Part shown: positions 1 to 57,291 of the stretch, piece after piece
Layout of the letters: the number at the start of each line of letters is the position of its first letter
Position numbering within the stretch: position 1 is the stretch's first letter
Origin: a virus
Direction: 5' to 3' (one strand)
DNA: 57,291 nucleotides
Virus record (IMG/VR): IMGVR_UViG_3300008954_000065
Span: 1 to 57,291 of that record
Notes under the pieces: model-generated
Seen by the model: the letters and a program-made list of their open reading frames with translations, nothing else
What the model was told of the DNA's origin: nothing
Databases searched by the model: none
Program-made: the position numbers and the translations under genes

Positions 1-22
1 CCAAGCGCGCGCCAAGCGCGCG
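1..22. repeat. 11-bp tandem repeat at the window edge
   Basis: The word CCAAGCGCGCG occurs twice back to back (1-11 and 12-22) at the very first base of the window. Because the window begins exactly inside a repeat, the edge may be an assembly breakpoint or a linearised circular contig rather than a true DNA end. The GCGCGC core is also the commonest motif of the following 3 kb. Confidence 0.6.
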
Positions 23-105
23 CGGATTCCGCTGGTGGTCTGCATGATCCGGGCATGGTCCAATTCCCATAAAATTACCATGTGATCTTTTTTTTGGATC
101 TATTG

Positions 106-134
106 TTGACAGTCCTATTTCATGGGAGTACAGT
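106..134 (+). promoter_or_regulatory. sigma70-like promoter for the left-end operon
   Basis: A perfect -35 TTGACA (106-111) is followed after exactly 17 bases by TACAGT (129-134), which matches 4 of 6 positions of the -10 consensus. It lies about 40 bases before the first gene at 176 and is preceded by a T-rich tract containing two GATC sites. This is the best consensus-type promoter I see on the plus strand. Confidence 0.65.
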
Positions 135-175
135 GTTCTTATAGGGATTAACCTATAAAACACAAGGGGTTCGAT

Positions 176-403
176 ATGAAAAACGCAAAAGTAGTCTCTC
201 TTTTAAAGTTGCAGGTCCAAGAGCGAGTAACCCAATACTGCATTAAAAATAAACTTAATCGAGGCTCTCTTCTCGATTGGGAGTGGTTGATCGATGGGGA
301 TGGCGTATCCATGTCTTGCCTAGTTATTGCTTCAAGCGATTTTGCCATGGCTGGAAACGTTAAAACACTAACCTGCGTCAACGGTGTCATTGATATTCTA
401 TAA
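176..403 (+). CDS. hypothetical protein, 75 aa
   Basis: I do not recognise this protein. The start follows the site AAGGGG (spacing 7) in a leader CAAGGGGTTCGAT that recurs almost identically before the genes at 613 and 1597. It lies directly behind the consensus-like promoter at 106-134 and before a GC-rich hairpin with a T tract, so it may be a short, strongly expressed monocistronic early gene. The N-terminal third is basic and probably helical, the C-terminal half is mixed. No cysteine motif, signal peptide or membrane segment is seen. The opposite strand is also open here but has no ribosome site. Confidence 0.65.
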   Translation: MKNAKVVSLLKLQVQERVTQYCIKNKLNRGSLLDWEWLIDGDGVSMSCLVIASSDFAMAGNVKTLTCVNGVIDIL

Positions 404-424
404 TTAAACCCCTGGGCCATTGGG

Positions 425-462
425 CGCGCGCGATCCGGCGCGCGTCTGATGGTCTTTTTTTT
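425..462 (+). terminator. rho-independent-like terminator after the first gene
   Basis: CGCGCGC (425-431) pairs perfectly with GCGCGCG (438-444) around the 6-base loop GATCCG. A run of eight T follows at 455-462. The 10-base gap between stem and T tract is longer than usual, so termination could be partial. The next gene starts 150 bases further on. Confidence 0.45.
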
Positions 463-482
463 AGCAGAAAGTTGGCTCTATT

Positions 483-566
483 ATGCAAGATTTTATCGAT
501 CTAATCCTATTTTCCACCGCTATTTCAGCGGCTTGGATCTGTCCTATTTTAAGCGCGCTACAATAG
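483..566 (+). CDS. possible small hydrophobic peptide, 27 aa
   Basis: An ATG-initiated reading frame of 27 residues encodes a mostly apolar peptide (MQDFIDLILFSTAISAAW at its N-terminus) that could span a membrane once. Its ribosome site is weak (AGAAAG, distant). It fills the otherwise empty 463-612 interval between the terminator-like hairpin and the next gene. It may equally be a chance frame, and nothing about its function can be read. Confidence 0.2.
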   Translation: MQDFIDLILFSTAISAAWICPILSALQ

Positions 567-612
567 CGTTAAACAATAACCGGGGCTGCGGTCCCATTTC
601 AAGGGGTTCACT

Positions 613-1290
613 ATGCATCAAACTATTTACAACCAAGAAAGCGCTTGCGTGTGTCTCGATTCGCTGGCCGATAAATTTGAGCGATACGGTTACTCTGAAC
701 GCGCTATCGGCGCGGGGTTCGAGTCTCTATTCGTATATTGGGGTTTTGATCGGCTCTCACGGGATGCGCGGCGGCGCGCGTGGTCAGTCCTGGATCTAGT
801 TGCGGGGTTTCGCGGGCGCGGTGCTGACCCGGATGAGCACGATCAATTCGTCGGTTGGCTTGAGTGGCTTGCTAGTAAAACGCTAGATGATGACTTCGCC
901 AGCGATCACGGGTTTGATCACAACCCATGGCGCGGCTGCGAGTCAACGCGCGCGCGGATGTCGCGCGGTGGGGCTGATGACGCGGTCATAAGCGCAATTC
1001 TCGCTATCGCGTCAAGTGCGCGGGATGCGCTGCGGATCTGGTCTGAGCCTGGCGCGTATGAACGGCAATTAATCGCCGAATTAGTCGGAACGTTCGGATC
1101 GAATATCGGCGCGCGTGGCTCTGGTGGCGCGTCTTACGATTGGGCGCGCGGCGTGCGTTTGCAGGTCTCGTGCGGTTCTGACTCGTGCGGTCAAGTCGAA
1201 TGGGGCTGCCAGTTTTTTGAAGTGGGGCCTTTCATGCCCTACGGGAATTTGATCAGCGGGTGGCGCGTGATGATCGGGGGTGCGGTATGA
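613..1290 (+). CDS. hypothetical protein, 225 aa
   Basis: I do not recognise a family. The start is set by CAAGGGGTTCACT directly before ATG, the same leader as at 176 and 1597. The protein is acidic to neutral, rich in Trp, Gly and Arg, with a helical-looking N-terminal half and a likely beta-rich C-terminal third containing Cys residues near positions 190-205. The codon choice is dominated by GCG, CGC and GAT, unlike the A-rich genes after 10 kb. The stop overlaps the next start (ATGA at 1287), so the two genes are translationally coupled. Confidence 0.65.
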   Translation: MHQTIYNQESACVCLDSLADKFERYGYSERAIGAGFESLFVYWGFDRLSRDARRRAWSVLDLVAGFRGRGADPDEHDQFVGWLEWLASKTLDDDFASDHGFDHNPWRGCESTRARMSRGGADDAVISAILAIASSARDALRIWSEPGAYERQLIAELVGTFGSNIGARGSGGASYDWARGVRLQVSCGSDSCGQVEWGCQFFEVGPFMPYGNLISGWRVMIGGAV

Positions 1291-1547
1291 ACCGGGCGCA
1301 AAGTGAAGCGGTGTCCGCGGTTTTTCACCTGCTCAAAACACGGGCAATTAATCCTTCCGGCACGTTTGACCGCGCTGGGCGGTGGTATCCGATCGCGGCA
1401 AATTCGGACCTGGTCGACCACCTGCGCGCGCCGTCGCGCGCGTGGCCTTATTCGCTTCTGGCCGGGTGTCGCACGCGCAAATTCGTGGCGGCGATCGCGG
1501 CGCGGTCCGGTGTTGAAACGGTAGCCGGCCTTCGGGCGCTGGTTTAG
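1287..1547 (+). CDS. hypothetical protein, 86 aa
   Basis: The start ATG at 1287 overlaps the previous stop as ATGA, which argues for coupled translation. The protein is small, basic and Trp/Arg/Ala-rich. The segment SLLAGCRTRKFVAAIAAR near the middle could be an amphipathic helix, and the whole could fold as a small helical DNA-binding domain, but no named motif is clear. It uses the same GC-rich codons as its neighbours. Function unknown. Confidence 0.6.
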   Translation: MNRAQSEAVSAVFHLLKTRAINPSGTFDRAGRWYPIAANSDLVDHLRAPSRAWPYSLLAGCRTRKFVAAIAARSGVETVAGLRALV

Positions 1548-1596
1548 TTTTTGGCCTTACGCGGGGATCGGCTCCCGCATTTGCAAGGGGTTGGTT

Positions 1597-1857
1597 ATGA
1601 AACGCACGTTTAAAGATGCTCAAGACTCGTTTTTTCAAAATTTGGGCCTGCTCGGTTGGTCGCGGTCGTCTCCATTTCTCAAAGTCCGGTGGGCCGAAAA
1701 AGGGCCTGTGCGCGTGTGGTTCAAGTCGCGGTCCGTCTATATCGGGTCAAGCGGACCCGGCGCGCGGCTGAGTGATGCGCGTTCGATGACTCATGACGCG
1801 GACCTGCGCGATATGCCGATGGGCCAATTTCTGGACATGATCGCGCGGTGGTCATAA
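1597..1857 (+). CDS. hypothetical protein, 86 aa
   Basis: The start ATG follows the recurring leader GCAAGGGGTTGGTT. The protein is basic in its first 50 residues, with aromatic and Arg residues consistent with nucleic-acid contact, and has an acidic tail. Its TAA stop overlaps the next ATG (TAATG at 1855-1859). A TTG six bases upstream is in frame, but it would lie inside the leader. I recognise no family. Confidence 0.65.
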   Translation: MKRTFKDAQDSFFQNLGLLGWSRSSPFLKVRWAEKGPVRVWFKSRSVYIGSSGPGARLSDARSMTHDADLRDMPMGQFLDMIARWS

Positions 1858-2591
1858 TGCAGGGGCTCATACTTTATGAGGGCGCTAGCTATCTCGGTGA
1901 TCAGCAAATCGTGGTTATCGCTACGTTTAAATCCAGCAATGGCAAGACTGGGCCAATGGTCCAAATTTGGATCTTGGTGCGCGATATCTCACCGACGGAG
2001 GCTAGTGCGACCGGCGCGGACGTCTCCTGCTGCGGGGATTGCAAATTGCGACATTTCAACGGCGGGCCGTGTTATGTGGTGATCTTCCAGGGGCCTGGAT
2101 CGGTATGGGGCGCGTATGATCGAGGATCGTATCGCCATGCTACGGATCGCGATTGGCGGATGCTGCAAACGATGCGAAACCGCATCGGCGCGTACGGTGA
2201 TCCGGCGGCGGCTCCTCCATGGATCACAGTCGATCTAGGTCAAGGGCCCGGATCAGTGGGGTACACTCACCAGTGGCGCACGTGTGATCCGATTTTCGCC
2301 AATTTTCTAATGGCGTCGGTGGATTCGGTCGAAGAAATGCGCGAAGCGCACGCGATGGGCTGGCGCACGTTTCGGACGGGTTTCGACGGACCAATTCCGG
2401 GTTTAGAGGTTCGCTGCCCGCATAAAACAAAGGGAACCCTGTGTTATTCGTGCGGGCTGTGCGCTGGTAACCAAGTCGGCGCGAAATCAATCTATGAAGA
2501 ACTTCACGGAGCGCGCGCGGCGCGTTTCAAACCAAAACACGATTCGCGGCGGGCGCTGCGGGTTCTAGCAGGAAACGAGGCTACGGCATGA
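1857..2591 (+). CDS. cysteine-rich conserved phage protein, 244 aa
   Basis: The sequence shows a CCGDC cluster (around residues 56-60) followed by another Cys about 10 residues on, and near the C-terminus a second cluster, CPHKTKGTLCYSCGLCAG. That is about eight cysteines arranged as paired CxxC-like motifs, suitable for zinc or an iron-sulfur cluster. From memory it resembles a family of unknown function (I believe DUF7227) seen in environmental phages, with shared features KTGxMVQ near the start, GWRTFR in the second half and the Cys-rich end. It overlaps both neighbours by a few bases, so it belongs to one operon from 613 to 3206. No catalytic role is assigned. Confidence 0.7.
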   Translation: MQGLILYEGASYLGDQQIVVIATFKSSNGKTGPMVQIWILVRDISPTEASATGADVSCCGDCKLRHFNGGPCYVVIFQGPGSVWGAYDRGSYRHATDRDWRMLQTMRNRIGAYGDPAAAPPWITVDLGQGPGSVGYTHQWRTCDPIFANFLMASVDSVEEMREAHAMGWRTFRTGFDGPIPGLEVRCPHKTKGTLCYSCGLCAGNQVGAKSIYEELHGARAARFKPKHDSRRALRVLAGNEATA

Positions 2592-2812
2592 AAGAAACAA
2601 ACAAAAATTCAATCCATTATGATCTGCAAGAGGCCAGCTCCTGGGCGGGTCGCGTCAAGTCAAGTCATCGGCTGCAAGCGTCCGATGTGGGCCGTGAGAT
2701 ATCCGAGTTTTGGGGATTCGGCGCGGTTCAATTGCGCGATGTGGGCGCGCAAGTGACCCTGGATCAGAATGGGGTTATCTGGCTAAGTCATCGAATCGAG
2801 GCGCGGCCATGA
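2588..2812 (+). CDS. hypothetical protein, 74 aa
   Basis: The start overlaps the previous stop as ATGA. The protein is soluble and of mixed composition, with a Ser/Arg-rich N-terminal half and a likely beta hairpin near the C-terminus. No motif is recognised. Its stop again overlaps the next start (ATGA at 2809), so the run of coupled genes continues. Confidence 0.6.
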   Translation: MKETNKNSIHYDLQEASSWAGRVKSSHRLQASDVGREISEFWGFGAVQLRDVGAQVTLDQNGVIWLSHRIEARP

Positions 2813-3033
2813 AATGCAAACGACTAACACTAGAACAAGCGCAAGGCCTTCTGAGAGTTGCGCTGGGCATTGACAAGCCGTGGTCTACAATGTTGCGCAA
2901 CGATTCAATTGATGTTGGCGCATCTAAGCTGATTAAAATGCAAGTTGAGCGGGTTGGTGAGTACGGCGGGGAAATGCGCTGGTTTCTAATCGGGCCCGTG
3001 CGTGATGTTCGCTACTGGTTTGAACTGGTTTAG
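2809..3033 (+). CDS. hypothetical protein, 74 aa
   Basis: The start ATG at 2809 overlaps the preceding stop. The N-terminal 30 residues look like a helix-turn-helix-sized helical pair (LTLEQAQGLLRVALGI), and the C-terminus is beta-rich with several Trp and Tyr. I recognise no family. It is followed after 8 bases by the zinc-ribbon gene. Confidence 0.6.
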   Translation: MKCKRLTLEQAQGLLRVALGIDKPWSTMLRNDSIDVGASKLIKMQVERVGEYGGEMRWFLIGPVRDVRYWFELV

Positions 3034-3041
3034 GGGTCTAT

Positions 3042-3206
3042 ATGTCTAAACTAAGCGAGTTAGCAAAAGAGGCCGTCCGGCTAAATTGTGGGCTGGCAGA
3101 TCAACCGGCGGTCACCTGCGATCAATGCGGGCACGTTGGGCGCTGGCTATACGTGCCAGAGATGGAGAACGATTTCCCGCGGTGCCAGTGGTGCGGATCA
3201 TGCTAG
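3042..3206 (+). CDS. zinc-ribbon protein, 54 aa
   Basis: The ATG at 3042 follows TTTAGGGGTCTAT, a good ribosome site. The 54 residues contain two CxxC knuckles, CDQC (about residues 27-30) and CQWC (about residues 48-51), plus a final Cys, the spacing of a small treble-clef or zinc-ribbon fold. Such phage proteins commonly bind nucleic acid or host transcription proteins, but the target here is unknown. It is the last gene of the left-end operon. Confidence 0.6.
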   Translation: MSKLSELAKEAVRLNCGLADQPAVTCDQCGHVGRWLYVPEMENDFPRCQWCGSC

Positions 3207-3381
3207 CGCTGCTGCTAGCGCTGCTGCTGGCGCTATGTGAAGGGATCGCGCGTGTGGGTGCGCGCGTCCACTTCGCGCTGGCGCGCGCGTTGGCCATCGG
3301 CTCACCGGCTGCGGCTGCGGGTGCGGACCTGCATTGCCTATTTTTTTGGAGTAATAAGTTGACCGGGGCAAGTCATCGGCG

Positions 3382-3430
3382 TAGTGTTGATCAACCGGGA
3401 TCAAATTTTTTTAGAGATCAAAATTTGACG
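3382..3430. promoter_or_regulatory. operator-like palindrome GTTGATCAAC with AT tract
   Basis: GTTGATCAAC (3386-3395) is a perfect 10-bp palindrome. It is followed by GGGATCAAATTTTTTT and then by a second GATCAAAATTT, giving two direct GATCAAA(A)TTT half-sites around an AT tract. The preceding TAGTGT and the following GATCAAC-GG-ATCAAA words match the intergenic operator region at 8311-8336, which makes a shared DNA-binding protein plausible. Confidence 0.45.
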
Positions 3431-3439
3431 GGTGACAGT

Positions 3440-3497
3440 GGCCAGCGAAGCGAAGCGAAACGAAGCAAGGCCAGCGAAGCAAAGCGAAACGAAGCAA
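3440..3497. repeat. tandem duplication of a 29-bp GAAGC-rich unit
   Basis: Two adjacent 29-base copies, 3440-3468 and 3469-3497, differ by a single base. Each starts GGCCAGCGAAGC and ends GCGAAACGAAGCAA, and is itself built from the pentamer-like word GCGAA. The strong purine bias on this strand resembles sequence next to some initiation sites, but no known family is matched. Confidence 0.7.
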
Positions 3498-3613
3498 AAA
3501 AGTCAATAAAAACGCGGGTGTGCGCGAAAAGCGCGGATGCGGGCGGGCGCGCGGGCGCGCGGGCGCGGGCGGGCGCGCGCGCGGGGCACCATGACCCGAA
3601 TTCGGGACACAAG

Positions 3614-3728
3614 TTGCCGTACAGGATTGCCGTGCAGGATTGCCTCACAGGGTGCCTCACAGGAAAACCCCTCACAGGTTGCCGTACAGGATCACGATAA
3701 AAAACAGCGGCATAGGGTGCCGCACAGG
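3614..3728 (+). repeat. cluster of seven 12-bp repeats, consensus TTGCCGTACAGG
   Basis: Copies start at 3614, 3627, 3640, 3652, 3667, 3679 and 3717. The first and sixth are identical (TTGCCGTACAGG); the others vary at the central three bases or the first bases, while the 3' CAGG is invariant. Spacings of 13, 13, 12, 15, 12 and 38 do not keep a reading frame, which argues against coding. Further copies of the same word occur upstream of gene starts and inside genes across the rightward regions. Confidence 0.75.
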
Positions 3729-3742
3729 ATTGGAGCTAAAAA

Positions 3743-3997
3743 ATGAAAAACATTGAAGCCATGCCAGTTGAGTCCGTTCCGGTTTCGTCACTGTCGAAAT
3801 TGCCGGACGGCGTTTTGTGCGCCGAGGTGCCATGCACTGATTATTCTGCGCTGCAAAAGTTGCCGCACAGTCTGGAGGTATGCTGCCACTGGATGCGGGC
3901 GCGGGTCATCGTCACTCGCACGGGTTGGGATTCGGATCGGTGCGTTGCCTACTACAAAGACAACATCTTACACGCGCTCAGCGTAAGGGGAGCATGA
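3743..3997 (+). CDS. hypothetical protein, 84 aa
   Basis: The start ATG follows GGATTGGAGCTAAAAA, a good ribosome site that directly abuts the last 12-bp repeat. The protein contains three to four Cys and a central HxxxCC-like patch (LEVCCHWM), but no clear metal motif. One further copy of the repeat word (TTGCCGCACAG, about 3861) lies in its coding sequence. Function unknown. Confidence 0.6.
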   Translation: MKNIEAMPVESVPVSSLSKLPDGVLCAEVPCTDYSALQKLPHSLEVCCHWMRARVIVTRTGWDSDRCVAYYKDNILHALSVRGA

Positions 3998-3998
3998 T

Positions 3999-4061
3999 AT
4001 GGAATTCACAACGATACGAGACGCGTCATTATTGCCGCAATCAACAAAAAAGAAAGGGTAG
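3999..4061 (+). CDS. possible leader peptide, 20 aa
   Basis: A 20-codon frame starts with ATG at 3999 behind AAGGGGAG, a stronger ribosome site than most genes here, and ends with TAG inside the ribosome site of the next gene (AAAGGGTAG). A TTGCCGCAA element lies inside it. This arrangement would allow translational coupling or attenuation of the gene at 4066. It may be fortuitous. Confidence 0.3.
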   Translation: MEFTTIRDASLLPQSTKKKG

Positions 4062-4065
4062 AACA

Positions 4066-4572
4066 ATGAAAAACCAAGAATTTGAGCTAACTACGTTCGA
4101 TCAAGACGCGACACCAGGATCCGATTTTCCAGATATTGCCGTACATAACCCGATCACGGGCAATTACATGTGGTTAGGCAGTAAACACGGCTTTATTGAT
4201 TTGTTCCACATTTGGAGCCCGGATCAAATGGTTGAGTGCATCATGCCCGACGATGAATTGTTGCGGGCTGAAATGTGGTTCAAAGGCGAATGCTCACATT
4301 TGATTGATGATTTTTCTATCGATTATGAGCGTTTATGTGTTGACATGGGATTGATCGATGGGCTGAACGATCTTGATCTTGATCAATGGTGTCAATCTCG
4401 TGAGACAGATCAAGCAATCGCAAAAGCGATTTTTGAATTGGCTACTGTTCCGAGTGAGGCCCAAGAAATTTGGGAATCGCCTTATTCGCTTGAGGAAAAA
4501 ATCGTCTCAAGAGCATTTGAGCTAACCGAAGAAAACAAATTGCAATGGGGCCAAGAATCCTACGAGCGATAA
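4066..4572 (+). CDS. hypothetical acidic protein, 168 aa
   Basis: I do not recognise this protein. It is strongly acidic, rich in Asp and Glu with repeated DLDLD-type runs in the middle, like small DNA-mimic or host-inhibitor proteins, though that is only an analogy. An in-frame ATG at 3994 exists, but AAAGGG eight bases before 4066 favours the shorter form. The DNA remains rich in GATC (the run at 4368-4386 has three in 19 bases). It lies second in a series of genes each preceded by a TTGCCG element. Confidence 0.6.
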   Translation: MKNQEFELTTFDQDATPGSDFPDIAVHNPITGNYMWLGSKHGFIDLFHIWSPDQMVECIMPDDELLRAEMWFKGECSHLIDDFSIDYERLCVDMGLIDGLNDLDLDQWCQSRETDQAIAKAIFELATVPSEAQEIWESPYSLEEKIVSRAFELTEENKLQWGQESYER

Positions 4573-4587
4573 AAAAAACGCGGTATT

Positions 4588-4612
4588 ATTGCCGCATGGA
4601 AGGGATAAGACA
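4588..4612 (+). promoter_or_regulatory. start-associated element ATTGCCGCATGGA
   Basis: ATTGCCGCATGGA (4588-4600) sits 12 bases before the ATG at 4613 and supplies its ribosome site. An almost identical leader occurs at 4841-4861 before the gene at 4862. Both continue TAAGACA then ATGGAAAA. Related words lie at 4031-4040, 5128-5138 and 5408-5416 before other starts. Confidence 0.55.
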
Positions 4613-4822
4613 ATGGAAAATTACAGATGTGAAAGATGTTGCAAGCCTTGCGACACGGGGATTGCCTGCGATCCTTGCGAGATAAAGACCATAAAATCAT
4701 TTCTTGAAAATGAATCTTGGCTTAAATATAGGGGTTCAGTTTTTTGCGATTATGAAAAAAAGACTCATAGGGAAATCTTTGAGTCCGAGCTGAAAATGCT
4801 TGAGCTATCAAGCCAACCGTGA
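4613..4822 (+). CDS. zinc-finger-like protein, 69 aa
   Basis: The first 26 residues hold CERCCKPC and CDPC, a set of Cys residues that fits a small zinc ribbon (CxxC-x(9-12)-CxxC) with two extra Cys. The remaining 40 residues are helical and charged. An upstream in-frame frame exists from 4589, but the leader element with GGAAGGGATAAGACA favours ATG 4613. Probably a small nucleic-acid or protein-binding factor; target unknown. Confidence 0.55.
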   Translation: MENYRCERCCKPCDTGIACDPCEIKTIKSFLENESWLKYRGSVFCDYEKKTHREIFESELKMLELSSQP

Positions 4823-4840
4823 CCGCTCAAAAAACCAGAT

Positions 4841-4861
4841 ATTGCCGCATGGAGTAAGACA
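4841..4861 (+). promoter_or_regulatory. start-associated element, second copy
   Basis: ATTGCCGCATGGAGTAAGAC immediately precedes the ATG at 4862. Compared with the copy at 4588 it lacks four bases between GGA and TAAGACA, so the two leaders seem to be duplicates that have since diverged slightly. Confidence 0.55.
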
Positions 4862-5113
4862 ATGGAAAACAAACGAAAAAAACTGAAGGCGCAAACACTT
4901 GAACGATATACTGCCGTACAGGCATGGAACGCCGTGCTTCTCCGGTCTGAGTCTTATCGCTATGAATGCGATGGGATTTACATAGACTGCGGCGAGCACT
5001 TTGAATTCTATGCCGGGCACCACGATTATGACCGTGCTGTCCGCGCGCTGATCGGCATGGGCGCAGTGGATTTCGACGGGAACAATTCTAGAAGCCTCCT
5101 TCATCTGATGTGA
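4862..5113 (+). CDS. hypothetical protein, 83 aa
   Basis: The start is fixed by GGAG within the TTGCCG leader. The protein has a basic N-terminal 15 residues, then a mixed alpha/beta region with HFEFYAGHHDYDRAVRALIGMG near the C-terminus cut short of any known motif. An exact GCCGTACAGG word (about 4913-4922) falls in frame and encodes AVQ. Unknown function. Confidence 0.55.
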   Translation: MENKRKKLKAQTLERYTAVQAWNAVLLRSESYRYECDGIYIDCGEHFEFYAGHHDYDRAVRALIGMGAVDFDGNNSRSLLHLM

Positions 5114-5144
5114 GATCCCACAATAAGTTGCCGTACAGCCAGAA

Positions 5145-5369
5145 GTGCGATATGTCTTGGTTATGAAGCATCAGGGACCATGGCTAGAATACCGCACTGC
5201 TGGCATCGTTTGGAAGCGGCACAATTTCCTCCAAGCTCCAGGAACACAACTGGACGTGCCAAAACTAATTGAGCTTTTAGAGCATCTGCAAGCGGTAGAA
5301 GTCCGATTCGGAGAGATACATCTTCACCGGAACGATCTTCAATCGCCTTGGGAATCTGGCCAGCGTTGA
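5145..5369 (+). CDS. hypothetical protein, 74 aa
   Basis: The likely start is GTG 5145 or the in-frame ATG at 5163; neither has a strong ribosome site, though TTGCCGTACAG (5128-5138) lies just upstream as for its neighbours. The C-terminal half has a leucine-rich helix (PKLIELLEHLQAVEVRFG). No family is recognised and the start is uncertain. Confidence 0.45.
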   Translation: MRYVLVMKHQGPWLEYRTAGIVWKRHNFLQAPGTQLDVPKLIELLEHLQAVEVRFGEIHLHRNDLQSPWESGQR

Positions 5370-5425
5370 CTGAATTCAATATATTTTCCGTACACAAAAA
5401 AACCTGCATTGCCAGGCGCGCTTTC

Positions 5426-6259
5426 ATGCGCGCGATGGATGCGGTACGGTTCACGTTCCTGACCGGGTTCGTCATGCCTCCCGGTCTGGTCTGGGGTCAG
5501 CGGGAAATAAATATGGTGCTGAGAATGGTCGCCGATGAGTATGCCGCAGTTTACCATGATGGCCTATTGGTAGGATACGGCCAGCACTGGCACGGTGCAT
5601 TTACCCTGCACCGCATCTTTAAGCTGTGTAGGGTGGATCACTCCTATGAGATTCACTGCACATCCAAACCAGAATCCCTTGCATTGCTGCAAACATGCAC
5701 CACCGGGCATCTCACCGCACTGGAAAAGAAAACAAAGATTTCCGTGCAGATGCGCCAATATCCGAGCAATGAAAACCTGGTCAGTATGCTGGACACCTAC
5801 GAATATTTCCGCACATGGCACCGGGCAAATGCCCGCTGCTGGTGGATTTTCGACAGATATGTTGCCGTACAGGAATCGATTGACACTTTCAAGGAAATGG
5901 TGATTGCGCGAAACCAGGAACTTATTGATGCAGAGATGTCCAAAACTACGCGAGAAGAAAAAGAAACAGTACGCTTTCATGCAGTGAAATCAATAACGCG
6001 TCGAAGGCCATCAATCCTTCTTGATTTCGTAAGCATGTGCGACAACAACCCTTTAGACAAGACGTCTACAGAGTTTGAACACATCTTGAAATCAAATGCG
6101 ATCATCATTTCAGATGAAAACGAAAGACGAAAACGCATAAAGCACCGCGCATCCAAACGCGCGAAGAAATTGCGCAAAAGATCTCAGGACATTGGGGGCA
6201 AATCCAAGAGAAATATTCTTTCCCTGCTGAATGATTATTTTGGTGAACGTCCACTTTGA
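5426..6259 (+). CDS. hypothetical protein, about 277 aa
   Basis: The frame is open from a TTG at 5348; ATGs at 5426, 5435 and 5513 are possible starts. I prefer 5426 because it follows an ATTGCCAGG element like its neighbours, but GCGGGAAA before 5513 is a better ribosome site. The protein has a mixed N-terminal half with several Trp, His and Cys and a very basic, helical C-terminal 70 residues (RRKRIKHRASKRAKKLRKR), suited to binding nucleic acid. An exact GCCGTACAGG (about 5863) is in frame as AVQ. No domain is recognised. Confidence 0.55.
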   Translation: MRAMDAVRFTFLTGFVMPPGLVWGQREINMVLRMVADEYAAVYHDGLLVGYGQHWHGAFTLHRIFKLCRVDHSYEIHCTSKPESLALLQTCTTGHLTALEKKTKISVQMRQYPSNENLVSMLDTYEYFRTWHRANARCWWIFDRYVAVQESIDTFKEMVIARNQELIDAEMSKTTREEKETVRFHAVKSITRRRPSILLDFVSMCDNNPLDKTSTEFEHILKSNAIIISDENERRKRIKHRASKRAKKLRKRSQDIGGKSKRNILSLLNDYFGERPL

Positions 6260-6296
6260 TCTTGCAAGTGGGCTCCTACGACGCAAACGTATTTTG

Positions 6297-6497
6297 ATGA
6301 CGAACAATAAAGAAACGATCTGCCCCGACTGCAACAATGATGGCTGGCACTTTTCAACCGTTGTCAGGCATGTCAAGAGAAGACAATCCGACGGACAACA
6401 GGCAATCAGATGCGAAGTCGATAAGATACGCGTCACCTGCGAATGCCCCCAGGGCGATCTGTGGATGGAGACACACGGGCTAAGGTTCATCGGCTAA
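6297..6497 (+). CDS. small CxxC protein, 66 aa
   Basis: The frame is open from 6231; I choose ATG 6297 because it falls just before the conserved-looking part, although neither start has a clear ribosome site. CPDC near the N-terminus and CEVDKIRVTCEC near the C-terminus suggest a zinc ribbon, a common layout in phage accessory proteins. Its 3' end overlaps by four bases the 3' end of the convergent helicase-loader gene. Confidence 0.5.
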   Translation: MTNNKETICPDCNNDGWHFSTVVRHVKRRQSDGQQAIRCEVDKIRVTCECPQGDLWMETHGLRFIG

Positions 6498-7243
6498 CGC
6501 CTTGACTTGCCCTTCATTGTGACCCATCCTGAACCACACTTATCAACATATGCCCTTGTTCTATCGAGGATATCGTTCCCATATATTTTCGTGAACTCAT
6601 CTTTGCTCGATCTTGTGGTGATAATGGTAGGCAATCCTTTGTCATGGCGCTCGCACAAAATAGTGCTAACCACCCGGATACAGTTGGGGCTATCACCAGC
6701 GGTAGTTTGCGGAGCCACTTCATCTAGCACAACAACCCCCCGAATAGTCATCAAATCCCTGAGCAGTTCCCCGGATTCCCCAAAAGCAGTGATACCCATC
6801 CATTCAGACCGTGCCATGAAGCGACCATTGGACCTCCAAGCCGCATACGAAGCCGCTACCGTCTTACCCACCCCATTGGTCCCAGAAAGCACCAGAACGC
6901 CTCTCACGCGCGCTGAGACATACTTATCCATTGACTCCCCAAGTTTACCTCCAAGCTTGTTGTCTTGAGACTCCGGCGTAAGCCGGAGGGTTTTCACAAA
7001 ACTGTCAGACACGGCAATCTTCCTTATCCTTGCTTCAAAATCAGTTGACCTTTGCGAATCCGTCTCATTGGATTCCACAAAGTCCTTGATTGCCTTGTCA
7101 TTTTCAACAGCACACATCATGCAAAACGCCTCTCCGCGCTCAACCAAGAACGAAAAGTGCTCAGGTATCTTCGCAGTGCATGACGAACAGGGAACATCTT
7201 TGACCAGCCCGTAGCCGTTCTTTTCCAATGTGTTATTATTCAA
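6494..7243 (-). CDS. DnaC-like helicase loader (AAA+ ATPase), 249 aa
   Basis: A zinc-finger-like N-terminus (Cys 19, 22, 41, 44) precedes an AAA+ core with Walker A GTNGVGKT (121-128), Walker B VVVLDE (170-175) and sensor-1 TT (about 209-211), followed by Arg residues in position for an arginine finger. The size and layout match DnaC/IstB-type loaders that place the host DnaB helicase on phage origins. The start is TTG at 7243 behind GAGAGG; this is needed to include the Cys pairs. It overlaps the stop of the upstream replication ORF by 8 bases, so both are one leftward operon starting near 8.33 kb. Confidence 0.85.
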   Translation of the reverse strand: MNNNTLEKNGYGLVKDVPCSSCTAKIPEHFSFLVERGEAFCMMCAVENDKAIKDFVESNETDSQRSTDFEARIRKIAVSDSFVKTLRLTPESQDNKLGGKLGESMDKYVSARVRGVLVLSGTNGVGKTVAASYAAWRSNGRFMARSEWMGITAFGESGELLRDLMTIRGVVVLDEVAPQTTAGDSPNCIRVVSTILCERHDKGLPTIITTRSSKDEFTKIYGNDILDRTRAYVDKCGSGWVTMKGKSRR

Positions 7244-7829
7244 AGGTTATATCCTCTCTGCCTGCTATCCAATCCGCTTCAGTTGCATATCCTTCATCGC
7301 GCCATGGCCCGTAGCCACCAGGCGCAGATGGGTTATCAGGCTCGCTGAAAAGAGCTACCCATTTGTCAAAATGTTTTGCGATGTGGGTGAAGGACCAGAA
7401 CCTGGGCCGGTCTTCCCAGGGGTCTTTTTTTATTCCGTGGATTGCTTGGATGATTTGGACCAGGGTGCGCCCCTCATCCAGCATTTCTTCAATCGCTTCT
7501 CTAGTTTTTTTGCTTTTGAATGAAACAGAAGAACCCAACACAGACCGATGACATTTGACCGCGACTGCCACCGCATCATTGACCGTTATGTCCGGGCATA
7601 GATCTGGATTGAGCAGCACGGATTTCCAATCCACGCTGCACGGTTCAGCCTCAGTTTCTTTTTGCTTTAGTTTTTTATTGTAATTAATAGAACTAATATA
7701 ATTAGTAGTTACACCATGGTTGTATATAACTAATTGTAACTCAGTAGTGCTATAGAATTTATAGTTAGCAGATTGACTTTTTTCTGTCAAATCATTTTTA
7801 AGTATCTGTTTTTGCTTTTCTTTTTCCAT
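7236..7829 (-). CDS. replisome organiser, C-terminal-domain-like, 197 aa
   Basis: The C-terminal 60 residues (WxxxxFTHIAKHFDKWVALF with surrounding Trp and Phe) resemble the end of phage replisome organisers that hand the origin to the helicase loader. The N-terminal 60 residues are Lys/Asn/Tyr-rich and look like a linker. The gene has its own strong ribosome site (GGAGGG, spacing 5). It is in the same reading frame as the ORF ending at 7980, and the frame between them runs through four iterons and is broken by only two stops. It may therefore be the second half of a lambda-O-like initiator. The family assignment rests on pattern recognition. Confidence 0.55.
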   Translation of the reverse strand: MEKEKQKQILKNDLTEKSQSANYKFYSTTELQLVIYNHGVTTNYISSINYNKKLKQKETEAEPCSVDWKSVLLNPDLCPDITVNDAVAVAVKCHRSVLGSSVSFKSKKTREAIEEMLDEGRTLVQIIQAIHGIKKDPWEDRPRFWSFTHIAKHFDKWVALFSEPDNPSAPGGYGPWRDEGYATEADWIAGREDITFE

Positions 7830-7878
7830 CTGTTCCCTCCGTTTTTCGGTTTTTTCCCATTTCTTTTTGTTCTTTTGC

Positions 7879-7992
7879 GTAAGGCCACGCCTTACGCTTT
7901 CGTTTTTTTGTAAGACTACCTCTTACGCTTTTGGCAACTTTGTAAGACTACACCTTACGCATTTTGCTTTTCTGTAAGACTACACCTTACGC
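7879..7992 (-). repeat. four 19-bp iterons, candidate replication origin
   Basis: On the minus strand the word GCGTAAGGTGTAGTCTTAC occurs twice exactly (7974-7992 and 7942-7960), with variants at 7910-7928 and 7879-7897. Each copy is an imperfect dyad with GTAAG and CTTAC arms. Start-to-start distances are 32, 32 and 31 bases, that is three helical turns, so a bound protein would line up on one DNA face. Spacers are A-rich on the minus strand. Position between two replication ORFs and upstream of the helicase loader mirrors the lambda O iteron region. Confidence 0.8.
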
Positions 7993-8255
7993 TTCTTCGC
8001 CCGGTATGCGCGCATATATTTCGCTGGGTGACTATAAGATGCGGGCACCCTCCCATCCGCCAGTCCTGCTTGCTCCAGCATTTCTTGTGAGATCCATTCC
8101 GGCATGTGGACCTCTGCTTCAGCAGCGGCTGAAGACCAAATGGTGATCGCTACTCCCAGACATTCGTGATGCGTGTGTCCGGTGATTTCAGCCAGCGCTA
8201 AAACGCGGGGGTCCGATATGGCATCCAGGGACAACCTTAACTGTTTCAGTGACAT
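7980..8255 (-). CDS. replisome organiser, N-terminal-domain-like, 91 aa
   Basis: The segment from about residue 14 to 62 (DPRVLALAEITGHTHHECLG then IWSSAAAEA) looks like the winged-helix N-terminal domain of phage replication proteins, where a short helix pair is followed by a LW..A helix. The C-terminus is basic (RAYRAKKRKV) and its TAG stop lies within the first iteron. Ribosome site GGGAGCGAG is well placed. It is first in the leftward operon and in frame with the ORF at 7236-7829. It could be a separate origin-binding subunit. The family call is tentative. Confidence 0.5.
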   Translation of the reverse strand: MSLKQLRLSLDAISDPRVLALAEITGHTHHECLGVAITIWSSAAAEAEVHMPEWISQEMLEQAGLADGRVPASYSHPAKYMRAYRAKKRKV

Positions 8256-8286
8256 AACTCGCTCCCTATTTTTTTTGTTCTACGGT

Positions 8287-8325
8287 GTTGATCTTTTTGC
8301 CCCGCGACATTAGTGTGAGATCAAC
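8287..8325. promoter_or_regulatory. operator-like inverted repeat GTTGATCT / AGATCAAC
   Basis: GTTGATCT (8287-8294) and AGATCAAC (8318-8325) are perfect 8-bp inverted arms separated by 23 bases. They lie in the divergent control region between the leftward replication operon and the rightward operon starting at 8374, just downstream of the leftward promoter at 8334-8362. The right arm with its flanks repeats a word found at 3382-3407. Confidence 0.5.
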
Positions 8326-8333
8326 GGATCAAA

Positions 8334-8362
8334 AAAATACAAACAAACATCAAAAAAGTCAA
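8334..8362 (-). promoter_or_regulatory. sigma70-like leftward promoter for the replication operon
   Basis: Read on the minus strand, TTGACT (8357-8362, 5 of 6) is followed after 17 bases by TATTTT (8334-8339, 4 of 6). Transcription would start near 8327, so the inverted-repeat arm at 8318-8325 would cover the first transcribed bases, a position suited to repression. It drives the genes from 8255 down to 6494. Confidence 0.55.
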
Positions 8363-8373
8363 AGGGAGATCAC

Positions 8374-8811
8374 ATGAAACAGCCAAACATTATCGCAACC
8401 GATTTTTCGGACATCAGCTCAGTCCAGCTATGCGGGCAGGATGCGTCCTTAGTATGGGATGCAGACACGGCATCCGGCAAGCTTACATTGACCGGTTCTG
8501 AGCCATTTGATGCCGGAACCCAACACCTTCTGCTTAACTTCTTCTTTGACAAAAGCGGCGATGACCTATGCGACCTGAAGAAGATGATAGCCCGCGAGTC
8601 CGATGGCTTCTCCTCCCTGCTACTTCAGCATGAGTCTGGCATCAGCCTTCCCGCGAAAATGGAATCCTGCTTGATGATGCCTGGACCAGAAAAGATCCGC
8701 TATCGGATCGAATACTTCGTGTGCATTCTTCTAGATGGCGAAGAGATTGATTCTGAAGACCACATGCTTGAGATTCTGCATCCACGCAGCTTGGAGGAGA
8801 TGTATGGATAA
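8374..8811 (+). CDS. hypothetical protein, 145 aa
   Basis: I do not recognise the family. It is acidic, predicted mixed alpha/beta, without membrane segments. Ribosome site GGGAGATCAC precedes ATG. It is the first gene of the rightward early operon, and its distal end overlaps the next start by 8 bases. Position alone suggests an early accessory function. Confidence 0.65.
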   Translation: MKQPNIIATDFSDISSVQLCGQDASLVWDADTASGKLTLTGSEPFDAGTQHLLLNFFFDKSGDDLCDLKKMIARESDGFSSLLLQHESGISLPAKMESCLMMPGPEKIRYRIEYFVCILLDGEEIDSEDHMLEILHPRSLEEMYG

Positions 8812-8971
8812 TGAGTTTCAGGAAAATCTCAGCAATGTTTTCACCGGTCTGCTCGGATTGATGAAAACAAGCGACAAGAAAACAAAAAAAGAACTGGAAA
8901 AAATGGCCTTATTCTTCATTCAAATGGAGGTTGAGGCGTACAAAAAAACGGAGGAAGAAAATGGGAATTAA
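8804..8971 (+). CDS. hypothetical helical protein, 55 aa
   Basis: ATG 8804 follows GGAGGAG, a strong site; an upstream in-frame extension lacks one. The 55 residues are predicted helical and charged (KTSDKKTKKELEKMALFF), likely a small coiled-coil or protein-binding peptide. Overlaps both neighbours. Confidence 0.5.
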   Translation: MDNEFQENLSNVFTGLLGLMKTSDKKTKKELEKMALFFIQMEVEAYKKTEEENGN

Positions 8972-9263
8972 GATGCACAACAATGGGGTTTTAGATTACC
9001 TCGATTCGGAAATGCCAGAAGGACCAACCTACGATGTGGAACTCGACGGTCACCTGCTCGACTTCATGGATGACGTTTCAGATATCCTATCCAAAAACGT
9101 AGACATCTTGCATCGGGCCAGAAGAGAGTTGATGCGCAAAGGGCCTGAGAATGCGCTATCGGTCCTAGTTGTTGATGGTCAAGTGGAGATCCTACGCGAA
9201 ATGAAACACCAGATAAACATGGTGGGAGAAAGGAAGCGACACGATGCAGCATCCAAATTTTGA
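8961..9263 (+). CDS. hypothetical protein, 100 aa
   Basis: ATG 8961 follows GGAGGAAG at good spacing and overlaps the previous gene by 11 bases. The protein is acidic in its first half (a run of Asp and Glu around residues 25-45) and helical and basic in its last third. No family is recognised. Confidence 0.6.
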   Translation: MGIKMHNNGVLDYLDSEMPEGPTYDVELDGHLLDFMDDVSDILSKNVDILHRARRELMRKGPENALSVLVVDGQVEILREMKHQINMVGERKRHDAASKF

Positions 9264-9414
9264 GACAGTGAAGACCCGTGCCCATTGCCTGGCGCTCCAA
9301 GCAGCCACGCGGGCACACGGAGACGCTTGGATTGATTTGATTCAGGCGCAATTGAAACTGAAACTAGCGGAAAAGAAACTAGAGAAAATAAAAAAAGAAA
9401 GAAGGACAAGATGA
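9244..9414 (+). CDS. hypothetical helical protein, 56 aa
   Basis: A frame of 56 residues starts at ATG 9244 behind AAAGGAAGCG and ends as ATGA with the next gene. It is nearly all helix, ending in the very basic KLAEKKLEKIKKERRTR. It fills the gap between two clear genes in the same operon and keeps the overlap pattern, which supports it as real. Confidence 0.5.
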   Translation: MQHPNFETVKTRAHCLALQAATRAHGDAWIDLIQAQLKLKLAEKKLEKIKKERRTR

Positions 9415-9707
9415 CCAAACCAGAAACCCACAAAATCCACAAGTTCCACGGTGATACACATAGCTTCGAGGAATCGCTGGATATTTTCAGTGACACCATT
9501 TTTCTGCTTGATGTGCTCGGACGCATCATGGAAGCAAATGAAAATGATCCAGACTCAGTGTCCTGCTACATACCCACATGGCCACAGCTAATGTTGCTCC
9601 ACGAAACCTATGCGCGCGGACAAGCGCTCGGTTTCAATGAAGGACTAATGGAAGCTTCCACCAAAAAGAAAACCGCCAAGAAGAAGAAGAAAGGTGGTGC
9701 GAAATGA
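9411..9707 (+). CDS. hypothetical protein with Lys-rich tail, 98 aa
   Basis: The start overlaps the previous stop. The body is helical with an acidic segment; the last 20 residues are nearly all Lys with a final GGAK, as in small DNA-binding or histone-tail-like extensions. The same 15-base end (GGTGGTGCGAAATGA, 9693-9707) recurs at the end of the next gene. Function unknown. Confidence 0.6.
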   Translation: MTKPETHKIHKFHGDTHSFEESLDIFSDTIFLLDVLGRIMEANENDPDSVSCYIPTWPQLMLLHETYARGQALGFNEGLMEASTKKKTAKKKKKGGAK

Positions 9708-9940
9708 AGAACATCAAAGACATCGCGGTCCCCACTGTGGATATCGATCTTTTGAGGGTCCAAAGGGATGCGCTTCTGGAGATGATAGACATCGCCCCAC
9801 TTCTCAATGATGGGTGCGTGGGCGCAGCGCTGGAAATCATGGATTCTGTGACAAACCGAAACGGGGTCGATTTCATCCAGGGGTTGATCGAAATGCTGGA
9901 CGCAATGCTGGACATTGCGGAGCTGGGTGGTGCGAAATGA
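9693..9940 (+). repeat. 15-bp gene-junction repeat (two copies)
   Basis: GGTGGTGCGAAATGA occurs at 9693-9707 and 9926-9940. Each copy ends one gene (coding GGAK and stop) and contains the ATG of the next. The pair may come from duplication of a junction, and the second copy marks the start of the disrupted gene at 9937. Confidence 0.6.
9704..9940 (+). CDS. hypothetical protein, 78 aa
   Basis: The ATG lies in the 15-bp junction repeat, with GGTGGTG as ribosome site. The protein is acidic and apolar with Leu/Ile/Met heptad-like spacing, ending LGGAK like its neighbour, and may form a helical bundle. No family is recognised. Confidence 0.6.
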   Translation: MKNIKDIAVPTVDIDLLRVQRDALLEMIDIAPLLNDGCVGAALEIMDSVTNRNGVDFIQGLIEMLDAMLDIAELGGAK

Positions 9941-10060
9941 CATTCCATAAGTGAGTGCGATGATGAAAAAATCATGTGGGAACTTGCAAACCTAAATGGA
10001 CAAGAGTGGGAAGAAACAAAGGCTTACGCCAAATCTATTGTTGTCGGCAACGGATGCTGA
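9937..10060 (+). pseudogene. small gene apparently broken by a 1-base frameshift, about 40 aa
   Basis: After the second junction repeat, ATG 9937 reads only five codons before TGA. The next frame is open from there to TGA 10058-10060 and encodes a sensible acidic helical stretch (SECDDEKIMWELANLNG and onward). Removing one base of TTCC near 9945 would join them into a 40-residue protein. Either a real disruption, a sequencing error, or only the 28-residue frame from ATG 9974 is translated. Confidence 0.35.
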
Positions 10061-10087
10061 AAAACAGAAAGAAGAAAGGAAGAACAG

Positions 10088-11011
10088 ATGAAAAGACTAG
10101 AAGGAATAGGCGGAACAGATGTGGGATGCTTGCTGGGAGTAGGGTTCAAGAGCCCCTATGAGCTTTGGGAGGAAAAGACTGGGCGCGGGAAGGAATTTTC
10201 CATGAACGAAGCGATGCGCTGGGGGGTGGCACTGGAAGACGTTTTGCGCGTTCGATACGCGGAAGAGACCGGGCACAAGGTTGATACAATCGAGCCTGTT
10301 CGCCACCCGAAACATGAATGGTGGGTAGGTTCGCCCGATGGGGTAACGCCAGACCGTGTGCTGGAGATAAAAACTGCACGATTCCAGGGAGATGACTGGG
10401 GAAATCCGGGCACAGATCAAGTGCCAATGGGCTATTATTGCCAGGTACAGTGGTACATGGCAGCCCTATCCCTCAACAAAGCCGACATTGCCGTGCTTTT
10501 TTCCGGCCAGGACTTCGCCATTTATCATATCGAAAGAGATGACAAGTGCCTAAAAAGCCTGTATAAAAAAGCTAAGAACTTCTGGGAGAAAAATGTCAAG
10601 GAAGACATACCACCAGAGGAAATGTCAGCGAAAGAGCAACAGCGGTATCTCGGCATAAAATACCCGAATGATGACGGTGAAATAAAGGTTGTGGGAAATG
10701 ACGACTCTGATATGAAAGAAGCAGAGGCAATGGAATCCCTACTGTACATCAAGAAGGAGATAGAGGCTCTCAAGGAAAGAAAGGAAGAGATAGAGGCTGA
10801 GATAAAATCTTCGATTGGGCCAAATAAGGGTATGCAATCAGACCTTTATCGGGCCACATGGACCCCGCAAACGAGAAAAACAATGGACCAGAGTCGCTTT
10901 AAGGCCATGGTTGCTGATGAAATAGGGTCCAAAAGAGCCCAGGAGATGATCGAAAAATGCAAGAAGGAAAACAGCTACAGAGTCTTGAGACTGACGGAGC
11001 GAAAACAATAG
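10088..11011 (+). CDS. YqaJ-type phage exonuclease, 307 aa
   Basis: The N-terminal 200 residues show the YqaJ/lambda-exonuclease pattern of the PD-(D/E)XK fold: IGGTDVG near residue 8-14, E50 in GVALE, SPDG with D84, EIK (E93, K95) and the Q-motif CQVQWYM (119-125). These residues form the metal centre of a 5'-3' dsDNA exonuclease. A C-terminal coiled coil (about 205-260, Glu/Lys/Ile) is likely for oligomerisation or contact with the annealing partner. Ribosome site AAAGGAAG. It is directly followed by the RecT-type gene, the usual exonuclease-annealase pair. Confidence 0.9.
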   Translation: MKRLEGIGGTDVGCLLGVGFKSPYELWEEKTGRGKEFSMNEAMRWGVALEDVLRVRYAEETGHKVDTIEPVRHPKHEWWVGSPDGVTPDRVLEIKTARFQGDDWGNPGTDQVPMGYYCQVQWYMAALSLNKADIAVLFSGQDFAIYHIERDDKCLKSLYKKAKNFWEKNVKEDIPPEEMSAKEQQRYLGIKYPNDDGEIKVVGNDDSDMKEAEAMESLLYIKKEIEALKERKEEIEAEIKSSIGPNKGMQSDLYRATWTPQTRKTMDQSRFKAMVADEIGSKRAQEMIEKCKKENSYRVLRLTERKQ

Positions 11012-11034
11012 AGGCAGAAAAGAAGGAGGGAAAA

Positions 11035-11691
11035 ATGGTTGTTTCAGGAAAGCAAATGCAAAAGGTGAACATCAGCGAAAATGGTGTCCAGTTATCAGAC
11101 TTGGACTCATTGCAGAGATTCTGCAAAATGGCCCACGCATCCGGGTTTTTCGGGTCCAGGGCTACGGGAGAAGCGCTCATTCGAGAGCTGGCCCAGGCAG
11201 CAGTCAAGGTGGAATACGGCCTAGAGATTGGGCTAAAGCCCATCTCAGCGCTCATGAATGTCTATACCGTGGATGGGAAACCTAGCCTATCCAGCGGGGC
11301 AATCGGCGGCCTCATCCGAAAATCAGGCAAATACACGTATACAGTCAGCTCGACCGATCAACAATGCACCATTGAATGGTTCGAGCGATATAACGGCCAG
11401 CGAGAGCCCCTGGGGCAGTCTTCATTCAACATGGAAGACGCCAAGAAGGCAGGTCTCTCAGGCAGAAACCCATGGAAGAGATACCCAAAGGCAATGCTAT
11501 TCGCCCGCGCTTTGACGCAGGGCGCAAGGATGTTTTGCCAGGATATCTTCCTGGGCGCAGTCTACACGCCAGAAGAACTCTCGGACGGAAAGATGACAGA
11601 AGACGATTTCGAGGGAGATGTTGAACGGCAGGTGGAGGCCACAGTTGTTGGCAGTCCATCAGATTTATTTGGAGACGACGATGACGATTGA
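11035..11691 (+). CDS. RecT-family single-strand annealing protein, 218 aa
   Basis: The core around residues 50-100 (AAVKVEYGLEIGLKPISALM, then a Gly-rich SLSSGAIGGLI) and the later NPWKRYPKAMLFARAL are characteristic of RecT-type annealing proteins; the tail is acidic (GDDDDD). ATG 11035 follows AAGGAGGG, a strong site, and is preferred over an ATG at 10957 that would overlap the exonuclease. Its likely role is annealing of ssDNA exposed by the upstream exonuclease during recombination-dependent replication. Confidence 0.85.
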   Translation: MVVSGKQMQKVNISENGVQLSDLDSLQRFCKMAHASGFFGSRATGEALIRELAQAAVKVEYGLEIGLKPISALMNVYTVDGKPSLSSGAIGGLIRKSGKYTYTVSSTDQQCTIEWFERYNGQREPLGQSSFNMEDAKKAGLSGRNPWKRYPKAMLFARALTQGARMFCQDIFLGAVYTPEELSDGKMTEDDFEGDVERQVEATVVGSPSDLFGDDDDD

Positions 11692-11878
11692 GGAAATGTT
11701 TAGCGGGTTGGGTGTAAAGATCGATACGATAGAGTTTAAGGAATACGTGTCCAAATACGCGATTCAAAACGTACCCCCCGGTGGACTCATAACCGCATGG
11801 GTTGGAGAAGACGATGGAACAGAAGAAGTCATGGCAACTTGCCAACAAAATCGTAAGGGTAATCGAACAAGACCTTGA
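11681..11878 (+). CDS. hypothetical protein, 65 aa
   Basis: ATG 11681 follows GGAGACGACG within the acidic tail of the annealing-protein gene, overlapping it by 11 bases. The protein is mixed, ending in a basic RKGNRTRP tail, and overlaps the next gene for 65 bases. It could be real or a by-product of the overlap; no family is recognised. Confidence 0.4.
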   Translation: MTIEEMFSGLGVKIDTIEFKEYVSKYAIQNVPPGGLITAWVGEDDGTEEVMATCQQNRKGNRTRP

Positions 11879-12068
11879 TCTTGACGAACAAAAAGAGCTT
11901 ATCGTCTTATGGTGGGCCCTGACCTTTCTCCAGATGGAACTCACATCCAGGCTGAAAATGTCAATGGATGAGCAAAGGGAGAACCTGCACCGAGCAATGA
12001 AGCTTGTCTCCAGGGGCCACAACGTAGAAATGCCACCGGAGCCGGAAGATAAATGGGACATACACTGA
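11814..12068 (+). CDS. hypothetical helical protein, 84 aa
   Basis: ATG 11814 is preceded by GGAGAAG at good distance; a TTG four codons upstream is less likely. The sequence is almost entirely helical, amphipathic, with VLWWALTFLQMELTSRLKM in the middle, perhaps buried in a dimer. Overlaps the resolvase start by 16 bases. Unknown function within the recombination operon. Confidence 0.55.
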   Translation: MEQKKSWQLANKIVRVIEQDLDLDEQKELIVLWWALTFLQMELTSRLKMSMDEQRENLHRAMKLVSRGHNVEMPPEPEDKWDIH

Positions 12069-12613
12069 TCGCCATAGACCCAGGGTCAAAGACCGGATGG
12101 GCCATCTATGAGAACCACCATCTTTTCCTGTCAGGAGAAAAACCCCTAAAGGTTGCCGTACAGGAAATAAAGGAAAACATAGATGGAAAGCGTGTGGATG
12201 CCTTTGCGATTGAGAATATGTACTTTGGGGCTGGTCGGGCAAGCCCGAGCGCCCTCTACAAACTTGGACATAACACGGGATACATTGTTGGGTTGCTTGA
12301 ACCCTACCTGAATAACGACACCGTGATGTGGAACCCTCAGCCTGGAGAATGGCGAAAGGTTTTAGAGTTTGCTCGCGGGAGCAGGGAAGAAATGGCCGCC
12401 CTGGCATTAGAAAAAGCTGAAACCATTGCCGCACAGAAACTGGAGGGCCCAAGAGGTGGCAAACACATAGACCGAGCAATGGCCATCTGCATAGGAAGGG
12501 CCATGACTTTAATACTGAAAGGGGACTTTAAAAATGAAGAGCCGACAAAAAGAAAAACTAAAACTAGAAAGAAGCAAAAAAAGACCAGCGTACCTAAAGC
12601 GGTCAAGAGTTGA
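12053..12613 (+). CDS. RuvC-like Holliday junction resolvase, 186 aa
   Basis: The RNase H-like core has the acidic residues of RuvC resolvases: D9 in IAIDPGSKTGWA, E54 in FAIENMYF and D140 in HIDRAMAICIG. The protein would cut branched DNA and clear junctions before packaging. A very basic 30-residue tail (about 155-186) probably binds DNA; its coding sequence is overlapped for 80 bases by the next gene. In-frame GCCGTACAGG and a TTGCCGCACAG word lie within the gene. Confidence 0.85.
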   Translation: MGHTLIAIDPGSKTGWAIYENHHLFLSGEKPLKVAVQEIKENIDGKRVDAFAIENMYFGAGRASPSALYKLGHNTGYIVGLLEPYLNNDTVMWNPQPGEWRKVLEFARGSREEMAALALEKAETIAAQKLEGPRGGKHIDRAMAICIGRAMTLILKGDFKNEEPTKRKTKTRKKQKKTSVPKAVKS

Positions 12614-13031
12614 GCGAGAGTTCATAGAGGTCATAACAGACTTTATCGAGTTTCAGGATGCACCAATCGAGCATCAAGAGGAGGTAAAAAAAAGAACAAA
12701 CGAAAAGAAAAACGGCAGGCATGTAATACCAGTCTCAACAGTGAGAACCATGCTTAGAAAAATGGACAAGTTTGGGCACATCAAATGGCTCGAAGATATA
12801 TTTAAAGAAAGGATGCAAGCGGAACTTGGGGATTTCACCCCAGGAAAACCTGGTCCGACTCCACCGTCGCCAGGAGACATGAAAACATATTCGATACTAA
12901 CAGACACCAAAGGTAGGTCTTTTGCAAGAATACCTACGTGTACGCTTGGACTGGATGACGGGGAAAAGATTCTCGTTGAGTTTAGGTCTTCGCGTATAAT
13001 CATCACACCACAAAAGGAGATAGAGTCATGA
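12534..13031 (+). CDS. hypothetical protein with AbrB-like C-terminus, 165 aa
   Basis: ATG 12534 follows AAGGGGACTTTAAAA, which lies inside the resolvase gene. The N-terminal 60 residues are very basic and helical; a Pro/Gly linker follows near 105-115; the last 40 residues (LGLDDGEKILVEF, then RIIITP) resemble the swapped-hairpin SpoVT/AbrB domain of transcription regulators. That would make it a DNA-binding protein, but the resemblance is short. Its stop overlaps the ssb start by 4 bases. Confidence 0.5.
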   Translation: MKSRQKEKLKLERSKKRPAYLKRSRVEREFIEVITDFIEFQDAPIEHQEEVKKRTNEKKNGRHVIPVSTVRTMLRKMDKFGHIKWLEDIFKERMQAELGDFTPGKPGPTPPSPGDMKTYSILTDTKGRSFARIPTCTLGLDDGEKILVEFRSSRIIITPQKEIES

Positions 13032-13420
13032 ATACATTTTTCTTAAGCGGTCGCCTAGGGGCTGACCCTGAAGTTAAGTTCACCAAGGGTGGTCTCGCCA
13101 TCACAACCATCAGCATTGCCAATAATCGACGCGTCAAAAAGGACGATGCGTGGGAGGATAAGACAGACTGGTTTAGGATAAAGTTCTTCGGAAAGAAGGG
13201 CGAGGTGGTGGGAGAGCATTTCTCTAAAGGGAAATACATCAACACATGGGGCCGCATTGAGCCATTCTCATACGAAAAGGATGACGGACAGAAGGTGTAC
13301 GGACATGACTTCTGCGCCAACGATTTTGACTTTGTTGACAAGAAGGGAGAGGGGGGCGGCGAAGCTGCACCCAAGGCTCGCTCAACATCTTCCGCCGATG
13401 CGGATGAACTTCCATTTTAG
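13028..13420 (+). CDS. ssb: single-stranded DNA-binding protein, 130 aa
   Basis: The first 105 residues match the bacterial SSB OB-fold (FLSGRLGADPEVKFT, ISIANNRR, DWFRIKFFGKKGEVV, KGKYINTWGRIE). A Gly/Ala/Ser linker is followed by the acidic tip DADELPF, the hook that recruits replication and repair partners. Length 130 is slightly shorter than typical chromosomal SSB (about 175). It protects ssDNA made by the exonuclease and helicase encoded nearby. Confidence 0.92.
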   Translation: MNTFFLSGRLGADPEVKFTKGGLAITTISIANNRRVKKDDAWEDKTDWFRIKFFGKKGEVVGEHFSKGKYINTWGRIEPFSYEKDDGQKVYGHDFCANDFDFVDKKGEGGGEAAPKARSTSSADADELPF

Positions 13421-13427
13421 GTGAACC

Positions 13428-13862
13428 ATGAGCAGCGTTAAGATAAAAATAAAGCCGCTCAGAGAAGACTGTAAGCTACCCGAGCGTAAGACCTCGGGGG
13501 CTTCCTGTCTGGACCTGTATGCTTGCATGGATGTAACCATGTATCCGAATGACACAAGAATCATAAGAACAGGGTTCGCCCTGGAGCTGCCTCCCGGTGT
13601 CGAAGGACAGATAAGGCCCCGCTCAGGGTTGGCTTCCAGGGGTATTGCCGCACACTTCGGAACGATTGACTCAGACTATCGCGGCGAAGTCAAAGTTATC
13701 CTCATAAATATGAGCAAGAAGAAACACGAGATTAGATCCGGGGACAGGATTGCGCAGCTTGCAATAAACTCCACCGTGACAGACAAGCTGGTGTTCCTTG
13801 TGACCGAGTGCTTAAGCGAAACGAAGAGGGGAGAAAAAGGGTTTGGCTCAACAGGAGACTAA
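13428..13862 (+). CDS. dut: dUTP diphosphatase, 144 aa
   Basis: All five motifs of trimeric dUTPases are visible: SCLDLYA, RPRSGLA, GTIDSDYRGE, GDRIAQLAI, and the C-terminal RGEKGFGSTG that closes over the substrate. It hydrolyses dUTP to dUMP and pyrophosphate, keeping uracil out of phage DNA and feeding dTMP synthesis. Length is standard. It starts eight bases after ssb and is transcribed with it. Confidence 0.93.
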   Translation: MSSVKIKIKPLREDCKLPERKTSGASCLDLYACMDVTMYPNDTRIIRTGFALELPPGVEGQIRPRSGLASRGIAAHFGTIDSDYRGEVKVILINMSKKKHEIRSGDRIAQLAINSTVTDKLVFLVTECLSETKRGEKGFGSTGD

Positions 13863-13882
13863 TACGGAAGATTGGCGACGGG

Positions 13883-14083
13883 ATGGACGACTACGAGGCT
13901 ATCAAAAAACTGATAATAGAGACCCTGTACTCAAGGGAGCTGTCAAAAACTCCAGAGGAAGAGAGAGATAACTGCGCATCAGTAATAAGGTCCATGAACC
14001 TGGAAGAGATAAAGAAAACAATAAGGGTGCGGAAAAATGCAGGAGAGACTGTTCCTAGGGATTGTGACAAAGATAAAATATAA
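13883..14083 (+). CDS. hypothetical helical protein, 66 aa
   Basis: I choose ATG 13883; an in-frame upstream extension would overlap the dUTPase gene. The protein is charged and helical (EAIKKLIIETLYSREL, then EEIKKTIRVRK). It overlaps the next gene by 47 bases. No family recognised. Confidence 0.45.
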   Translation: MDDYEAIKKLIIETLYSRELSKTPEEERDNCASVIRSMNLEEIKKTIRVRKNAGETVPRDCDKDKI

Positions 14084-14348
14084 TATAGACGGAGGCACCA
14101 TGGGCACCCGCATGGTGCTGTGGGTAAAGCCGGTATACGGAAGTGCAAAGAACAACCTGGTCGCGCCAGGAGGCAAGACTGCCCCGTTTCCCGTAGAGAT
14201 AAACGAGAGGCTTACCATCAAACACATAAAGAATATAGAAGTGGGAGACCTGCTGGAGATAAAAAGCCTTTACAAGATAAAGCCGAACAAGGACAGCATT
14301 GTCATTTTTGAAATAAACAAAAAGAGGTTACCTTCACATGAAAAATAA
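14037..14348 (+). CDS. hypothetical protein, 103 aa
   Basis: The ATG at 14037 follows AAGGGTGCGG. The protein has alternating short strands and a single basic C-terminus, consistent with a small beta-barrel or OB-like fold, but no motif allows a call. It overlaps the genes on either side, like the other members of this early operon. Confidence 0.55.
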   Translation: MQERLFLGIVTKIKYNIDGGTMGTRMVLWVKPVYGSAKNNLVAPGGKTAPFPVEINERLTIKHIKNIEVGDLLEIKSLYKIKPNKDSIVIFEINKKRLPSHEK

Positions 14349-14520
14349 AAAATGGCAGCACGACGGAGCATTCTGTCAAGAGCTTATAAAAAAAGAATAC
14401 GCAAAAAGAAACAAGAAGGGCGGGCTTGACCCGGTTGTGTCAGATGGACTTATAATCTATATGTGGGAAATGTTTAAAGCGGGAATCATGCACGAAAAAA
14501 ACATGGGCGAAAAAAGATGA
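14338..14520 (+). CDS. hypothetical protein, 60 aa
   Basis: A short basic protein (11 Lys in 60 residues) starting at ATG 14338 after AGAGG; it overlaps the gene before by 11 bases and ends with ATGA into the next. The middle (VVSDGLIIYMWEMFKAGI) is a likely buried helix. Function unknown. Confidence 0.5.
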   Translation: MKNKKWQHDGAFCQELIKKEYAKRNKKGGLDPVVSDGLIIYMWEMFKAGIMHEKNMGEKR

Positions 14521-14834
14521 ATACCAGGGCATTTCTTGGCGCAATATTTAACCGTGTGCAAAGAGACAGGGAGATAAAGTTCTCCGGCGTCAGGGTTGAG
14601 TGTGGCTCCTGGTTTTCTGCTTACCAGTACGTGTATGAGACAGACCCGCTAACAGGCAAAGACGTGACAGACTTCTCAACAGAGATGAAATCGATGGAAG
14701 ATGTTGAATGCAACGAGGACGGTGAAGGAAAAGTTGTATTCACAATAAAGAAAGAGATAGTGAATAGGATCAAAGGGGATCAAAATGGAAAAATGGAATC
14801 TGGAACAGAAAAAGCTCGCGAGGGCACTGCTTAG
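14517..14834 (+). CDS. hypothetical protein, 105 aa
   Basis: Coupled to the preceding gene by ATGA. The N-terminal half is beta-rich, the middle acidic and the C-terminus basic. No family is recognised. The last 50 bases are shared with the next gene. Confidence 0.55.
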   Translation: MNTRAFLGAIFNRVQRDREIKFSGVRVECGSWFSAYQYVYETDPLTGKDVTDFSTEMKSMEDVECNEDGEGKVVFTIKKEIVNRIKGDQNGKMESGTEKAREGTA

Positions 14835-15132
14835 TTATCCTGACTTGGTAAAAAAGGCCGTGTTAGCTCTCGATGTAATGCCCAAGACATTGAACGAGGA
14901 GCTTCGTACATTTATCGCCCAACTGGCAATCCTGGTAGACAAATACCCGGATGACCTGGGCAAGGCCCTGATGCAGACACCTGTGAAGCGCAACGGTGTG
15001 CTGGCCTACATATTCTATGAGGTACACGGAACAAAGAAGAGAGAAGATTTCAATGTCCAGATAGACAGATGGGATTGCGATCAAGTTGTGAACGATTTCC
15101 TAAAGAAGCGCTTTGTGAAAAAGGAAAAGTGA
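14785..15132 (+). CDS. helical protein resembling a DnaB-binding (DnaG C-terminal-like) domain, 115 aa
   Basis: The segment from residue 5 to 60 (EQKKLARALLSYPDLVKKAV, then LRTFIAQLAILVDKYPD) has the pattern of the helical bundle shared by the DnaG primase C-terminus and the DnaB N-terminus, where ARxLLxYP opens the domain. If correct it could bind DnaB or primase and modulate the host replisome. The resemblance is partial. Start supported by AAGGGGATCAAA. Confidence 0.4.
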   Translation: MEKWNLEQKKLARALLSYPDLVKKAVLALDVMPKTLNEELRTFIAQLAILVDKYPDDLGKALMQTPVKRNGVLAYIFYEVHGTKKREDFNVQIDRWDCDQVVNDFLKKRFVKKEK

Positions 15133-15188
15133 TGAATCACAAAAAGAAAGAAGACACCATTCATTAGTGGTGGAGGTAAGGGGTACAT

Positions 15189-16007
15189 ATGGACAAGGGA
15201 AAGACGCTCGCCAAGGAAGAGATTTACGGTGACCTCGACGCGCTGTTTGAGAAGGCGACGACGAGAACCTGGGAAAACAGTACGGTCTGCCCGGAAACGC
15301 GAAAGTGGAGTATAAGAAACAGCAAGGAACATTTCCTAATAGATATGGAGAGAAAGATAGGAGGCATGCGCCGCGAGTTGGCACTCGAAGCCATTAAGAG
15401 CCGTGGGTATAAAATGTTTTCCAGCGAAGATTCTTTGAGTTCATGGCTTGAGGAAAACATAAGCAGCAATTTTCATGTCATACCGGAGGTTTGGGGAAAG
15501 CACACGCCGACTGGGAAAAACATAAGAATAGATTTCATACTGTACCCCAGGGAGCACCTGGTCAAGGCTGGTTTTATAGAGAAACCGTTTGGCGTCGAAG
15601 TGAAACACTTTGACCTTATGAACACCAAGGGGCAGGTAAAGAAAATAAGAAAGACATTGAGGCAGTCTCAAACATATCAAGAATCTATATACTCCAGGTC
15701 TGGAAGAAAATTTTCTACCGCGTTTACATTAATTTTCTCAAACTTATCGTTTATCCGCGAAAGAAGATTTGCGTTTGACTGTAACAGCGAACTTAAACCG
15801 GCCTACAAGGCAATGATGTGCTCGTTAAGGTATTCGATGGTGGGCGAGTTGATCATACCGGGCTACGTGCCGGACACAGACGGTTGGAAAATTTCTTTTT
15901 CTGGCCAGGTCTGGGCATCGTGTGGCGATGGCCGCTCCCCTGACGGGGCCTCCTTTAGCCCTGTAAACGATATCTTTAAAGCGCCCCTGAAGGTGGGGTC
16001 ACTGTAA
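15189..16007 (+). CDS. PD-(D/E)XK nuclease, 272 aa
   Basis: A nuclease core is visible: E100 (IPE), D115 in NIRIDFILYP, E137-V-K139 in FGVEVKHFD, then a Q motif around 160-165 (RQSQTYQ). These match the metal and catalytic residues of PD-(D/E)XK enzymes such as VRR-NUC or Cas4/RecB-type nucleases. The start has GGAGGTAAGGGG upstream. It is immediately followed by a UvrD-like helicase, an arrangement like AddAB/RecB-type nuclease-helicase pairs, so the two may process DNA ends together. The exact subfamily is not determined. Confidence 0.7.
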   Translation: MDKGKTLAKEEIYGDLDALFEKATTRTWENSTVCPETRKWSIRNSKEHFLIDMERKIGGMRRELALEAIKSRGYKMFSSEDSLSSWLEENISSNFHVIPEVWGKHTPTGKNIRIDFILYPREHLVKAGFIEKPFGVEVKHFDLMNTKGQVKKIRKTLRQSQTYQESIYSRSGRKFSTAFTLIFSNLSFIRERRFAFDCNSELKPAYKAMMCSLRYSMVGELIIPGYVPDTDGWKISFSGQVWASCGDGRSPDGASFSPVNDIFKAPLKVGSL

Positions 16008-16139
16008 GCATAAAAATAAAAGGGAACGGCAGTGATAAAAAGAAAGAAGCATGACCAACTGATTTTCCCTGGGCTCCACGATGGCCCAAAGGGAAGACAT
16101 TTCAAGAAAATAAACACCATCGCAAGGGAGGATAAAGAG

Positions 16140-17897
16140 ATGGCCAGCAATGGATTTATAGCAACAGACCAGCATGAGGCGATATTTAAATTTATCATGA
16201 ATGGTTTAGGAAATTGCCAGGTATCAGCGCTAGCTGGGTCGGGGAAGACATCGACCATGATACAGCTATGCCTTTTGCTTGAGAAGCATAGGATGGATAT
16301 ACGAAAAATCCTTATGTGTGCCTTCAACAAAGCGATTATTGATGAAATTTCCGCAAAAGCAAAAAGACTTGGACTTTCTGTGGACTGCCTGACGACTCAT
16401 GCCGTTGGAAATCAATCCGTAAGGCCTTTTCTTTTCAGCATTGGGGCAGGCAAGGTGTCTGTTTCTGAACCTGGGCATCCGTACACTGGCATAATCAGAG
16501 ACAAGTTCAAGGATGATAAAGAGAGAAAAGACCTGGCTCTTGAAATACTTGGATACCTTTTTAACGGGTGTGCATGGTTATCCATAGAGGACTTGATGAA
16601 CGCTGACCGCGATCAGGTCAAGCCCTTGCTGGATCACCACGGAATATATGTGCCCCCCACCGTAGAGATACCAAACCAGGACGCCAGCGAGAAAGACCTC
16701 GTTGAGTATCTGCTTGGGCTGATAACCACAAGGGTCAAGCTGCTGGCAGAGGGGAAACATATAGACCCCGAACAGCCGCACATGACGTTCAATGAAATGA
16801 TCTCGCTGCCACTTATCTTTAACACGAAGCTAAATAAATATGACCTTGTTATTATCGACGAGGCCCAGGATCTAAACAAAACAAAGCAGAGTCTTATAAA
16901 AAAGTTTGCGGACGATGGCGCTAGGATTATAACGGTGGGGGATCCTCACCAGGCGATATATGGGTTCACTGGGGCGGACCACAGGTCAATGGATACCATG
17001 AAAGAGATGCTCAATATAGAGAAGGAGCTTCCCCTTACCGTGTCGTACCGCATACCAAAAAGAGTATGTTGGTTGGCCCAGAGAGACGTGCCGGAAATAG
17101 AATGTCTGCCATCTGCGGAGGAGGGGGAGGTAATCCTCGATTACGACAAGGGATCTGACACCGTGCATGGCATCCCTATACTGGAATCCGAGCAGGACAG
17201 GTATCTGGGCAGAGTTTTACAGGATTTCGATGGAGAGGCGCTGATACTGTGTCGGTACAATGCGCCCCTTTTCAAAATTGCTTCTTTGCTTATCAGGAGG
17301 GACGTTGGCTTTACCTTTAGGGGGAAATCAGGGTTTGCACGAAAGTATAAAAACTTCATGGAGAGGGTATACGAGCAAGACCTTCCTATCTGCACCGAAT
17401 ACCTGCAGGGAAAGAACGGACTTCTGCACCTCATGAAGGAAAGAAAGAACAACGAATTGGCGAGAATCGAGAAAAAGAAAGCTAAGGATAGCAACTACAA
17501 TTGCGGAGAGGCAACATCCAAGATTAGGGACATGGTTGCGACATGTGAAGCCATAGTCTCTAATGCGCTTGAAGATGGGTACGAAAAAGTCACTGACGTT
17601 ATAGGGCAATACAAAAAGACCAAGAGGGTTGGAGGCACCATAGAAAAGTTCATGTATATGAAGACACAAGACCCTGACAGGCAGGGGGCCAGCCGCATAG
17701 AGTTGTCGAGCATCCATCAGGCAAAGGGAACAGAGGCAGACAACGTAATAATCTGGGGATGGAGCATGATGCCATCGGTTCATGCGAAGAGCGAGTGGGA
17801 GTTGATCCAAGAGCGAAACCTAAGATATGTTGCGGTGACCAGGGCAAAGAAAAAACTTCTTCTGGTGGATATAGAAAGGGATGAGGATGATGACTAA
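16140..17897 (+). CDS. UvrD/Rep-like superfamily 1 DNA helicase, 585 aa
   Basis: SF1A motifs appear in order: motif I AGSGKT (32-37), motif Ia near CAFNK, motif II IIDEAQD (about 237-243), motif III GDPHQAIYGF (about 267-276), motif IV region SYRIPKR, motif V IHQAKGTEAD and motif VI YVAVTRAKK (about 563-571). It is an ATP-driven 3'-5' translocase by family. ATG 16140 with AAGGGAGG upstream is chosen; an in-frame GTG at 16032 would add 36 residues but has a poor site. Neighbouring the nuclease and recombination genes, it likely serves end processing or replication restart. Confidence 0.9.
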   Translation: MASNGFIATDQHEAIFKFIMNGLGNCQVSALAGSGKTSTMIQLCLLLEKHRMDIRKILMCAFNKAIIDEISAKAKRLGLSVDCLTTHAVGNQSVRPFLFSIGAGKVSVSEPGHPYTGIIRDKFKDDKERKDLALEILGYLFNGCAWLSIEDLMNADRDQVKPLLDHHGIYVPPTVEIPNQDASEKDLVEYLLGLITTRVKLLAEGKHIDPEQPHMTFNEMISLPLIFNTKLNKYDLVIIDEAQDLNKTKQSLIKKFADDGARIITVGDPHQAIYGFTGADHRSMDTMKEMLNIEKELPLTVSYRIPKRVCWLAQRDVPEIECLPSAEEGEVILDYDKGSDTVHGIPILESEQDRYLGRVLQDFDGEALILCRYNAPLFKIASLLIRRDVGFTFRGKSGFARKYKNFMERVYEQDLPICTEYLQGKNGLLHLMKERKNNELARIEKKKAKDSNYNCGEATSKIRDMVATCEAIVSNALEDGYEKVTDVIGQYKKTKRVGGTIEKFMYMKTQDPDRQGASRIELSSIHQAKGTEADNVIIWGWSMMPSVHAKSEWELIQERNLRYVAVTRAKKKLLLVDIERDEDDD

Positions 17898-18228
17898 AAC
17901 AAAGAGCGATTATGATTACTGGGCGGACTACAAAAAAGAAGTCCAGGAAGGCATCAAAAAAATGATCGATGAAAGCGATGGCCGGGAGGTTGGGCCTGAT
18001 GAGCAGTTAATGCTCCAGGGCTATACCGAGTGGAAACTGGATACGGATACGGTCCAATCAGGGCTGCGGATTCCAATCTTTATGCTGCGTCAACTTCATG
18101 AAATGCGACCCTGGCTGATGCAAGAACCGGAGCTTTACGGAAGGCCACCAACGAACGCCGAGATGATTCGTGTGGCCCTTGCCGTGGGGGTTCTACACCT
18201 AAAAAGAAGAATGAAGGAGGTGACCTAA
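17881..18228 (+). CDS. hypothetical protein, 115 aa
   Basis: The gene overlaps the helicase end by 17 bases and offers ATGs at 17881, 17887 and 17890; the ribosome site GAAAGGG suits the first. It is helical, acidic at its N-terminus, and ends with a segment (PTNAEMIRVALAVGVLHLKRRM) that could be a ribbon-helix-helix or small HTH, unproven. It is the last rightward early gene, converging on the lysis gene. Confidence 0.55.
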   Translation: MRMMTKTKSDYDYWADYKKEVQEGIKKMIDESDGREVGPDEQLMLQGYTEWKLDTDTVQSGLRIPIFMLRQLHEMRPWLMQEPELYGRPPTNAEMIRVALAVGVLHLKRRMKEVT

Positions 18229-18257
18229 CTAGGCAAAACATCTGAACCACATACGTG

Positions 18258-18845
18258 CTAAAATCTGTCGTCACTATTCACGTTCTGTACGGCAGTGGAT
18301 GCCCAGGATCGGACTTCCGCAATCGGATAGTTTGGCCCTGGGCATTGTTTTGGTTTTCGGTTTCGCATAGCTAAGATCTCGTCATGACCGTAGACCCCAC
18401 GGATGTCAGGAAAGTCTAGCCATAGGTCTCGGCAGAGATGCTTCGTGCTTAAGATTTGACTAGCCGTCGGACTCGAACGACGAAAATCCCCAAAGTTACC
18501 AACCCCAATGGAAGTAGAATTAACTCCTGCACAGTGGGCACCTTTACACGCTGCGTCAAGGAACTGGTAAACCTTCCCCTTCCGGTCCACGATATAGTGG
18601 TAGGGGACGTATGCTCGGCTCTTATAGTTCTCCGGCACACCATACTTCCTCCAGTCCCGAATCGCATCCAGGCGGGCCTCAAGGCTTCCAATGGTCACCG
18701 TGGCAACACCCTCTGGGTCTTCCGTGAAAAACTCATGCACGGAATCCACCGTGTATCCAATTTTGATCCGGTGGACAACAATGCTTGAGGTTATTTTTCT
18801 TATTGGGCGAGGAATATCTTCGGGTATCCGCTCGACCACTTTCAT
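18258..18845 (-). CDS. endolysin, N-acetylmuramoyl-L-alanine amidase (Amidase_2), 195 aa
   Basis: The Amidase_2/PGRP zinc site is visible: H25 in SIVVHRIK, H104 in AHCAGVNSTSIGVGNFG, H154 in GHDEI and C168 in KQCPG, with K166 two residues before the Cys as in T7-type enzymes. It cleaves the bond between MurNAc and L-Ala to open the host wall. There is no signal peptide, so a holin or other exit is needed. The start ATG 18845 overlaps the upstream stop (ATGA). A GCCGTACAG word lies in frame near the 3' end on the coding strand. It is the last gene of the late leftward block. Confidence 0.87.
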   Translation of the reverse strand: MKVVERIPEDIPRPIRKITSSIVVHRIKIGYTVDSVHEFFTEDPEGVATVTIGSLEARLDAIRDWRKYGVPENYKSRAYVPYHYIVDRKGKVYQFLDAACKGAHCAGVNSTSIGVGNFGDFRRSSPTASQILSTKHLCRDLWLDFPDIRGVYGHDEILAMRNRKPKQCPGPNYPIAEVRSWASTAVQNVNSDDRF

Positions 18846-19063
18846 TTCATGAGCCTTCCGAGCGCCGCAGCCCATGGCATCTTGGCCGCTGCTGTCTGGC
18901 CCAAGGTGATAAGTCCGGCAGCTATCACGGATGTGGGCAGCTCCACCTTAACATCAGGAACACTGAATGCGCCCAAGACCTTTACACCCTTGATTTCAAG
19001 CTCAAGGTTTCCATCTCGATCTGCATCCCCAACACGTCCACTTCCCCAGCTAATCAAGTCCAT
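18842..19063 (-). CDS. hypothetical protein, 73 aa
   Basis: Good ribosome site GGGAGAG. The first half is beta-like and charged; the second half has an apolar stretch (SVIAAGLITLGQTAAAKMPW) that may be a weak membrane segment. It sits between the membrane protein at 19101 and the amidase, so a role in lysis is possible but only by position. Confidence 0.5.
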   Translation of the reverse strand: MDLISWGSGRVGDADRDGNLELEIKGVKVLGAFSVPDVKVELPTSVIAAGLITLGQTAAAKMPWAAALGRLMK

Positions 19064-19100
19064 GTCACTCTCCCTCTGTTTTTATTGGCGAGCATCTTCT

Positions 19101-19370
19101 TTATTCGCTCGTCTGTTGTTGAATCCTTTTTACCCTGGCTTCGGCTTTTCTTTTCATCTTTTTTGAAAGCTTTTTGCCACGGATTTCTTCGATCTTTTTT
19201 ACGCATTCTTCCACGTCCTCGATGACGTGGGCGACATCCTCTGCCGCCTCAAGCGTCTTCGTCAAATCAAACTTCCCAGTCTGAACCCTGGCCACAATAA
19301 CCGGTGTTATGGCGAACACCAAGGCCACAATCACCCCAAGAATATCAACTGCTATTTCCACGTATTCCAT
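19101..19370 (-). CDS. single-pass membrane protein, holin candidate, 89 aa
   Basis: Residues 5-29 (IAVDILGVIVALVFAITPVIVARV region) form one strong transmembrane helix near the N-terminus; the remaining 55 residues are charged and helical, ending in a basic tract. Size, topology and place two genes before the amidase fit a class III-type holin or pinholin. A coiled-coil membrane protein of other role is possible. Start by GGAG six bases upstream. Confidence 0.55.
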   Translation of the reverse strand: MEYVEIAVDILGVIVALVFAITPVIVARVQTGKFDLTKTLEAAEDVAHVIEDVEECVKKIEEIRGKKLSKKMKRKAEARVKRIQQQTSE

Positions 19371-19372
19371 GA

Positions 19373-19966
19373 TTACTCCACAACGTCCGCGCCAATGGAA
19401 AAGTTTCCACTGAGCCCTGTCGGCGTTTTTCTGTCCCCTTGATAGGTCGAATGCGTGATACCTGCCTCGTCCACGAAACCCGTATAGCCTACGGTGATGG
19501 TCCCTGCTGTGGCATCAAAGTCCGTGATGACCACGAGCAGATTATTCTGCGGAAACCCGCTGCTCAAGTCGATGACCTGGCCGAGACTGATTTCGTCAAA
19601 GTCGATACCTGTCCCAGTCAAAACCCCGCTTCCTGCGGTCACGGCAAATGTCCCTGCCGAGGTCGCGAGGTCACCTTTTCTGGTCACATCCAAGTCCCAA
19701 TAATACTGACCGGGGGTGACATTGATCGTGTCTGCCACCAAGAGTTTGATGAGCGATTCCCCGCTGGCTGGGACTGTTATCTGAAGCTGGTCTGGATAGT
19801 ACGATTGCTTAAATATGATGGACCGGCTGTTGTCGTCATAGACACTGCCCTTAACTGCAAAGCGCAGCACAGCCTCAGTGATATCAACCGGCGTGGTACC
19901 ATCACTTTCGTATATCGTAACGCTGAAGTTTCGCGAGTCTCCCCGGACGATGCTGATGTCTGTCAT
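19373..19966 (-). CDS. baseplate or receptor-binding accessory protein, 197 aa
   Basis: The opening IVRGDSRNFSVTIYESDGTTPVDITEAVLRFAVK has the pattern (cut to key parts: RGD, SxNF, DGTxxDIT, FxVK) of the N-terminal beta-sandwich of BppU-like baseplate proteins. The rest is beta-rich with a Gly/Thr-rich second domain. It is probably a virion tail-tip component. Ribosome site GGGAGCG. Confidence 0.55.
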   Translation of the reverse strand: MTDISIVRGDSRNFSVTIYESDGTTPVDITEAVLRFAVKGSVYDDNSRSIIFKQSYYPDQLQITVPASGESLIKLLVADTINVTPGQYYWDLDVTRKGDLATSAGTFAVTAGSGVLTGTGIDFDEISLGQVIDLSSGFPQNNLLVVITDFDATAGTITVGYTGFVDEAGITHSTYQGDRKTPTGLSGNFSIGADVVE

Positions 19967-19968
19967 TT

Positions 19969-20163
19969 TTACGCTCCCTGGATACTTTGCTTAATCTTTT
20001 GAGCATAGATTTTAGCATTTTTAAACTCGATTTCTGACACATCTTCCGGCCACTCTGTGGACGCATGAACCGCGTCGAGCCATGCGATAAATTCAGCTTT
20101 TGTTCCAGAGGTCTCTGGGGCCATTTTTCTCATGATGCTAAAAATATAAGGTGTCATCTTCAT
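19969..20163 (-). CDS. hypothetical small tail-region protein, 64 aa
   Basis: A 64-residue helical protein with AGGAG before its start, lying between two beta-rich tail proteins with two-base gaps on both sides. Small helical proteins in this position are often spike chaperones or baseplate fillers, which cannot be tested here. Confidence 0.5.
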   Translation of the reverse strand: MKMTPYIFSIMRKMAPETSGTKAEFIAWLDAVHASTEWPEDVSEIEFKNAKIYAQKIKQSIQGA

Positions 20164-20165
20164 CT

Positions 20166-21635
20166 TTAACTCCTGACAACAGTGCCGACGCCTGTGGCTG
20201 CGGTGAAATCATTTTGAGGCAATGCCCCGTATGCGAAGTTCCCAGCGTTTCCGACTGTGACATCGGCTACGCCAGCAACAATGGAAGAGCCCGCACCAAG
20301 GCCAGATGCGAAGGATGGTCCGTCAAGGCGGAATCCGATGTTCGTGACAGCGCCTGTAATATTTCCGCTAGATGCCTTGATGCTGACGGAAGCGTCTTCC
20401 CCTGCGATCATAAAAGTTGCGACTGTCGCTGCTGCGTCGATAGATACCCCTCCGGCGATATTTATTCGATGCTCTCCCTGGTCGGCCCGGATGCAATACG
20501 TGGAGCTGTTTTCCATATCAACCTTGGAAACAGTCAGGTCCGTAGCGTTCCCCGTGAAGGAGAAATGCTGGGACACGCCGCCCTTTTTTTGGATTGTGCA
20601 TTCAGATAGTGATATTCCTCCACCGACGGGATTGACGAATCCGGCAACGCCACCGACAAAGCATATTTTCTCTATTCCCCTGCATCCAATCGTTCCATCC
20701 GCCGCAAAGACGTCACCGTCAACGATGCTGATATAGCCGCTGGTCATGCCGGAGTGATCGCAGGCAATCATGTCGCAGTTCCTAACATCGGGGATGGAAA
20801 CGCCAGACACGTCCTGAAACTTTATGCCCATGAATGTCACTGACACGTTCAGGTTCGCTGATCCGAGAGGGGTGCTTGTTCCATCTACCTCGAAAACGGT
20901 GCTGATGGGAAACACGGGCGGATCGTAACTCCCAAACGCATAAACACCGCCATACCTCATTACCACGTTCAAGTTAGGGCTGACGCTCGGCAGTGATACA
21001 CCCGCCGGGGCGTATGCGAAAATGTCCTCTTCGATGGTGGCCGAAAATCCATCTATTATGAAGTGCGAACCTGATGTGATGGGATCAGTATAACCATTTG
21101 TGGTGACCGTGTACTGCGAAAATTTTCCGGCGACAGGGGCAACGGTGACGGGTCTTGGGATCGTTGTCGTTGGGGTCTGGTCAATGTTTCCGGTGAAGAC
21201 AATATTGATTGAACCGCCACCCTTGGGGGCGAGGTCAACGATCTGCGGGGCCGGAAAAGGACCGTCATCAAGAGGCCGAATAAGGAAATCGCCAGAGCTT
21301 TCAGGTTGGATCGTGCTTGCACACCTTTGTGGTGTAGCGTAAGGGTTTCCAGGTGTGCCGTCACCAGTGTCGTCGTCCCCCGTGGTCGCGTAGTAAATGT
21401 TTGATACTGATTGTGCTGGCTCGCTCTTCAGCTTCCAGCCCGTAGCTGTTCGCTCGTAGGTTGTTCCATTTGACTGAACATGAACCAGACACCCGGTCTT
21501 GTCGAAGTCAGAGCCAGCAATAGCGTCTCGCTCTGCAATGTCAGCAACAACCCGATACCCGCCGCGAAGGGCAGTGTCGTCAAGCGATGCGACACCAACG
21601 GCAGCGTTTACGAGTTCTCCTGCAAATGTGGGCAT
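20166..21635 (-). CDS. tailspike or tail fibre with beta-helix-like core, 489 aa
   Basis: After a 60-residue attachment segment, the body has irregular short strands rich in Gly, Ser, Asp, Val and Ile, including repeated GVS/VSI-type turns, typical of right-handed parallel beta-helix tailspikes. The segment YYATTGDDDTGDGTPGNPYAT near 80-100 resembles the start of pectate-lyase-like repeats (GxDxTGxGT). No catalytic set is evident. It likely binds or cleaves surface polysaccharide. Start supported by AGGAG. Confidence 0.65.
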   Translation of the reverse strand: MPTFAGELVNAAVGVASLDDTALRGGYRVVADIAERDAIAGSDFDKTGCLVHVQSNGTTYERTATGWKLKSEPAQSVSNIYYATTGDDDTGDGTPGNPYATPQRCASTIQPESSGDFLIRPLDDGPFPAPQIVDLAPKGGGSINIVFTGNIDQTPTTTIPRPVTVAPVAGKFSQYTVTTNGYTDPITSGSHFIIDGFSATIEEDIFAYAPAGVSLPSVSPNLNVVMRYGGVYAFGSYDPPVFPISTVFEVDGTSTPLGSANLNVSVTFMGIKFQDVSGVSIPDVRNCDMIACDHSGMTSGYISIVDGDVFAADGTIGCRGIEKICFVGGVAGFVNPVGGGISLSECTIQKKGGVSQHFSFTGNATDLTVSKVDMENSSTYCIRADQGEHRINIAGGVSIDAAATVATFMIAGEDASVSIKASSGNITGAVTNIGFRLDGPSFASGLGAGSSIVAGVADVTVGNAGNFAYGALPQNDFTAATGVGTVVRS

Positions 21636-21644
21636 CTCAATCTC

Positions 21645-22412
21645 CTATGGCGTAACGGTAAAGGCCAACGGCCCGGTAATGGTTGTGTCGATAAGGTTAT
21701 CCGAACGAGCAACGCGATAGTTCTGGGTGTTGCCGAATGCGTTCGTTATGGAAAGCGCCACCTGCACCTCGGTCATATCGCCAGGCCCAAAAGAGCCAAT
21801 CTCAAAGTTGGTGGGCAGCAAAGGTCCATACGGGTCGGGATATGCGTGAACAATGTACTGGTTCACTGGTGCAATCGTCCCTGAATACGAAGCAGACGAA
21901 GAAAGACTCTGCGTTATGAGAGCCTCAATATCCGCTTCGGTGTATGGTCCAGCATTGGCCGTGATGCCCGTAAAAACCAGTGGTCGCCAGGTAAATACAA
22001 CCTGCCCCGTGTCTGGACTTCCAGCCTGGCTTGCCGTCAAGGTGAACGTGACAGTTGCGTTGTTAGCCGTCTTGGTGAATGTACCGTCAGAGCTGAATGA
22101 TGTTGGTGTAACGGTCACATCTTTTGCCGGGGTTCCGTCATCGTCAGTCAGAACAGCACTGTCTGGTGTACGATTGTATGCCGCGCTAAATGATGGTGTC
22201 GCAGAAGACTGCCCCACTTCAAAGCTCGAACCAGACAAGGAAGAGAACGATGTGATATCGAAGGCTGGGGCTGCGCAGTCTTCAATGATGGTCCCAATGA
22301 GGTTGGGGTCTGCGGCAATGATGCCAGATAACTGCTCCTGGACACAAACCTCCACTGTGACCGTCGATGGGTCAACAATGGTTCCTCCTGTGACTATTCC
22401 GCTGATTCCCAT
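21645..22412 (-). CDS. structural protein, Ig-like beta-sandwich, 255 aa
   Basis: The ATG at 22412 overlaps the upstream stop (TAATG). The central region (SFEVGQSSATPSFSAAYNRT, then SFSSDGTFTKT, TFTLTAS) has the strand pattern of an immunoglobulin-like or Big-type domain, and the end has a further beta domain. Such domains decorate tail fibres and spikes. Assignment is by pattern and position. Confidence 0.55.
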   Translation of the reverse strand: MGISGIVTGGTIVDPSTVTVEVCVQEQLSGIIAADPNLIGTIIEDCAAPAFDITSFSSLSGSSFEVGQSSATPSFSAAYNRTPDSAVLTDDDGTPAKDVTVTPTSFSSDGTFTKTANNATVTFTLTASQAGSPDTGQVVFTWRPLVFTGITANAGPYTEADIEALITQSLSSSASYSGTIAPVNQYIVHAYPDPYGPLLPTNFEIGSFGPGDMTEVQVALSITNAFGNTQNYRVARSDNLIDTTITGPLAFTVTP

Positions 22413-24793
22413 TAGACCGTCCTTAGCAGTGTCTCCCATTTCGCTGCATCAATCTGCGTTGCCGAAATGGTGACCGTCATGATTTCGCCCTCTCCAACTC
22501 CTCCGGGTGTGGAAGCGTTGGCAGTGGCTGCATCTGGAAATATTCGTCTGCGCAAAGTCAATGGTCTATCGTTTGCGTCGTAGGTCAGAGCGTCATCTCT
22601 GACGTTACCACCTGCGTTTCCAAATGCGGCAGCAAGTGCTTGACCCGCAGTTCCTGTTGCGAGATGCCCAGCAAGAGACTCATCGAAGATAGCATCAACG
22701 CCAGCAGCATCAAGACTCATCGCGTCTCCAGGGGTTGCCCTACTCGAAACCGTGGCATCCAGATTGGTGGCAACTGTTGGCTGCATCGCTGCCGTATCCG
22801 CAAGAACATCTTGCAGCTCACCAGCGGCAGTTGCTGCGGTCGCCCCAGTAACGCCGAGTGCTTGACGAATCTGCTCTTTTTCTCCCGTGGTCCAATCCGT
22901 ATCCGAATCCGACTCCCAGAGACCTGCACCGTGGGTGCCAGAAAGCTCAGTGTCGATGGCTGTGCGCTCTCCGGCTGTAAGCGTCATCGCGTCACCTGGG
23001 TCTGCTGTTCCCCGGCTTGACACTGCTGCATCAACATTCGCCCCGTTGAAGGGTGTCGCATCGGCAAGGATATCAGCTTGGGCCAGTGTCGAACGAGAGC
23101 TGATGGTCGCGTCAACATTGTCACCAACTATCTTCCCTGCCTCACCCGCCGCAAAGGCTCCGGGCAAAGACTCCGCCCAGACTGCCGCTGCGATTGTTGC
23201 AGGAGTAGATCCACCTCCTGCATTGTCCAATGCTTCTCCTGTCGATCCAGCTCCAAGATGCCCAGCGATTGGCTCGTCCCAAATGCCGTCAATCCCGGCT
23301 GCCGTTAGCCCCATATTGTCCCCGGCAACCGCAAAGCCAGTAGCTGTTTGGTAAGAGCCTGCTCCGTGACTCGCGGTCACCAATGCGTCCACGTCAGCGG
23401 CAGTGTGACTGCTTCTTGAAGAGATGCTGGCATCAATGTCCGCACCGGGGAACGGTGTGGCGTCAGATAAAATATCCGCCTGAGTCAAGGTAGACCGAGA
23501 GCTAATAGTCGCATCGACATTAGCTGTGACAAGCGGCTCGATGGCTGCCGTGTCCGCCAGTATATCCTGAAGCTCACCTGCGGCTGTTGCCAGCGTCGCG
23601 CCGGTAATGCCAAGTGCCTGCCTCATTTGGCTTCGCTCTGAGACTGTCCAGTCAACACCTGCTCCACTGGATGCGTCATTCAACGCTTCGCCAACACTGC
23701 CAACGCCAAGGTGACCTGCAATAGGCTCATCCCAAACCGCATCAACGCCAGCAGCGGTGAGACCCATATTGTCTCCCGCCACTGCGAATCCAGTTGCCGT
23801 AATGTATGAACCCGCGCCATGACTAGCTGTCACGAGGGCATCCACATCTGCGGCTGTATGACTTGACCGGCTCGAAATGGCCGCGTCGATATCTGCCCCA
23901 GGAAATGGCGTGGCATCCGATAGGATATCTGCCTGAACCAGCGTAGACCTAGAGCTTACGGTGGCGTTCAGGTTCGTGGACACCAGCGGTTCCATGGCCG
24001 CAGTATCCGCAAGAACGTCCTGAAGCTCGCCCGCAGCGGTCGCAGCCGTGAGGCCCGTAACGCCCAGCGCTTGACGAATCTGTTGCTTCTCCGCACCAGT
24101 CCAGTCCGTTGCGCTTGCAGATTCCCAGTTTCCAGCCCCGTGAGTTCCACTGAGCTGGACGTCAATAGCTGTTCTTTCGCCTGCGGTCAGCGTCATTGCA
24201 TCACCGGGATCGGCAGTGCCTCGACTTGAGATAGTCGCGTCTATGCTGGCTCCAGCGAATGGAGTTGCGTCACTTAAAATATCTGCCTGCGTGAGAGTGG
24301 ACCGGCTGCTGATGGTGGCGTTGACATTATCGCCAACGATCTTGCCAGCTTCACCAGCACCAAAGGCACCAGGAAGCGCTTCCGCCCAAACTGCCGCAGA
24401 GATAGCTGCTGGAGTTGACCCGCCGACAGATGCGTCGTCCAGTGCTTTCCCCGTCGAACCAGCGGAAAGATGGCCCGCCAGCGCCTCATCCCAAACATCG
24501 TCCTGAACGGAGTTGGTAACGCGCATATGCTCAGACACACGCTCAATGTTCGCAACCAGCGTCGTATGTCCAGCATCGCTGTACGTTAGATATATGATGG
24601 AATACCCGCCGACAGCAGGAGCTGTCAGCGTCCCCTGATAAAGACCATCTGCAACGTGGGAAAGGTTGACCGGGCTTGCGCCAATGGCCACCCCCGCATT
24701 ATCGTAAATCTCGGCCTGCGGAAACCTGCTTGTGTCACCGTCCGCCAGGACCAACTCCAACAAGGCCGTGTCGCCTGTGATTACTTCAATCAT
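22412..24793 (-). CDS. long repetitive tail fibre, 793 aa
   Basis: After a beta-rich N-terminal domain (about 1-95) the protein is built from reiterated modules. The clearest is ISSRSTLTQADILSDATPF and its variants, which appears at least five times, alternating with DADPGD/AGERTAID-, QIRQALGVTG- and AGHLG-type modules. The order of modules is partly duplicated, so long DNA repeats exist. Repeats of this kind form fibrous triple-stranded shafts. ATG 24793 with GGAGGAAG is preferred over GTG 24805. Probably an elongated side or central fibre; no enzyme motif. Confidence 0.7.
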   Translation of the reverse strand: MIEVITGDTALLELVLADGDTSRFPQAEIYDNAGVAIGASPVNLSHVADGLYQGTLTAPAVGGYSIIYLTYSDAGHTTLVANIERVSEHMRVTNSVQDDVWDEALAGHLSAGSTGKALDDASVGGSTPAAISAAVWAEALPGAFGAGEAGKIVGDNVNATISSRSTLTQADILSDATPFAGASIDATISSRGTADPGDAMTLTAGERTAIDVQLSGTHGAGNWESASATDWTGAEKQQIRQALGVTGLTAATAAGELQDVLADTAAMEPLVSTNLNATVSSRSTLVQADILSDATPFPGADIDAAISSRSSHTAADVDALVTASHGAGSYITATGFAVAGDNMGLTAAGVDAVWDEPIAGHLGVGSVGEALNDASSGAGVDWTVSERSQMRQALGITGATLATAAGELQDILADTAAIEPLVTANVDATISSRSTLTQADILSDATPFPGADIDASISSRSSHTAADVDALVTASHGAGSYQTATGFAVAGDNMGLTAAGIDGIWDEPIAGHLGAGSTGEALDNAGGGSTPATIAAAVWAESLPGAFAAGEAGKIVGDNVDATISSRSTLAQADILADATPFNGANVDAAVSSRGTADPGDAMTLTAGERTAIDTELSGTHGAGLWESDSDTDWTTGEKEQIRQALGVTGATAATAAGELQDVLADTAAMQPTVATNLDATVSSRATPGDAMSLDAAGVDAIFDESLAGHLATGTAGQALAAAFGNAGGNVRDDALTYDANDRPLTLRRRIFPDAATANASTPGGVGEGEIMTVTISATQIDAAKWETLLRTV

Positions 24794-24820
24794 CGCTTCC
24801 TCCACTAATAATATCTACGC

Positions 24821-24982
24821 TCATGACGGCACTTCTGGGTTTGAGGCAACGACTGACGCATGAACGTATTCTTCAGATGCCGTATGGTCAGGGTTAGCCT
24901 CCAGGTGGGCGTCCATTCCTGCATAGTTGTCGATGTCGAAAGTTTCGCCGCACGAGCAGATAAAAAGCATCCTTGTAGCCAT
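24821..24982 (-). CDS. small CxC protein, 53 aa
   Basis: This gene fills the gap between the two fibres: ATG 24982 lies two bases after the upstream stop, and the 53-residue frame ends at 24821. It starts MATRMLFICSCGETF and has HLEANPDH; the CSC and later His are compatible with a half zinc finger. A different frame is also open here but has no start signal. Small proteins of this look occur between tail genes of several phages, function unknown. Confidence 0.5.
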   Translation of the reverse strand: MATRMLFICSCGETFDIDNYAGMDAHLEANPDHTASEEYVHASVVASNPEVPS

Positions 24983-24983
24983 C

Positions 24984-26465
24984 TTATGACCTCACAAATT
25001 CTAAGGTTAACCACATCCGATTCCCTTGACCGATTGCCACACCATTTGTACCAGTTGACTGGCATCTCAGGCGAACGACATCAGATGCGGCAAGCTGGAC
25101 CAGAAATGCAGTGCCGGAGCTGGCGGTGTCGTCAATGGTGTTACGAGCATAAGAGGACGACCTCGAAGGAACGATTTCGACAGTGTTATTCTCCACCCAT
25201 CCGTCCACTGTACGCCTGGCATTGGTGTTCGTGTCAAACATTATAGAGTATGAAATGCGGTACACGCCAGCCGTGTTGATCGTTACATTCTCGCCTGACC
25301 GAGTGTAGTTTGAATCCTGGAAGTCGTTGGCATTCAGAACCACTGTTGTGGCTGCTGTATTGATGGTTAGATTGCCGGTCTGCCGGTACTGTGCAATATT
25401 CGGCGTAAAGCCGGAGATCGCAATGTTGGCCACTCCGCCACCAGCATCCGTTACAGTGACCGCACCACCAACAAAGTCAAGATTCGTATGAGGACCGCCC
25501 GCGACTATAGAGCCTTCGTCCTCGACGATAACGCTGCTACCAGAACCCGCCGGACCCTGTGGCCCTGTCGCGCCGGCTGCCCCGTTCGCCCCAACCGTTT
25601 GGATGCTTAGGCGAAGGCTGTCTGCCAGCGTGTTCATCGTGTCGCTACCGTCAACAACCTGACCCCTAATGCGGATAACATCCGTCGCATCAAGGTCTAA
25701 AATGGCAAAACCGGAATTGCCGCCCTCCTCATCACTAGAGTCATGAAACCATCTTGATCGAGTTCCCCCAACCTCAACAAAGCCGCCGCCCGTATTCAGC
25801 TCGATCCACATATCCACTGTGGCGTCGTTGTTACTTGACTCGCTTGAAGAACACCCGAAATCGATACGATATGTACCATCCGTATTAATGGTAAGCTCAG
25901 AGGATCCGCTTAGGGTGAAAGCCGCATTTGTTATTCTTGCCGTATTGAATGGCAACGTGCTGGCAGTTGTCGTAATGCCAGCATACGAGACAGAATGATA
26001 ATAGTTTGCGAACGCGGCTTCGGGCAGGTCAACCCATGAAAGACCGGACGGCTGAACGCTGTTTGCAGTCAGAACCTGCCTGGTTGACCCCACCGGAAAT
26101 CTCGCAACAGTGTCCGCGGCCGTCGCAACAATCAAGTCACCCCTTGCGTCTACAATGGTATCCAAGATTCCGTCAACAGACGTGGTTTGTAGAGCTGCCG
26201 TTTCACCTGGATTCCGAATCGAGGCCAGAGCGACGTTCATATCAACTAAAACCACTGTCCCAGACTGAGAACTCGTCAGCGTTACGGCTAGGGCATTTCG
26301 CGGGTCTGTTGACGAAAGCTCAATAACATCGATTAAGTCTGTTCTAGATATGCCATCAACCAGAACCATCGCCCCGAGCTGCACACGATCAAGGTTGTGA
26401 GTTATCCGTATCGACGAGGACGACGAAAATGTTTGTGTGAAAAGCTCTTTCCATGCACCAGCCAT
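24984..26465 (-). CDS. tail fibre with collagen-like segment and two C1q-like domains, 493 aa
   Basis: The middle (about residues 290-310) has GANGAAGATGPQGPAGSG, a short collagen Gly-X-Y stretch. On each side is a jelly-roll-like domain with the features of C1q/TNF domains: GTYRIDFG near 190-210 and VYRISYSIMFDTN near 395-410, each ending in a VxRxxxQ-type strand. The N-terminal 100 residues are probably the attachment domain. C1q-type heads trimerise and bind surfaces, so this is a likely receptor-binding fibre. It overlaps the gene upstream as TAATG. Confidence 0.7.
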   Translation of the reverse strand: MAGAWKELFTQTFSSSSSIRITHNLDRVQLGAMVLVDGISRTDLIDVIELSSTDPRNALAVTLTSSQSGTVVLVDMNVALASIRNPGETAALQTTSVDGILDTIVDARGDLIVATAADTVARFPVGSTRQVLTANSVQPSGLSWVDLPEAAFANYYHSVSYAGITTTASTLPFNTARITNAAFTLSGSSELTINTDGTYRIDFGCSSSESSNNDATVDMWIELNTGGGFVEVGGTRSRWFHDSSDEEGGNSGFAILDLDATDVIRIRGQVVDGSDTMNTLADSLRLSIQTVGANGAAGATGPQGPAGSGSSVIVEDEGSIVAGGPHTNLDFVGGAVTVTDAGGGVANIAISGFTPNIAQYRQTGNLTINTAATTVVLNANDFQDSNYTRSGENVTINTAGVYRISYSIMFDTNTNARRTVDGWVENNTVEIVPSRSSSYARNTIDDTASSGTAFLVQLAASDVVRLRCQSTGTNGVAIGQGNRMWLTLEFVRS

Positions 26466-28612
26466 TATAACGCTCCTCCAAGACTAAACTTTATTCCGTT
26501 AACGACAAGGGCGATAATGCTTACATCCTGGTTTGGTGTCCCATCGTCTGTCATCTCGACACGGACGAACAAAACATCGCCCTCATAGTATGATGACGCA
26601 TCGAATGCGGCGAACTCCTGGTCAATCGCATAGTCGTCATACGTTGCAGGAAGGACTGTTCCTGATGGCACCAGATTCTGGGCATCAAATTCTGCGATAC
26701 CAGTCGTTAAAGTGTCTGTATTCACCAGAGACCGAGGCACTGGGTCAATGCCGCCTGATGGGTCTGCCACTAGGTTCCCGGCGACCTCTGCCGTATAAAC
26801 AGACATTGTGAGTTCTGGCGCAGCAGTAACGGGGGTTGACCCATTAAGCTTGTATACGACGGACATGTCCAAAGGATGGGCAGTACATAAACCTTCAGGA
26901 ATGGCGAACTGGAAGTAAATCGCATCACCTGTTTGGTTGAGCCTGCTGTTTGGCATTGGGTGTGTCCAACCTGTCGGAGTACCTCCAGACCCAACGCCAA
27001 CATTGGCCAAAACAACCCCGCCACTTTCACCAAAAACATTTCCGCTGGCAGAAAGGGTTCCGCGCCATTTAGCAAGTCCCGATGCCGTTTTTCTTCCTCT
27101 ACTGTTTATCTGTGAGGACGACGGCATGAGCCAGGTCCGCTCAAACGTGGGAAGAACAGATGGGGCAGAAATGATTTCGACGCATGACCAATATGTCGTT
27201 GCCCCATCGACGGACGTGGTTGCCCACGTTGAATCATCGTCAATGCCGTAGTGCAACCCCTCCTCTGAGGATGCGCGAAGAAACACATCATTCGCATATC
27301 GGTATGATTCTTCTTCGCTCACGGCCTCAATGCCGATTGTCTCCCACGCCGCTCCGTTCCAAATCTTGAACTCGTAAGATCCACCCACTCCGGCAGCGCT
27401 CTGGGCTATTTGAAGACCCCAGTGCTTGATCACCGAAACGGTATCCTGTCGCAATGACCCAAAATATATTCTGTGTCCTGCGGCAGTTCCTTGAAACGTG
27501 ATCGTTGACCCAGATATGCTCGAAGCGTCTGCCGTGACATCGACAAGTCCGCCAGTCCCTGTAGCGTTCGAGGTGACGACCTTTATCCCGTCCGCATATG
27601 GCGAACCGCTTCCAGCGTACACGCTAGATCCCTTTTCCGGGAACCCGAAAATAGAATCAACGCCAAAGGTTCTCTGCTGTGAAAAACTGGTATCACTTGA
27701 CTCCCTGAAGAACGAAAGACCAAAATCGCTATTGAGCAGGGCAGGGGGGAAAGAGTAGTTGGTTTGGTGATTCGCCGTTATTCTGACGACCGTATTCGTT
27801 CCAACGAGGCCGGGATCTGCAAGCACGGCAAACTGTGTTTGGTCCATCTTGCCGCCGAGAATGCTGACGTTTATCCCGTCGGATGCCATATGCAAACTGT
27901 TGTCGCAGTTGAAGGTGTTAATACCGAAAACAATCGTCGTACTTGTTCCGTCGCAGTAGATTGCGTCGGTGACATTTGGCGAGCCGACATTGAAGTCTGC
28001 GAGCTGAAACCGCCCGGCCCCCTCGGCCCTAGCGACAACATCGATGTCTCCCGACCCAGGTGGAACGTGGATAGATTCGAGAGCGATGACACCATTGTCA
28101 ACACGAAGAACCGTATCTAGGCCGCCTGTGTCGCATCGTATTTCTGCGCCAATGATTTTCCCGCCGCCGGTCTTGTAGATTCCGTTGCCAGAACCAGTCC
28201 CCCCGTCGCCATGCAGTTGCACATTATAGATGGAGAATGTGGCAGGGCCAACACCGTCAAACTCAACGCCTGACAACCCTGCCCCAGCCGGGCAGTCGAT
28301 TGCAATGCCGTCGATTTGGCTGAGGTCTCCAACGTCGAAAATGTTTGTCAGAGCTGTGCTGTCACCGATCCTCGTAACCTGATATCCACCAACCCCCTTC
28401 AGCGCAACGCCACCCGGAAGGGTCAACCCAGACTCGACATAGGTCCCAGGATAAACCGCGACCTCGTCTCCAGCCACAGCCACAGCTAATGCTGCGCCAA
28501 CCGTCAAAAACGGATGTAGAGGGTCGCCAGAGGTGCCGCTGGCATCATTGCCGTTGACGGCATCCACCCAGATGACGTTTCCGGTTCTTTGTAGCAGGCT
28601 CGCTGTGGGCAT
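26465..28612 (-). CDS. tailspike with right-handed beta-helix, 715 aa
   Basis: The N-terminus (VIWVDAVNGNDASGTSGDPL, then GDEVAVYPGTYVE) is the classical beginning of a DUF1565/pectate-lyase-like right-handed beta-helix. Successive short Ile/Val/Gly-rich rungs follow to about residue 290. The remaining 400 residues comprise beta-sandwich-like domains, perhaps carbohydrate-binding. It probably recognises or degrades capsule or O-antigen. No catalytic Asp/Glu pair can be named by eye. Confidence 0.7.
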   Translation of the reverse strand: MPTASLLQRTGNVIWVDAVNGNDASGTSGDPLHPFLTVGAALAVAVAGDEVAVYPGTYVESGLTLPGGVALKGVGGYQVTRIGDSTALTNIFDVGDLSQIDGIAIDCPAGAGLSGVEFDGVGPATFSIYNVQLHGDGGTGSGNGIYKTGGGKIIGAEIRCDTGGLDTVLRVDNGVIALESIHVPPGSGDIDVVARAEGAGRFQLADFNVGSPNVTDAIYCDGTSTTIVFGINTFNCDNSLHMASDGINVSILGGKMDQTQFAVLADPGLVGTNTVVRITANHQTNYSFPPALLNSDFGLSFFRESSDTSFSQQRTFGVDSIFGFPEKGSSVYAGSGSPYADGIKVVTSNATGTGGLVDVTADASSISGSTITFQGTAAGHRIYFGSLRQDTVSVIKHWGLQIAQSAAGVGGSYEFKIWNGAAWETIGIEAVSEEESYRYANDVFLRASSEEGLHYGIDDDSTWATTSVDGATTYWSCVEIISAPSVLPTFERTWLMPSSSQINSRGRKTASGLAKWRGTLSASGNVFGESGGVVLANVGVGSGGTPTGWTHPMPNSRLNQTGDAIYFQFAIPEGLCTAHPLDMSVVYKLNGSTPVTAAPELTMSVYTAEVAGNLVADPSGGIDPVPRSLVNTDTLTTGIAEFDAQNLVPSGTVLPATYDDYAIDQEFAAFDASSYYEGDVLFVRVEMTDDGTPNQDVSIIALVVNGIKFSLGGAL

Positions 28613-28661
28613 CTAATCCTCCAAAAATAATCTATCAAATCGAAAGGTGAATCCGTAAGGT

Positions 28662-31600
28662 TTAATCATTGCTGATTTCCTCAATAGTTACCTGGGAAAT
28701 GTTTGTTGCGGTTACGCCGCTTGCGTCAAGAAGGGTGAGGTAAACAATCGGCGTTCCAGTCCCACTTACAGAATCAGCATTTGGCCTAAGAACAAAAGAT
28801 ATTTTATCCCCAGAAACAAGGAAGACCTCGCCATCTATAAAGACAGGGGTTGCCACATTGTCTGTCCCGCCCGCAATTGGAACCGCAAATGAATTATACG
28901 GAATGACGCAGACCCTAGACAAAAGAACATCGCCAAATGAGGACACAGACCCACCGGCAGCAAACGTCGCATCCCTTTGAATATCCAAAGTCAGATTCAT
29001 CGTTCCGGCATTAAGAGTCCCAGGAAGGCCATCCCCATTCTGATAAAAAATTTCAAAATAACATACACCCTTAATCTTGTAGGTTCCGTCTCTTGGTGCC
29101 TCAAAGTAAGCACCATCTGCGACAGAAGATCCCATGTCGGAACCTGGATCGGAACCCGGAGGGCTCACATTTGAATACGGTATGAATATAGAATTGGCGG
29201 CAGTGTTCGCGTTTGTCCAGTCAAGCTCGTAAGCGTTGCCCGCCAGAGAAACATCACTCAAGGCTTTTATCGATGGATCCGCCGGGTAAATCGAAACATT
29301 GTCAACGTATATCTCACTGTTTGCCGTTGCCCCGCTTCTGAGGAAATGGATGCGGGCATATCTTGCGTCAGACCCTGTAAAATGCCCCTCGCTCCTGTAA
29401 GTTACCCAGCTCCCGGTGGATGCGTTGCCGTCGCCCATCACTATCGTTCCGCTATCGGCGGGCGTTGCGGCGCTGGACCCATCTGCCTGGTAGTAGGCTA
29501 TCTTGCATTCGGGCAAGTCTCCAACGGCACAACTTCCGTTGCGCTGGAATGTCATCTCAATCCCATATGAAGACGCGGTGCCCCCCTCAAGTGGTATCAG
29601 GTCACTCTCCACTGTTGGCGCGGAGGGCAGAAGAGCCACAGATAATGCACCCGTTATAGAGGTGTCAGAGTTCAATATTGTCGTGTTGTCCCAACTCCCA
29701 GTCCCATCAAGTACGCGCCATGAAGTCGGCGGATTAAGCCTTCCGTTTGCCCAGGTTGTAAAGGCATTGTTGCGGACCTGCATGTAGCGTCCACCCATAT
29801 TCATCTGTGTTTTGCCTAGGACGGACTGAACAGATTGGAGCTTTTGCGCCTTGGTTAAACTGTTCGATGCCTCCATCGGGCTGTTTGCTGGGTTTGGTGC
29901 GCCGCGAGATTCAAGTGCAAGCCACCGTTTAAACCCAAGGTTGGGTTTGCCTCGAAGGGAGATGGTGGTGGTCGCATCTTCTTGGAAGTTGTGGGTTATG
30001 TTTGCAACAGCCAGGTACTGGGACTCGGTATACAGGTAGCTGTTTGGTTGAAACCCTATGATGTCGTGAATATCAAGCGACGGCATAAGCGGTATGGTGA
30101 CGGAGTGGTCAAACTCTGGGTTGGCCAAGTCTAAAATCATAGAAAGGGCCATCTTGGTGGCCTCTTTCCCAGTGTTTATCTGGCTGGTTGACGACTCCTG
30201 AACCTCCATGAACCTACGACCGTAAGATGTCATAGATGCCCCGTACTCTAGCTCAACAAATGCTGGCGTGTCTTCCTTTTCCCCACTTGGGGTAACATCA
30301 GTTTCTCCGTTAACATTGTATCCGACTCCAGATCCAGCAGGTATTCCTCCACCAGCTATGCTAACCTCGGCAGGCAAAGTGATTTGATTAATGCCAGTGG
30401 ACACATTTGTTGCCTGATCGTTATTGTCTACCTCGGCAGAATCATACGATACGCGCACAATATTTCTTATACGCTGACCGGCCAGCTCCGCCTTTGAGAC
30501 GGACTTAATATCTTCAGGCGAGAAAAGCGACGATATAGTCAAAGAGTCCCGCTCCGGCTCATAAATCACAAGTTTAAATGACTCGGTATCTTCATCCCAT
30601 CTATATTTAACGTCGTGGCCAAACTGTCCTGCGATGGTCCTGATGGCGACCATAACGGGCTCGCGCTTTTGGATGTATTTATTAACCGCCCACTCATAAG
30701 GGGCGGCGACAAGAGACACGGGGTCTCCAGGGTCAACATATGAATCTGTCTTGCTGGCAGGCGGGGTGGCACTGTTCGCCGCCAGTATTTCGCCCATTAT
30801 CTCGGCGGCATACTTGAGGGGAGGAACAGCGTCAGGCTCATTGCCATAAAACGCATCGGCCTCGATGAACGTATCAACAAGAACCCCACCCTTATCCCGA
30901 AACATAACGGAGGTCTCTTCAGTGCCCCAGTCAATCCCGTCAATCGTGCCGTCCAGCAACTGCCAGTAATCACTTCCACTGGCCTGAATCCCAAGAGGCA
31001 TTGTAGCCGTGTATATTTTGATGCCACGGTTTATCTCTATGAACTTTTCCGTCGTCGTAAGATCTGAATCTGGAGACTGAAGGTTTAACCTTGTGTCATT
31101 CTTAAGATAGGCAAGAGACAGGTTTTCCTGCTCACGTAAAAACTTAACAGTACCCTGAACGCAAGCATTGTCCGGGCTGTTTGACGTACTCAAGCTTGAA
31201 ACGAAGTCGAGACCATCAAGGTCCGTGGCGTCGTAATAAAACTCAGTGCCACTGCTGTCTGGTTTTTCTATCGCGACTTTAACGCTCTGGCTTGTGTGGA
31301 ACGGAAGCAGAAGGCCGCGCCGATAGTCTTCTTCTATTTGGACTGCGGTGAGCGATTCGTTCCAGGCGTACACCCCGGCTATTTTGCCGCTAAACGGCTG
31401 ACCCCAGGCCCCGGCAGATGACACCTGGCCGCCAATATTCCACTCTGCGTTGGCTCCTCCGCCTGGGGTGTTCCAGGTGCCCGATTGAAGGCCCATCTGC
31501 TCTATGAATCGCCCGTTCACGTACAAATCATAATCAACCTGGGAACCCCCGTTGGCCTTCCTGACAAAGCAGACGTATATCCATCTTTTCACAGGTGGCT

Positions 31601-32081
31601 GATATGTGGACCTCCACGTGCTGATAGAGCCAGCGCCATCCTCTGTGAAAATCTCAAACACGGGGTCGGTTGTGATGCTCAACCTGAAAAGACAGTTATC
31701 CGCAGCGGCTGCCGAGTCGCTTGGCCCGCTGAACTTTAAAGCCGTGTTGAAAACAGGTACTGCAAGGTCGGCCACATACAACCAGCACCCGACTGATACC
31801 GTTTGCGTCTTAAATGCCGCTATAGATGCAGTGTCAGACCCAGGCGTTTCGGTTGCTAGACCCATCACATCGGCACCAACAAACTCGCGGCCCATGCCTA
31901 TGGGGGATGCGCACATGTATGGGGGATCTACGGTCGCTGTTGGGTGGTCTATAAGGTTCTCTCCAGTTGTACCCCATACAGACGGGGATGCAACACCTGT
32001 GGTTTCGTCAAAAAACCACGCCCGCAGAGATGAAGACCTCTGCTTTGGATGCGCTCCGCGTCTGTTTGAGGGCATTCTCAT
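28662..32081 (-). CDS. tail hub/tip protein with LamG, CBM-like and C1q-like domains, 1139 aa
   Basis: Four parts are visible. (1) A LamG/concanavalin-like domain (about 20-260; QTVSVGCWLYV, YDLYVNGRFIEQ). (2) A baseplate-hub-like region (about 270-700) with IYTATMPLGIQASG, a typical tail-tip sequence around VIYEPERDS and RIRNIVRVSYDSAE, as in gp27-like tail hubs. (3) A CBM-like domain (about 760-880, FTGSDARYARIHF). (4) A C1q-like jelly roll (about 930-1120, APRDGTYKIKG, GDKISFVLRPN). It likely sits at the tail tip and combines the hub with glycan binding. It overlaps the upstream small gene as ATGA. Confidence 0.7.
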   Translation of the reverse strand: MRMPSNRRGAHPKQRSSSLRAWFFDETTGVASPSVWGTTGENLIDHPTATVDPPYMCASPIGMGREFVGADVMGLATETPGSDTASIAAFKTQTVSVGCWLYVADLAVPVFNTALKFSGPSDSAAAADNCLFRLSITTDPVFEIFTEDGAGSISTWRSTYQPPVKRWIYVCFVRKANGGSQVDYDLYVNGRFIEQMGLQSGTWNTPGGGANAEWNIGGQVSSAGAWGQPFSGKIAGVYAWNESLTAVQIEEDYRRGLLLPFHTSQSVKVAIEKPDSSGTEFYYDATDLDGLDFVSSLSTSNSPDNACVQGTVKFLREQENLSLAYLKNDTRLNLQSPDSDLTTTEKFIEINRGIKIYTATMPLGIQASGSDYWQLLDGTIDGIDWGTEETSVMFRDKGGVLVDTFIEADAFYGNEPDAVPPLKYAAEIMGEILAANSATPPASKTDSYVDPGDPVSLVAAPYEWAVNKYIQKREPVMVAIRTIAGQFGHDVKYRWDEDTESFKLVIYEPERDSLTISSLFSPEDIKSVSKAELAGQRIRNIVRVSYDSAEVDNNDQATNVSTGINQITLPAEVSIAGGGIPAGSGVGYNVNGETDVTPSGEKEDTPAFVELEYGASMTSYGRRFMEVQESSTSQINTGKEATKMALSMILDLANPEFDHSVTIPLMPSLDIHDIIGFQPNSYLYTESQYLAVANITHNFQEDATTTISLRGKPNLGFKRWLALESRGAPNPANSPMEASNSLTKAQKLQSVQSVLGKTQMNMGGRYMQVRNNAFTTWANGRLNPPTSWRVLDGTGSWDNTTILNSDTSITGALSVALLPSAPTVESDLIPLEGGTASSYGIEMTFQRNGSCAVGDLPECKIAYYQADGSSAATPADSGTIVMGDGNASTGSWVTYRSEGHFTGSDARYARIHFLRSGATANSEIYVDNVSIYPADPSIKALSDVSLAGNAYELDWTNANTAANSIFIPYSNVSPPGSDPGSDMGSSVADGAYFEAPRDGTYKIKGVCYFEIFYQNGDGLPGTLNAGTMNLTLDIQRDATFAAGGSVSSFGDVLLSRVCVIPYNSFAVPIAGGTDNVATPVFIDGEVFLVSGDKISFVLRPNADSVSGTGTPIVYLTLLDASGVTATNISQVTIEEISND

Positions 32082-32320
32082 ATTACATCTTCACCTGATT
32101 CAGACTGCACTATTGTTACGGCAGCGGTCGTGCATCTAATGTTAACGGTTATTTCTGATGCCTCACCCCGCTTCATGGAAGCCTTAAACCCGGAAACAAC
32201 AGGGGCACTCATTGCAAGCGAAACAGCCTGCCCGATAAAGTTTCCACCCGGAGCTGGAACGTCCAGCTCTCCATCAACTTCAATGATTATTTTTCTTATT
32301 GGTTGTCGTATTCCTGACAT
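32078..32320 (-). CDS. small tail-tip protein, 80 aa
   Basis: A beta-rich 80-residue protein behind GGAGAGAGC, coupled to the hub gene by ATGA. Its position between the distal-tail paralogue and the hub suggests a tail-tip or assembly role. No family is recognised. Confidence 0.5.
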   Translation of the reverse strand: MSGIRQPIRKIIIEVDGELDVPAPGGNFIGQAVSLAMSAPVVSGFKASMKRGEASEITVNIRCTTAAVTIVQSESGEDVI

Positions 32321-32328
32321 GCTCTCTC

Positions 32329-34608
32329 CTATCTAAAAATCCGTCTATCGTATCCCTTGCGAAAAGTGGTTACGATCTCATCCATCTCAATCACCCTTTT
32401 CCATATCATGACCGACTTGATTTTCCCGTCGAAATTCTGCGGTACGTCGTTCGTTCCGATTGCGCTCCCATGGGTGGTTCCGGCACCGGTCCCGCCGTTC
32501 TCGGCAGAGAAAGTGGTCCGACCAAAAGACAGTCCGGCAGCTTCATCCAACAGCGAAACCATTGTTTTCGACGCCACGTTTGCGTATATAGAGGCAGTAG
32601 CATTCGGGAGGTCAAGCGTACCCAGAATGAAATACCATTCCCCGGTAGAAACGACATCTGTGTTGCTGGTTAATCCTTCAAATGAATCACCAATCTCTGA
32701 CCTGCCGCCCCATTGGATAGATCCACCACCATCCGTGTGGACGTTCAAGGCGACCTTGCTGAAAGATGAGCCAGCTTTTATGGGAATATTCAGTATTGAT
32801 CCGACGGTCATATTCTCAACATAAATCCAGGCACCGACACTTACCCCGGAATGGCCACCAAGATCTGAAGACAGGTTGGAGAGCCCAGAGTGGTCGCTCG
32901 GTAGATCAAATCCCTGTGATGCGGCTGGATCAAAGCTCTGGCAGAACCCAAACCCGTCGTCTATGTCGTAGACAAGCGTGGGCGCTGCGGGTGCCAGCTT
33001 CTTTTGATAGAGATATCCACCAGCAGCGTCTAAGCTATAGGGACCATTCAGTTGGTCAATGACAAACTCTGGCTCCAGTATAAAGTTGGCATCTGGCCTG
33101 GAAACGCCACCTTCCTGCACCGGGGAAACCTCTTGGAGTATAAGATTTATGGACCTGTCGTTGGAGGAATACGTCCCACCGTGCTGGACATATGCTTCAG
33201 AATCGACCTTGCCGATAACTTCTTTAGGGTGCTGGCTGCCGATGCAATCGCCCGACACCAAGAGTCGTGGCAGCTTAGAGAATGCCCGGTCTTGCGGGGG
33301 TATGAAGTCGTACCCATAAAGACCCTTCTGGTATATCTCGGCAATCTGGTAAACATCAAGAGCCTGCCTGTAATACCTGAAGTCGTCTACGCTGCACAGA
33401 GCGCTGTCGCCAGATATGGTCGGCACGGCTGCCTTGTCGCCTATATATATATTTTCAGCAAACTGTGCTGAATCTGGTGTTGCCGTATCCGTCCCAACGA
33501 GTACCCCATTTTTATACAGCGACAATGTGGGTGTCGTCGTCGGGGATGAATACACCATGGTCAAGTGTGCCCACTCGTCCGCGACTAGCGTGTCGGGATC
33601 GTTAATCGCAGCGCTGGTGCCATCTAACTGGTAAAACACTCTGGCGTTTCCGGTTGCCATAGAAAACACCCAGCCATGGGTGACGGCAAACTGCTCTGCC
33701 AGATCTGGGGAAGCAACGAGAAGGGATCCGGCAGATGGGTTTACCCAGAAGCATACGGTTATTTCATCGTCAGTGTTTAGCTCTATTGGGTCGCCAAGAG
33801 AAACAGGGAACTCTACGTTGTCGGTTGCATCTGTATTTAAAAGAGCACCGTCGCCGCTTTTGCGGGTCAAGTTGCCAGCCGCAATGTTGTCGGAAGTCGG
33901 AACTCCCTCCACGCCATTAACCCTGTCCGCGAAGTCACCCGGATAGTCAAACGGGCACTGCATAACGACGCCGTTGTCGTTTTGCCACGCATAAAGATCG
34001 GCAACAAAGGATGCGTCCACATTAAATGGAAGCAGGACTAAATCGTCCATATCTTTCGATACAGTCCCGGCGGGAAAGTTTGTATAGTCAATGGTCACGA
34101 TGCCATCTGCTACGGTGATAAAAGATGTCACCGCTGTGGCAACCCCATCCTGGTATGTGTCACCGGTCGCAGTTTCAACATGCTGATGCCATTCTCCAGA
34201 CCCAGTGTTGTCTGCCCAGACAATAACCGTCCACTTCTTTGTCGGAAATCCAACGTCAAATGACATGTCTGCGGTAAAACTCGCATGACCGGTTCCGAAT
34301 CGCTGTAGCCCGCCGCCTTCGACAATGGACTTGCTCGCCAGAGACGTTGGTGCCACCCCAGAGTCGCTCCAGAAGTTTGTATTCAACGGGAAGTGGTGCC
34401 CGCGACCCATCAGAAGGCCCTCGACCGTATCGGCCACAGAGGGCGTCTGGAACAGCATGCTGCCGCTCCAGGTTCTTGGATTCATTCTTCTGCGAATCAG
34501 TGCCCTGTTCGTAAAAGACTTGCCAGAGTTCCCATATTGCGTCGATGTTTCCGACATGCCGCCGTTTACAATCGGAACATTCCATCCGTTGATGTTAAAG
34601 AAGCTCAT
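32329..34608 (-). CDS. distal-tail-like protein with two LamG domains, 759 aa
   Basis: The first 120 residues (INGWNVPIVNG, then MNPRTWSGSMLFQTP and GRGHHFPLN) match the N-terminal part of the next protein upstream (34605-35615) and look like a shared distal-tail-protein domain. Two LamG-like domains follow, about 255-430 (TVCFWVNP, LYKNGVLVG) and about 570-755 (VSVGAWIYVEN, SIYANVASK). LamG domains in tail proteins bind carbohydrates. It overlaps its upstream neighbour by ATGA. Together with 28662-32081 there are three LamG domains in this region. Confidence 0.65.
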   Translation of the reverse strand: MSFFNINGWNVPIVNGGMSETSTQYGNSGKSFTNRALIRRRMNPRTWSGSMLFQTPSVADTVEGLLMGRGHHFPLNTNFWSDSGVAPTSLASKSIVEGGGLQRFGTGHASFTADMSFDVGFPTKKWTVIVWADNTGSGEWHQHVETATGDTYQDGVATAVTSFITVADGIVTIDYTNFPAGTVSKDMDDLVLLPFNVDASFVADLYAWQNDNGVVMQCPFDYPGDFADRVNGVEGVPTSDNIAAGNLTRKSGDGALLNTDATDNVEFPVSLGDPIELNTDDEITVCFWVNPSAGSLLVASPDLAEQFAVTHGWVFSMATGNARVFYQLDGTSAAINDPDTLVADEWAHLTMVYSSPTTTPTLSLYKNGVLVGTDTATPDSAQFAENIYIGDKAAVPTISGDSALCSVDDFRYYRQALDVYQIAEIYQKGLYGYDFIPPQDRAFSKLPRLLVSGDCIGSQHPKEVIGKVDSEAYVQHGGTYSSNDRSINLILQEVSPVQEGGVSRPDANFILEPEFVIDQLNGPYSLDAAGGYLYQKKLAPAAPTLVYDIDDGFGFCQSFDPAASQGFDLPSDHSGLSNLSSDLGGHSGVSVGAWIYVENMTVGSILNIPIKAGSSFSKVALNVHTDGGGSIQWGGRSEIGDSFEGLTSNTDVVSTGEWYFILGTLDLPNATASIYANVASKTMVSLLDEAAGLSFGRTTFSAENGGTGAGTTHGSAIGTNDVPQNFDGKIKSVMIWKRVIEMDEIVTTFRKGYDRRIFR

Positions 34609-35615
34609 GGCAGCACCGGATATCTGGTTGGCTCGCCTTCTCCCTCTGAGAGAACGGAACCACCAAGACGAAGCACTGGAAGATTGAACGGGGAAACCGG
34701 TACTGCAACATCCGGGTCATACTTATACCCTGGTAGGTACTCGGTAAGCTTGAAGGAGACAGTTTTGGCGTTGTTGGAGCCCGGCTTCTGAATGTAGGCT
34801 ATAGATGTGACCTCGCCAGTTACGGGGACACTCGGCTCTGCCACCACGGGAGTAGTGTATCCTGTGCCCACGCTCAACTGCTCGATAAAGTAGTCCGGCA
34901 TTACATACGGAACAATGAACATGTCCGATATTTTTGCGGTCAGTGACAGCCCTGTTTCGTTGAAGTCAAACTCTATCGACAGGTAGAGGACTCCTTCACG
35001 AACTTCAGCAGAATAGCCAATCCCACCAACGGGAATAGACTTACCAGTGCTAATATACGTATTATCATAACTTTGTTTTACCCCGGCGAGATAAACCTCA
35101 CCATCAGATCTAAAGAACATTGGGTCATATTCCGTGGTGTCATCATTATAAACAAGGAACATGGCTGTCCACTTGTCGTCTTGAAGTTGACAGTCCCACG
35201 CAAACATGTCGGAAAAGTATGTGGCAAAAGGGGCGTTGAAGTTCACCTCAAGACACCCGCTTGACCAATAGTCCCCACCTGTTCCAGAGAATGTCAAGCC
35301 GTCTGTCGGGCTGGTGGCGAGTTCCATCAGCTCGCGGCCCGTGTAACCGGGGACCAAAGACATGCCCGTGTCGGACGTCGAGCCGTTTTCTAGTGCCCAG
35401 TAATGCCCCTCACCGTTAATCAGGTTGATGAACCCGTCGGCTATATCAAAGTCTTGGAATAGCGCAGTCGCTTCCCATGTTCGCCTGTATCCACGTCCAG
35501 CATTGCGAAGCTGCCCACCGAAAGAACGGCTGACACCTTGTATTTTATCTTCACCGCGTGAACATTGGTTCATCACGATTGGGATATTTATGCCGTTTAA
35601 GATGAGGAACTGCAT
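34605..35615 (-). CDS. distal-tail-like protein, 336 aa
   Basis: ATG 35615 overlaps the tape-measure stop (TAATG) with GGAGGCGGAAGG upstream; a longer frame to 35651 is a lower-quality start. The N-terminal NGINIPIVMN, RRTWEATALFQ and GEGHYWALE pair with the same positions in the paralogue at 32329. The C-terminal 200 residues are beta-rich. Directly following the tape measure, this is the usual place of a distal tail (Dit/gpL-like) protein that caps the tube. Confidence 0.65.
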   Translation of the reverse strand: MQFLILNGINIPIVMNQCSRGEDKIQGVSRSFGGQLRNAGRGYRRTWEATALFQDFDIADGFINLINGEGHYWALENGSTSDTGMSLVPGYTGRELMELATSPTDGLTFSGTGGDYWSSGCLEVNFNAPFATYFSDMFAWDCQLQDDKWTAMFLVYNDDTTEYDPMFFRSDGEVYLAGVKQSYDNTYISTGKSIPVGGIGYSAEVREGVLYLSIEFDFNETGLSLTAKISDMFIVPYVMPDYFIEQLSVGTGYTTPVVAEPSVPVTGEVTSIAYIQKPGSNNAKTVSFKLTEYLPGYKYDPDVAVPVSPFNLPVLRLGGSVLSEGEGEPTRYPVLP

Positions 35616-38600
35616 TATGACCTTCCGCCTCCGCCTTCGTTGCCACCCCACCAGCCAGAGCCTGACTGATGACTTGGGAACGGAGTTCCTGCCTGGGCCA
35701 TTTGGTTGCGCGTAGACCTCTCTGCAATCATATTGGCGAGCTGGTCTGGGTTTGCCGCATCGGCAATGCTGAGTTCGTTGATGTTGATGTTCATGGTGTT
35801 GTTGCCGGAAGTTATGTTTCCGCCAGCCTGTCTTCCGCCCATCGCGGCCCCCATTCCTCCTCCACCCTGGAATGCTTCCTCCGGGCCAAGCAGTGCAAGG
35901 CCGAGGGTGTTGGTCAAGGAGTCGAATGCGTTGCCAAGCTCGTTTGACATGCGATCCAGTGGGTGGCCAAAAATATCCTCCCAGTTGTCTGGCCTTATAA
36001 CGTCATCAAGAGAACCTATCGCATCAGTCAAAGACCCTAGAGACTGCGCCGTTCCTGAGCGAACAGCCTCAGCCATGCGGCCAAAGAAGTCCGTAGCGTC
36101 AATATCCATAATGCTGCGACCACCGCCCATGTCAACTGCACCACCTTCGCCGTCAGCATCCATTGCTTTGAACCGAGCGAGGTTTACCTTGAATCCAGAT
36201 GGGACGTTGGTGAGCTGTTCGCCGAATTCTTTGGCCGAATCTGAAGCATCCCGGCCTATCTCGTCCAAAAGGTTAAACCTGTCTAAGCCGTCCTGAAATG
36301 ATGAATTCTCAACTTTGTCCCGAAGTGACTCGAATCGCGAGAGATCAATAGGCTCAGAAATATCGCTCACAAGATCGTTTATATTTCCCTGCATATCAAT
36401 AACCCACTGGTCCCAATCATTAACCACCGCCCCTAGACCAGCATCAGTCGTTAGCACTGCGGCCTGGTCGATAAGATCGGCACCCAGGCCGCCACCTGGG
36501 ACAAGATTATTCGCGAAAGTGCCCACGGCAGTAAGTATGGAAACCATTATGTCTCTCAACATTACTCGAAAGTCCAGAAACCCCTGCGCGGCGTTAAGCA
36601 TATTCTCGTTAACTTTAGCGTGAACTTGCGCCCCAAACACCATAATGTTGTGCATATGCGCCAGCGCGGTTATTACATCAAGAACAACAAGCGCAAGCTG
36701 CTTGAACACATCATACAACGTCTCCCCGAAGTCCAAGTCACCCAGGGAGTCAGCAATGATAACAAAAGCCTCCATCACCATGTCAAAAAGCCCAACAAGC
36801 GCGAACAGATTTTCATAAAATGGACCCATGGCGTAAATAACCCGGTCGATAGACGCAGCAAGTGCATCCATAATGCGCATCCATGGGGTTCTGTGGTCGT
36901 CGTCAAGTTCTGTGACTCCGGGGTCATCGTCGAGAGCAGAGCCAAGAATCTTTTTATTCTTAAGTTCCTTGGTGCCAAGAGCAAGAAGGAACGAGGCTAT
37001 GGCACTACCCGCAGCGGTTGACAATGCCGCGATTATGGTTGCGGGAGCTGCCACCAGGGCTGCTGCAAAAGTGGCTACTGCGGCAATGGCAACAGGTATC
37101 CATACATACCACTGTCCCACTGCTGACGCTCCAGCGGCAATGGCAATAATGATCGCCCCGATAGCGATTATGGCCATCCATATGGCCGGGATAAGGACCG
37201 CGCCGATTGCTGACCCGAGAATTGTCACCGTTGCCGCGACAGAAGAGAAAATTTTAGCTGAACTCGCGAATGCGCCCTGAAACCTTTTCTCCGGCACCAG
37301 AGTGGAAGCCTTTTTTGCCAAATCCCCAATAGCCTTATAGAAGGAGTTCACCTTCTCAACAAAGCCCATAACCAGACTCTCAAACATGTTCCCGATAGAC
37401 TTTCCTATTTGCGATCCTATCATTGGGTCGCTTGCGAAAGACCCGATAAGGCCGCCAAGCGCAAGGCCAATAGACGAGCCCACCCCGGAAGTTTCGCCGC
37501 CCACCTGCCCAATCATGTCAGAGAAAACATCTCTTGCCTCTGCGAGATTCTTTGAATCGAATTCCTTTCCGAGCACTTTGGTTTTCAGCGTTTGACTCTC
37601 CTGGTCAAAGCTGGTCGTTGAGATTGAATCAATGACAGAAGATATCGACTCCTGCAGCGAGGCAAACATAGAATCTGCGTCCGCTGAAAGACTAGAGAAG
37701 GGTATGGAGGATAGAGACTTGTTTACTTTGTCGAACCCGATCTTCCCGAGAGACGTGGCTTCTATTATGGAATCTTCTATATCTGATATGTTTCCGCCCC
37801 CGCCAAGTGTTTTAAGGAATTCCGTTTCGCCTCTTATGTCCGCCCATGATTTTAGCTCTTGGCCCTCTTCCTTCAACGTGGTCATGCGGAGAAGATGGTT
37901 CTTATTTATTACGTCCGCCTCTATTTTGGATTGGGCGAATGAGGCTCTTTGTACCTCCTGGTAATTGGCCAAAGCCTGACTGTACTCACTCTGGCTCACT
38001 CCGCCCTCAGTCTGGATCTTCTCAGCCCTCATCCGGACAAGTTGCTTGGCCAGGGCGTTCTCATCAAAGCTCAAATAAGTCTCTTGAAGCTTGTCAGATG
38101 GGATGTCTCCCCGGACAGCCGCAGTGTTGTCAGACACGGCAGACGCAAGGGTTTTCATTTCTAGCCCAAGACCACCAATGTTATTAGAAAGCTCAGAGAA
38201 GCCAAGGTTGTTCATTGTCGCAACCATAAGCTCTGACGCTGACGACTGAAGGCCAAGCGCCTCGTTTAATTCTAAAAGTTTTATTTCGTGCCGTCTTAAT
38301 GCTTCAGCGTTATCCATGGCACCCTTTACCATAAGGTCGATGCTCTTCTTTTGCTCGTCAACGCCGTGAAACAACCGCATGGTTTCCGGGGATCGGGACT
38401 CTAAAACAGCTATCTCAAGCTGTATTTCATCCCTTTTTTCGGACAAGGCTGCCAGTGAATCTTGATAGGACTTTTCATGCTTATCTACGGAAGAAGATGC
38501 AGACTCAATCTTTTTCTTGAAGTCTTCTTGGGCTATCGCCATCGCGTAAACAACGTCTGTCAGGTCACCAAATGCAATCTGAACTCCGCCGACACTTTTC

Positions 38601-41440
38601 GAAAATTCATTAAGCCTGTCTATGTGCGGAGCCATTCCCTCTGCTATTTGGTTTACCTGGTCATGGGCAGCACTGCTGAACCTGACACTGCCGTCCGCAG
38701 CCTTCACGAAAGAGGATGCCAACCTCATAGCCTCCATGCCCACCAGGCCAACGGCTTTTCTGAATTTACCAATCTCCTCTGAACTTCGCCCTGAAAGCTT
38801 ACCCCCGCCAGGCTCTTTAGCTATGCGGTCAAGCCTCTTTCCCGCATCAGCAATAAATTTATCAATAAAGGCACCAGCCTGAATTGATGGTTTCATGGAC
38901 GGCTTAAAGGCAGATATAAGTTTGGCAGACAAAGACCTTATTTTTCCGCCAATCCAGTCGAAAAAAGAATCCCAGAGCTTGCCAATTTTATCAACCCGGT
39001 CTTCCTGCTTTGCAGACGCCTCCGTTGCCTTAACAAGCAGTTTGCCTATGCTTTTGTCCCCTTCGTTGATCATATCGTTGATTTTTTGAAGAGTTTTCTT
39101 GAGGCGCTCCATCTCAAGCTCTTTAAGGGGGTCTAGGAATGCCTGAAGGACAGGAGAAACTTCTCTTGCCTTTTCCACTATGGCTTCAGTCCGACCTTCC
39201 GTTTCAACGGTGACCTTAACTTTTGCGGCGATTTCCTCAATGTTCGATACATCCACCTTTATTTCACCACGCAATTGCTCTAGCTGGTTAACGAAATTGT
39301 CAAGGTCTTCTTCGGCCTTCGCAATCTGTTTCGGTGTGAGGTCAACCCGGCTAAGGAGCTTTGACGTCGTCGCTATATTTCCTACTATTTCGTTCAGCCT
39401 ATCCTCATAAACATCCATTTGAGCGGGGTTTAATGCTTCTTCAAAAAGGCCACCGCTATCTTTTCCTATCGAATCAAAAAGTTCTTTGTAAAATTTCTTA
39501 AAGTCACTCACCTTGTCAAACGACGTTGTCTCTGCGCCAATTTGTACCGTCAGAGCCTTCTGGAAAAGACCTGAGCTTGCAGTGCCAAGAGCCGCCATGT
39601 CATCCATCATCGCATCAAGGCGCAAGTCGGCAGACGAGAGCCTCATCGCAGCATCCGCTCCCTTGAAAATTTCTTGGTTGAGTTCCATTCTGTCTATTTC
39701 GTTAGACAGGCCGACAAAGGCTTTCATCTGTTTTATTATGCCCATAAACCCAAACGATGCCGTATCCAGGGCGTAGCCAAGGTCAATCGCCGCCATCCCC
39801 TGCCTACCAAGTGCCGCATTGAATAATTCTGCACCCAGGAGGGCAGTTCCTACCACCAGACCGAACCCCGCGACTGCAAAAGCGGCCCCTCCTGCGGCTG
39901 TGGCCATTGATCCGAAAGTGATGCCAAGGGTGGAGCCGACATATCCGTAAAGTGCAAATGCTGCAATGGAACCAGTAGCAACAACTGCAAGCGAGGCAAA
40001 TGCAGCGCCTACAGCAAGGACCACCAACGCCGCCTGCCCATAATTCGCTATAAATCTTATAAGAGTACCATCTCCCGCAGAAAAGGAATTCACTACGTCC
40101 TTAACCCTATCGACAAGGTCATTCAATTTTGGCAGCAGAAGGTCGCCAATGGCAATGGCAAGGCTTTCTACATTGCTTTTTAGTATCTTGAGTTTTCCGG
40201 TTGTCGTCTCGTGCTGGATATTCTGGAGGAAGGTTGTGATGTCGTCAAACTGAGCCTGTTTTGTCGCTACGGACAAGTCGATAAAGGCATCGGTGCCCTG
40301 CTTAACCAGTGCGGCCATGCCTGGACCGGACCTCTCACCAAACACCTCCATAAGGTCCGCGACGTATTGGGTTGTCTTCCCAGTCTCCGCATACTTTTTC
40401 TTCATTTTCTCAAGAATCGCGATAACTCGAAGCATCCCAGATGCTTGACCCTTCTGCCTTTCCCTAAGCACTTCCGTTGTGAGCCCTAAGCGCCCCATCG
40501 CCTTGGCTGACTGTTTGGTGGGTTTCACAAGGGCAGAAAAAGCTCGCTTAAGTGAAGTACCGGCAAGAGTGCCCTGTATGCCCACGTTGCCCAAGAGGCC
40601 GATGGATACAGCAACGTCTTTAAAGCTTACGTCAGCGGCGCTGGCAACCGCGCCCACAATCTTAAATGCTTCACCAAGCTGGAGCACATTCACATTGGAA
40701 TTAGTGAATACGCCAACAAGGATATTGTTCACATCGGTCAACTGCCTACCAAGCTCTTGTGCGACCGCAGCCTGGTCCACCATGCCAGCAGTGGTCCGTG
40801 TCAGCTCCGACCTCACATTAACCGCAGTAATGCCAAAGGTGGACATAATGTTTGTTAAAACATTGCCGCTTTCAGCCATTGTTATATTGGCCGCAGTGGC
40901 CAGCTTCCCGACCTCGCCAATGGTTGCAATCACTTCGGCAGCATTGAAACCGGCCATTGCCATAAATTCCATGGCCCCTGTGACTTCCTTGGCGGTATGG
41001 ATGGTAGTGTTCGCTGTCTTAATAGCCTCTTTGCGCATAGACTTAAATGCGCCTCCAAAGGCGAGCGAACTACCGGAAGCAACAGCAGCAGCCTTTGACA
41101 TCCCAAGCTCAAAGTCTGCCGATATCTTAACGATGACGGAGGCTGTCGCCGCAAGCGCACCAAAGGCTGCCACGGCACCAATGGATATTTTCCTGAAAGA
41201 CTCCGACAGGCCGGTCATGTTGGACCTAAGCGACCCCAATCGCTTCTCTAGCGTTTTTGCGCTAGACGCCATCGACTTTGTTCCCTTGCTGAACTCCTTT
41301 GACGACTTCTTGGTTGCGGCTGAGGTTTTCTGAAGACCAGCCACAAGCTTGGTAATCTTGTCAACAGCCTTAGTGAGGTCTGTTACGGCTTTTTGGACAT
41401 CAGCGTTTAGCTTTACAGTTACTTCTCTTGCCACAGTCAT
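35615..41440 (-). CDS. tail tape measure protein, 1941 aa
   Basis: The N-terminal 60 residues are a coiled coil; residues about 95-330 match the TP901-type core (TTIHTAKEVTGAMEFMAMAG, NVLQLGEAFK, GTLAGTSLKRAF). Two apolar membrane-prone blocks occur near 470-560 (AALVVLAVGAAFASLAVVAT) and near 1480-1580 (AIWMAIIAIGAIIIAIA), with long helical coiled regions between. It sets tail length (1941 residues predict about 290 nm) and probably helps DNA pass the inner membrane. It follows the chaperone genes, as in nearly all long-tailed phages. A long antisense frame inside is a shadow. Confidence 0.93.
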   Translation of the reverse strand: MTVAREVTVKLNADVQKAVTDLTKAVDKITKLVAGLQKTSAATKKSSKEFSKGTKSMASSAKTLEKRLGSLRSNMTGLSESFRKISIGAVAAFGALAATASVIVKISADFELGMSKAAAVASGSSLAFGGAFKSMRKEAIKTANTTIHTAKEVTGAMEFMAMAGFNAAEVIATIGEVGKLATAANITMAESGNVLTNIMSTFGITAVNVRSELTRTTAGMVDQAAVAQELGRQLTDVNNILVGVFTNSNVNVLQLGEAFKIVGAVASAADVSFKDVAVSIGLLGNVGIQGTLAGTSLKRAFSALVKPTKQSAKAMGRLGLTTEVLRERQKGQASGMLRVIAILEKMKKKYAETGKTTQYVADLMEVFGERSGPGMAALVKQGTDAFIDLSVATKQAQFDDITTFLQNIQHETTTGKLKILKSNVESLAIAIGDLLLPKLNDLVDRVKDVVNSFSAGDGTLIRFIANYGQAALVVLAVGAAFASLAVVATGSIAAFALYGYVGSTLGITFGSMATAAGGAAFAVAGFGLVVGTALLGAELFNAALGRQGMAAIDLGYALDTASFGFMGIIKQMKAFVGLSNEIDRMELNQEIFKGADAAMRLSSADLRLDAMMDDMAALGTASSGLFQKALTVQIGAETTSFDKVSDFKKFYKELFDSIGKDSGGLFEEALNPAQMDVYEDRLNEIVGNIATTSKLLSRVDLTPKQIAKAEEDLDNFVNQLEQLRGEIKVDVSNIEEIAAKVKVTVETEGRTEAIVEKAREVSPVLQAFLDPLKELEMERLKKTLQKINDMINEGDKSIGKLLVKATEASAKQEDRVDKIGKLWDSFFDWIGGKIRSLSAKLISAFKPSMKPSIQAGAFIDKFIADAGKRLDRIAKEPGGGKLSGRSSEEIGKFRKAVGLVGMEAMRLASSFVKAADGSVRFSSAAHDQVNQIAEGMAPHIDRLNEFSKSVGGVQIAFGDLTDVVYAMAIAQEDFKKKIESASSSVDKHEKSYQDSLAALSEKRDEIQLEIAVLESRSPETMRLFHGVDEQKKSIDLMVKGAMDNAEALRRHEIKLLELNEALGLQSSASELMVATMNNLGFSELSNNIGGLGLEMKTLASAVSDNTAAVRGDIPSDKLQETYLSFDENALAKQLVRMRAEKIQTEGGVSQSEYSQALANYQEVQRASFAQSKIEADVINKNHLLRMTTLKEEGQELKSWADIRGETEFLKTLGGGGNISDIEDSIIEATSLGKIGFDKVNKSLSSIPFSSLSADADSMFASLQESISSVIDSISTTSFDQESQTLKTKVLGKEFDSKNLAEARDVFSDMIGQVGGETSGVGSSIGLALGGLIGSFASDPMIGSQIGKSIGNMFESLVMGFVEKVNSFYKAIGDLAKKASTLVPEKRFQGAFASSAKIFSSVAATVTILGSAIGAVLIPAIWMAIIAIGAIIIAIAAGASAVGQWYVWIPVAIAAVATFAAALVAAPATIIAALSTAAGSAIASFLLALGTKELKNKKILGSALDDDPGVTELDDDHRTPWMRIMDALAASIDRVIYAMGPFYENLFALVGLFDMVMEAFVIIADSLGDLDFGETLYDVFKQLALVVLDVITALAHMHNIMVFGAQVHAKVNENMLNAAQGFLDFRVMLRDIMVSILTAVGTFANNLVPGGGLGADLIDQAAVLTTDAGLGAVVNDWDQWVIDMQGNINDLVSDISEPIDLSRFESLRDKVENSSFQDGLDRFNLLDEIGRDASDSAKEFGEQLTNVPSGFKVNLARFKAMDADGEGGAVDMGGGRSIMDIDATDFFGRMAEAVRSGTAQSLGSLTDAIGSLDDVIRPDNWEDIFGHPLDRMSNELGNAFDSLTNTLGLALLGPEEAFQGGGGMGAAMGGRQAGGNITSGNNTMNININELSIADAANPDQLANMIAERSTRNQMAQAGTPFPSHQSGSGWWGGNEGGGGRS

Positions 41441-41442
41441 AA

Positions 41443-42320
41443 CTACTCACCTTCCCCGAAACCGCTAAAGTCAACCTCTTCATCATATTGTATCGCCTCT
41501 GGCTCCCGCATACCAAGGATTACGAACGGGTCGGCGTCACTGCCAGCACTTCTGACCTCTGCATCCTCCACCCTACGTCGCATCATAGCCTTAAAGTCTC
41601 CGATGGACCCCGGCGACATTGATACGCGTTGGTTCTCATAGTCTGAAGCAACACCCTTCTCTTTAGGGAGAAGGTCTTTTGGTTTAATGCTCTTCTTGGA
41701 CCAGCAATTCATGATATTGGCACACGCCCACGCAAGCATCTCCATTTGCCGCTTTTGCTGCACCTGATGTCCCTTAAACATAACACTAAGTTCGCGCAAG
41801 GTAACACCCGTCCCAATATCATCAGGTCTGCCCCAGAATGATTCTGGGGTCATACCTATTTCAACAGCAGAACTCAGGAGTTCTTGGAAGTCGAAACGCT
41901 TTTGCTCGCCTTTTTTGGCGGGACGAAAGGGTCCGGCTCTTTTTCTTCACCGTCTTCCTCTTCGTCATCCCCGTCTTCTTGTGCGCCGGGGATACCCAAG
42001 GCAACTGCTTCCATAACTGTTGACATAAGCTCACCAAGGTCTTCACAATCGTCAATCCAACGACCAACCTTGGCCAGTGTAAGCCGCGCTTCCTTGCCCT
42101 TTTTACCGGCATATTCATGCGCAACGCCCACTAGAATCGCCTCACGCAGAGTGCGAATGCCGAGCTGAGACTCTGAAAGGATATTCGTAATCGAAGACCC
42201 AAGCCTTTCCTCCAGCATCGCAATCTCGTGAGTACGGAAGCGAAGGGTATGCATCCGTCCGCCCATGCGCACTTCAACCATACCCCTCGTTTTGTTTTTT
42301 AAACCTACAACACTTCCCAT
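41443..42320 (-). CDS. tail assembly chaperone G-T fusion made by -1 frameshift, about 292 aa
   Basis: The upstream frame (137 codons from 42320) reaches the heptamer A AAA AAG at 41916-41910, correctly phased as X XXY YYZ. A -1 slip continues in the frame that ends at 41443, giving GEQKRFDFQELLSSAVEIGM then TPESFWGRPDD, the familiar gpT-like start with phenylalanine and tryptophan. The product combines the G body with the T part (ending DFSGFGEGE) and should bind the tape measure and recruit tail-tube subunits. The downstream part also has an ATG at 41853, but without a ribosome site. Confidence 0.8.
41874..42320 (-). CDS. tail assembly chaperone (G-like), 148 aa
   Basis: The unshifted product. 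Residues 20-100 are alpha/beta with RFRTHEIAMLEERLG and LREAILVGVAHEYAGKKGKEARLT, similar to gpG-like/GTA-TAC chaperones. The C-terminus is acidic (EDGDDEEEDGEEKEPDPF) and then Lys/Ser-rich where the slip site lies. The start follows GGAGGAAACG. It is the major form; the fusion is made from a fraction of ribosomes. Confidence 0.75.
   Translation of the reverse strand: MGSVVGLKNKTRGMVEVRMGGRMHTLRFRTHEIAMLEERLGSSITNILSESQLGIRTLREAILVGVAHEYAGKKGKEARLTLAKVGRWIDDCEDLGELMSTVMEAVALGIPGAQEDGDDEEEDGEEKEPDPFVPPKKASKSVSTSKNS
41910..41916 (-). promoter_or_regulatory. -1 programmed frameshift site A AAA AAG
   Basis: Six A followed by G on the coding strand, in the phase CCA AAA AAG of the G frame, is the most efficient bacterial -1 heptamer, as in dnaX. 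The -1 frame is open from here through 41443 and the G stop is 34 bases downstream. No pseudoknot was modelled; the G-rich region GGCGAGC just behind could assist. Confidence 0.8.
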
Positions 42321-42337
42321 CGTTTCCTCCTGTTAGA

Positions 42338-42354
42338 AGCCCCCCTTTGGGGCT
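42338..42354. terminator. intergenic hairpin after the tail-tube genes
   Basis: AGCCCC (42338-42343) pairs with GGGGCT (42349-42354) over a 5-base loop. On the leftward transcript it lies between the tail-tube paralogue and the chaperone gene but is followed by TCTAACAG, not a T run. It may be a weak attenuator or mRNA-stabilising hairpin that lowers chaperone expression relative to tube protein. Confidence 0.4.
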
Positions 42355-42372
42355 GTTTGTTTAATGTGCATA

Positions 42373-42972
42373 TTACGCAGTAAGCGTAACAATGTCTGTG
42401 CCGCTTAGGCGAAGTGTTACATCGAATGTAGTCACATCGTCAAGCGGGCTACCTGGAGAGAAGCTTGTCGAAAACGCCTTGCCATAAAAAGCATTTGCGC
42501 CGACTGTGCCCTGACCCAACGGTGTGCCACGATTCGCCACGGATATATTCGACGGATCTGCATCCATAACAAACGCTTCGCCGTCAGGAACATACCAGAA
42601 ATGGAACAAAAAACTGTTCAAAGCACAAACCAAGACACCCATCGATTCTTCATCTTCTTCATCATATCGAAACGATACGTCCAATGTTTCATCGTGAAAG
42701 TTTGGTATGTATGTCCTAGCTGTACCATGTGTTGGGCTGGCTCCACTGGTGTTATGCACCGTTGTTTCCAGCTCATCGACGTTACCGTTCATGGTAGCGT
42801 CAACAAGCGCCCCCGTGGCCGTACCGGGGTTTGCGGTAAGGCCATCGTTCTCAAGCTGGTCTAGCGCAAATGGCTCCGTGTCATTTGTTGCGCTCCCGGA
42901 CAAGGAAGTGACCGGAAAGCCACCCTCACACGCAACCCACAATTCTCCTAAACGTCCTGCTATTCCTGACAT
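42373..42972 (-). CDS. major tail protein paralogue 2, 199 aa
   Basis: Residues about 55-150 and the last 50 match the neighbouring gene closely (NVDELETTVHNTSGASPTHG, TYIPNFHDET, KAFSTSFSPGSPLDDV). The fold is the tail-tube/Hcp-like beta barrel by inference from position after connectors and before the chaperones. An insertion of about 20 residues (ADPSNISVANRGTPLG) distinguishes it. GGAGGAAAAA before ATG is a strong site. Perhaps two tube subunits alternate, or one is a tube and one a tail terminator-side ring. Confidence 0.7.
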   Translation of the reverse strand: MSGIAGRLGELWVACEGGFPVTSLSGSATNDTEPFALDQLENDGLTANPGTATGALVDATMNGNVDELETTVHNTSGASPTHGTARTYIPNFHDETLDVSFRYDEEDEESMGVLVCALNSFLFHFWYVPDGEAFVMDADPSNISVANRGTPLGQGTVGANAFYGKAFSTSFSPGSPLDDVTTFDVTLRLSGTDIVTLTA

Positions 42973-42981
42973 TTTTTCCTC

Positions 42982-43506
42982 CTACAGTGTATTAATTAAA
43001 GTTCCGCTGAGTCTCAGCGTCACGTCAAAAGTGCCAACGTCATCCAGCGGACTTCCCGGAGAAAAGCTCGTCGAAAACGCCTGGCCACGAAACTGGTTTG
43101 CGCCAGTGGTTGCAGCATCATATGCCTCACCGTCAGGGCGATACCAAAAGTTAAAAAGCCAACTGTTCATTGCACACAACAAAATGGCCATGGATACACG
43201 ATCCTCTTCGTTATACCGAAAAGTTACATCCTGGGTTTCATCGTGAAAGTTGGGGATATAGGTTCTGGCTGTGCCATGCGTGGGAGAAGCTCCGCTAGTA
43301 TTGTGAACAGTGGTCTCCAATTCGTCTACGTTGCCGTTCATGGTTGAGTCAACCAGTGCCCCCGTTGCGTACCCGGTCGCCGGGATAATCGCCGCCGGAA
43401 AAGACGTAACGCTCCCCGATGGCGGAACATACGGGTTAGGGTCTACATCAATATCCGTGTTAAACTCCGCCCAAAATTCTCCTAATCTACCTGCTATTGC
43501 TGCCAT
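42982..43506 (-). CDS. major tail protein paralogue 1, 174 aa
   Basis: Upstream member of the tandem pair, transcribed first, with AGGAG before ATG. It shares GATGALVDSTMNGNVDELE-type and SFSPGSPLDDVGTFDVTLRL-type segments with its neighbour, far above chance, but differs in the N-terminal 45 residues. Either copy could be the main tube subunit; the shorter one has the more typical length (150-200). Confidence 0.7.
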   Translation of the reverse strand: MAAIAGRLGEFWAEFNTDIDVDPNPYVPPSGSVTSFPAAIIPATGYATGALVDSTMNGNVDELETTVHNTSGASPTHGTARTYIPNFHDETQDVTFRYNEEDRVSMAILLCAMNSWLFNFWYRPDGEAYDAATTGANQFRGQAFSTSFSPGSPLDDVGTFDVTLRLSGTLINTL

Positions 43507-43660
43507 TTCTTACTCCTGCTGGGGAAATATCCCCTATGTCACTAAGGACAAATCCCCCCAAAAGGTTCACAAAAAAGGGTGGCAACCGTTAGGTCACAGC
43601 AATCACAAGGGGGGGAATGATTGCCCGCAAATGCGCACCCCATAAAAAGTTTATTGTCCT

Positions 43661-44395
43661 TCATGTTACCTCCACGGTTTTTGCGCCAAGGTTTGTCAAT
43701 GTTGACTCCCAAAGCTGATAGGTAATGCCACTTACCGTGGCCGTGGAGGTCATAGAAAACGTACTTGCATCGCCTACTATATTGAACGCAACTGCCCCTT
43801 CTGTAGAGAAATCGACAGGGAATGCGTAATACATGGATTCGCCAACGCCGGACGTTAAAGTCATCGTCCTATATCTAAATGGAGCATATTCGTTGGTGGC
43901 AAGAGCCTCAATAAAGGCTGCACCAGTGCTGGCGGCAGGCCCGATGCCCCAGTATACAACTCTTTCCTGCAGCGCATATGTCAAGTCAACGCTGACGACC
44001 CAGTTGTGGTGCCCATCCTCGTCCATGCCCAAATACATCGGTGTCCCAGTAACAACCTTTGAGTCAATATACCCCTCAGGCGTCTTTCTATCGAGCAGAT
44101 TGAATATCGCGTTAGCTAAAATCTGGCCGCCTGGGAAATCAAAAGGATTTGATCTCACATGAACCTCAACCGTAGGGTAGACAATCTGCTTTCGGTACTG
44201 CCCGCCAACCATAAACGTAACAGGATTGAATCCACCACTTTGCAGGCAAAACGTAGCCTGATGCGGGATACCTGGACCTTCGCTTGGGTTTATGTACGGC
44301 CTGACTGGACCGGCAAACAAATTTGCCCCAGTTGAAAATTGAGGTAGCGTCGAGCTAATATGGTTAACCATGTCTATATCTGGCTGGATAAACAT
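43661..44395 (-). CDS. tail completion/terminator-like protein, 244 aa
   Basis: The middle (VEVHVRSNPFDFPGGQILAN, LLDRK, GHHNWVVSVDLTYA) resembles tail terminator (gpU/HK97 gp10-like) sequences that cap the tube and join it to the neck. About 90 C-terminal residues form an added beta domain not present in the minimal family. It is encoded just before the tail-tube genes, the usual position. Start overlaps the upstream stop as TAATG. Between it and the tube genes lie 154 bases without a gene, in which I see nothing definite. Confidence 0.55.
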   Translation of the reverse strand: MFIQPDIDMVNHISSTLPQFSTGANLFAGPVRPYINPSEGPGIPHQATFCLQSGGFNPVTFMVGGQYRKQIVYPTVEVHVRSNPFDFPGGQILANAIFNLLDRKTPEGYIDSKVVTGTPMYLGMDEDGHHNWVVSVDLTYALQERVVYWGIGPAASTGAAFIEALATNEYAPFRYRTMTLTSGVGESMYYAFPVDFSTEGAVAFNIVGDASTFSMTSTATVSGITYQLWESTLTNLGAKTVEVT

Positions 44396-44994
44396 TATTT
44401 GCCACCCTTAACCATTCTGTAGGACCTGGATGGTTTTTGCTTTGCGTCGCTGGAATACTTCCTGCTCGACTTCTTGCTGTGCCATACGCTACCGGAATGC
44501 GGGGAAGAAGCGCTACCAAGGATATCCTTCAGCCCGGCAACGCGAACCTTATCATCGATAGCCTTCTGGATAGCCAAGCTAAGGCTTGCCTCAGACCCTC
44601 TGGTGGCAATCGCCACGGACGCTGCTCGCTGCAGATAAAGGGCGACTTTTCCATGATTGAACTTTACCCCGGTGGCTTCGTGGACTTTGACCGCATAGTT
44701 TACCTCGTCTTTTCCCTCGTTTGTTTTGACTGACGGGAGTATCCCTCCGTATGACACTGTGGTTGTGTAATCATTCGCCTTGTTTGGGGGTCGCAGTATA
44801 CCTGTGCTTCTAAGAGCGCCGGTATCGATAGGAACAAGCTCCTGGCTTCTTCTTAGTACATATTTACCAAGGTGGTTGTAGATTACATATGCGGTTGCCG
44901 CTGGAGCCCGCTTCGCAAGTTCCTTAATGTCAAGGACAAGCTTGTTCCAGTCGTTTCCTATACGCAAACTTATGTCAAGACTACCTTTTGCCAT
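44395..44994 (-). CDS. HK97 gp10-like neck/minor tail protein, 199 aa
   Basis: The segment LAKRAPAATAYVIYNHLGKYVLRR then VPIDTGALRSTG matches the gp10 family of neck proteins, whose DTGALRxS motif is conserved. The C-terminus is Lys/Ser-rich and basic. I choose ATG 44994 because the 43 residues encoded upstream look unlike protein and overlap the gene before. It probably joins the connector to the tail. Confidence 0.7.
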   Translation of the reverse strand: MAKGSLDISLRIGNDWNKLVLDIKELAKRAPAATAYVIYNHLGKYVLRRSQELVPIDTGALRSTGILRPPNKANDYTTTVSYGGILPSVKTNEGKDEVNYAVKVHEATGVKFNHGKVALYLQRAASVAIATRGSEASLSLAIQKAIDDKVRVAGLKDILGSASSPHSGSVWHSKKSSRKYSSDAKQKPSRSYRMVKGGK

Positions 44995-45001
44995 GATATA
45001 C

Positions 45002-45325
45002 CTAGAAGAAAGTAAGATAAAACGTATAAGAAGCTGAAGGGGTTTCAGCGGAAGACAATGCGATTGGGGTGAGCGCTTCATTCGGATCAGATGTATCTCT
45101 GCCCGGAAGCCATACCCGGTCAAACTCTCCTATTGGGGTGTTTGTACACACCTGGGTTTTGCTTACACGCTCATCACCCTTGCGATCACGTATAAGCTCC
45201 ATCTTTGTTTCAACCCTGGATTTCAAGACGACAGAGGTGGTTGAATATGTTGGCTGACCATACGTGTTCCGGCCCGTTAAAGCCTGAACCGTTATACTCT
45301 GAGTTAATAGACCAGCTAGAGACAT
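45002..45325 (-). CDS. head closure protein, 107 aa
   Basis: A small beta-rich protein beginning SLAGLLTQSITVQALTG, with GEFDRVWLPG in the middle, as in SPP1 gp16/HK97 head-closure (Hc1) proteins of about 110 residues. It would sit below the adaptor and keep DNA in the head. It starts directly after the adaptor gene. Confidence 0.65.
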   Translation of the reverse strand: MSLAGLLTQSITVQALTGRNTYGQPTYSTTSVVLKSRVETKMELIRDRKGDERVSKTQVCTNTPIGEFDRVWLPGRDTSDPNEALTPIALSSAETPSASYTFYLTFF

Positions 45326-46021
45326 TTATGCCCCCGGTATGCGCCGATGTGGCACGAGCATCTGGGTCACTTGGGTGGAAAATGGAGAAGCAGGATACAT
45401 CTTATGCAATGTTGCCTCGCCCATTCCTGTTCTTTCATATGTAATGCTGTATGACATAAGCTTTTCGCTTTTGATGTTTCTATCTTTTCCGCGCATTCTG
45501 TACTCGGAAGCAACAGCAATAGTGCAAGCCCTTTGGATGTCAGCGGGCAGTGTCGGTGACGCAGAGGATGGCATATCGTAGCCAGCGTCATATGTAACTT
45601 TAATGGATGGCCACTCTTGGCCAGTAACGGGATCTCCAGCGATAGACCCAGGAGGGCATGGAACCGTCCATGGCCAGCCAGCGGGATAATAAAGTATCCC
45701 TGCATCCGGGTTTTGTATCTGAAGGTTTGTTAAATCGAAATCATAATAGACAGATGGAACAGATGACTGAAGCATCTCGACGCTTGTCACGGAAAGGACA
45801 GGCGTCCTGCTCACAACCAGTTTGTAAAGACCATGCCCAGGGACCATTTCTTCAAACGCAGTCACTCTTTCGAGCTTGCGCTGCAAAAATGTCTCGACCT
45901 GAGCGGACACGGTATTGATCAAGCTTTCAATGTACCTATCGTTAGATACATCTGTGCTCGCAACACCAAGCTCAAGCTTGACATCTTGTAATGTGGTCAG
46001 GGCGTTTGCACTCAAAGCCAT
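45326..46021 (-). CDS. head-tail adaptor (HK97 gp6/SPP1 gp15-like), 231 aa
   Basis: The N-terminal helical segment (LTTLQDVKLELGV, YIESLINTVSAQVETFLQRKL) and the later IKVTYDAGY and CTIAVASEYRMRG are typical of DNA-packaging adaptor proteins that ring the portal. Insert regions are rich in Pro and Tyr. Start overlaps the upstream stop as TGATG. Confidence 0.75.
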   Translation of the reverse strand: MALSANALTTLQDVKLELGVASTDVSNDRYIESLINTVSAQVETFLQRKLERVTAFEEMVPGHGLYKLVVSRTPVLSVTSVEMLQSSVPSVYYDFDLTNLQIQNPDAGILYYPAGWPWTVPCPPGSIAGDPVTGQEWPSIKVTYDAGYDMPSSASPTLPADIQRACTIAVASEYRMRGKDRNIKSEKLMSYSITYERTGMGEATLHKMYPASPFSTQVTQMLVPHRRIPGA

Positions 46022-46302
46022 CAGCTATCCTTTTTGAATATACGAGCGCGTTTCTTTTTCTTGGCCGCTTTCTTTTTGGGCCGCTTTTCTTCTGCTGCTG
46101 GGGAAGGTGGAGATGGCTCGGAGTCAACCGGCTCACTTGATGGTGCTTCCTTTGTCACGGGGGAGGCAGTGACCGCAGTAGTGACATATCGAGCAACGCC
46201 CGTTCTCACATATTTGTCTGCAATCGGACTGGTAAAACCAGCCTTGTCGCCCTCGTTGTAAGGTGAACAACATCGAATAAACTGAATTGATACTTTCGCC
46301 AT
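46021..46302 (-). CDS. small head-associated protein with basic tail, 93 aa
   Basis: The first 45 residues (FIRCCSPYNEGDKAGF, then DKYVRTGVARYV) match a small fold often encoded between capsid and adaptor genes (Y.xGDxAGF with GVA). The C-terminal half is Pro/Glu-rich and then very basic (KRPKKKAAKKKKRARIFKK), possibly DNA- or capsid-binding. ATG 46302 with AAAGGGG upstream is preferred to TTG 46308. Confidence 0.6.
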   Translation of the reverse strand: MAKVSIQFIRCCSPYNEGDKAGFTSPIADKYVRTGVARYVTTAVTASPVTKEAPSSEPVDSEPSPPSPAAEEKRPKKKAAKKKKRARIFKKDS

Positions 46303-46318
46303 CTCCAAACCCCTTTGC

Positions 46319-46813
46319 CTATACAGGCTTTCTTACGTTACCGGTGCTGATTGCTGCACAGTGATAATCCACCGTGTCAGCGCCGCCGCTAACCGTCCAC
46401 AAAGCTTGAACACGAACATGTCGTCTCAAACGATGAAGAGGAACAGTGAACGAGAAACTACCAGCCTGTGTTGCGTTATCGAGAGAGATAACGGGGTTGG
46501 CGGGCAAGCCGTCAGCTCCGTCAGCAGCTCCCATAAACACGTCAGCAGCTACGTCAGCGAAAGCACCGGGAGCCCCAGTGCCGTCATCGGCAGCATCCTG
46601 AAGCGTAATGGCCAGGGTTGCAGTTTCAGCTACAGCAATCGTTCCAGCGGCATCACATTGGATGATAGCTGAACCAAGTTGCTGGTCGCCAGCGGGAATG
46701 GTGTCAACAGAGGCACCATCTGCTTCGGGGTCGCCAGTGGCGAACCTTGCTTGTTGCAGCAGGTTCGATACGACATAAGCCCCTGCGTCATGAATATTTG
46801 ATACTCCAGACAT
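46319..46813 (-). CDS. probable capsid decoration/cement protein, 164 aa
   Basis: A small Ala/Gly/Asp-rich beta protein placed immediately after the capsid gene with AAGGAG before ATG. It starts with an N-terminal arm (NIHDAGAYVVSNLLQQA) followed by strands, and ends HRLRRHVRVQALW. Position and composition fit capsid cement (Bbp16-like) proteins. A minor connector is an alternative. Confidence 0.5.
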   Translation of the reverse strand: MSGVSNIHDAGAYVVSNLLQQARFATGDPEADGASVDTIPAGDQQLGSAIIQCDAAGTIAVAETATLAITLQDAADDGTGAPGAFADVAADVFMGAADGADGLPANPVISLDNATQAGSFSFTVPLHRLRRHVRVQALWTVSGGADTVDYHCAAISTGNVRKPV

Positions 46814-46842
46814 ATTTTTCTCCTTAAAGGCTTAAGCCCGTG

Positions 46843-48081
46843 TTAGATGCCCCAATCGACGTCAGTGATGACTGCGATTTCGTTTCCTCGTTGACGTGCG
46901 CCAAAATCGTGCCGTGCGATTGCTCGGATCACAGTTTGGTCAGTGCTGATACCGGATACAACTCCAGCACCATCATTGAACGCACCACCCTCGTAAACGC
47001 TGACTTGCAGGCTGCTGCTTTCAGCGATAACCAGGCTACCAAAACTAGCGAAGTAAACTTCAGTTTGGTTTCCAGGGCCACCAAGGTTGGTCGGGATTTG
47101 AGTGGTGGTTTCGTAGCGAAAACCGAGCAAGTTGCCGCGAAGCATCTCATCCCGATAAACGAACTGACCATTCACATCACGGATACGCATAAGACCAGAC
47201 TTCGTTCGAGGAGTCAGGATCCAACCCGCAGTGTCGAGAGGAATGTTGTTGTTTTCAAGTAACAGCATTGCGTTAAAAAGATCGTTAGTGATCTCATCAA
47301 GCGTTGCAGCTCCAGGGCCACCAGCAGCAGTACGTGCAAAGACGTTAGCAGCAGGAGCCCAGTTACGCATACCCTTTGGAGTATTGCCAGCACCCGTGTC
47401 ACGGATAAAAGCGATATCTTCGCGGAGAGACATGGTGCGAACCATGTCATTGCGTACCAATGAATCAACGCTGAAGGAAGAATCCGAAAGGAGGTCATTG
47501 GAAATCGGAACCAAGTTAACAAGCTTCTTGGCAGACAAGGTGAGCTGACCATATGAGGGCTGGCTCGGCGGAATGTTTTGAAGCTCTCCAATGTAGTTGG
47601 CAGTGCTGGCGGTATCTTGGAAAGGCATCGTCAATGAACCACGGTTCATAGGGATGCTTTGTGCTCCAAGGGAACGCACAACAGTCTTAGCGCGAAGAAG
47701 AGGGATCAACTCGTTCATGAACTCTTCAGGAACAAGGGCACCACCAGCGGCGAAGACACTTTCGTTTAAGCTCTTTGCCATGTAGTTGTCGCCCCAGCCT
47801 TTTGCGATTTTAGCCGCACGTTCTGGGTCGCCTTTACCGGCAGCCAAAAGACGAAGGTACCGAGCAGCCATCACACCTTTTTCATGGGTGCGAGTATGGA
47901 CAGCGGCGGACTCTTCTTTGCCGACGAAAGCATTTGCATACTTACGCTCGGATCGCTCTTTGTTATTTTTAGCGAGGGTTTCTACTTCCTCTTTGAGGGA
48001 CTTGAGCTGCGCGACAACATCAGTGTTGTCAACAGCCTCATCCACAATCGATTGCACATCATCTTTAGTCTCGATGCTCAT
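46843..48081 (-). CDS. major capsid protein, HK97 fold, 412 aa
   Basis: The N-terminal 100 residues are a charged coiled coil that functions as the delta (scaffold) domain and is presumably cleaved by the upstream protease. From about residue 105 the HK97 core shows ALVPEEFMNELI, LTMPFQDTASTANYIGELQ (E-loop region), SAKKLVNLVPISNDLL, REDIAFIRDTG, GWILTPRTK and the P-domain/A-loop end YFASFGSLVIAES. It forms the icosahedral shell. The start overlaps the protease stop as ATGA. Confidence 0.92.
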   Translation of the reverse strand: MSIETKDDVQSIVDEAVDNTDVVAQLKSLKEEVETLAKNNKERSERKYANAFVGKEESAAVHTRTHEKGVMAARYLRLLAAGKGDPERAAKIAKGWGDNYMAKSLNESVFAAGGALVPEEFMNELIPLLRAKTVVRSLGAQSIPMNRGSLTMPFQDTASTANYIGELQNIPPSQPSYGQLTLSAKKLVNLVPISNDLLSDSSFSVDSLVRNDMVRTMSLREDIAFIRDTGAGNTPKGMRNWAPAANVFARTAAGGPGAATLDEITNDLFNAMLLLENNNIPLDTAGWILTPRTKSGLMRIRDVNGQFVYRDEMLRGNLLGFRYETTTQIPTNLGGPGNQTEVYFASFGSLVIAESSSLQVSVYEGGAFNDGAGVVSGISTDQTVIRAIARHDFGARQRGNEIAVITDVDWGI

Positions 48082-49208
48082 CGGTCTACTCCTCTGCTGA
48101 TCTCACCGACTAGGCTCTTCAGCTCTTGGGTTAAAGACAAGACTCTTCGCTCAAATGTAGCCTGCGCTAATCTTCGCAAATCGTCATCGTTTGTTTCTAC
48201 CTCATCTTGCGAATCGGCTTCTTTTGCCTGACTTTCATCAAGCGTAAGTTCTTTTTCTTCAGTCTCTACTTTGGCTTCTTCTTCGCCAGCGGAAGACGCC
48301 ATTTCTTCAGCGTCTGCGGACTTTTCTTCTGCCTCTATCTCATGGGACTCTTCCACTACGTCTTCCTCGTGGGTGAAATGCTCATGTGCATCTTCCGTAA
48401 AAGACTTCACCTGTTCTTCAACCTTCTCCGAGAAACTCTCTTCAACCCTAAACATGTCGAGTTGAATGGATGAATCCTTATTCAAAATGAAAACCTTGGA
48501 TGAAGCGTTCTTCCTGACTTCCTCAAGCAAGTGCCGGGGGAGGATTAATGAACCCTCGCCGTCAAGGATCTTTTCTGCCCATGTCACCATCGGAGCCAAG
48601 TCAATCCCTGCGCTACGTGCCTGGACCAAGCCTTCAGGGTTGCTTGGCACGGGAACCGCAGACCACTCCAAAAGCTTCTGGGACTTAAAGTCAACGGGGG
48701 AGAAACCCTCCCGCTCTCTATTGATTTCGTATTCAACTGGCAAGAAACCTACTGACGCCCCATGAAGAAAACCATTTTTATAAAGACGTCCAACCATATT
48801 CCCAAAAGGATAAAGGTCTCTAGAGGGGAACTCCGCAACAGACATAAGGTGGACTGCGTCTTCTCCCACGTTCTTTGAAACGGTTTCAGCAAGATAAGTA
48901 GCGTTAGCTTTTGCCACGGGGGGAGCCGAGGAGTCATGCGCCCATAAGACGACGGGGTTCTTCTTGTATTCAGATAGATCCCAGCCGCTTTGCTCAATGG
49001 TGTCGCCATCACGGTCTATGTGGTCCGTGGAGATAGTAAAGAAAAGCTTAAGGCCAGACTCTTCCTGAACACCATCGTCCTCGCCATCCACAGACACTTC
49101 CATGAACTTTCTTACGCCATCATGGGATTCCATTTCATCAGCGTAATCCCCCTCGCTATACTTATCATCTGAACTAAATTTCTTGGATGAAATATCAAAC
49201 CATTTCAT
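48078..49208 (-). CDS. prohead protease fused to a scaffold-like acidic tail, 376 aa
   Basis: Residues about 35-190 hold the HK97-type protease pattern: NPVVLWAHDSSAPPVA with the catalytic His, and GASVGFLPVEYE with the likely Ser. A second part (from about 245) is strongly acidic, helical and ends in a coiled coil (RRVLSLTQELKSLVGE), as expected for a scaffold. ATG 49208 with GGAGGAAG is chosen over a longer frame. It cuts the capsid delta domain during maturation. It overlaps the portal gene by 14 bases. Confidence 0.85.
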   Translation of the reverse strand: MKWFDISSKKFSSDDKYSEGDYADEMESHDGVRKFMEVSVDGEDDGVQEESGLKLFFTISTDHIDRDGDTIEQSGWDLSEYKKNPVVLWAHDSSAPPVAKANATYLAETVSKNVGEDAVHLMSVAEFPSRDLYPFGNMVGRLYKNGFLHGASVGFLPVEYEINREREGFSPVDFKSQKLLEWSAVPVPSNPEGLVQARSAGIDLAPMVTWAEKILDGEGSLILPRHLLEEVRKNASSKVFILNKDSSIQLDMFRVEESFSEKVEEQVKSFTEDAHEHFTHEEDVVEESHEIEAEEKSADAEEMASSAGEEEAKVETEEKELTLDESQAKEADSQDEVETNDDDLRRLAQATFERRVLSLTQELKSLVGEISRGVDR

Positions 49209-50589
49209 TTTCTTCCTCCAGTGGGACATCGCCACCCTGCTCAACTTCTTCTTGAAGCAAATCGTCTTCCTCTTGCTCTTCGGGGTCGCTTGTTATGTCT
49301 TCGGTTATACTTCCATTAAGCGGCACCCAGTAAGCCTCGCCTTCATCACCAGAAAGGGGCGCATGGTCTGCCATCGCTCTTATTTCATTTATGCTAAATG
49401 CAAACGGAAAAGATTTCGCAACACTTAAGTTGTGCTCTTTGTCGTCGGGAACCGGATTGATATACTCAATGGTAAACCCATCGCCAAACATTGGCGCAAG
49501 ATACTTCTGCATCTCAGTGCGCCAGAACTCAAGCCTTGGAACAATCACCCAGCGCGTAAAAAGATAATCCGCACTCTCAATGGTGGCGCGGTTACTGTTT
49601 TCTAGGATGCCGAGGATTTCGGGAGGAACACCAAACGTGTTCACAATAATGTCCCGCTCGAACTCTCTGAACTGGACAAGTTGTTGGTCTGCAAATGTTT
49701 GACTGAGCTGTGTCACCTGAAGTTCGCCCGAATGCCAATGGGAACCGTATGCGCGTTTAAACCCACGGTTATTATTTTCCCAGGCTTGCTTCGCACCCTT
49801 TAGCTGGTCTTCGGATGCGCCCTTAACACCAACGAGAAGGTCGGGTGTTGCTCGATTATAAAACCAGGACTTGACATGTTTGGCTGCATACTCATCAGCA
49901 TCAAGCTCATCACCAAGGGCCTCGCCAATACCAGTCCCGCGACCGTATGGGTTAGACGGGTCTGCCATTTTCATCCAAAGCATGTCGTCATCTTCAACAA
50001 TCATATTTAAGCTTTGGTGCTGCACCACATAATATGGCTTATCGCCTCGCGGGATATCTTTGACCCAAGTCGGGGGAATCGACCAAAGTTCAAATGGTCT
50101 CCCGTTCTCATCGCGCTCAATAAGCAAAAACGCCTCACCAATAAGCTCAAGATGCGTTTGCGATAAAATGCGAAGCTGCCTGCCGGTCATGCAGGGGTTT
50201 CCATTTTCGATAAGATTGGAAAAAGGCGTATTTAGCGCCAGTGGGGTCGCATGACTAAGGTGGTCCTTCAGTATCTTCTGCCGAGTGCTAGGGTCTGAAG
50301 TTATGTTAAGCTGCCTTAAAACACTGGACTCTGATGTATCAACCACCACCCATTTAACAGATGCTGTGGCGTTTGATATTCGGTCAACGACACTTCGCAG
50401 CCAAGGCAAAGTCTTATAAGCATTTAAAAGCTCCGGCGTTCCGCGTCTTGGCGCATTGGTATTCTGAAGTGCCGATGATATCAGCCCATAGGCGGGGTTT
50501 GAGCTTGATGGAAGCATTTTGATCTCCGAATCTGCTTCAGATCCAGAGCCCCCAAACCAGTTTTTCCACATGTCAAGAAATCCTGCCAT
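49195..50589 (-). CDS. portal protein, HK97 type, 464 aa
   Basis: Family features include LPWLRSVVDRISNATAS near the N-terminus, LIERDENGRPFELWSIPP, YGRGTGIGEALGDELDADEYA, the long helix region FREFERDIIVNTFGVPPEILG and the acidic C-terminus. Twelve copies form the DNA channel at one capsid vertex. Length (464) is normal for the group. Ribosome site is weak (AGGTTG), so translation may depend on upstream coupling through the 53-base gap after terL. Confidence 0.9.
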   Translation of the reverse strand: MAGFLDMWKNWFGGSGSEADSEIKMLPSSSNPAYGLISSALQNTNAPRRGTPELLNAYKTLPWLRSVVDRISNATASVKWVVVDTSESSVLRQLNITSDPSTRQKILKDHLSHATPLALNTPFSNLIENGNPCMTGRQLRILSQTHLELIGEAFLLIERDENGRPFELWSIPPTWVKDIPRGDKPYYVVQHQSLNMIVEDDDMLWMKMADPSNPYGRGTGIGEALGDELDADEYAAKHVKSWFYNRATPDLLVGVKGASEDQLKGAKQAWENNNRGFKRAYGSHWHSGELQVTQLSQTFADQQLVQFREFERDIIVNTFGVPPEILGILENSNRATIESADYLFTRWVIVPRLEFWRTEMQKYLAPMFGDGFTIEYINPVPDDKEHNLSVAKSFPFAFSINEIRAMADHAPLSGDEGEAYWVPLNGSITEDITSDPEEQEEDDLLQEEVEQGGDVPLEEENEMV

Positions 50590-50642
50590 AAATTCAACCT
50601 ATCTGTGAAAAATCCCAAATACAAGTAAACAATTATACTATG

Positions 50643-52043
50643 CTAAACAAAGAAGAAGTCGAGCCTTCTCTGCATAGACATGGCCATTACTACTGCGTCA
50701 GCCTCGTCAGGAGACTTAACGCCCCGTTTTTTCATATCTTCTTTCGACTCTATCTGGATTAAGCCCCTCGAATTAATCTTCCATTTAATGGATGAAAGCT
50801 GGGCTATTAGTTTCTGGTTATTTGGTATAAAAATTGGGTTATCGGAATCTGGATCTAAAAGTTCCCTGAGCGTGAAATACCATTCTGCGCGTCGGTTAAG
50901 GTACCTTTCGTTGTTTTCAGCCCTCATGCCGCCCCTCATTTCCACGGTTATGGAGCCGAGCTGCTCGTTTAGGCGGTCAAAAACACCTGCACCGAGGCCG
51001 TCTGCGTCAACCCTGATTTCCGTTATCCGCTCAAACCCGCCTCTTTCCTCAAAAGATTTAAGCACATGTCCAACAGTCTCCATTGTGTCGCATTTGGGAA
51101 CAGTGATCATTTCTTTAACACCATTCTCGTCCGCAAAGGCAAAAACGGTGGTGTCGGCACCGAATCGGGCCACATCGACCGACATAACCATGGGGCCAAT
51201 GCTTTTTTTCGACTGTTTCTGGAACCTTGATGCGGCTTCTTCTGCCCAGGAAAGCGGTATGACCGTGGCGTCTGAGGTATCTGGAAAGTTTCCAAGGACA
51301 CGGGACTGCCACATTGGGGTGTTTTCCATCCATTCCTTTTTTCGGTCCTCCACCCACTCTCTTGTGCAAAGACCCGGTATCACGGTCTTGCCCTGCTTCA
51401 CGTTGGGTACGTCATATGCACTGATATGGAATGTTTTTGCCGAGTTTTCCTTGTTAAACATGTCGTAAAACGGCCCGGATGTTTCGGTGGGGTTGCCGAT
51501 GCAGAGCAACCGGTCATTTTCGCCAACAATCACACCCTGAACCGCATCCCATATGTCTGGCGCAACACCTGGGGCTTCATCGAACACTGCCAGGACGCCT
51601 CCTGGGGAATGCCAGCCCTGAAAGCTGGTGGGGTCATCGGTGGAGAACCCAATACAGAGCCAATCGTCATCAATGGTCAGCTTGGGCGCTTTCGGCAGCA
51701 TTTCGCCACCTATTTTCATGCCCATCGCCTCAAACCTGGACTTTGCATTCTTAAATGACTTGCGTATCTCTTTCCAGAGAAGTTCATTGACCTGTCTGCC
51801 GGTTGGTGCGGTAGTAACCACCGTGGAATAGGGTCTAGTTAGCACCCACCACAGTGCGATTTGCGCAGCCATAAAGGTTTTACCGCTACCGTGGCAGCTC
51901 CGAATGCCCACAACCCGGTTATCCACCAGCGCATTGGCTATATCTCTCTGTTTGCCCCAAAGCTCTACCCCAAAAAAGTGCTGTATGAACCGCACTGGGT
52001 CTTTTTGGGCGTTAAGCACGTCTTCTTTTGTAATGTCACTCAT
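50643..52043 (-). CDS. terL: terminase large subunit, 466 aa
   Basis: ATPase motifs are Walker A SCHGSGKT (about 48-55) and Walker B VLAVFDEAPG (about 148-157); the coupling motif IGNPTETSG follows. The nuclease half has DVARFGADTTVFA, DADGLGAG and SPDEADAVVMA, giving the three acidic metal ligands of the RNase H-like fold. It cuts concatemers and drives DNA into the prohead. It overlaps the methyltransferase stop as ATGA. The presumed small subunit is 2 kb away on the other strand. Confidence 0.94.
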   Translation of the reverse strand: MSDITKEDVLNAQKDPVRFIQHFFGVELWGKQRDIANALVDNRVVGIRSCHGSGKTFMAAQIALWWVLTRPYSTVVTTAPTGRQVNELLWKEIRKSFKNAKSRFEAMGMKIGGEMLPKAPKLTIDDDWLCIGFSTDDPTSFQGWHSPGGVLAVFDEAPGVAPDIWDAVQGVIVGENDRLLCIGNPTETSGPFYDMFNKENSAKTFHISAYDVPNVKQGKTVIPGLCTREWVEDRKKEWMENTPMWQSRVLGNFPDTSDATVIPLSWAEEAASRFQKQSKKSIGPMVMSVDVARFGADTTVFAFADENGVKEMITVPKCDTMETVGHVLKSFEERGGFERITEIRVDADGLGAGVFDRLNEQLGSITVEMRGGMRAENNERYLNRRAEWYFTLRELLDPDSDNPIFIPNNQKLIAQLSSIKWKINSRGLIQIESKEDMKKRGVKSPDEADAVVMAMSMQRRLDFFFV

Positions 52044-53599
52044 TCATTCCCCTTTGCTTTTCTGATTCTGGCTCTTGCAATCTTGGCGTATTCTGTTGAT
52101 TTCTCCATCCCAATGCTGCGTATGCCTTCCCTTTGAGCTGCAATGCAAGTGGTTCCAGAGCCCAAAAAGGTATCCAGTACAACCCCATTCTTTGGGGTTA
52201 CCAGGCGCACCAGCCATCGCATCAGATTGATGGGCTTTACGGTTGGGTGGTAGTTTTTAACGTGTTCAGCCGTTCTGCCTGCACCAGCTCGCGGGTTTTT
52301 CAATCCCTTGCTGTCCTTTTTTCTGCCGGTTGCCTCATGCCCGGTGGTGCCTTTTAGGTCTTCGCAGCCTTCTTCCTTTTCGCTGCGGGCTGGCTTTGGA
52401 CAGTGGTAGATATTTGCCGGCCATCGGTCCTGAGATTCACCCGTGCGCGGCCCAGGCCATGCGGGGTCTGATTCGACTATCCTGCAACCGTCAATATTCA
52501 ATCCGCCCGTCCCCCACTTGGTGACATTTTGTGCGACCGTGCCTTCAAGCGGTTTGCGGGCAAGCATGGCAGGCTCTTGTGATGGCTTAAGCGCTGTGCC
52601 CCAGCCGACCCATTCTTCGGCCTCCTTGGTTTTTGGCTCATACGGGCCAACCGGGTTTGATGTTAGCTTGTTTTCCATGTCCGTATCACACGCCTGATAG
52701 GAAGATGCGGTAGGTATGGCGCGTCCCCGGTTCGGATGACCTTCCCCTTTGTCAATAGACAGGCTGATATTTTTCGATTTCGGGAACCCCTGCCACTGTA
52801 TCCAGGCTATTTGATCCCGTATTTCAAATCCTGCATCTTCCAGCGCAATGGCCAGCCGATGCACGGTGCGCGTTGCGGCAAATGCGATGATATGCCCACC
52901 CGGCTTCAGGATACGCAGGCATTCTGCTGCCCAAGCATCTCCCGGCACATCCTGGTCCCACTCTTTTCCCATAAACCCGATTCCATATGGTGGGTCGGTC
53001 ACAATGGCATCCACAGAGCTGTCTTCCATTTCTCCCATCAGGGCAACACAATCCCCGCATATAAGCGTGGCATCCCCAATCAACTCCATATGGTTTTCCT
53101 CTATCTCTTCGTCTTCTTCTGTGGGCTCATAATATTCCCCATCAAGCTCATCAGGGGCAGCTGCAACTTTTTCCTTTTCATAGGTATCAATATGGGACAC
53201 ATTGTCACTTCCAAAATCATCGAATCGCAGCTCATCGAAATCTGGGTATTCGCCAGCTTGCAATTCGTCCATCAGGTCATGGAGTTCATCTGTAAAAGTG
53301 CCCATCAAATGGGGGGAGTTTAATGCAATGTTGAGTGCTTTTTCATCATGGTCATTCAGGTCCACATAGGCGACATTTGCCTTTGTGACACCCGCTGCCC
53401 GCATGGCTTTTACACGCTGATGACCACCAACAATCTTATTATTGCGCTCATTGACAACAATTTCCTGCACCAAACCGAATTTCTCGATAGAACTTTTCAA
53501 CGCAGAAAGCGCATCATTGCTAATGTTTCTTGGGTTATATTCGCTATTTAGCAGCTTATCGATACCCACGGTGGAGCGTCTTACTTTGGGGAGTGCCAT
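52040..53599 (-). CDS. ParB/Srx-like domain fused to a DNA methyltransferase, 519 aa
   Basis: Residues 10-90 form a ParB-N-like domain (YNPRNISNDALSALKSSIEKF, NKIVGGHQRVKAMRAAG). From about 175 a class I methyltransferase follows with motif IV DPPYGIGF (202-209) ahead of motif I DTFLGSGTT near the C-terminus, the beta-type order, and a target-recognition insert between. DPPY indicates N6-adenine or N4-cytosine methylation. It likely protects phage DNA from restriction or marks it for packaging or regulation. It is the first gene of the leftward late block, with GGAGAAA before ATG. Confidence 0.85.
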   Translation of the reverse strand: MALPKVRRSTVGIDKLLNSEYNPRNISNDALSALKSSIEKFGLVQEIVVNERNNKIVGGHQRVKAMRAAGVTKANVAYVDLNDHDEKALNIALNSPHLMGTFTDELHDLMDELQAGEYPDFDELRFDDFGSDNVSHIDTYEKEKVAAAPDELDGEYYEPTEEDEEIEENHMELIGDATLICGDCVALMGEMEDSSVDAIVTDPPYGIGFMGKEWDQDVPGDAWAAECLRILKPGGHIIAFAATRTVHRLAIALEDAGFEIRDQIAWIQWQGFPKSKNISLSIDKGEGHPNRGRAIPTASSYQACDTDMENKLTSNPVGPYEPKTKEAEEWVGWGTALKPSQEPAMLARKPLEGTVAQNVTKWGTGGLNIDGCRIVESDPAWPGPRTGESQDRWPANIYHCPKPARSEKEEGCEDLKGTTGHEATGRKKDSKGLKNPRAGAGRTAEHVKNYHPTVKPINLMRWLVRLVTPKNGVVLDTFLGSGTTCIAAQREGIRSIGMEKSTEYAKIARARIRKAKGNE

Positions 53600-53667
53600 A
53601 TTTTCTCCAGTTTTCGACTATTTGTGACTTACTATATAAAATAAACACCGACGACAGTGACTATCAG

Positions 53668-53910
53668 ATGACAAAAAAGAAACCAGCATCCGAATGGATT
53701 ATAAAAAGGAACAGGGAATTAATATATGAACTCTATACAAAAAAAGTCGGTGTTATGTCTATTGCCGTTCGCCTTGGCGTTCCGGCCTATCTTGTCAGGT
53801 ATGTTTTAGATGGGCAACCTGACCCTATTACTGGCGAACCTATCGATTATGACAGTAGTATGTATATGCCTGAAAACTATTCCGTTGGATCTAAGAAAAG
53901 AGATGATTAA
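53668..53910 (+). CDS. small HTH-like protein, 80 aa
   Basis: ATG 53668 is used; the in-frame extension to 53530 would run over the divergent methyltransferase gene. Residues 10-50 (RELIYELYTKKVGVMSIAVRLGVPAYLVRYVLDG) have the spacing of a helix-turn-helix of the Hin/recombinase type, where a short turn is followed by V.xLGVP.xLVR. Upstream AT-rich DNA has a TATAAA at 53635-53640. It may regulate or help terminase. Confidence 0.5.
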   Translation: MTKKKPASEWIIKRNRELIYELYTKKVGVMSIAVRLGVPAYLVRYVLDGQPDPITGEPIDYDSSMYMPENYSVGSKKRDD

Positions 53911-54192
53911 ATGACACCTTGGATATCATTACTGCTCAGTGCCGGGACAAGCTTACTTTTGTTTGGCGCAGCCTACGGGACGCTTTTGGCCCGCTCGAAA
54001 CAGAACTCTACCCTAATCAAGGAGGCAGCAGAAAGCATGAAAGAGCATGTTCAAGAAATCAAGCAAACAAAGGCATCAAATGAGCGCATGGATGCTTTTG
54101 CTGACCGGATAGACCGGCTAGAGGAAGGGATGAACCAAAAGTTTGAAGAACTGAAAGAATCGATCAAGGAGCTGTCAAGGCGCAGTCTTTGA
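53911..54192 (+). CDS. membrane-anchored coiled-coil protein, 93 aa
   Basis: Residues 5-26 (ISLLLSAGTSLLLFGAAYGTLL) form one transmembrane helix, and residues 30-93 an uninterrupted charged coiled coil. The topology fits an inner-membrane spanin-like subunit or a small phage membrane protein of the DUF2730 kind. It starts immediately after the previous stop. It is 35 kb from the amidase, so a role in lysis is only a guess. Confidence 0.5.
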   Translation: MTPWISLLLSAGTSLLLFGAAYGTLLARSKQNSTLIKEAAESMKEHVQEIKQTKASNERMDAFADRIDRLEEGMNQKFEELKESIKELSRRSL

Positions 54193-54209
54193 GAAAGGTA
54201 TAAAGGGGC

Positions 54210-54740
54210 ATGACAGAGAACTTAGGTAAGTATGGGCGTTTGCAACGTCGCATTGAGATAACCGAACCACAAATCGAAGAGCTGGTCCGCGCATTGCGGG
54301 CTGGCAATCGGATGCAGACTGCTTGCGAGCTTGCTGGTGTCCAGCATAGGACTGTTGCTGGATTGCAGCGAGAGGCATCAAAAGCAGCAGTTGAGCATGA
54401 AAATGGCCGTTTGACGCGCCATGAAGAAGAAATCTTAGATATTGACCGGCGTTTGCGCAGGGCCATGGCTGAAGCTGAGGGTCGTGCGGTCAACACTATT
54501 GCCCGTGCTGTTGCGGAAAACGACTGGCGGGCTGGCGCTTGGTTCCTTCAATACGCTCGCGGCTGGACAAAGATGGACGTTCAGGTCAGTACGGACGCAA
54601 CGCAGGTTGGCGGATCTTGGGCGGCCACCTTGAAGCAGGCGTTATTGGGTGAAGGCAGCGGAGAAAAGGTGCCAGAAAAATCTGATGACGAAACTTCTGA
54701 AATCATAGAAGCGGAAGTCTTGACAAAGGTTGAATCATGA
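54210..54740 (+). CDS. probable terminase small subunit, 176 aa
   Basis: The N-terminal QIEELVRALRAGNRMQTACELAGVQHRTV matches the HTH of small terminase or homeodomain-like phage proteins, and the later RRLRRAMAEAEGRAVNTIAR with NDWRAGAWFLQYARGW is the typical central helix and DWRA.A.FL motif of TerS. The C-terminus is acidic (KSDDETSEIIEAE). It would recognise packaging sites and stimulate TerL. It is read divergently from terL with three genes between, an unusual arrangement. Confidence 0.6.
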   Translation: MTENLGKYGRLQRRIEITEPQIEELVRALRAGNRMQTACELAGVQHRTVAGLQREASKAAVEHENGRLTRHEEEILDIDRRLRRAMAEAEGRAVNTIARAVAENDWRAGAWFLQYARGWTKMDVQVSTDATQVGGSWAATLKQALLGEGSGEKVPEKSDDETSEIIEAEVLTKVES

Positions 54741-55006
54741 CCACATTTGGGTTTTGCGAGTTTTGCAACGCCCAATGCTTCGGGAGCAAAAAAGGCACCT
54801 ACGTTTGCGTTTCTTGCTATAAGCCTGAAAACCCCACATTTGGCTGGATGGTCAGCGAATACATGCGGCGCGGCCTATGCTCCTTGCAGTTTTATAAGGC
54901 CAGCCGTGAGACCAAGACACGTCTTGAGACATTCCTGCGTAAAGCGTTAGACATCAAGCGTGTGCGGGAAGTCAAGCCTAAGCGCGGCGACACTGGGGAC
55001 AGATAA
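54737..55006 (+). CDS. zinc-ribbon protein, 89 aa
   Basis: Starts as ATGA with the previous gene. CEFC and CVSC (residues 7-10 and about 24-27) form a CxxC pair set with CGS-like spacing, plus other Cys; the remainder is basic and helical (RETKTRLETFLRKALDIKRV). Likely a small nucleic-acid binding protein acting with or after the terminase subunit. Confidence 0.55.
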   Translation: MTTFGFCEFCNAQCFGSKKGTYVCVSCYKPENPTFGWMVSEYMRRGLCSLQFYKASRETKTRLETFLRKALDIKRVREVKPKRGDTGDR

Positions 55007-55067
55007 TTCTTTATTTCCGGCTTTTGCGGTCTTATGATTTAATTCAACATATACTCAGGGGAGCCCT

Positions 55068-55406
55068 ATGCTTTTTTTAACCGACAACTTTTCATTTAGC
55101 TGGCTTGAGAACAAGACAGATTCCACCATTACAACCAAGGTCATCGAAGCGCCAGAGGCCCAGCGCATCATGAACGGCAACGATTGGCACGTTTCTTTCG
55201 TTTCTGGTCAGATGAAGATGGCTATTTCCACGGAGCTTGGATTCAGATTCGAGGAAGACGTAACAATCAACCTGCGTTCGGGGGACAAGCTTATTATTTC
55301 ATCCTTTAGCGAGTTTGACACATATAAGGATCATGCGATTTCCATGTTTTCTGAGAATTTTCCAGATGAGATGAAAAGCAGCTTTCTTTTATTAGAGGTT
55401 TCATGA
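55068..55406 (+). CDS. DUF1874-like protein, possible AcrIII-1-fold relative, 112 aa
   Basis: The ATG follows CAGGGGAG. The pattern L-x-FSFSWL at the N-terminus, then an Ala/Pro.AQRIM helix, a SFVSGQMKMAI helix, ELGFRFEEDVTINLRSGDKLIIS in the middle and LLLEV at the end resembles the STIV B116/DUF1874 fold, which includes the AcrIII-1 ring nuclease that degrades cyclic tetra-adenylate. The His in the usual SAIGHxxTA helix is not present here, so activity, if any, would differ. Similarity is by eye and weak. It closes the rightward block. Confidence 0.35.
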   Translation: MLFLTDNFSFSWLENKTDSTITTKVIEAPEAQRIMNGNDWHVSFVSGQMKMAISTELGFRFEEDVTINLRSGDKLIISSFSEFDTYKDHAISMFSENFPDEMKSSFLLLEVS

Positions 55407-55472
55407 TAGTCTCCATTTAGGATAAAGGTTTTCCGTTCCTTTGTTCCCTTTCTTTTCCTCGCCAGTGGCTCG

Positions 55473-55492
55473 CCCCGTTGGCGGGGTTTTTT
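55473..55492 (+). terminator. rho-independent terminator
   Basis: CCCCG (55473-55477) pairs with CGGGG (55482-55486) over a TTGG loop and is followed by six T (55487-55492). It lies between the rightward DUF1874-like gene and the convergent phosphoesterase gene, the expected place to stop rightward transcription. Confidence 0.8.
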
Positions 55493-55589
55493 ATTGCGGG
55501 TATCTTGTTTCCGGTTTACGGTGTTTGTTCGCGCCCCTGGTCCGCATTAACTTAGGAGTGGGTCTTAAATTACTGGCGGGCCATGGGCA

Positions 55590-56756
55590 TTAAGCATCCA
55601 GTTGCCCGATGCAGCCTCTGTCCCTATCAATCAAATAAGCCGACAGCACACGTTTGCTGCCCACAAATCCTTTGCGACTGTGCCATCGGTCTGTCCCGGA
55701 TAGGCTCCCCATCTGGTACATCATCACGCCTTTGTGTTCTTTGACTTGCTGGTGGTGGAGGTGGCCCGAGAATACCATCCGGTGTTCTGCCTCGCCCCAT
55801 TCTTGCGCAGCCTCATACGCCATGATGCCTGGGATATCCGTACTCCTGGCGTTGTCGCCATGGGTTACGCAAATCAGGCTATTGCCATAAGTCACGTACT
55901 GTCGCTCCGCAGGGGTCGTGGTTGTGGTCATCCCTTCCGTATCCTTATACATATGGGTCAGCAGAGTCATCAGCCCCAGGCTAGAAGTCCGGTCATGGTT
56001 ACCCGGCATGAATATCAGGTTGATGCTAGGGCAAAAAGAGCGCAGCATCTCCACGAAGTCCACAAAGAGCTGGCAGCCTTCAGAGAAAATCTGCGCATAG
56101 CTGCCATCCGTATCCTGTGGCGTACCGGCAGTTGTGGTCGCGCTGTCTGTGTCGATATGGAACCAGTCTGAACCAACTCCAACGTGCATCACATCCGGCT
56201 GGCCATACTTGGCCACCAAACTCAGCAGGTCATCTGTCCGCTGCATCAGGAGCGTTCTTGCCTCATCCCGCGAATATCCCGTGTTGGTTTCAACTGACCA
56301 CCCGTATTTCCCATAGTGAAAATCAGTCGGCGTACAGAAAACCGCAAATGGGTCTTGGTCCTTCTTTAGCCTTAGCCTTGGAAGTCTAGGTGGCGGCTCT
56401 AGCTGGATATCCTGTATTGGCAGTCGGTCGCCTTCAATCGCACGGATATGCCTATATATCCAGCCTTCGATTATGCGGGGTCTGCGTTTGTCTGTCTTAA
56501 TCACATAGACATCACGCGGTGCGTCATAGTAACCCCTGTCTGCATCATGGGCCTGGTTGCGCTCGTCAGACTCATGGAGAGCCTCTATATCATCCAGAAC
56601 CGATTCCCTGTTACCATCATCCACTTTGTAAACATACGTGCCGCGCAGGGTGTCCCACTTGCGCTCAATCGTTCCTCTGCGCCCACGTTTGCGCAACGCT
56701 TCCGGGGAAGATATCCCCAAAAGGCGCGCAGCATCCACTGCCTTATGCCATGCCAT
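55590..56756 (-). CDS. calcineurin-like metallophosphoesterase with N-terminal HTH, 388 aa
   Basis: The N-terminal 30 residues (AARLLGISSPEALRKRGRRG) resemble a MerR- or excisionase-like HTH. The catalytic half carries metal-binding blocks FHYGK (after a PTD), GVGSDWFH, PGNHDR, THGDN and SGHLHH, the classical dimetal motif series. Related phage proteins are usually nucleases or phosphatases of unknown target. A tyrosine/Arg-rich region joins the two. Start ATG 56756 follows GGACGGTTG. Role may be DNA end repair or nucleotide turnover. Confidence 0.8.
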   Translation of the reverse strand: MAWHKAVDAARLLGISSPEALRKRGRRGTIERKWDTLRGTYVYKVDDGNRESVLDDIEALHESDERNQAHDADRGYYDAPRDVYVIKTDKRRPRIIEGWIYRHIRAIEGDRLPIQDIQLEPPPRLPRLRLKKDQDPFAVFCTPTDFHYGKYGWSVETNTGYSRDEARTLLMQRTDDLLSLVAKYGQPDVMHVGVGSDWFHIDTDSATTTAGTPQDTDGSYAQIFSEGCQLFVDFVEMLRSFCPSINLIFMPGNHDRTSSLGLMTLLTHMYKDTEGMTTTTTPAERQYVTYGNSLICVTHGDNARSTDIPGIMAYEAAQEWGEAEHRMVFSGHLHHQQVKEHKGVMMYQMGSLSGTDRWHSRKGFVGSKRVLSAYLIDRDRGCIGQLDA

Positions 56757-56757
56757 A

Positions 56758-56964
56758 TCAACCGTCCTCTGGGTTTACCACGTTCGATTCAATCACGTTT
56801 AAGCATTGAACCGGGGTGCGCTCAGGGAATGATAGCGCCATCTCCTTGCCTAGGTGAGCCATTAGAAATCTGGCATCCACACTCGAATGCACATAGAGCT
56901 GCACCCGCCAACCCTCACCCTCGTCTTCAGGCTCACAACCTACAGGACATATTTTAACTATCAT
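56758..56964 (-). CDS. hypothetical protein, 68 aa
   Basis: The in-frame ATG at 56976 is part of a hairpin, so I prefer ATG 56964, which follows GGGTGA. The protein has a Pro/Cys-containing beginning and a helical second half. It ends just before the phosphoesterase gene and probably shares a transcript with it. No family is recognised. Confidence 0.45.
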   Translation of the reverse strand: MIVKICPVGCEPEDEGEGWRVQLYVHSSVDARFLMAHLGKEMALSFPERTPVQCLNVIESNVVNPEDG

Positions 56965-56975
56965 GTATTCACCCA

Positions 56976-56990
56976 TGACGCTCTGCGTCA
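56976..56990. promoter_or_regulatory. hairpin TGACGC-TCT-GCGTCA
   Basis: Perfect 6-bp arms with a 3-base loop cover the ATG at 56976 and lie 12 bases before the preferred start. On the leftward transcript it would hide the upstream start. As DNA it is a compact 15-base dyad that could be an operator. Confidence 0.4.
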
Positions 56991-57048
56991 ACTAACCGTC
57001 ACGCTGCCAGGTGCAGCAAGCTCATGTTAACGGGCCGAACGCCCATTC

Positions 57049-57089
57049 GGTAACAGAATTTTTTTGGGGAAAATTTGGCAACAGAATTT
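57049..57089. repeat. direct repeat GG(T/C)AACAGAATTT
   Basis: GGTAACAGAATTT (57049-57061) and GGCAACAGAATTT (57077-57089) are 28 bases apart. They lie in the gene-free 56991-57291 end region, which also holds a GGGGGG-CAT-CCCCCC hairpin at 57138-57152 and a TTCTGGTG tandem pair at 57244-57259. I see no gene there. Confidence 0.55.
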
Positions 57090-57185
57090 GGTGTGGGATT
57101 TTTTCGGGGGGTAATATAGAGAGAAGTGGGTGGGATTGGGGGGCATCCCCCCTATCCCTCAATATTCCCATACGTTCTACGTTAA

Positions 57186-57214
57186 TTGAGCTTTCGCGAA
57201 AAGTAGAATAAAAT
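57186..57214 (+). promoter_or_regulatory. sigma70-like promoter reading off the right edge
   Basis: TTGAGC (57186-57191, 4 of 6) with a 17-base spacer to TAAAAT (57209-57214, 5 of 6). It points rightward out of the window. If the genome is circular it would read into position 1 and the left operon, adding to the promoter at 106-134. Confidence 0.45.
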
Positions 57215-57291
57215 AGAGCATTTATTCCTAATTTTGCATTCGTTTCTGGTGTTCTGGTGTTTTTGTTTTTGTTTTAGTATCTTATCGTTTC

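Follow-up and report, generated by a model that had tools for sequence, protein, structure and literature searches.

The early region of this phage genome raises a simple question: why does a short, oriented word, with the consensus TTGCCGYACAGG, recur in a tandem array, at gene starts and in the interiors of early genes? The window, the whole stretch of DNA analysed, corresponds to an entire IMG/VR virus record, 57,291 bases long. Its gene products include a terminase, a portal protein, a capsid protein and an amidase, together with RecT-like, RuvC-like and DnaC-like loader proteins. A whole-phage nucleotide search of INPHARED returns no match, with the left 25 kb lacking close matches, and host inference through the helicase, capsid, terminase and YccJ-like proteins pinpoints no host. 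Two relatives are central to the comparison: G004, which is 93-96% identical to the window across most of the early region, and G007, whose terminase is 67% identical to that of the window. Because the G004 alignment spans both window ends (1-182 and 56179-57275), the record is probably a nearly complete, circularly permuted genome.

The word combines two conserved blocks, TGCC and CAGG, with a variable centre between them. Exact copies of GCCGTACAGG lie at 3616, 3681, 4913, 5864 and 12155, all on the plus strand, and GCCGTACAG brings two further sites, at 5130 on the plus strand and at 18285 on the minus strand. The initial annotation had reported exact copies near 4913, 5863 and 12155, additional ones near 5130 and, on the minus strand, near 18284, and near matches at 3861, 4136, 12424 and 13642; all of these are borne out, the near matches at 3860, 4136, 12426 and 13645. 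Among copies outside the array the best core is TTGCCGYACA(G), and the final GG is retained by only three dispersed copies. Copies occur in the array before gene 3743, in the leaders of consecutive small genes and in gene interiors.

The array (3613..3728, plus strand) fills part of the non-coding stretch ahead of gene 3743 and consists of seven TGCCKYRCAGG-type units, which start at 3613, 3626, 3639, 3651, 3666, 3678 and 3716 with spacings of 13, 13, 12, 15, 12 and 38. The earlier count of seven clustered copies at 3614-3728 therefore holds for units, but only two of them are exact 12-mers; the others read TTGCCGTGCAGG, TTGCCTCACAGG, GTGCCTCACAGG, CCCCTCACAGG and GTGCCGCACAGG. In G004 the array persists but is shorter by a single 13-bp unit, and several of its units have changed while staying within the consensus. 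A search near the array identifies no convincing promoter. Directly to its left lie two 29-bp repeats of the AGCGAAGCGAAACGAAGC type (3440-3497 and 3531-3585), followed by a nearly G+C-only stretch, an arrangement that is similar in G004. Among the matches listed when IMG/VR and GTDB genomes are searched for the tandem-word pattern, G004 alone has a related array; the rest, where inspected, resembled coding repeats or short arrays of an unrelated kind.

Leader copies precede the consecutive small genes 3743, 4066, 4613, 4862 and 5145. In all five, TTGCCG(C/T)A or a variant lies 5-26 nt upstream of the start codon, often followed by a Shine-Dalgarno-like stretch. The shorter form TTGCCGCA occurs at 4032, 4589 and 4842, 12-26 nt ahead of start codons, with the first (4032..4039, plus strand) in the leader of gene 4066 and the last (4842..4849, plus strand) in that of gene 4862. 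An intergenic copy, TTGCCGTACAGC (5128..5139, plus strand), stands before an open reading frame starting at 5145 or 5163. A leader-pattern match in L003 was discarded, since that phage is unrelated and the match is due to chance.

Two of these leaders coincide with the edges of a two-gene cassette (4026-4838) that distinguishes the window from G004 and carries the word at both borders. Homology between the two genomes ends at 4025, just ahead of TTATTGCCGCA and a few bases left of the 4032 copy, and restarts at ATATTGCCGCA (4839), beside the 4842 copy. Gene leaders thus seem, from this alignment, to travel along with accessory early genes. The small early gene at 4066-4572 within the cassette has a C-terminal part that matches YccJ (PF13993, 1.5e-10), and the cassette is missing at the corresponding place in G004. 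Used as bait, gene 4066 finds no relatives.

Seven plus-strand copies lie inside early genes. One of them, TTGCCGCACAGT (3860..3871), is read L-P-H-S in gene 3743-3997 and becomes TTGCCGCACAGC in G004. The others are TTGCCGTACATA (4136..4147; gene 4066-4572, I-A-V-H), CTGCCGTACAGG (4911..4922; gene 4862-5113, T-A-V-Q), exact TTGCCGTACAGG twice (5862..5873 in gene 5426-6259 and 12153..12164 in the RuvC-like gene 12053-12613, both V-A-V-Q), TTGCCGCACAGA (12426..12437; RuvC-like gene, I-A-A-Q) and TTGCCGCACACT (13645..13656; dUTPase-like gene 13428-13862, I-A-A-H). The proposal that copies sit in genes encoding A-V-Q is thus right for 4911, 5862 and 12153, but the copy at 5130 is intergenic and that at 3860 is read L-P-H-S. 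On the minus strand, CTGCCGTACAGA (18284..18295) lies in the leftward amidase gene; it stands alone among leftward genes spanning 35 kb and could have arisen by chance.

The excess of the word is real and far beyond chance or codon usage, as the initial annotation had expected from a rough estimate: the count exceeds shuffled, permuted-word and codon-preserving controls. At one mismatch, GCCGTACAGG has 10 copies versus 2.29 in dinucleotide shuffles, and none of 100 shuffles reaches 10. Since the array defines the word beforehand, copies outside it offer a fair test; on both strands at up to 0, 1 and 2 mismatches there are 2, 4 and 13 of them, whereas 1000 permuted words average 0.005, 0.225 and 4.1. 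TTGCCNNACA outside the array occurs seven times on the plus strand of 3741-18250 (0.22 expected), never on the minus strand of that interval, and never on either strand across the remaining 42.6 kb. Even with the array masked and no word preset, TT.CCG.ACA is the top gapped word besides poly-A-like words (9 versus 0.17).

Codon choice sharpens this picture. TTGCCG[TC]ACA appears six times inside rightward early genes, compared with 0.11 expected under a synonymous-codon shuffle and 0.01 under a codon-order shuffle, and 0 of 300 shuffles reach six. Every A-[V/A]-[Q/H] in the early rightward proteins (6 of 6) is spelled GCC-G[T/C]A-CA, versus 1 of 10 in leftward genes (Fisher p = 0.0009, for a contrast picked after the sites were known), while codon usage predicts this spelling for about 6-9% of such tripeptides. 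The shared reading frame itself is little informative, because the other frames require L-P-[YH]-[RS], present once in the region, or C-R-T, which is absent from it. Neither codon usage nor protein sequence accounts for the word. When RuvC is aligned with its G007 counterpart, a gap of four residues at A-V-Q-E might have meant an inserted word, but the alignment is ambiguous at that point and the idea was dropped.

Related phages retain the word to different degrees. G004 keeps six of the seven comparable dispersed sites (3860, 5128, 5862, 12153, 12426 and 13645); the 4911 site is lost, reading GTCCAGG, and the gene that holds the 4136 copy is absent. Positions are conserved in this relative, but the test is weak in a genome that is so nearly identical anyway: the two differ synonymously at about 11% of codons, so site retention is no evidence of selection, and a comparison of window and G004 for extra conservation at the sites has too little power to reveal purifying selection. 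In G007, the dUTPase homologue lacks the 13645 copy, and a non-coding stretch carries TTGCCGTGCAGG twice; the corresponding stretch of G008 carries TTGCCGTACAGG and TTGCCGTGCAGT. Two further G007 copies, at 2989 and 3007, were not counted, being coding D-G-N repeats of a leftward gene. The G007 early region also repeats a palindrome, TGTAGACGTCTACAT, that differs from the GTAAGACTACACCTTACGC-type palindromes of the window. Among 28 farther terminase relatives there are four exact 10-mers altogether, which is no excess. The description of the word as asymmetric, oriented and dispersed is right for the window phage, where the exact plus-strand copies follow transcription; the broader claim of orientation with transcription does not extend to G007, whose genes on either side of the non-coding copies run leftward, with both copies opposite to them.

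The best explanation, which is offered tentatively and falls somewhat short of probable, is that the word acts in cis as a polar site, specific to this lineage, for a putative trans-acting factor that regulates the rightward early operon. The array ahead of gene 3743 would be the strong multi-site element of this factor, and the single sites at gene starts and within early genes its secondary sites. Once bound, the array would control transcription entry into 3743-6497, while bound downstream sites might block or slow elongation in a polar manner, much like stoperators. We infer both the binding and its effect on transcription, and action most likely at the DNA rather than the RNA level. This leaning comes from sites that are linear and lie inside genes, from the variable centre flanked by two conserved blocks, and from G007, where the sites run against flanking transcription. 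Consistent with a regulator site, the array is kept in G004 while its units vary within the consensus, and the word is also found in non-coding DNA of G007 and G008. Against it, most dispersed copies are in genes, whereas stoperators are mostly intergenic.

Pfam and PHROGs scans of a subset of the open reading frames recognise no repressor, helix-turn-helix protein or integrase, and the word could not be linked to any DNA-binding gene. The protein encoded at 12534-13031, between the RuvC-like and SSB genes, holds a position conserved in G007; its C-terminal stretch looks AbrB-like by eye, with no Pfam or PHROGs match. As a candidate binding factor it was modelled with AlphaFold, and the result is uninformative (pLDDT 47.7).

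The main rival to a DNA-level site is a signal in the rightward early mRNA, acting near ribosome-binding sites in the manner of the Start-Associated Sequences (SAS) of mycobacteriophages, either for a translational regulator or as an aid to initiation. We consider it unlikely, though it draws on several observations. The leader copies lie close before the starts of five consecutive genes, often ahead of a Shine-Dalgarno-like stretch, and the word runs along the early sense strands of the window. Two leaders in the window and two in G004 have the word as the 3' arm of a six-pair hairpin after an A-run. The window examples are AAAAACAGCGGCA-TAGGG-TGCCGCACAGGATTGGAG (3700..3735, plus strand), before gene 3743, and GCGGTA-TTAT-TGCCGC (4573..4609, plus strand), before gene 4613. 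An upstream hairpin arm accompanies 8 of 51 sites in four phages, compared with about 0.6 expected, with several of the eight mutually homologous, and the G007 stem shows a C-G to A-U exchange relative to the window. However, the minus strand of both window hairpins, with their A-tracts, reads as a leftward intrinsic terminator; such terminators, as judged from the sequence, are a simple reason for the window hairpins, but leave the array and the in-gene copies unexplained. RNA folding of the array and two in-gene copies gives z = +0.5, +1.3 and +1.2, the array folding no better than shuffles, and this absence of special structure favours a linear site. A covariance model built from the four leader hairpins confidently finds just its own four members, and an Rfam search yields nothing credible. 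In addition, the in-gene copies are distant from starts, and the non-coding G007 copies are antisense to the flanking genes, which suits a DNA site better than an mRNA signal.

A replication or recombination site, in which the array would be iteron-like or packaging-related and the scattered copies weaker sites, is rather improbable. The direct tandem repeats of 12-15 bp within a long non-coding stretch would suit such a role, as would the word at both cassette borders, TTATTGCCGCA (4025) and ATATTGCCGCA (4839). Yet G004 lacks a word copy at the left breakpoint, so the exchange was not a simple word-to-word crossover, and in-gene copies are unexpected for an origin. A better iteron candidate also exists: palindromic repeats of the GTAAGACTACACCTTACGC type (7877-7995, period 32 bp) lie directly upstream of the leftward replication genes (7236-7829, with the DnaC-like loader at 6494) and are, by position and sequence, candidate origin iterons or an operator. 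Least likely is a word without function, spread through tandem slippage and cassette shuffling with in-gene copies partly by chance. It agrees with the single 13-bp unit by which near relatives differ and with the duplication of leaders together with their cassettes, but slippage does not bring copies into the conserved RuvC and dUTPase genes, where they are normal coding sequence written by codon choice at six seen versus 0.11 expected.

The preferred regulator site can also be set against known systems. CsrA/RsmA sites have an invariant GGA, usually in a hairpin loop. The repeated (A)CAGGA of the array, whose last copy adjoins the ribosome-binding site, resembles the CsrA/CsrB arrangement, but GGA is missing at 3860, 4136, 5128, 12426 and 13645 and in two of the seven array units; the conserved part is instead TTGCCGYACA, with no loop presentation seen, and CsrA sites fit the word poorly. 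Replication iterons are tandem repeats that an initiator binds next to its own gene; here a tandem array is present, at a distance from the replication genes (6494-7829). The initial annotation had likened the word to both stoperators and Chi. A Chi-like host factor is unlikely because no sites occur beyond the rightward early region and the farther phages show no excess; unlike Chi, the word is tied to one operon rather than over-represented genome-wide, as counted in phage genomes. The stoperator-like part of that comparison may hold, as the word is asymmetric, oriented and dispersed in this phage.

SAS and extended SAS of Cluster K mycobacteriophages are 13-bp asymmetric words in many copies and almost a single orientation. 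They are limited to non-structural genes, lie in many cases at gene starts and are uncommon in other phages; about half have an upstream inverted repeat, and they lie 3-7 bp from start codons, at the ribosome-binding position, carrying AGGAG (PMC3203893). The phage word is likewise asymmetric, present in many copies, in one orientation, confined to non-structural genes, found at several gene starts and not common in other phages. It differs in its in-gene copies (4136, 4911, 5862, 12153, 12426 and 13645), its tandem array and its leader copies, which lie farther upstream than SAS, and its consensus is unrelated to the SAS consensus GGGATAGGAGCCC with AGGAG. Cluster A stoperators, such as those of L5, are 13-bp asymmetric sites with many copies per genome, orientation tied to transcription, and conserved blocks with variable middle positions (PMC9283540, PMC6550527). 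The window word shares the asymmetry, the orientation and the variable centre, although the non-coding G007 copies oppose their flanking genes; unlike stoperators, its sites keep to the rightward early region, where a tandem array joins sites that are mostly in genes; its sequence is unrelated, and no repressor is recognised among the proteins scanned.

Filing the word under stoperators or SAS therefore fails, as most copies lie away from gene starts and the proteins scanned include no recognisable repressor. A bolder proposal, which we regard as doubtful, is that the word is so strongly needed that synonymous codon choice writes it into conserved early genes; the uniform spelling of the early-operon tripeptides and the leader array would then form a polar marking system for the early operon, unlike stoperators and SAS in sequence and layout. 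If the regulator site is confirmed, coding sequence itself would bear sites, and a codon-level test of regulation would become possible. Such confirmation would also add a further independent phage case, beside mycobacteriophage stoperators and SAS, of a many-copy oriented word that marks early genes.

Follow-up and report, generated by a model that had tools for sequence, protein, structure and literature searches.

Organisation of the locus

The window, that is the whole stretch of 57,291 nucleotides analysed here (IMGVR_UViG_3300008954_000065), is a contig of viral origin that encodes terminase, portal, major head and tape-measure proteins, along with RecE-like, RecT-like, SSB and Holliday-resolvase proteins. 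On its minus strand, an ORF of 91 aa is followed by four repeats, a GGAGG sequence, an ORF of 197 aa and the gene of a 249-aa DnaC-like helicase loader (Table 1). The original prediction had placed two ORFs at these coordinates, on one strand and in one frame, and had given the second a ribosome site of its own; both points hold, the GGAGG standing 6 nt ahead of the ATG. The loader matches the PHROG profiles phrog_50 (E 6e-9) and phrog_3277 (E 1e-4), contains the Walker-A sequence GTNGVGKT and belongs to the AAA+ / phage DnaC-like family; its dN/dS against a sister contig (see below) is about 0.01, a figure drawn from that one pair. The scan of the replication-module genes detected no DnaB gene, and a sigma-70-like site upstream (8362-8334) scores no better than chance. 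Just before the early genes lies a GC-rich stretch of low complexity (3440-3692) with tandem repeats of periods 5, 13, 16, 26 and 29.

Table 1. Features of the candidate initiator locus in the window
Feature	Position	Strand	Remarks
First ORF, 91 aa	7980..8255	-	Putative shortened N-terminal (DNA-binding) domain of a phage replication initiator; TAG stop inside repeat 1
Iteron 1	7974..7992	+	GTAAGACTACACCTTACGC
Iteron 2	7942..7960	+	GTAAGACTACACCTTACGC
Iteron 3	7910..7928	+	GTAAGACTACCTCTTACGC; contains the second in-frame stop, TAA 7925-7923
Iteron 4	7879..7897	+	GTAAGGCCACGCCTTACGC; inside a 21-bp inverted repeat, 7877-7897 (9-bp perfect arms, 3-nt loop)
GGAGG ribosome-binding sequence of second ORF	7836..7840	-	
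AT-rich tract, 75.6% A+T	7655..7834	.	Probable unwinding element; also encodes the unconstrained start of the second ORF
Second ORF, 197 aa	7236..7829	-	Residues 1-62 linker; residues 63-197 putative C-terminal initiator domain
DnaC-like helicase loader, 249 aa	6494..7243	-	TTG start; 8-nt overlap with the end of the second ORF

Iterons, stops and the AT-rich tract

The four repeats, GTAAG-N7-CTTACGC, are palindromic and 19 bp long, and their spacing of 32, 32 and 31 bp, as predicted, corresponds to 2.95-3.05 helical turns at 10.5 bp per turn, so that all four sites would lie on the same face of the helix. In the 57 kb there are exactly four copies of the palindrome GTAAG-N7-CTTAC, all of them within the array, against 0.05 copies expected from base composition; copies with one mismatch are absent from the rest of the window.

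The starts of the two ORFs are 426 nt apart and the ORFs therefore share a frame, for which the chance expectation is 1 in 3. Between them this frame is interrupted, as the original prediction had it, by two stops only, a TAG (7982-7980) in the first repeat and a TAA in the third, in reading order. What had not been foreseen is that all the stops of the link come from the repeats: there are seven over the three frames, at least two in each, and 7/7 lie inside a repeat. The repeat GCGTAAGGTGTAGTCTTAC has stops in two of its three frames, a TAA and a TAG, and only the third is open; since the spacing of 31-32 bp puts successive copies in different frames, the array closes all three. The stops are thus intrinsic to the repeat sequence, which argues against recent nonsense mutation. 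Judging by this anatomy, spacing by helical turns appears to have prevailed over coding in the array.

Likewise beyond the original prediction, the array is adjoined, towards the second ORF, by the 180 bp with the highest AT content in the entire window (runner-up 66%, window mean 50%). Helically phased palindromic iterons beside an AT-rich tract are the layout of a lambda-type origin, and on these grounds the link and the tract together form a probable origin of replication. The link folds more strongly as RNA than shuffled sequences do (z -3.6); palindromes by themselves would give the same, and the value is not counted as evidence for an RNA function. The fourth iteron differs from the others in forming a 9-bp perfect hairpin followed by T-rich sequence on the plus strand, by virtue of which it could also terminate antisense (plus-strand) transcripts entering the array.

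Conservation and selection

An independent sister contig, IMGVR_UViG_3300025770_000070, is 93% identical to the window over 4.6 kb and keeps the TAG, the TAA, the four repeats at the same spacing, the GGAGG, the ATG and both ORFs; the GGAGG is retained despite changes in the spacer that separates it from the ATG. All rate estimates and statements on conservation rest on this one pair, which shows 67 differences over the locus. Those in the first ORF are 21 synonymous and 4 non-synonymous (dN/dS 0.06; p 6e-9 for the synonymous excess), and those in residues 63-197 of the second ORF are 15 and 4 (dN/dS 0.08, p 1e-6). Residues 1-62 behave as an unconstrained linker (dN/dS 1.03), the other two frames of these codons being equally free of protein-level selection, and the link gives values of 1.26, 1.44 and 0.60 in its three frames, i.e. 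no protein-level selection in any of them. Within the link, the iteron half-sites are unchanged (0/40 positions, as compared with 13/123 in the rest; p 0.04). With two constrained blocks and no coding selection in between, the 336 nt that separate them thus behave as DNA elements.

These data bear on two readings in which there would be no true split. The first is that a single-gene initiator was broken recently, by nonsense mutations or by a sequencing error, and that its pieces are decaying; such a view would agree with the fact that every other complete relative of the N-domain is one gene (see below), but it is hardly credible, for the 93%-identical relative shares both stops, these belong to the repeat sequence itself, and strong purifying selection has acted on both ORFs since the contigs diverged. 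Retention of both stops in an independent contig means that they are neither sequencing errors, which is refuted outright, nor recent decay, which is rejected also because the dN/dS of either constrained block is not near 1.

The second such reading, that read-through or frame-shifting yields a full-length fusion and the split is only apparent, draws on the common frame, on its having just two stops and on the existence of one-gene relatives. It is very improbable and was rejected: the link lacks protein-level selection in any frame, each frame has at least two stops so that one recoding event cannot cross it, and both the ribosome site and the ATG of the second ORF are conserved. Moreover, TAA, TAG and TGA all end genes in the genome of the window.

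Domain assignment of the two ORFs

Neither ORF matched above threshold in Pfam, NCBIfam, PHROGs or a PDB sequence search; tblastn with both ORFs against phages, and with the second against plasmids, gave nothing relevant, a scan of genome contigs with the second ORF detected no relative, and the relatives reached via the RecE-like gene held no recognisable homologue of either. Below threshold, the PHROG matches are to the N-terminus of phrog_2509 (replication initiation) for the first ORF (E 0.23, not repeated in the sister contig) and to the C-terminus of phrog_16167 (replication initiation) for the second (E 0.05; sister contig, E 0.02).

A profile of the N-domain from 13 single-gene initiators, including those of epsilon15, Rac (YdaU), phiPSA1 and Carin1, scores the first ORF at 18.6 bits, ungapped and in register from residue 5, with 7.8 for the best of 2,000 shuffles and 3.7 for the best other of 753 window frames; a larger profile (50 sequences) gives 16.2 bits. 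Along the same line, a profile of the C-domain from 14 initiators, including those of VvAW1, BA3 and P12026, scores the second ORF at 18.2 bits (best of 2,000 shuffles 7.5, best other of 753 window frames 5.9), a larger one of 59 sequences at 20.6 bits (shuffles at most 10.3), and hhalign of the ORF against the C-domain returns a probability of 91-92%. The distant homologues were reached with a consensus of the C-terminal motif as bait, and only real, retrieved proteins were used in the tests. The view that the two ORFs are putatively the two halves of a known single-gene initiator type, phrog_2509 + phrog_16167, is supported by these matches, each of about 18 bits and in families that were sought because they were expected.

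The second ORF presents the phrog_16167-type C-terminal domain with its motif RLKEGYT..QIKQAI.GC..SP; it is not fused to an upstream DNA-binding domain, this being a separate ORF. The first has the N-terminal part of the phrog_2509-type domain, namely the first three helices and the DPxV and G...W positions, and lacks, in both contigs, about 22 residues that correspond to the family's fourth helix and wing. Hence the label of N-terminal-like ORF is borne out as to the match but applies to a shortened form: the complete domain, with fourth helix, wing and HNG motif, is not there, and 91 aa fall short of the one-gene size of about 180-340 aa. Structure prediction, one of the checks originally proposed, lends no support at the level of fold: AlphaFold models of the first and the second ORF (pLDDT 73 and 40) show no recognisable fold, and Foldseek with the former found no match in PDB or BFVD.

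The shortening of the 91-aa protein leaves room for two other functional readings. One, which is unlikely, takes this protein for a regulator that binds the repeats as operators ahead of the second ORF and the loader, while the 197-aa protein initiates with another DNA-binding partner or initiation occurs elsewhere. Not only is the protein reduced with respect to the initiator domain, but the array lies directly ahead of the ribosome site of the second ORF, and the GTAAG/CTTAC half-site is found in pairs ahead of small gene pairs in L011, L012 and L017. The proteins that match its N-domain are however initiators, in collinear position, four helically phased palindromes beside the AT maximum of the genome have the layout of an origin, and operators for one gene need no AT-rich tract of 180 bp.

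The other, quite improbable, is that the 197-aa protein alone is the working initiator subunit, with the array and the AT-rich tract as origin and some different role for the 91-aa protein. Stand-alone ORFs for the C-domain in L181 and L200 fit with this, as does the loss of the fourth helix and wing; yet constraint on the 91-aa ORF is no weaker than on the C-domain, and the gene for the 91-aa protein lies next to the iterons.

Single-gene relatives

Both domains are found in one gene in L038 (Carin1), L057 (Vibrio phage 1.211.A), L141/L142, L160 and L171, as well as in L190, where the N-domain scores more weakly; phrog_2509 and phrog_16167 are in fact the two halves of the L057 and L038 initiators. 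Intact one-gene copies thus exist, and the comparison with such relatives that had been called for comes out in favour of the split, with at least five of them carrying both domains in one gene. The initiators of 1.211.A, Carin1, L141, L160 and L171 have the same domain types in the same order as the window, in Carin1 the DnaC gene is likewise next, and in several of these relatives a repeat-bearing linker follows the N-domain. They are, however, single proteins of 260-311 aa with a linker of roughly 60-80 residues, whereas in the window there are two proteins, their domains stand 336 nt apart with iterons and AT-rich tract, and the N-domain is shorter by about 22 residues. Epsilon15, Rac (YdaU-YdaV) and phiPSA1 share the N-domain (phrog_2509) with the window, and Rac and phiPSA1 also have a DnaC-type loader after the initiator gene; theirs is a single gene with a different C-terminal domain, which in epsilon15 is DnaT-like by annotation.

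The two-gene arrangement is rare. Among 80 IMG/VR loci with the N-domain (scanned with a profile of five sequences; two cut by the contig end were left out), 78/78 complete genes are single, at least 178 aa long and none split, and 73/75 complete C-domain genes have at least 125 residues ahead of the domain. Adjacent genes for N- and C-domain with origin elements between them were seen in no contig other than the window and its sister. Fission in the lineage of the window is the most economical history, fusion elsewhere being the alternative. In the literature searched, of which coverage was partial, no description of a two-gene version of this initiator was found. The stand-alone C-domain ORFs mentioned above (L181:2324-2842 and L200:2327-3184) have no recognisable N-domain gene adjacent; that of L181 lies directly behind a helicase-like gene.

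A proposed two-protein initiator

With domain matches in both ORFs, single-gene relatives and stops conserved in an independent contig, the split initiator originally proposed stands. The reading I favour, with some confidence and from sequence comparison, is a two-protein initiator with the origin between its genes and a DnaC-like loader downstream, the initiator being one protein in its relatives. The 91-aa protein, through its N-domain, would bind the four iterons on one face of the DNA, probably as a dimer on each palindrome, and the 197-aa protein, through its C-domain, would join it without a covalent link. The latter would act at the AT-rich tract, which opens, and would recruit the DnaC-like loader, which in turn would place the host DnaB helicase.

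A stronger form of the proposal, on which I am evenly divided, is that the two proteins are obligate partners: the gene for the DNA-binding protein is terminated by the iteron sequence itself, the start of the following gene lies between iterons and unwinding element, the halves act without covalent linkage, and the iterons, freed from coding, could take up helical rather than codon spacing.

The likeness to lambda, also part of the original prediction, extends to the layout and not to the family. The order of N-domain, four palindromic iterons, AT-rich tract, C-domain and loader gene is common to lambda O / ori-lambda and the window, the iterons of ori-lambda being likewise followed by an AT-rich tract (PMC7466680). 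Lambda O is, unlike the initiator proposed here, a single protein whose gene contains the origin; it sits as a dimer on each iteron, and its C-terminal region binds P (PMC6022878). Amber alleles truncating O to its first 160 or 205 residues are defective (PMC6022878), so that a break in O is not tolerated in lambda. As to family, the window ORFs have no match to Phage_rep_O (PF04492) in Pfam or PHROG, which rules out membership of the lambda O family; their types, phrog_2509 and phrog_16167, are those seen in epsilon15, Rac (YdaU), Carin1 and VvAW1.

Because in lambda-type phages the origin is inside the gene and the domains are joined, the need for a covalent connection between iteron binding and helicase recruitment is difficult to assess there; a natural and conserved two-protein version would make this testable. 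In addition, the stops carried by the iteron in two of three frames, and its helical spacing, can conflict with coding, and the window would represent one resolution of this conflict by a phage. A case in point concerns L010 and L013, which match Phage_rep_O at 1e-22 or better and have the same GTAAG-N7-CTTAC class of palindrome in their linker. These are one-gene Phage_rep_O/DnaB_2 proteins, as opposed to the two genes of the window, and their iterons, 33 or 45 bp apart, are read in an open frame as VSKTLT-like repeats, whereas those of the window, 31-32 bp apart, are unreadable.

In L011, L012 and L017, pairs of GTAAG-N7-CTTAC about 33 bp apart stand ahead of small two-gene units resembling toxin-antitoxin systems. 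Repeats of about 16 bp (GCGTTACC..) are present in L066, L067 and L069 inside the part of the gene that codes for the N-domain, roughly 160-221 nt into the initiator gene; their spacings of 22 and 23 bp contradict the notion that in-gene iterons are always spaced in multiples of three.
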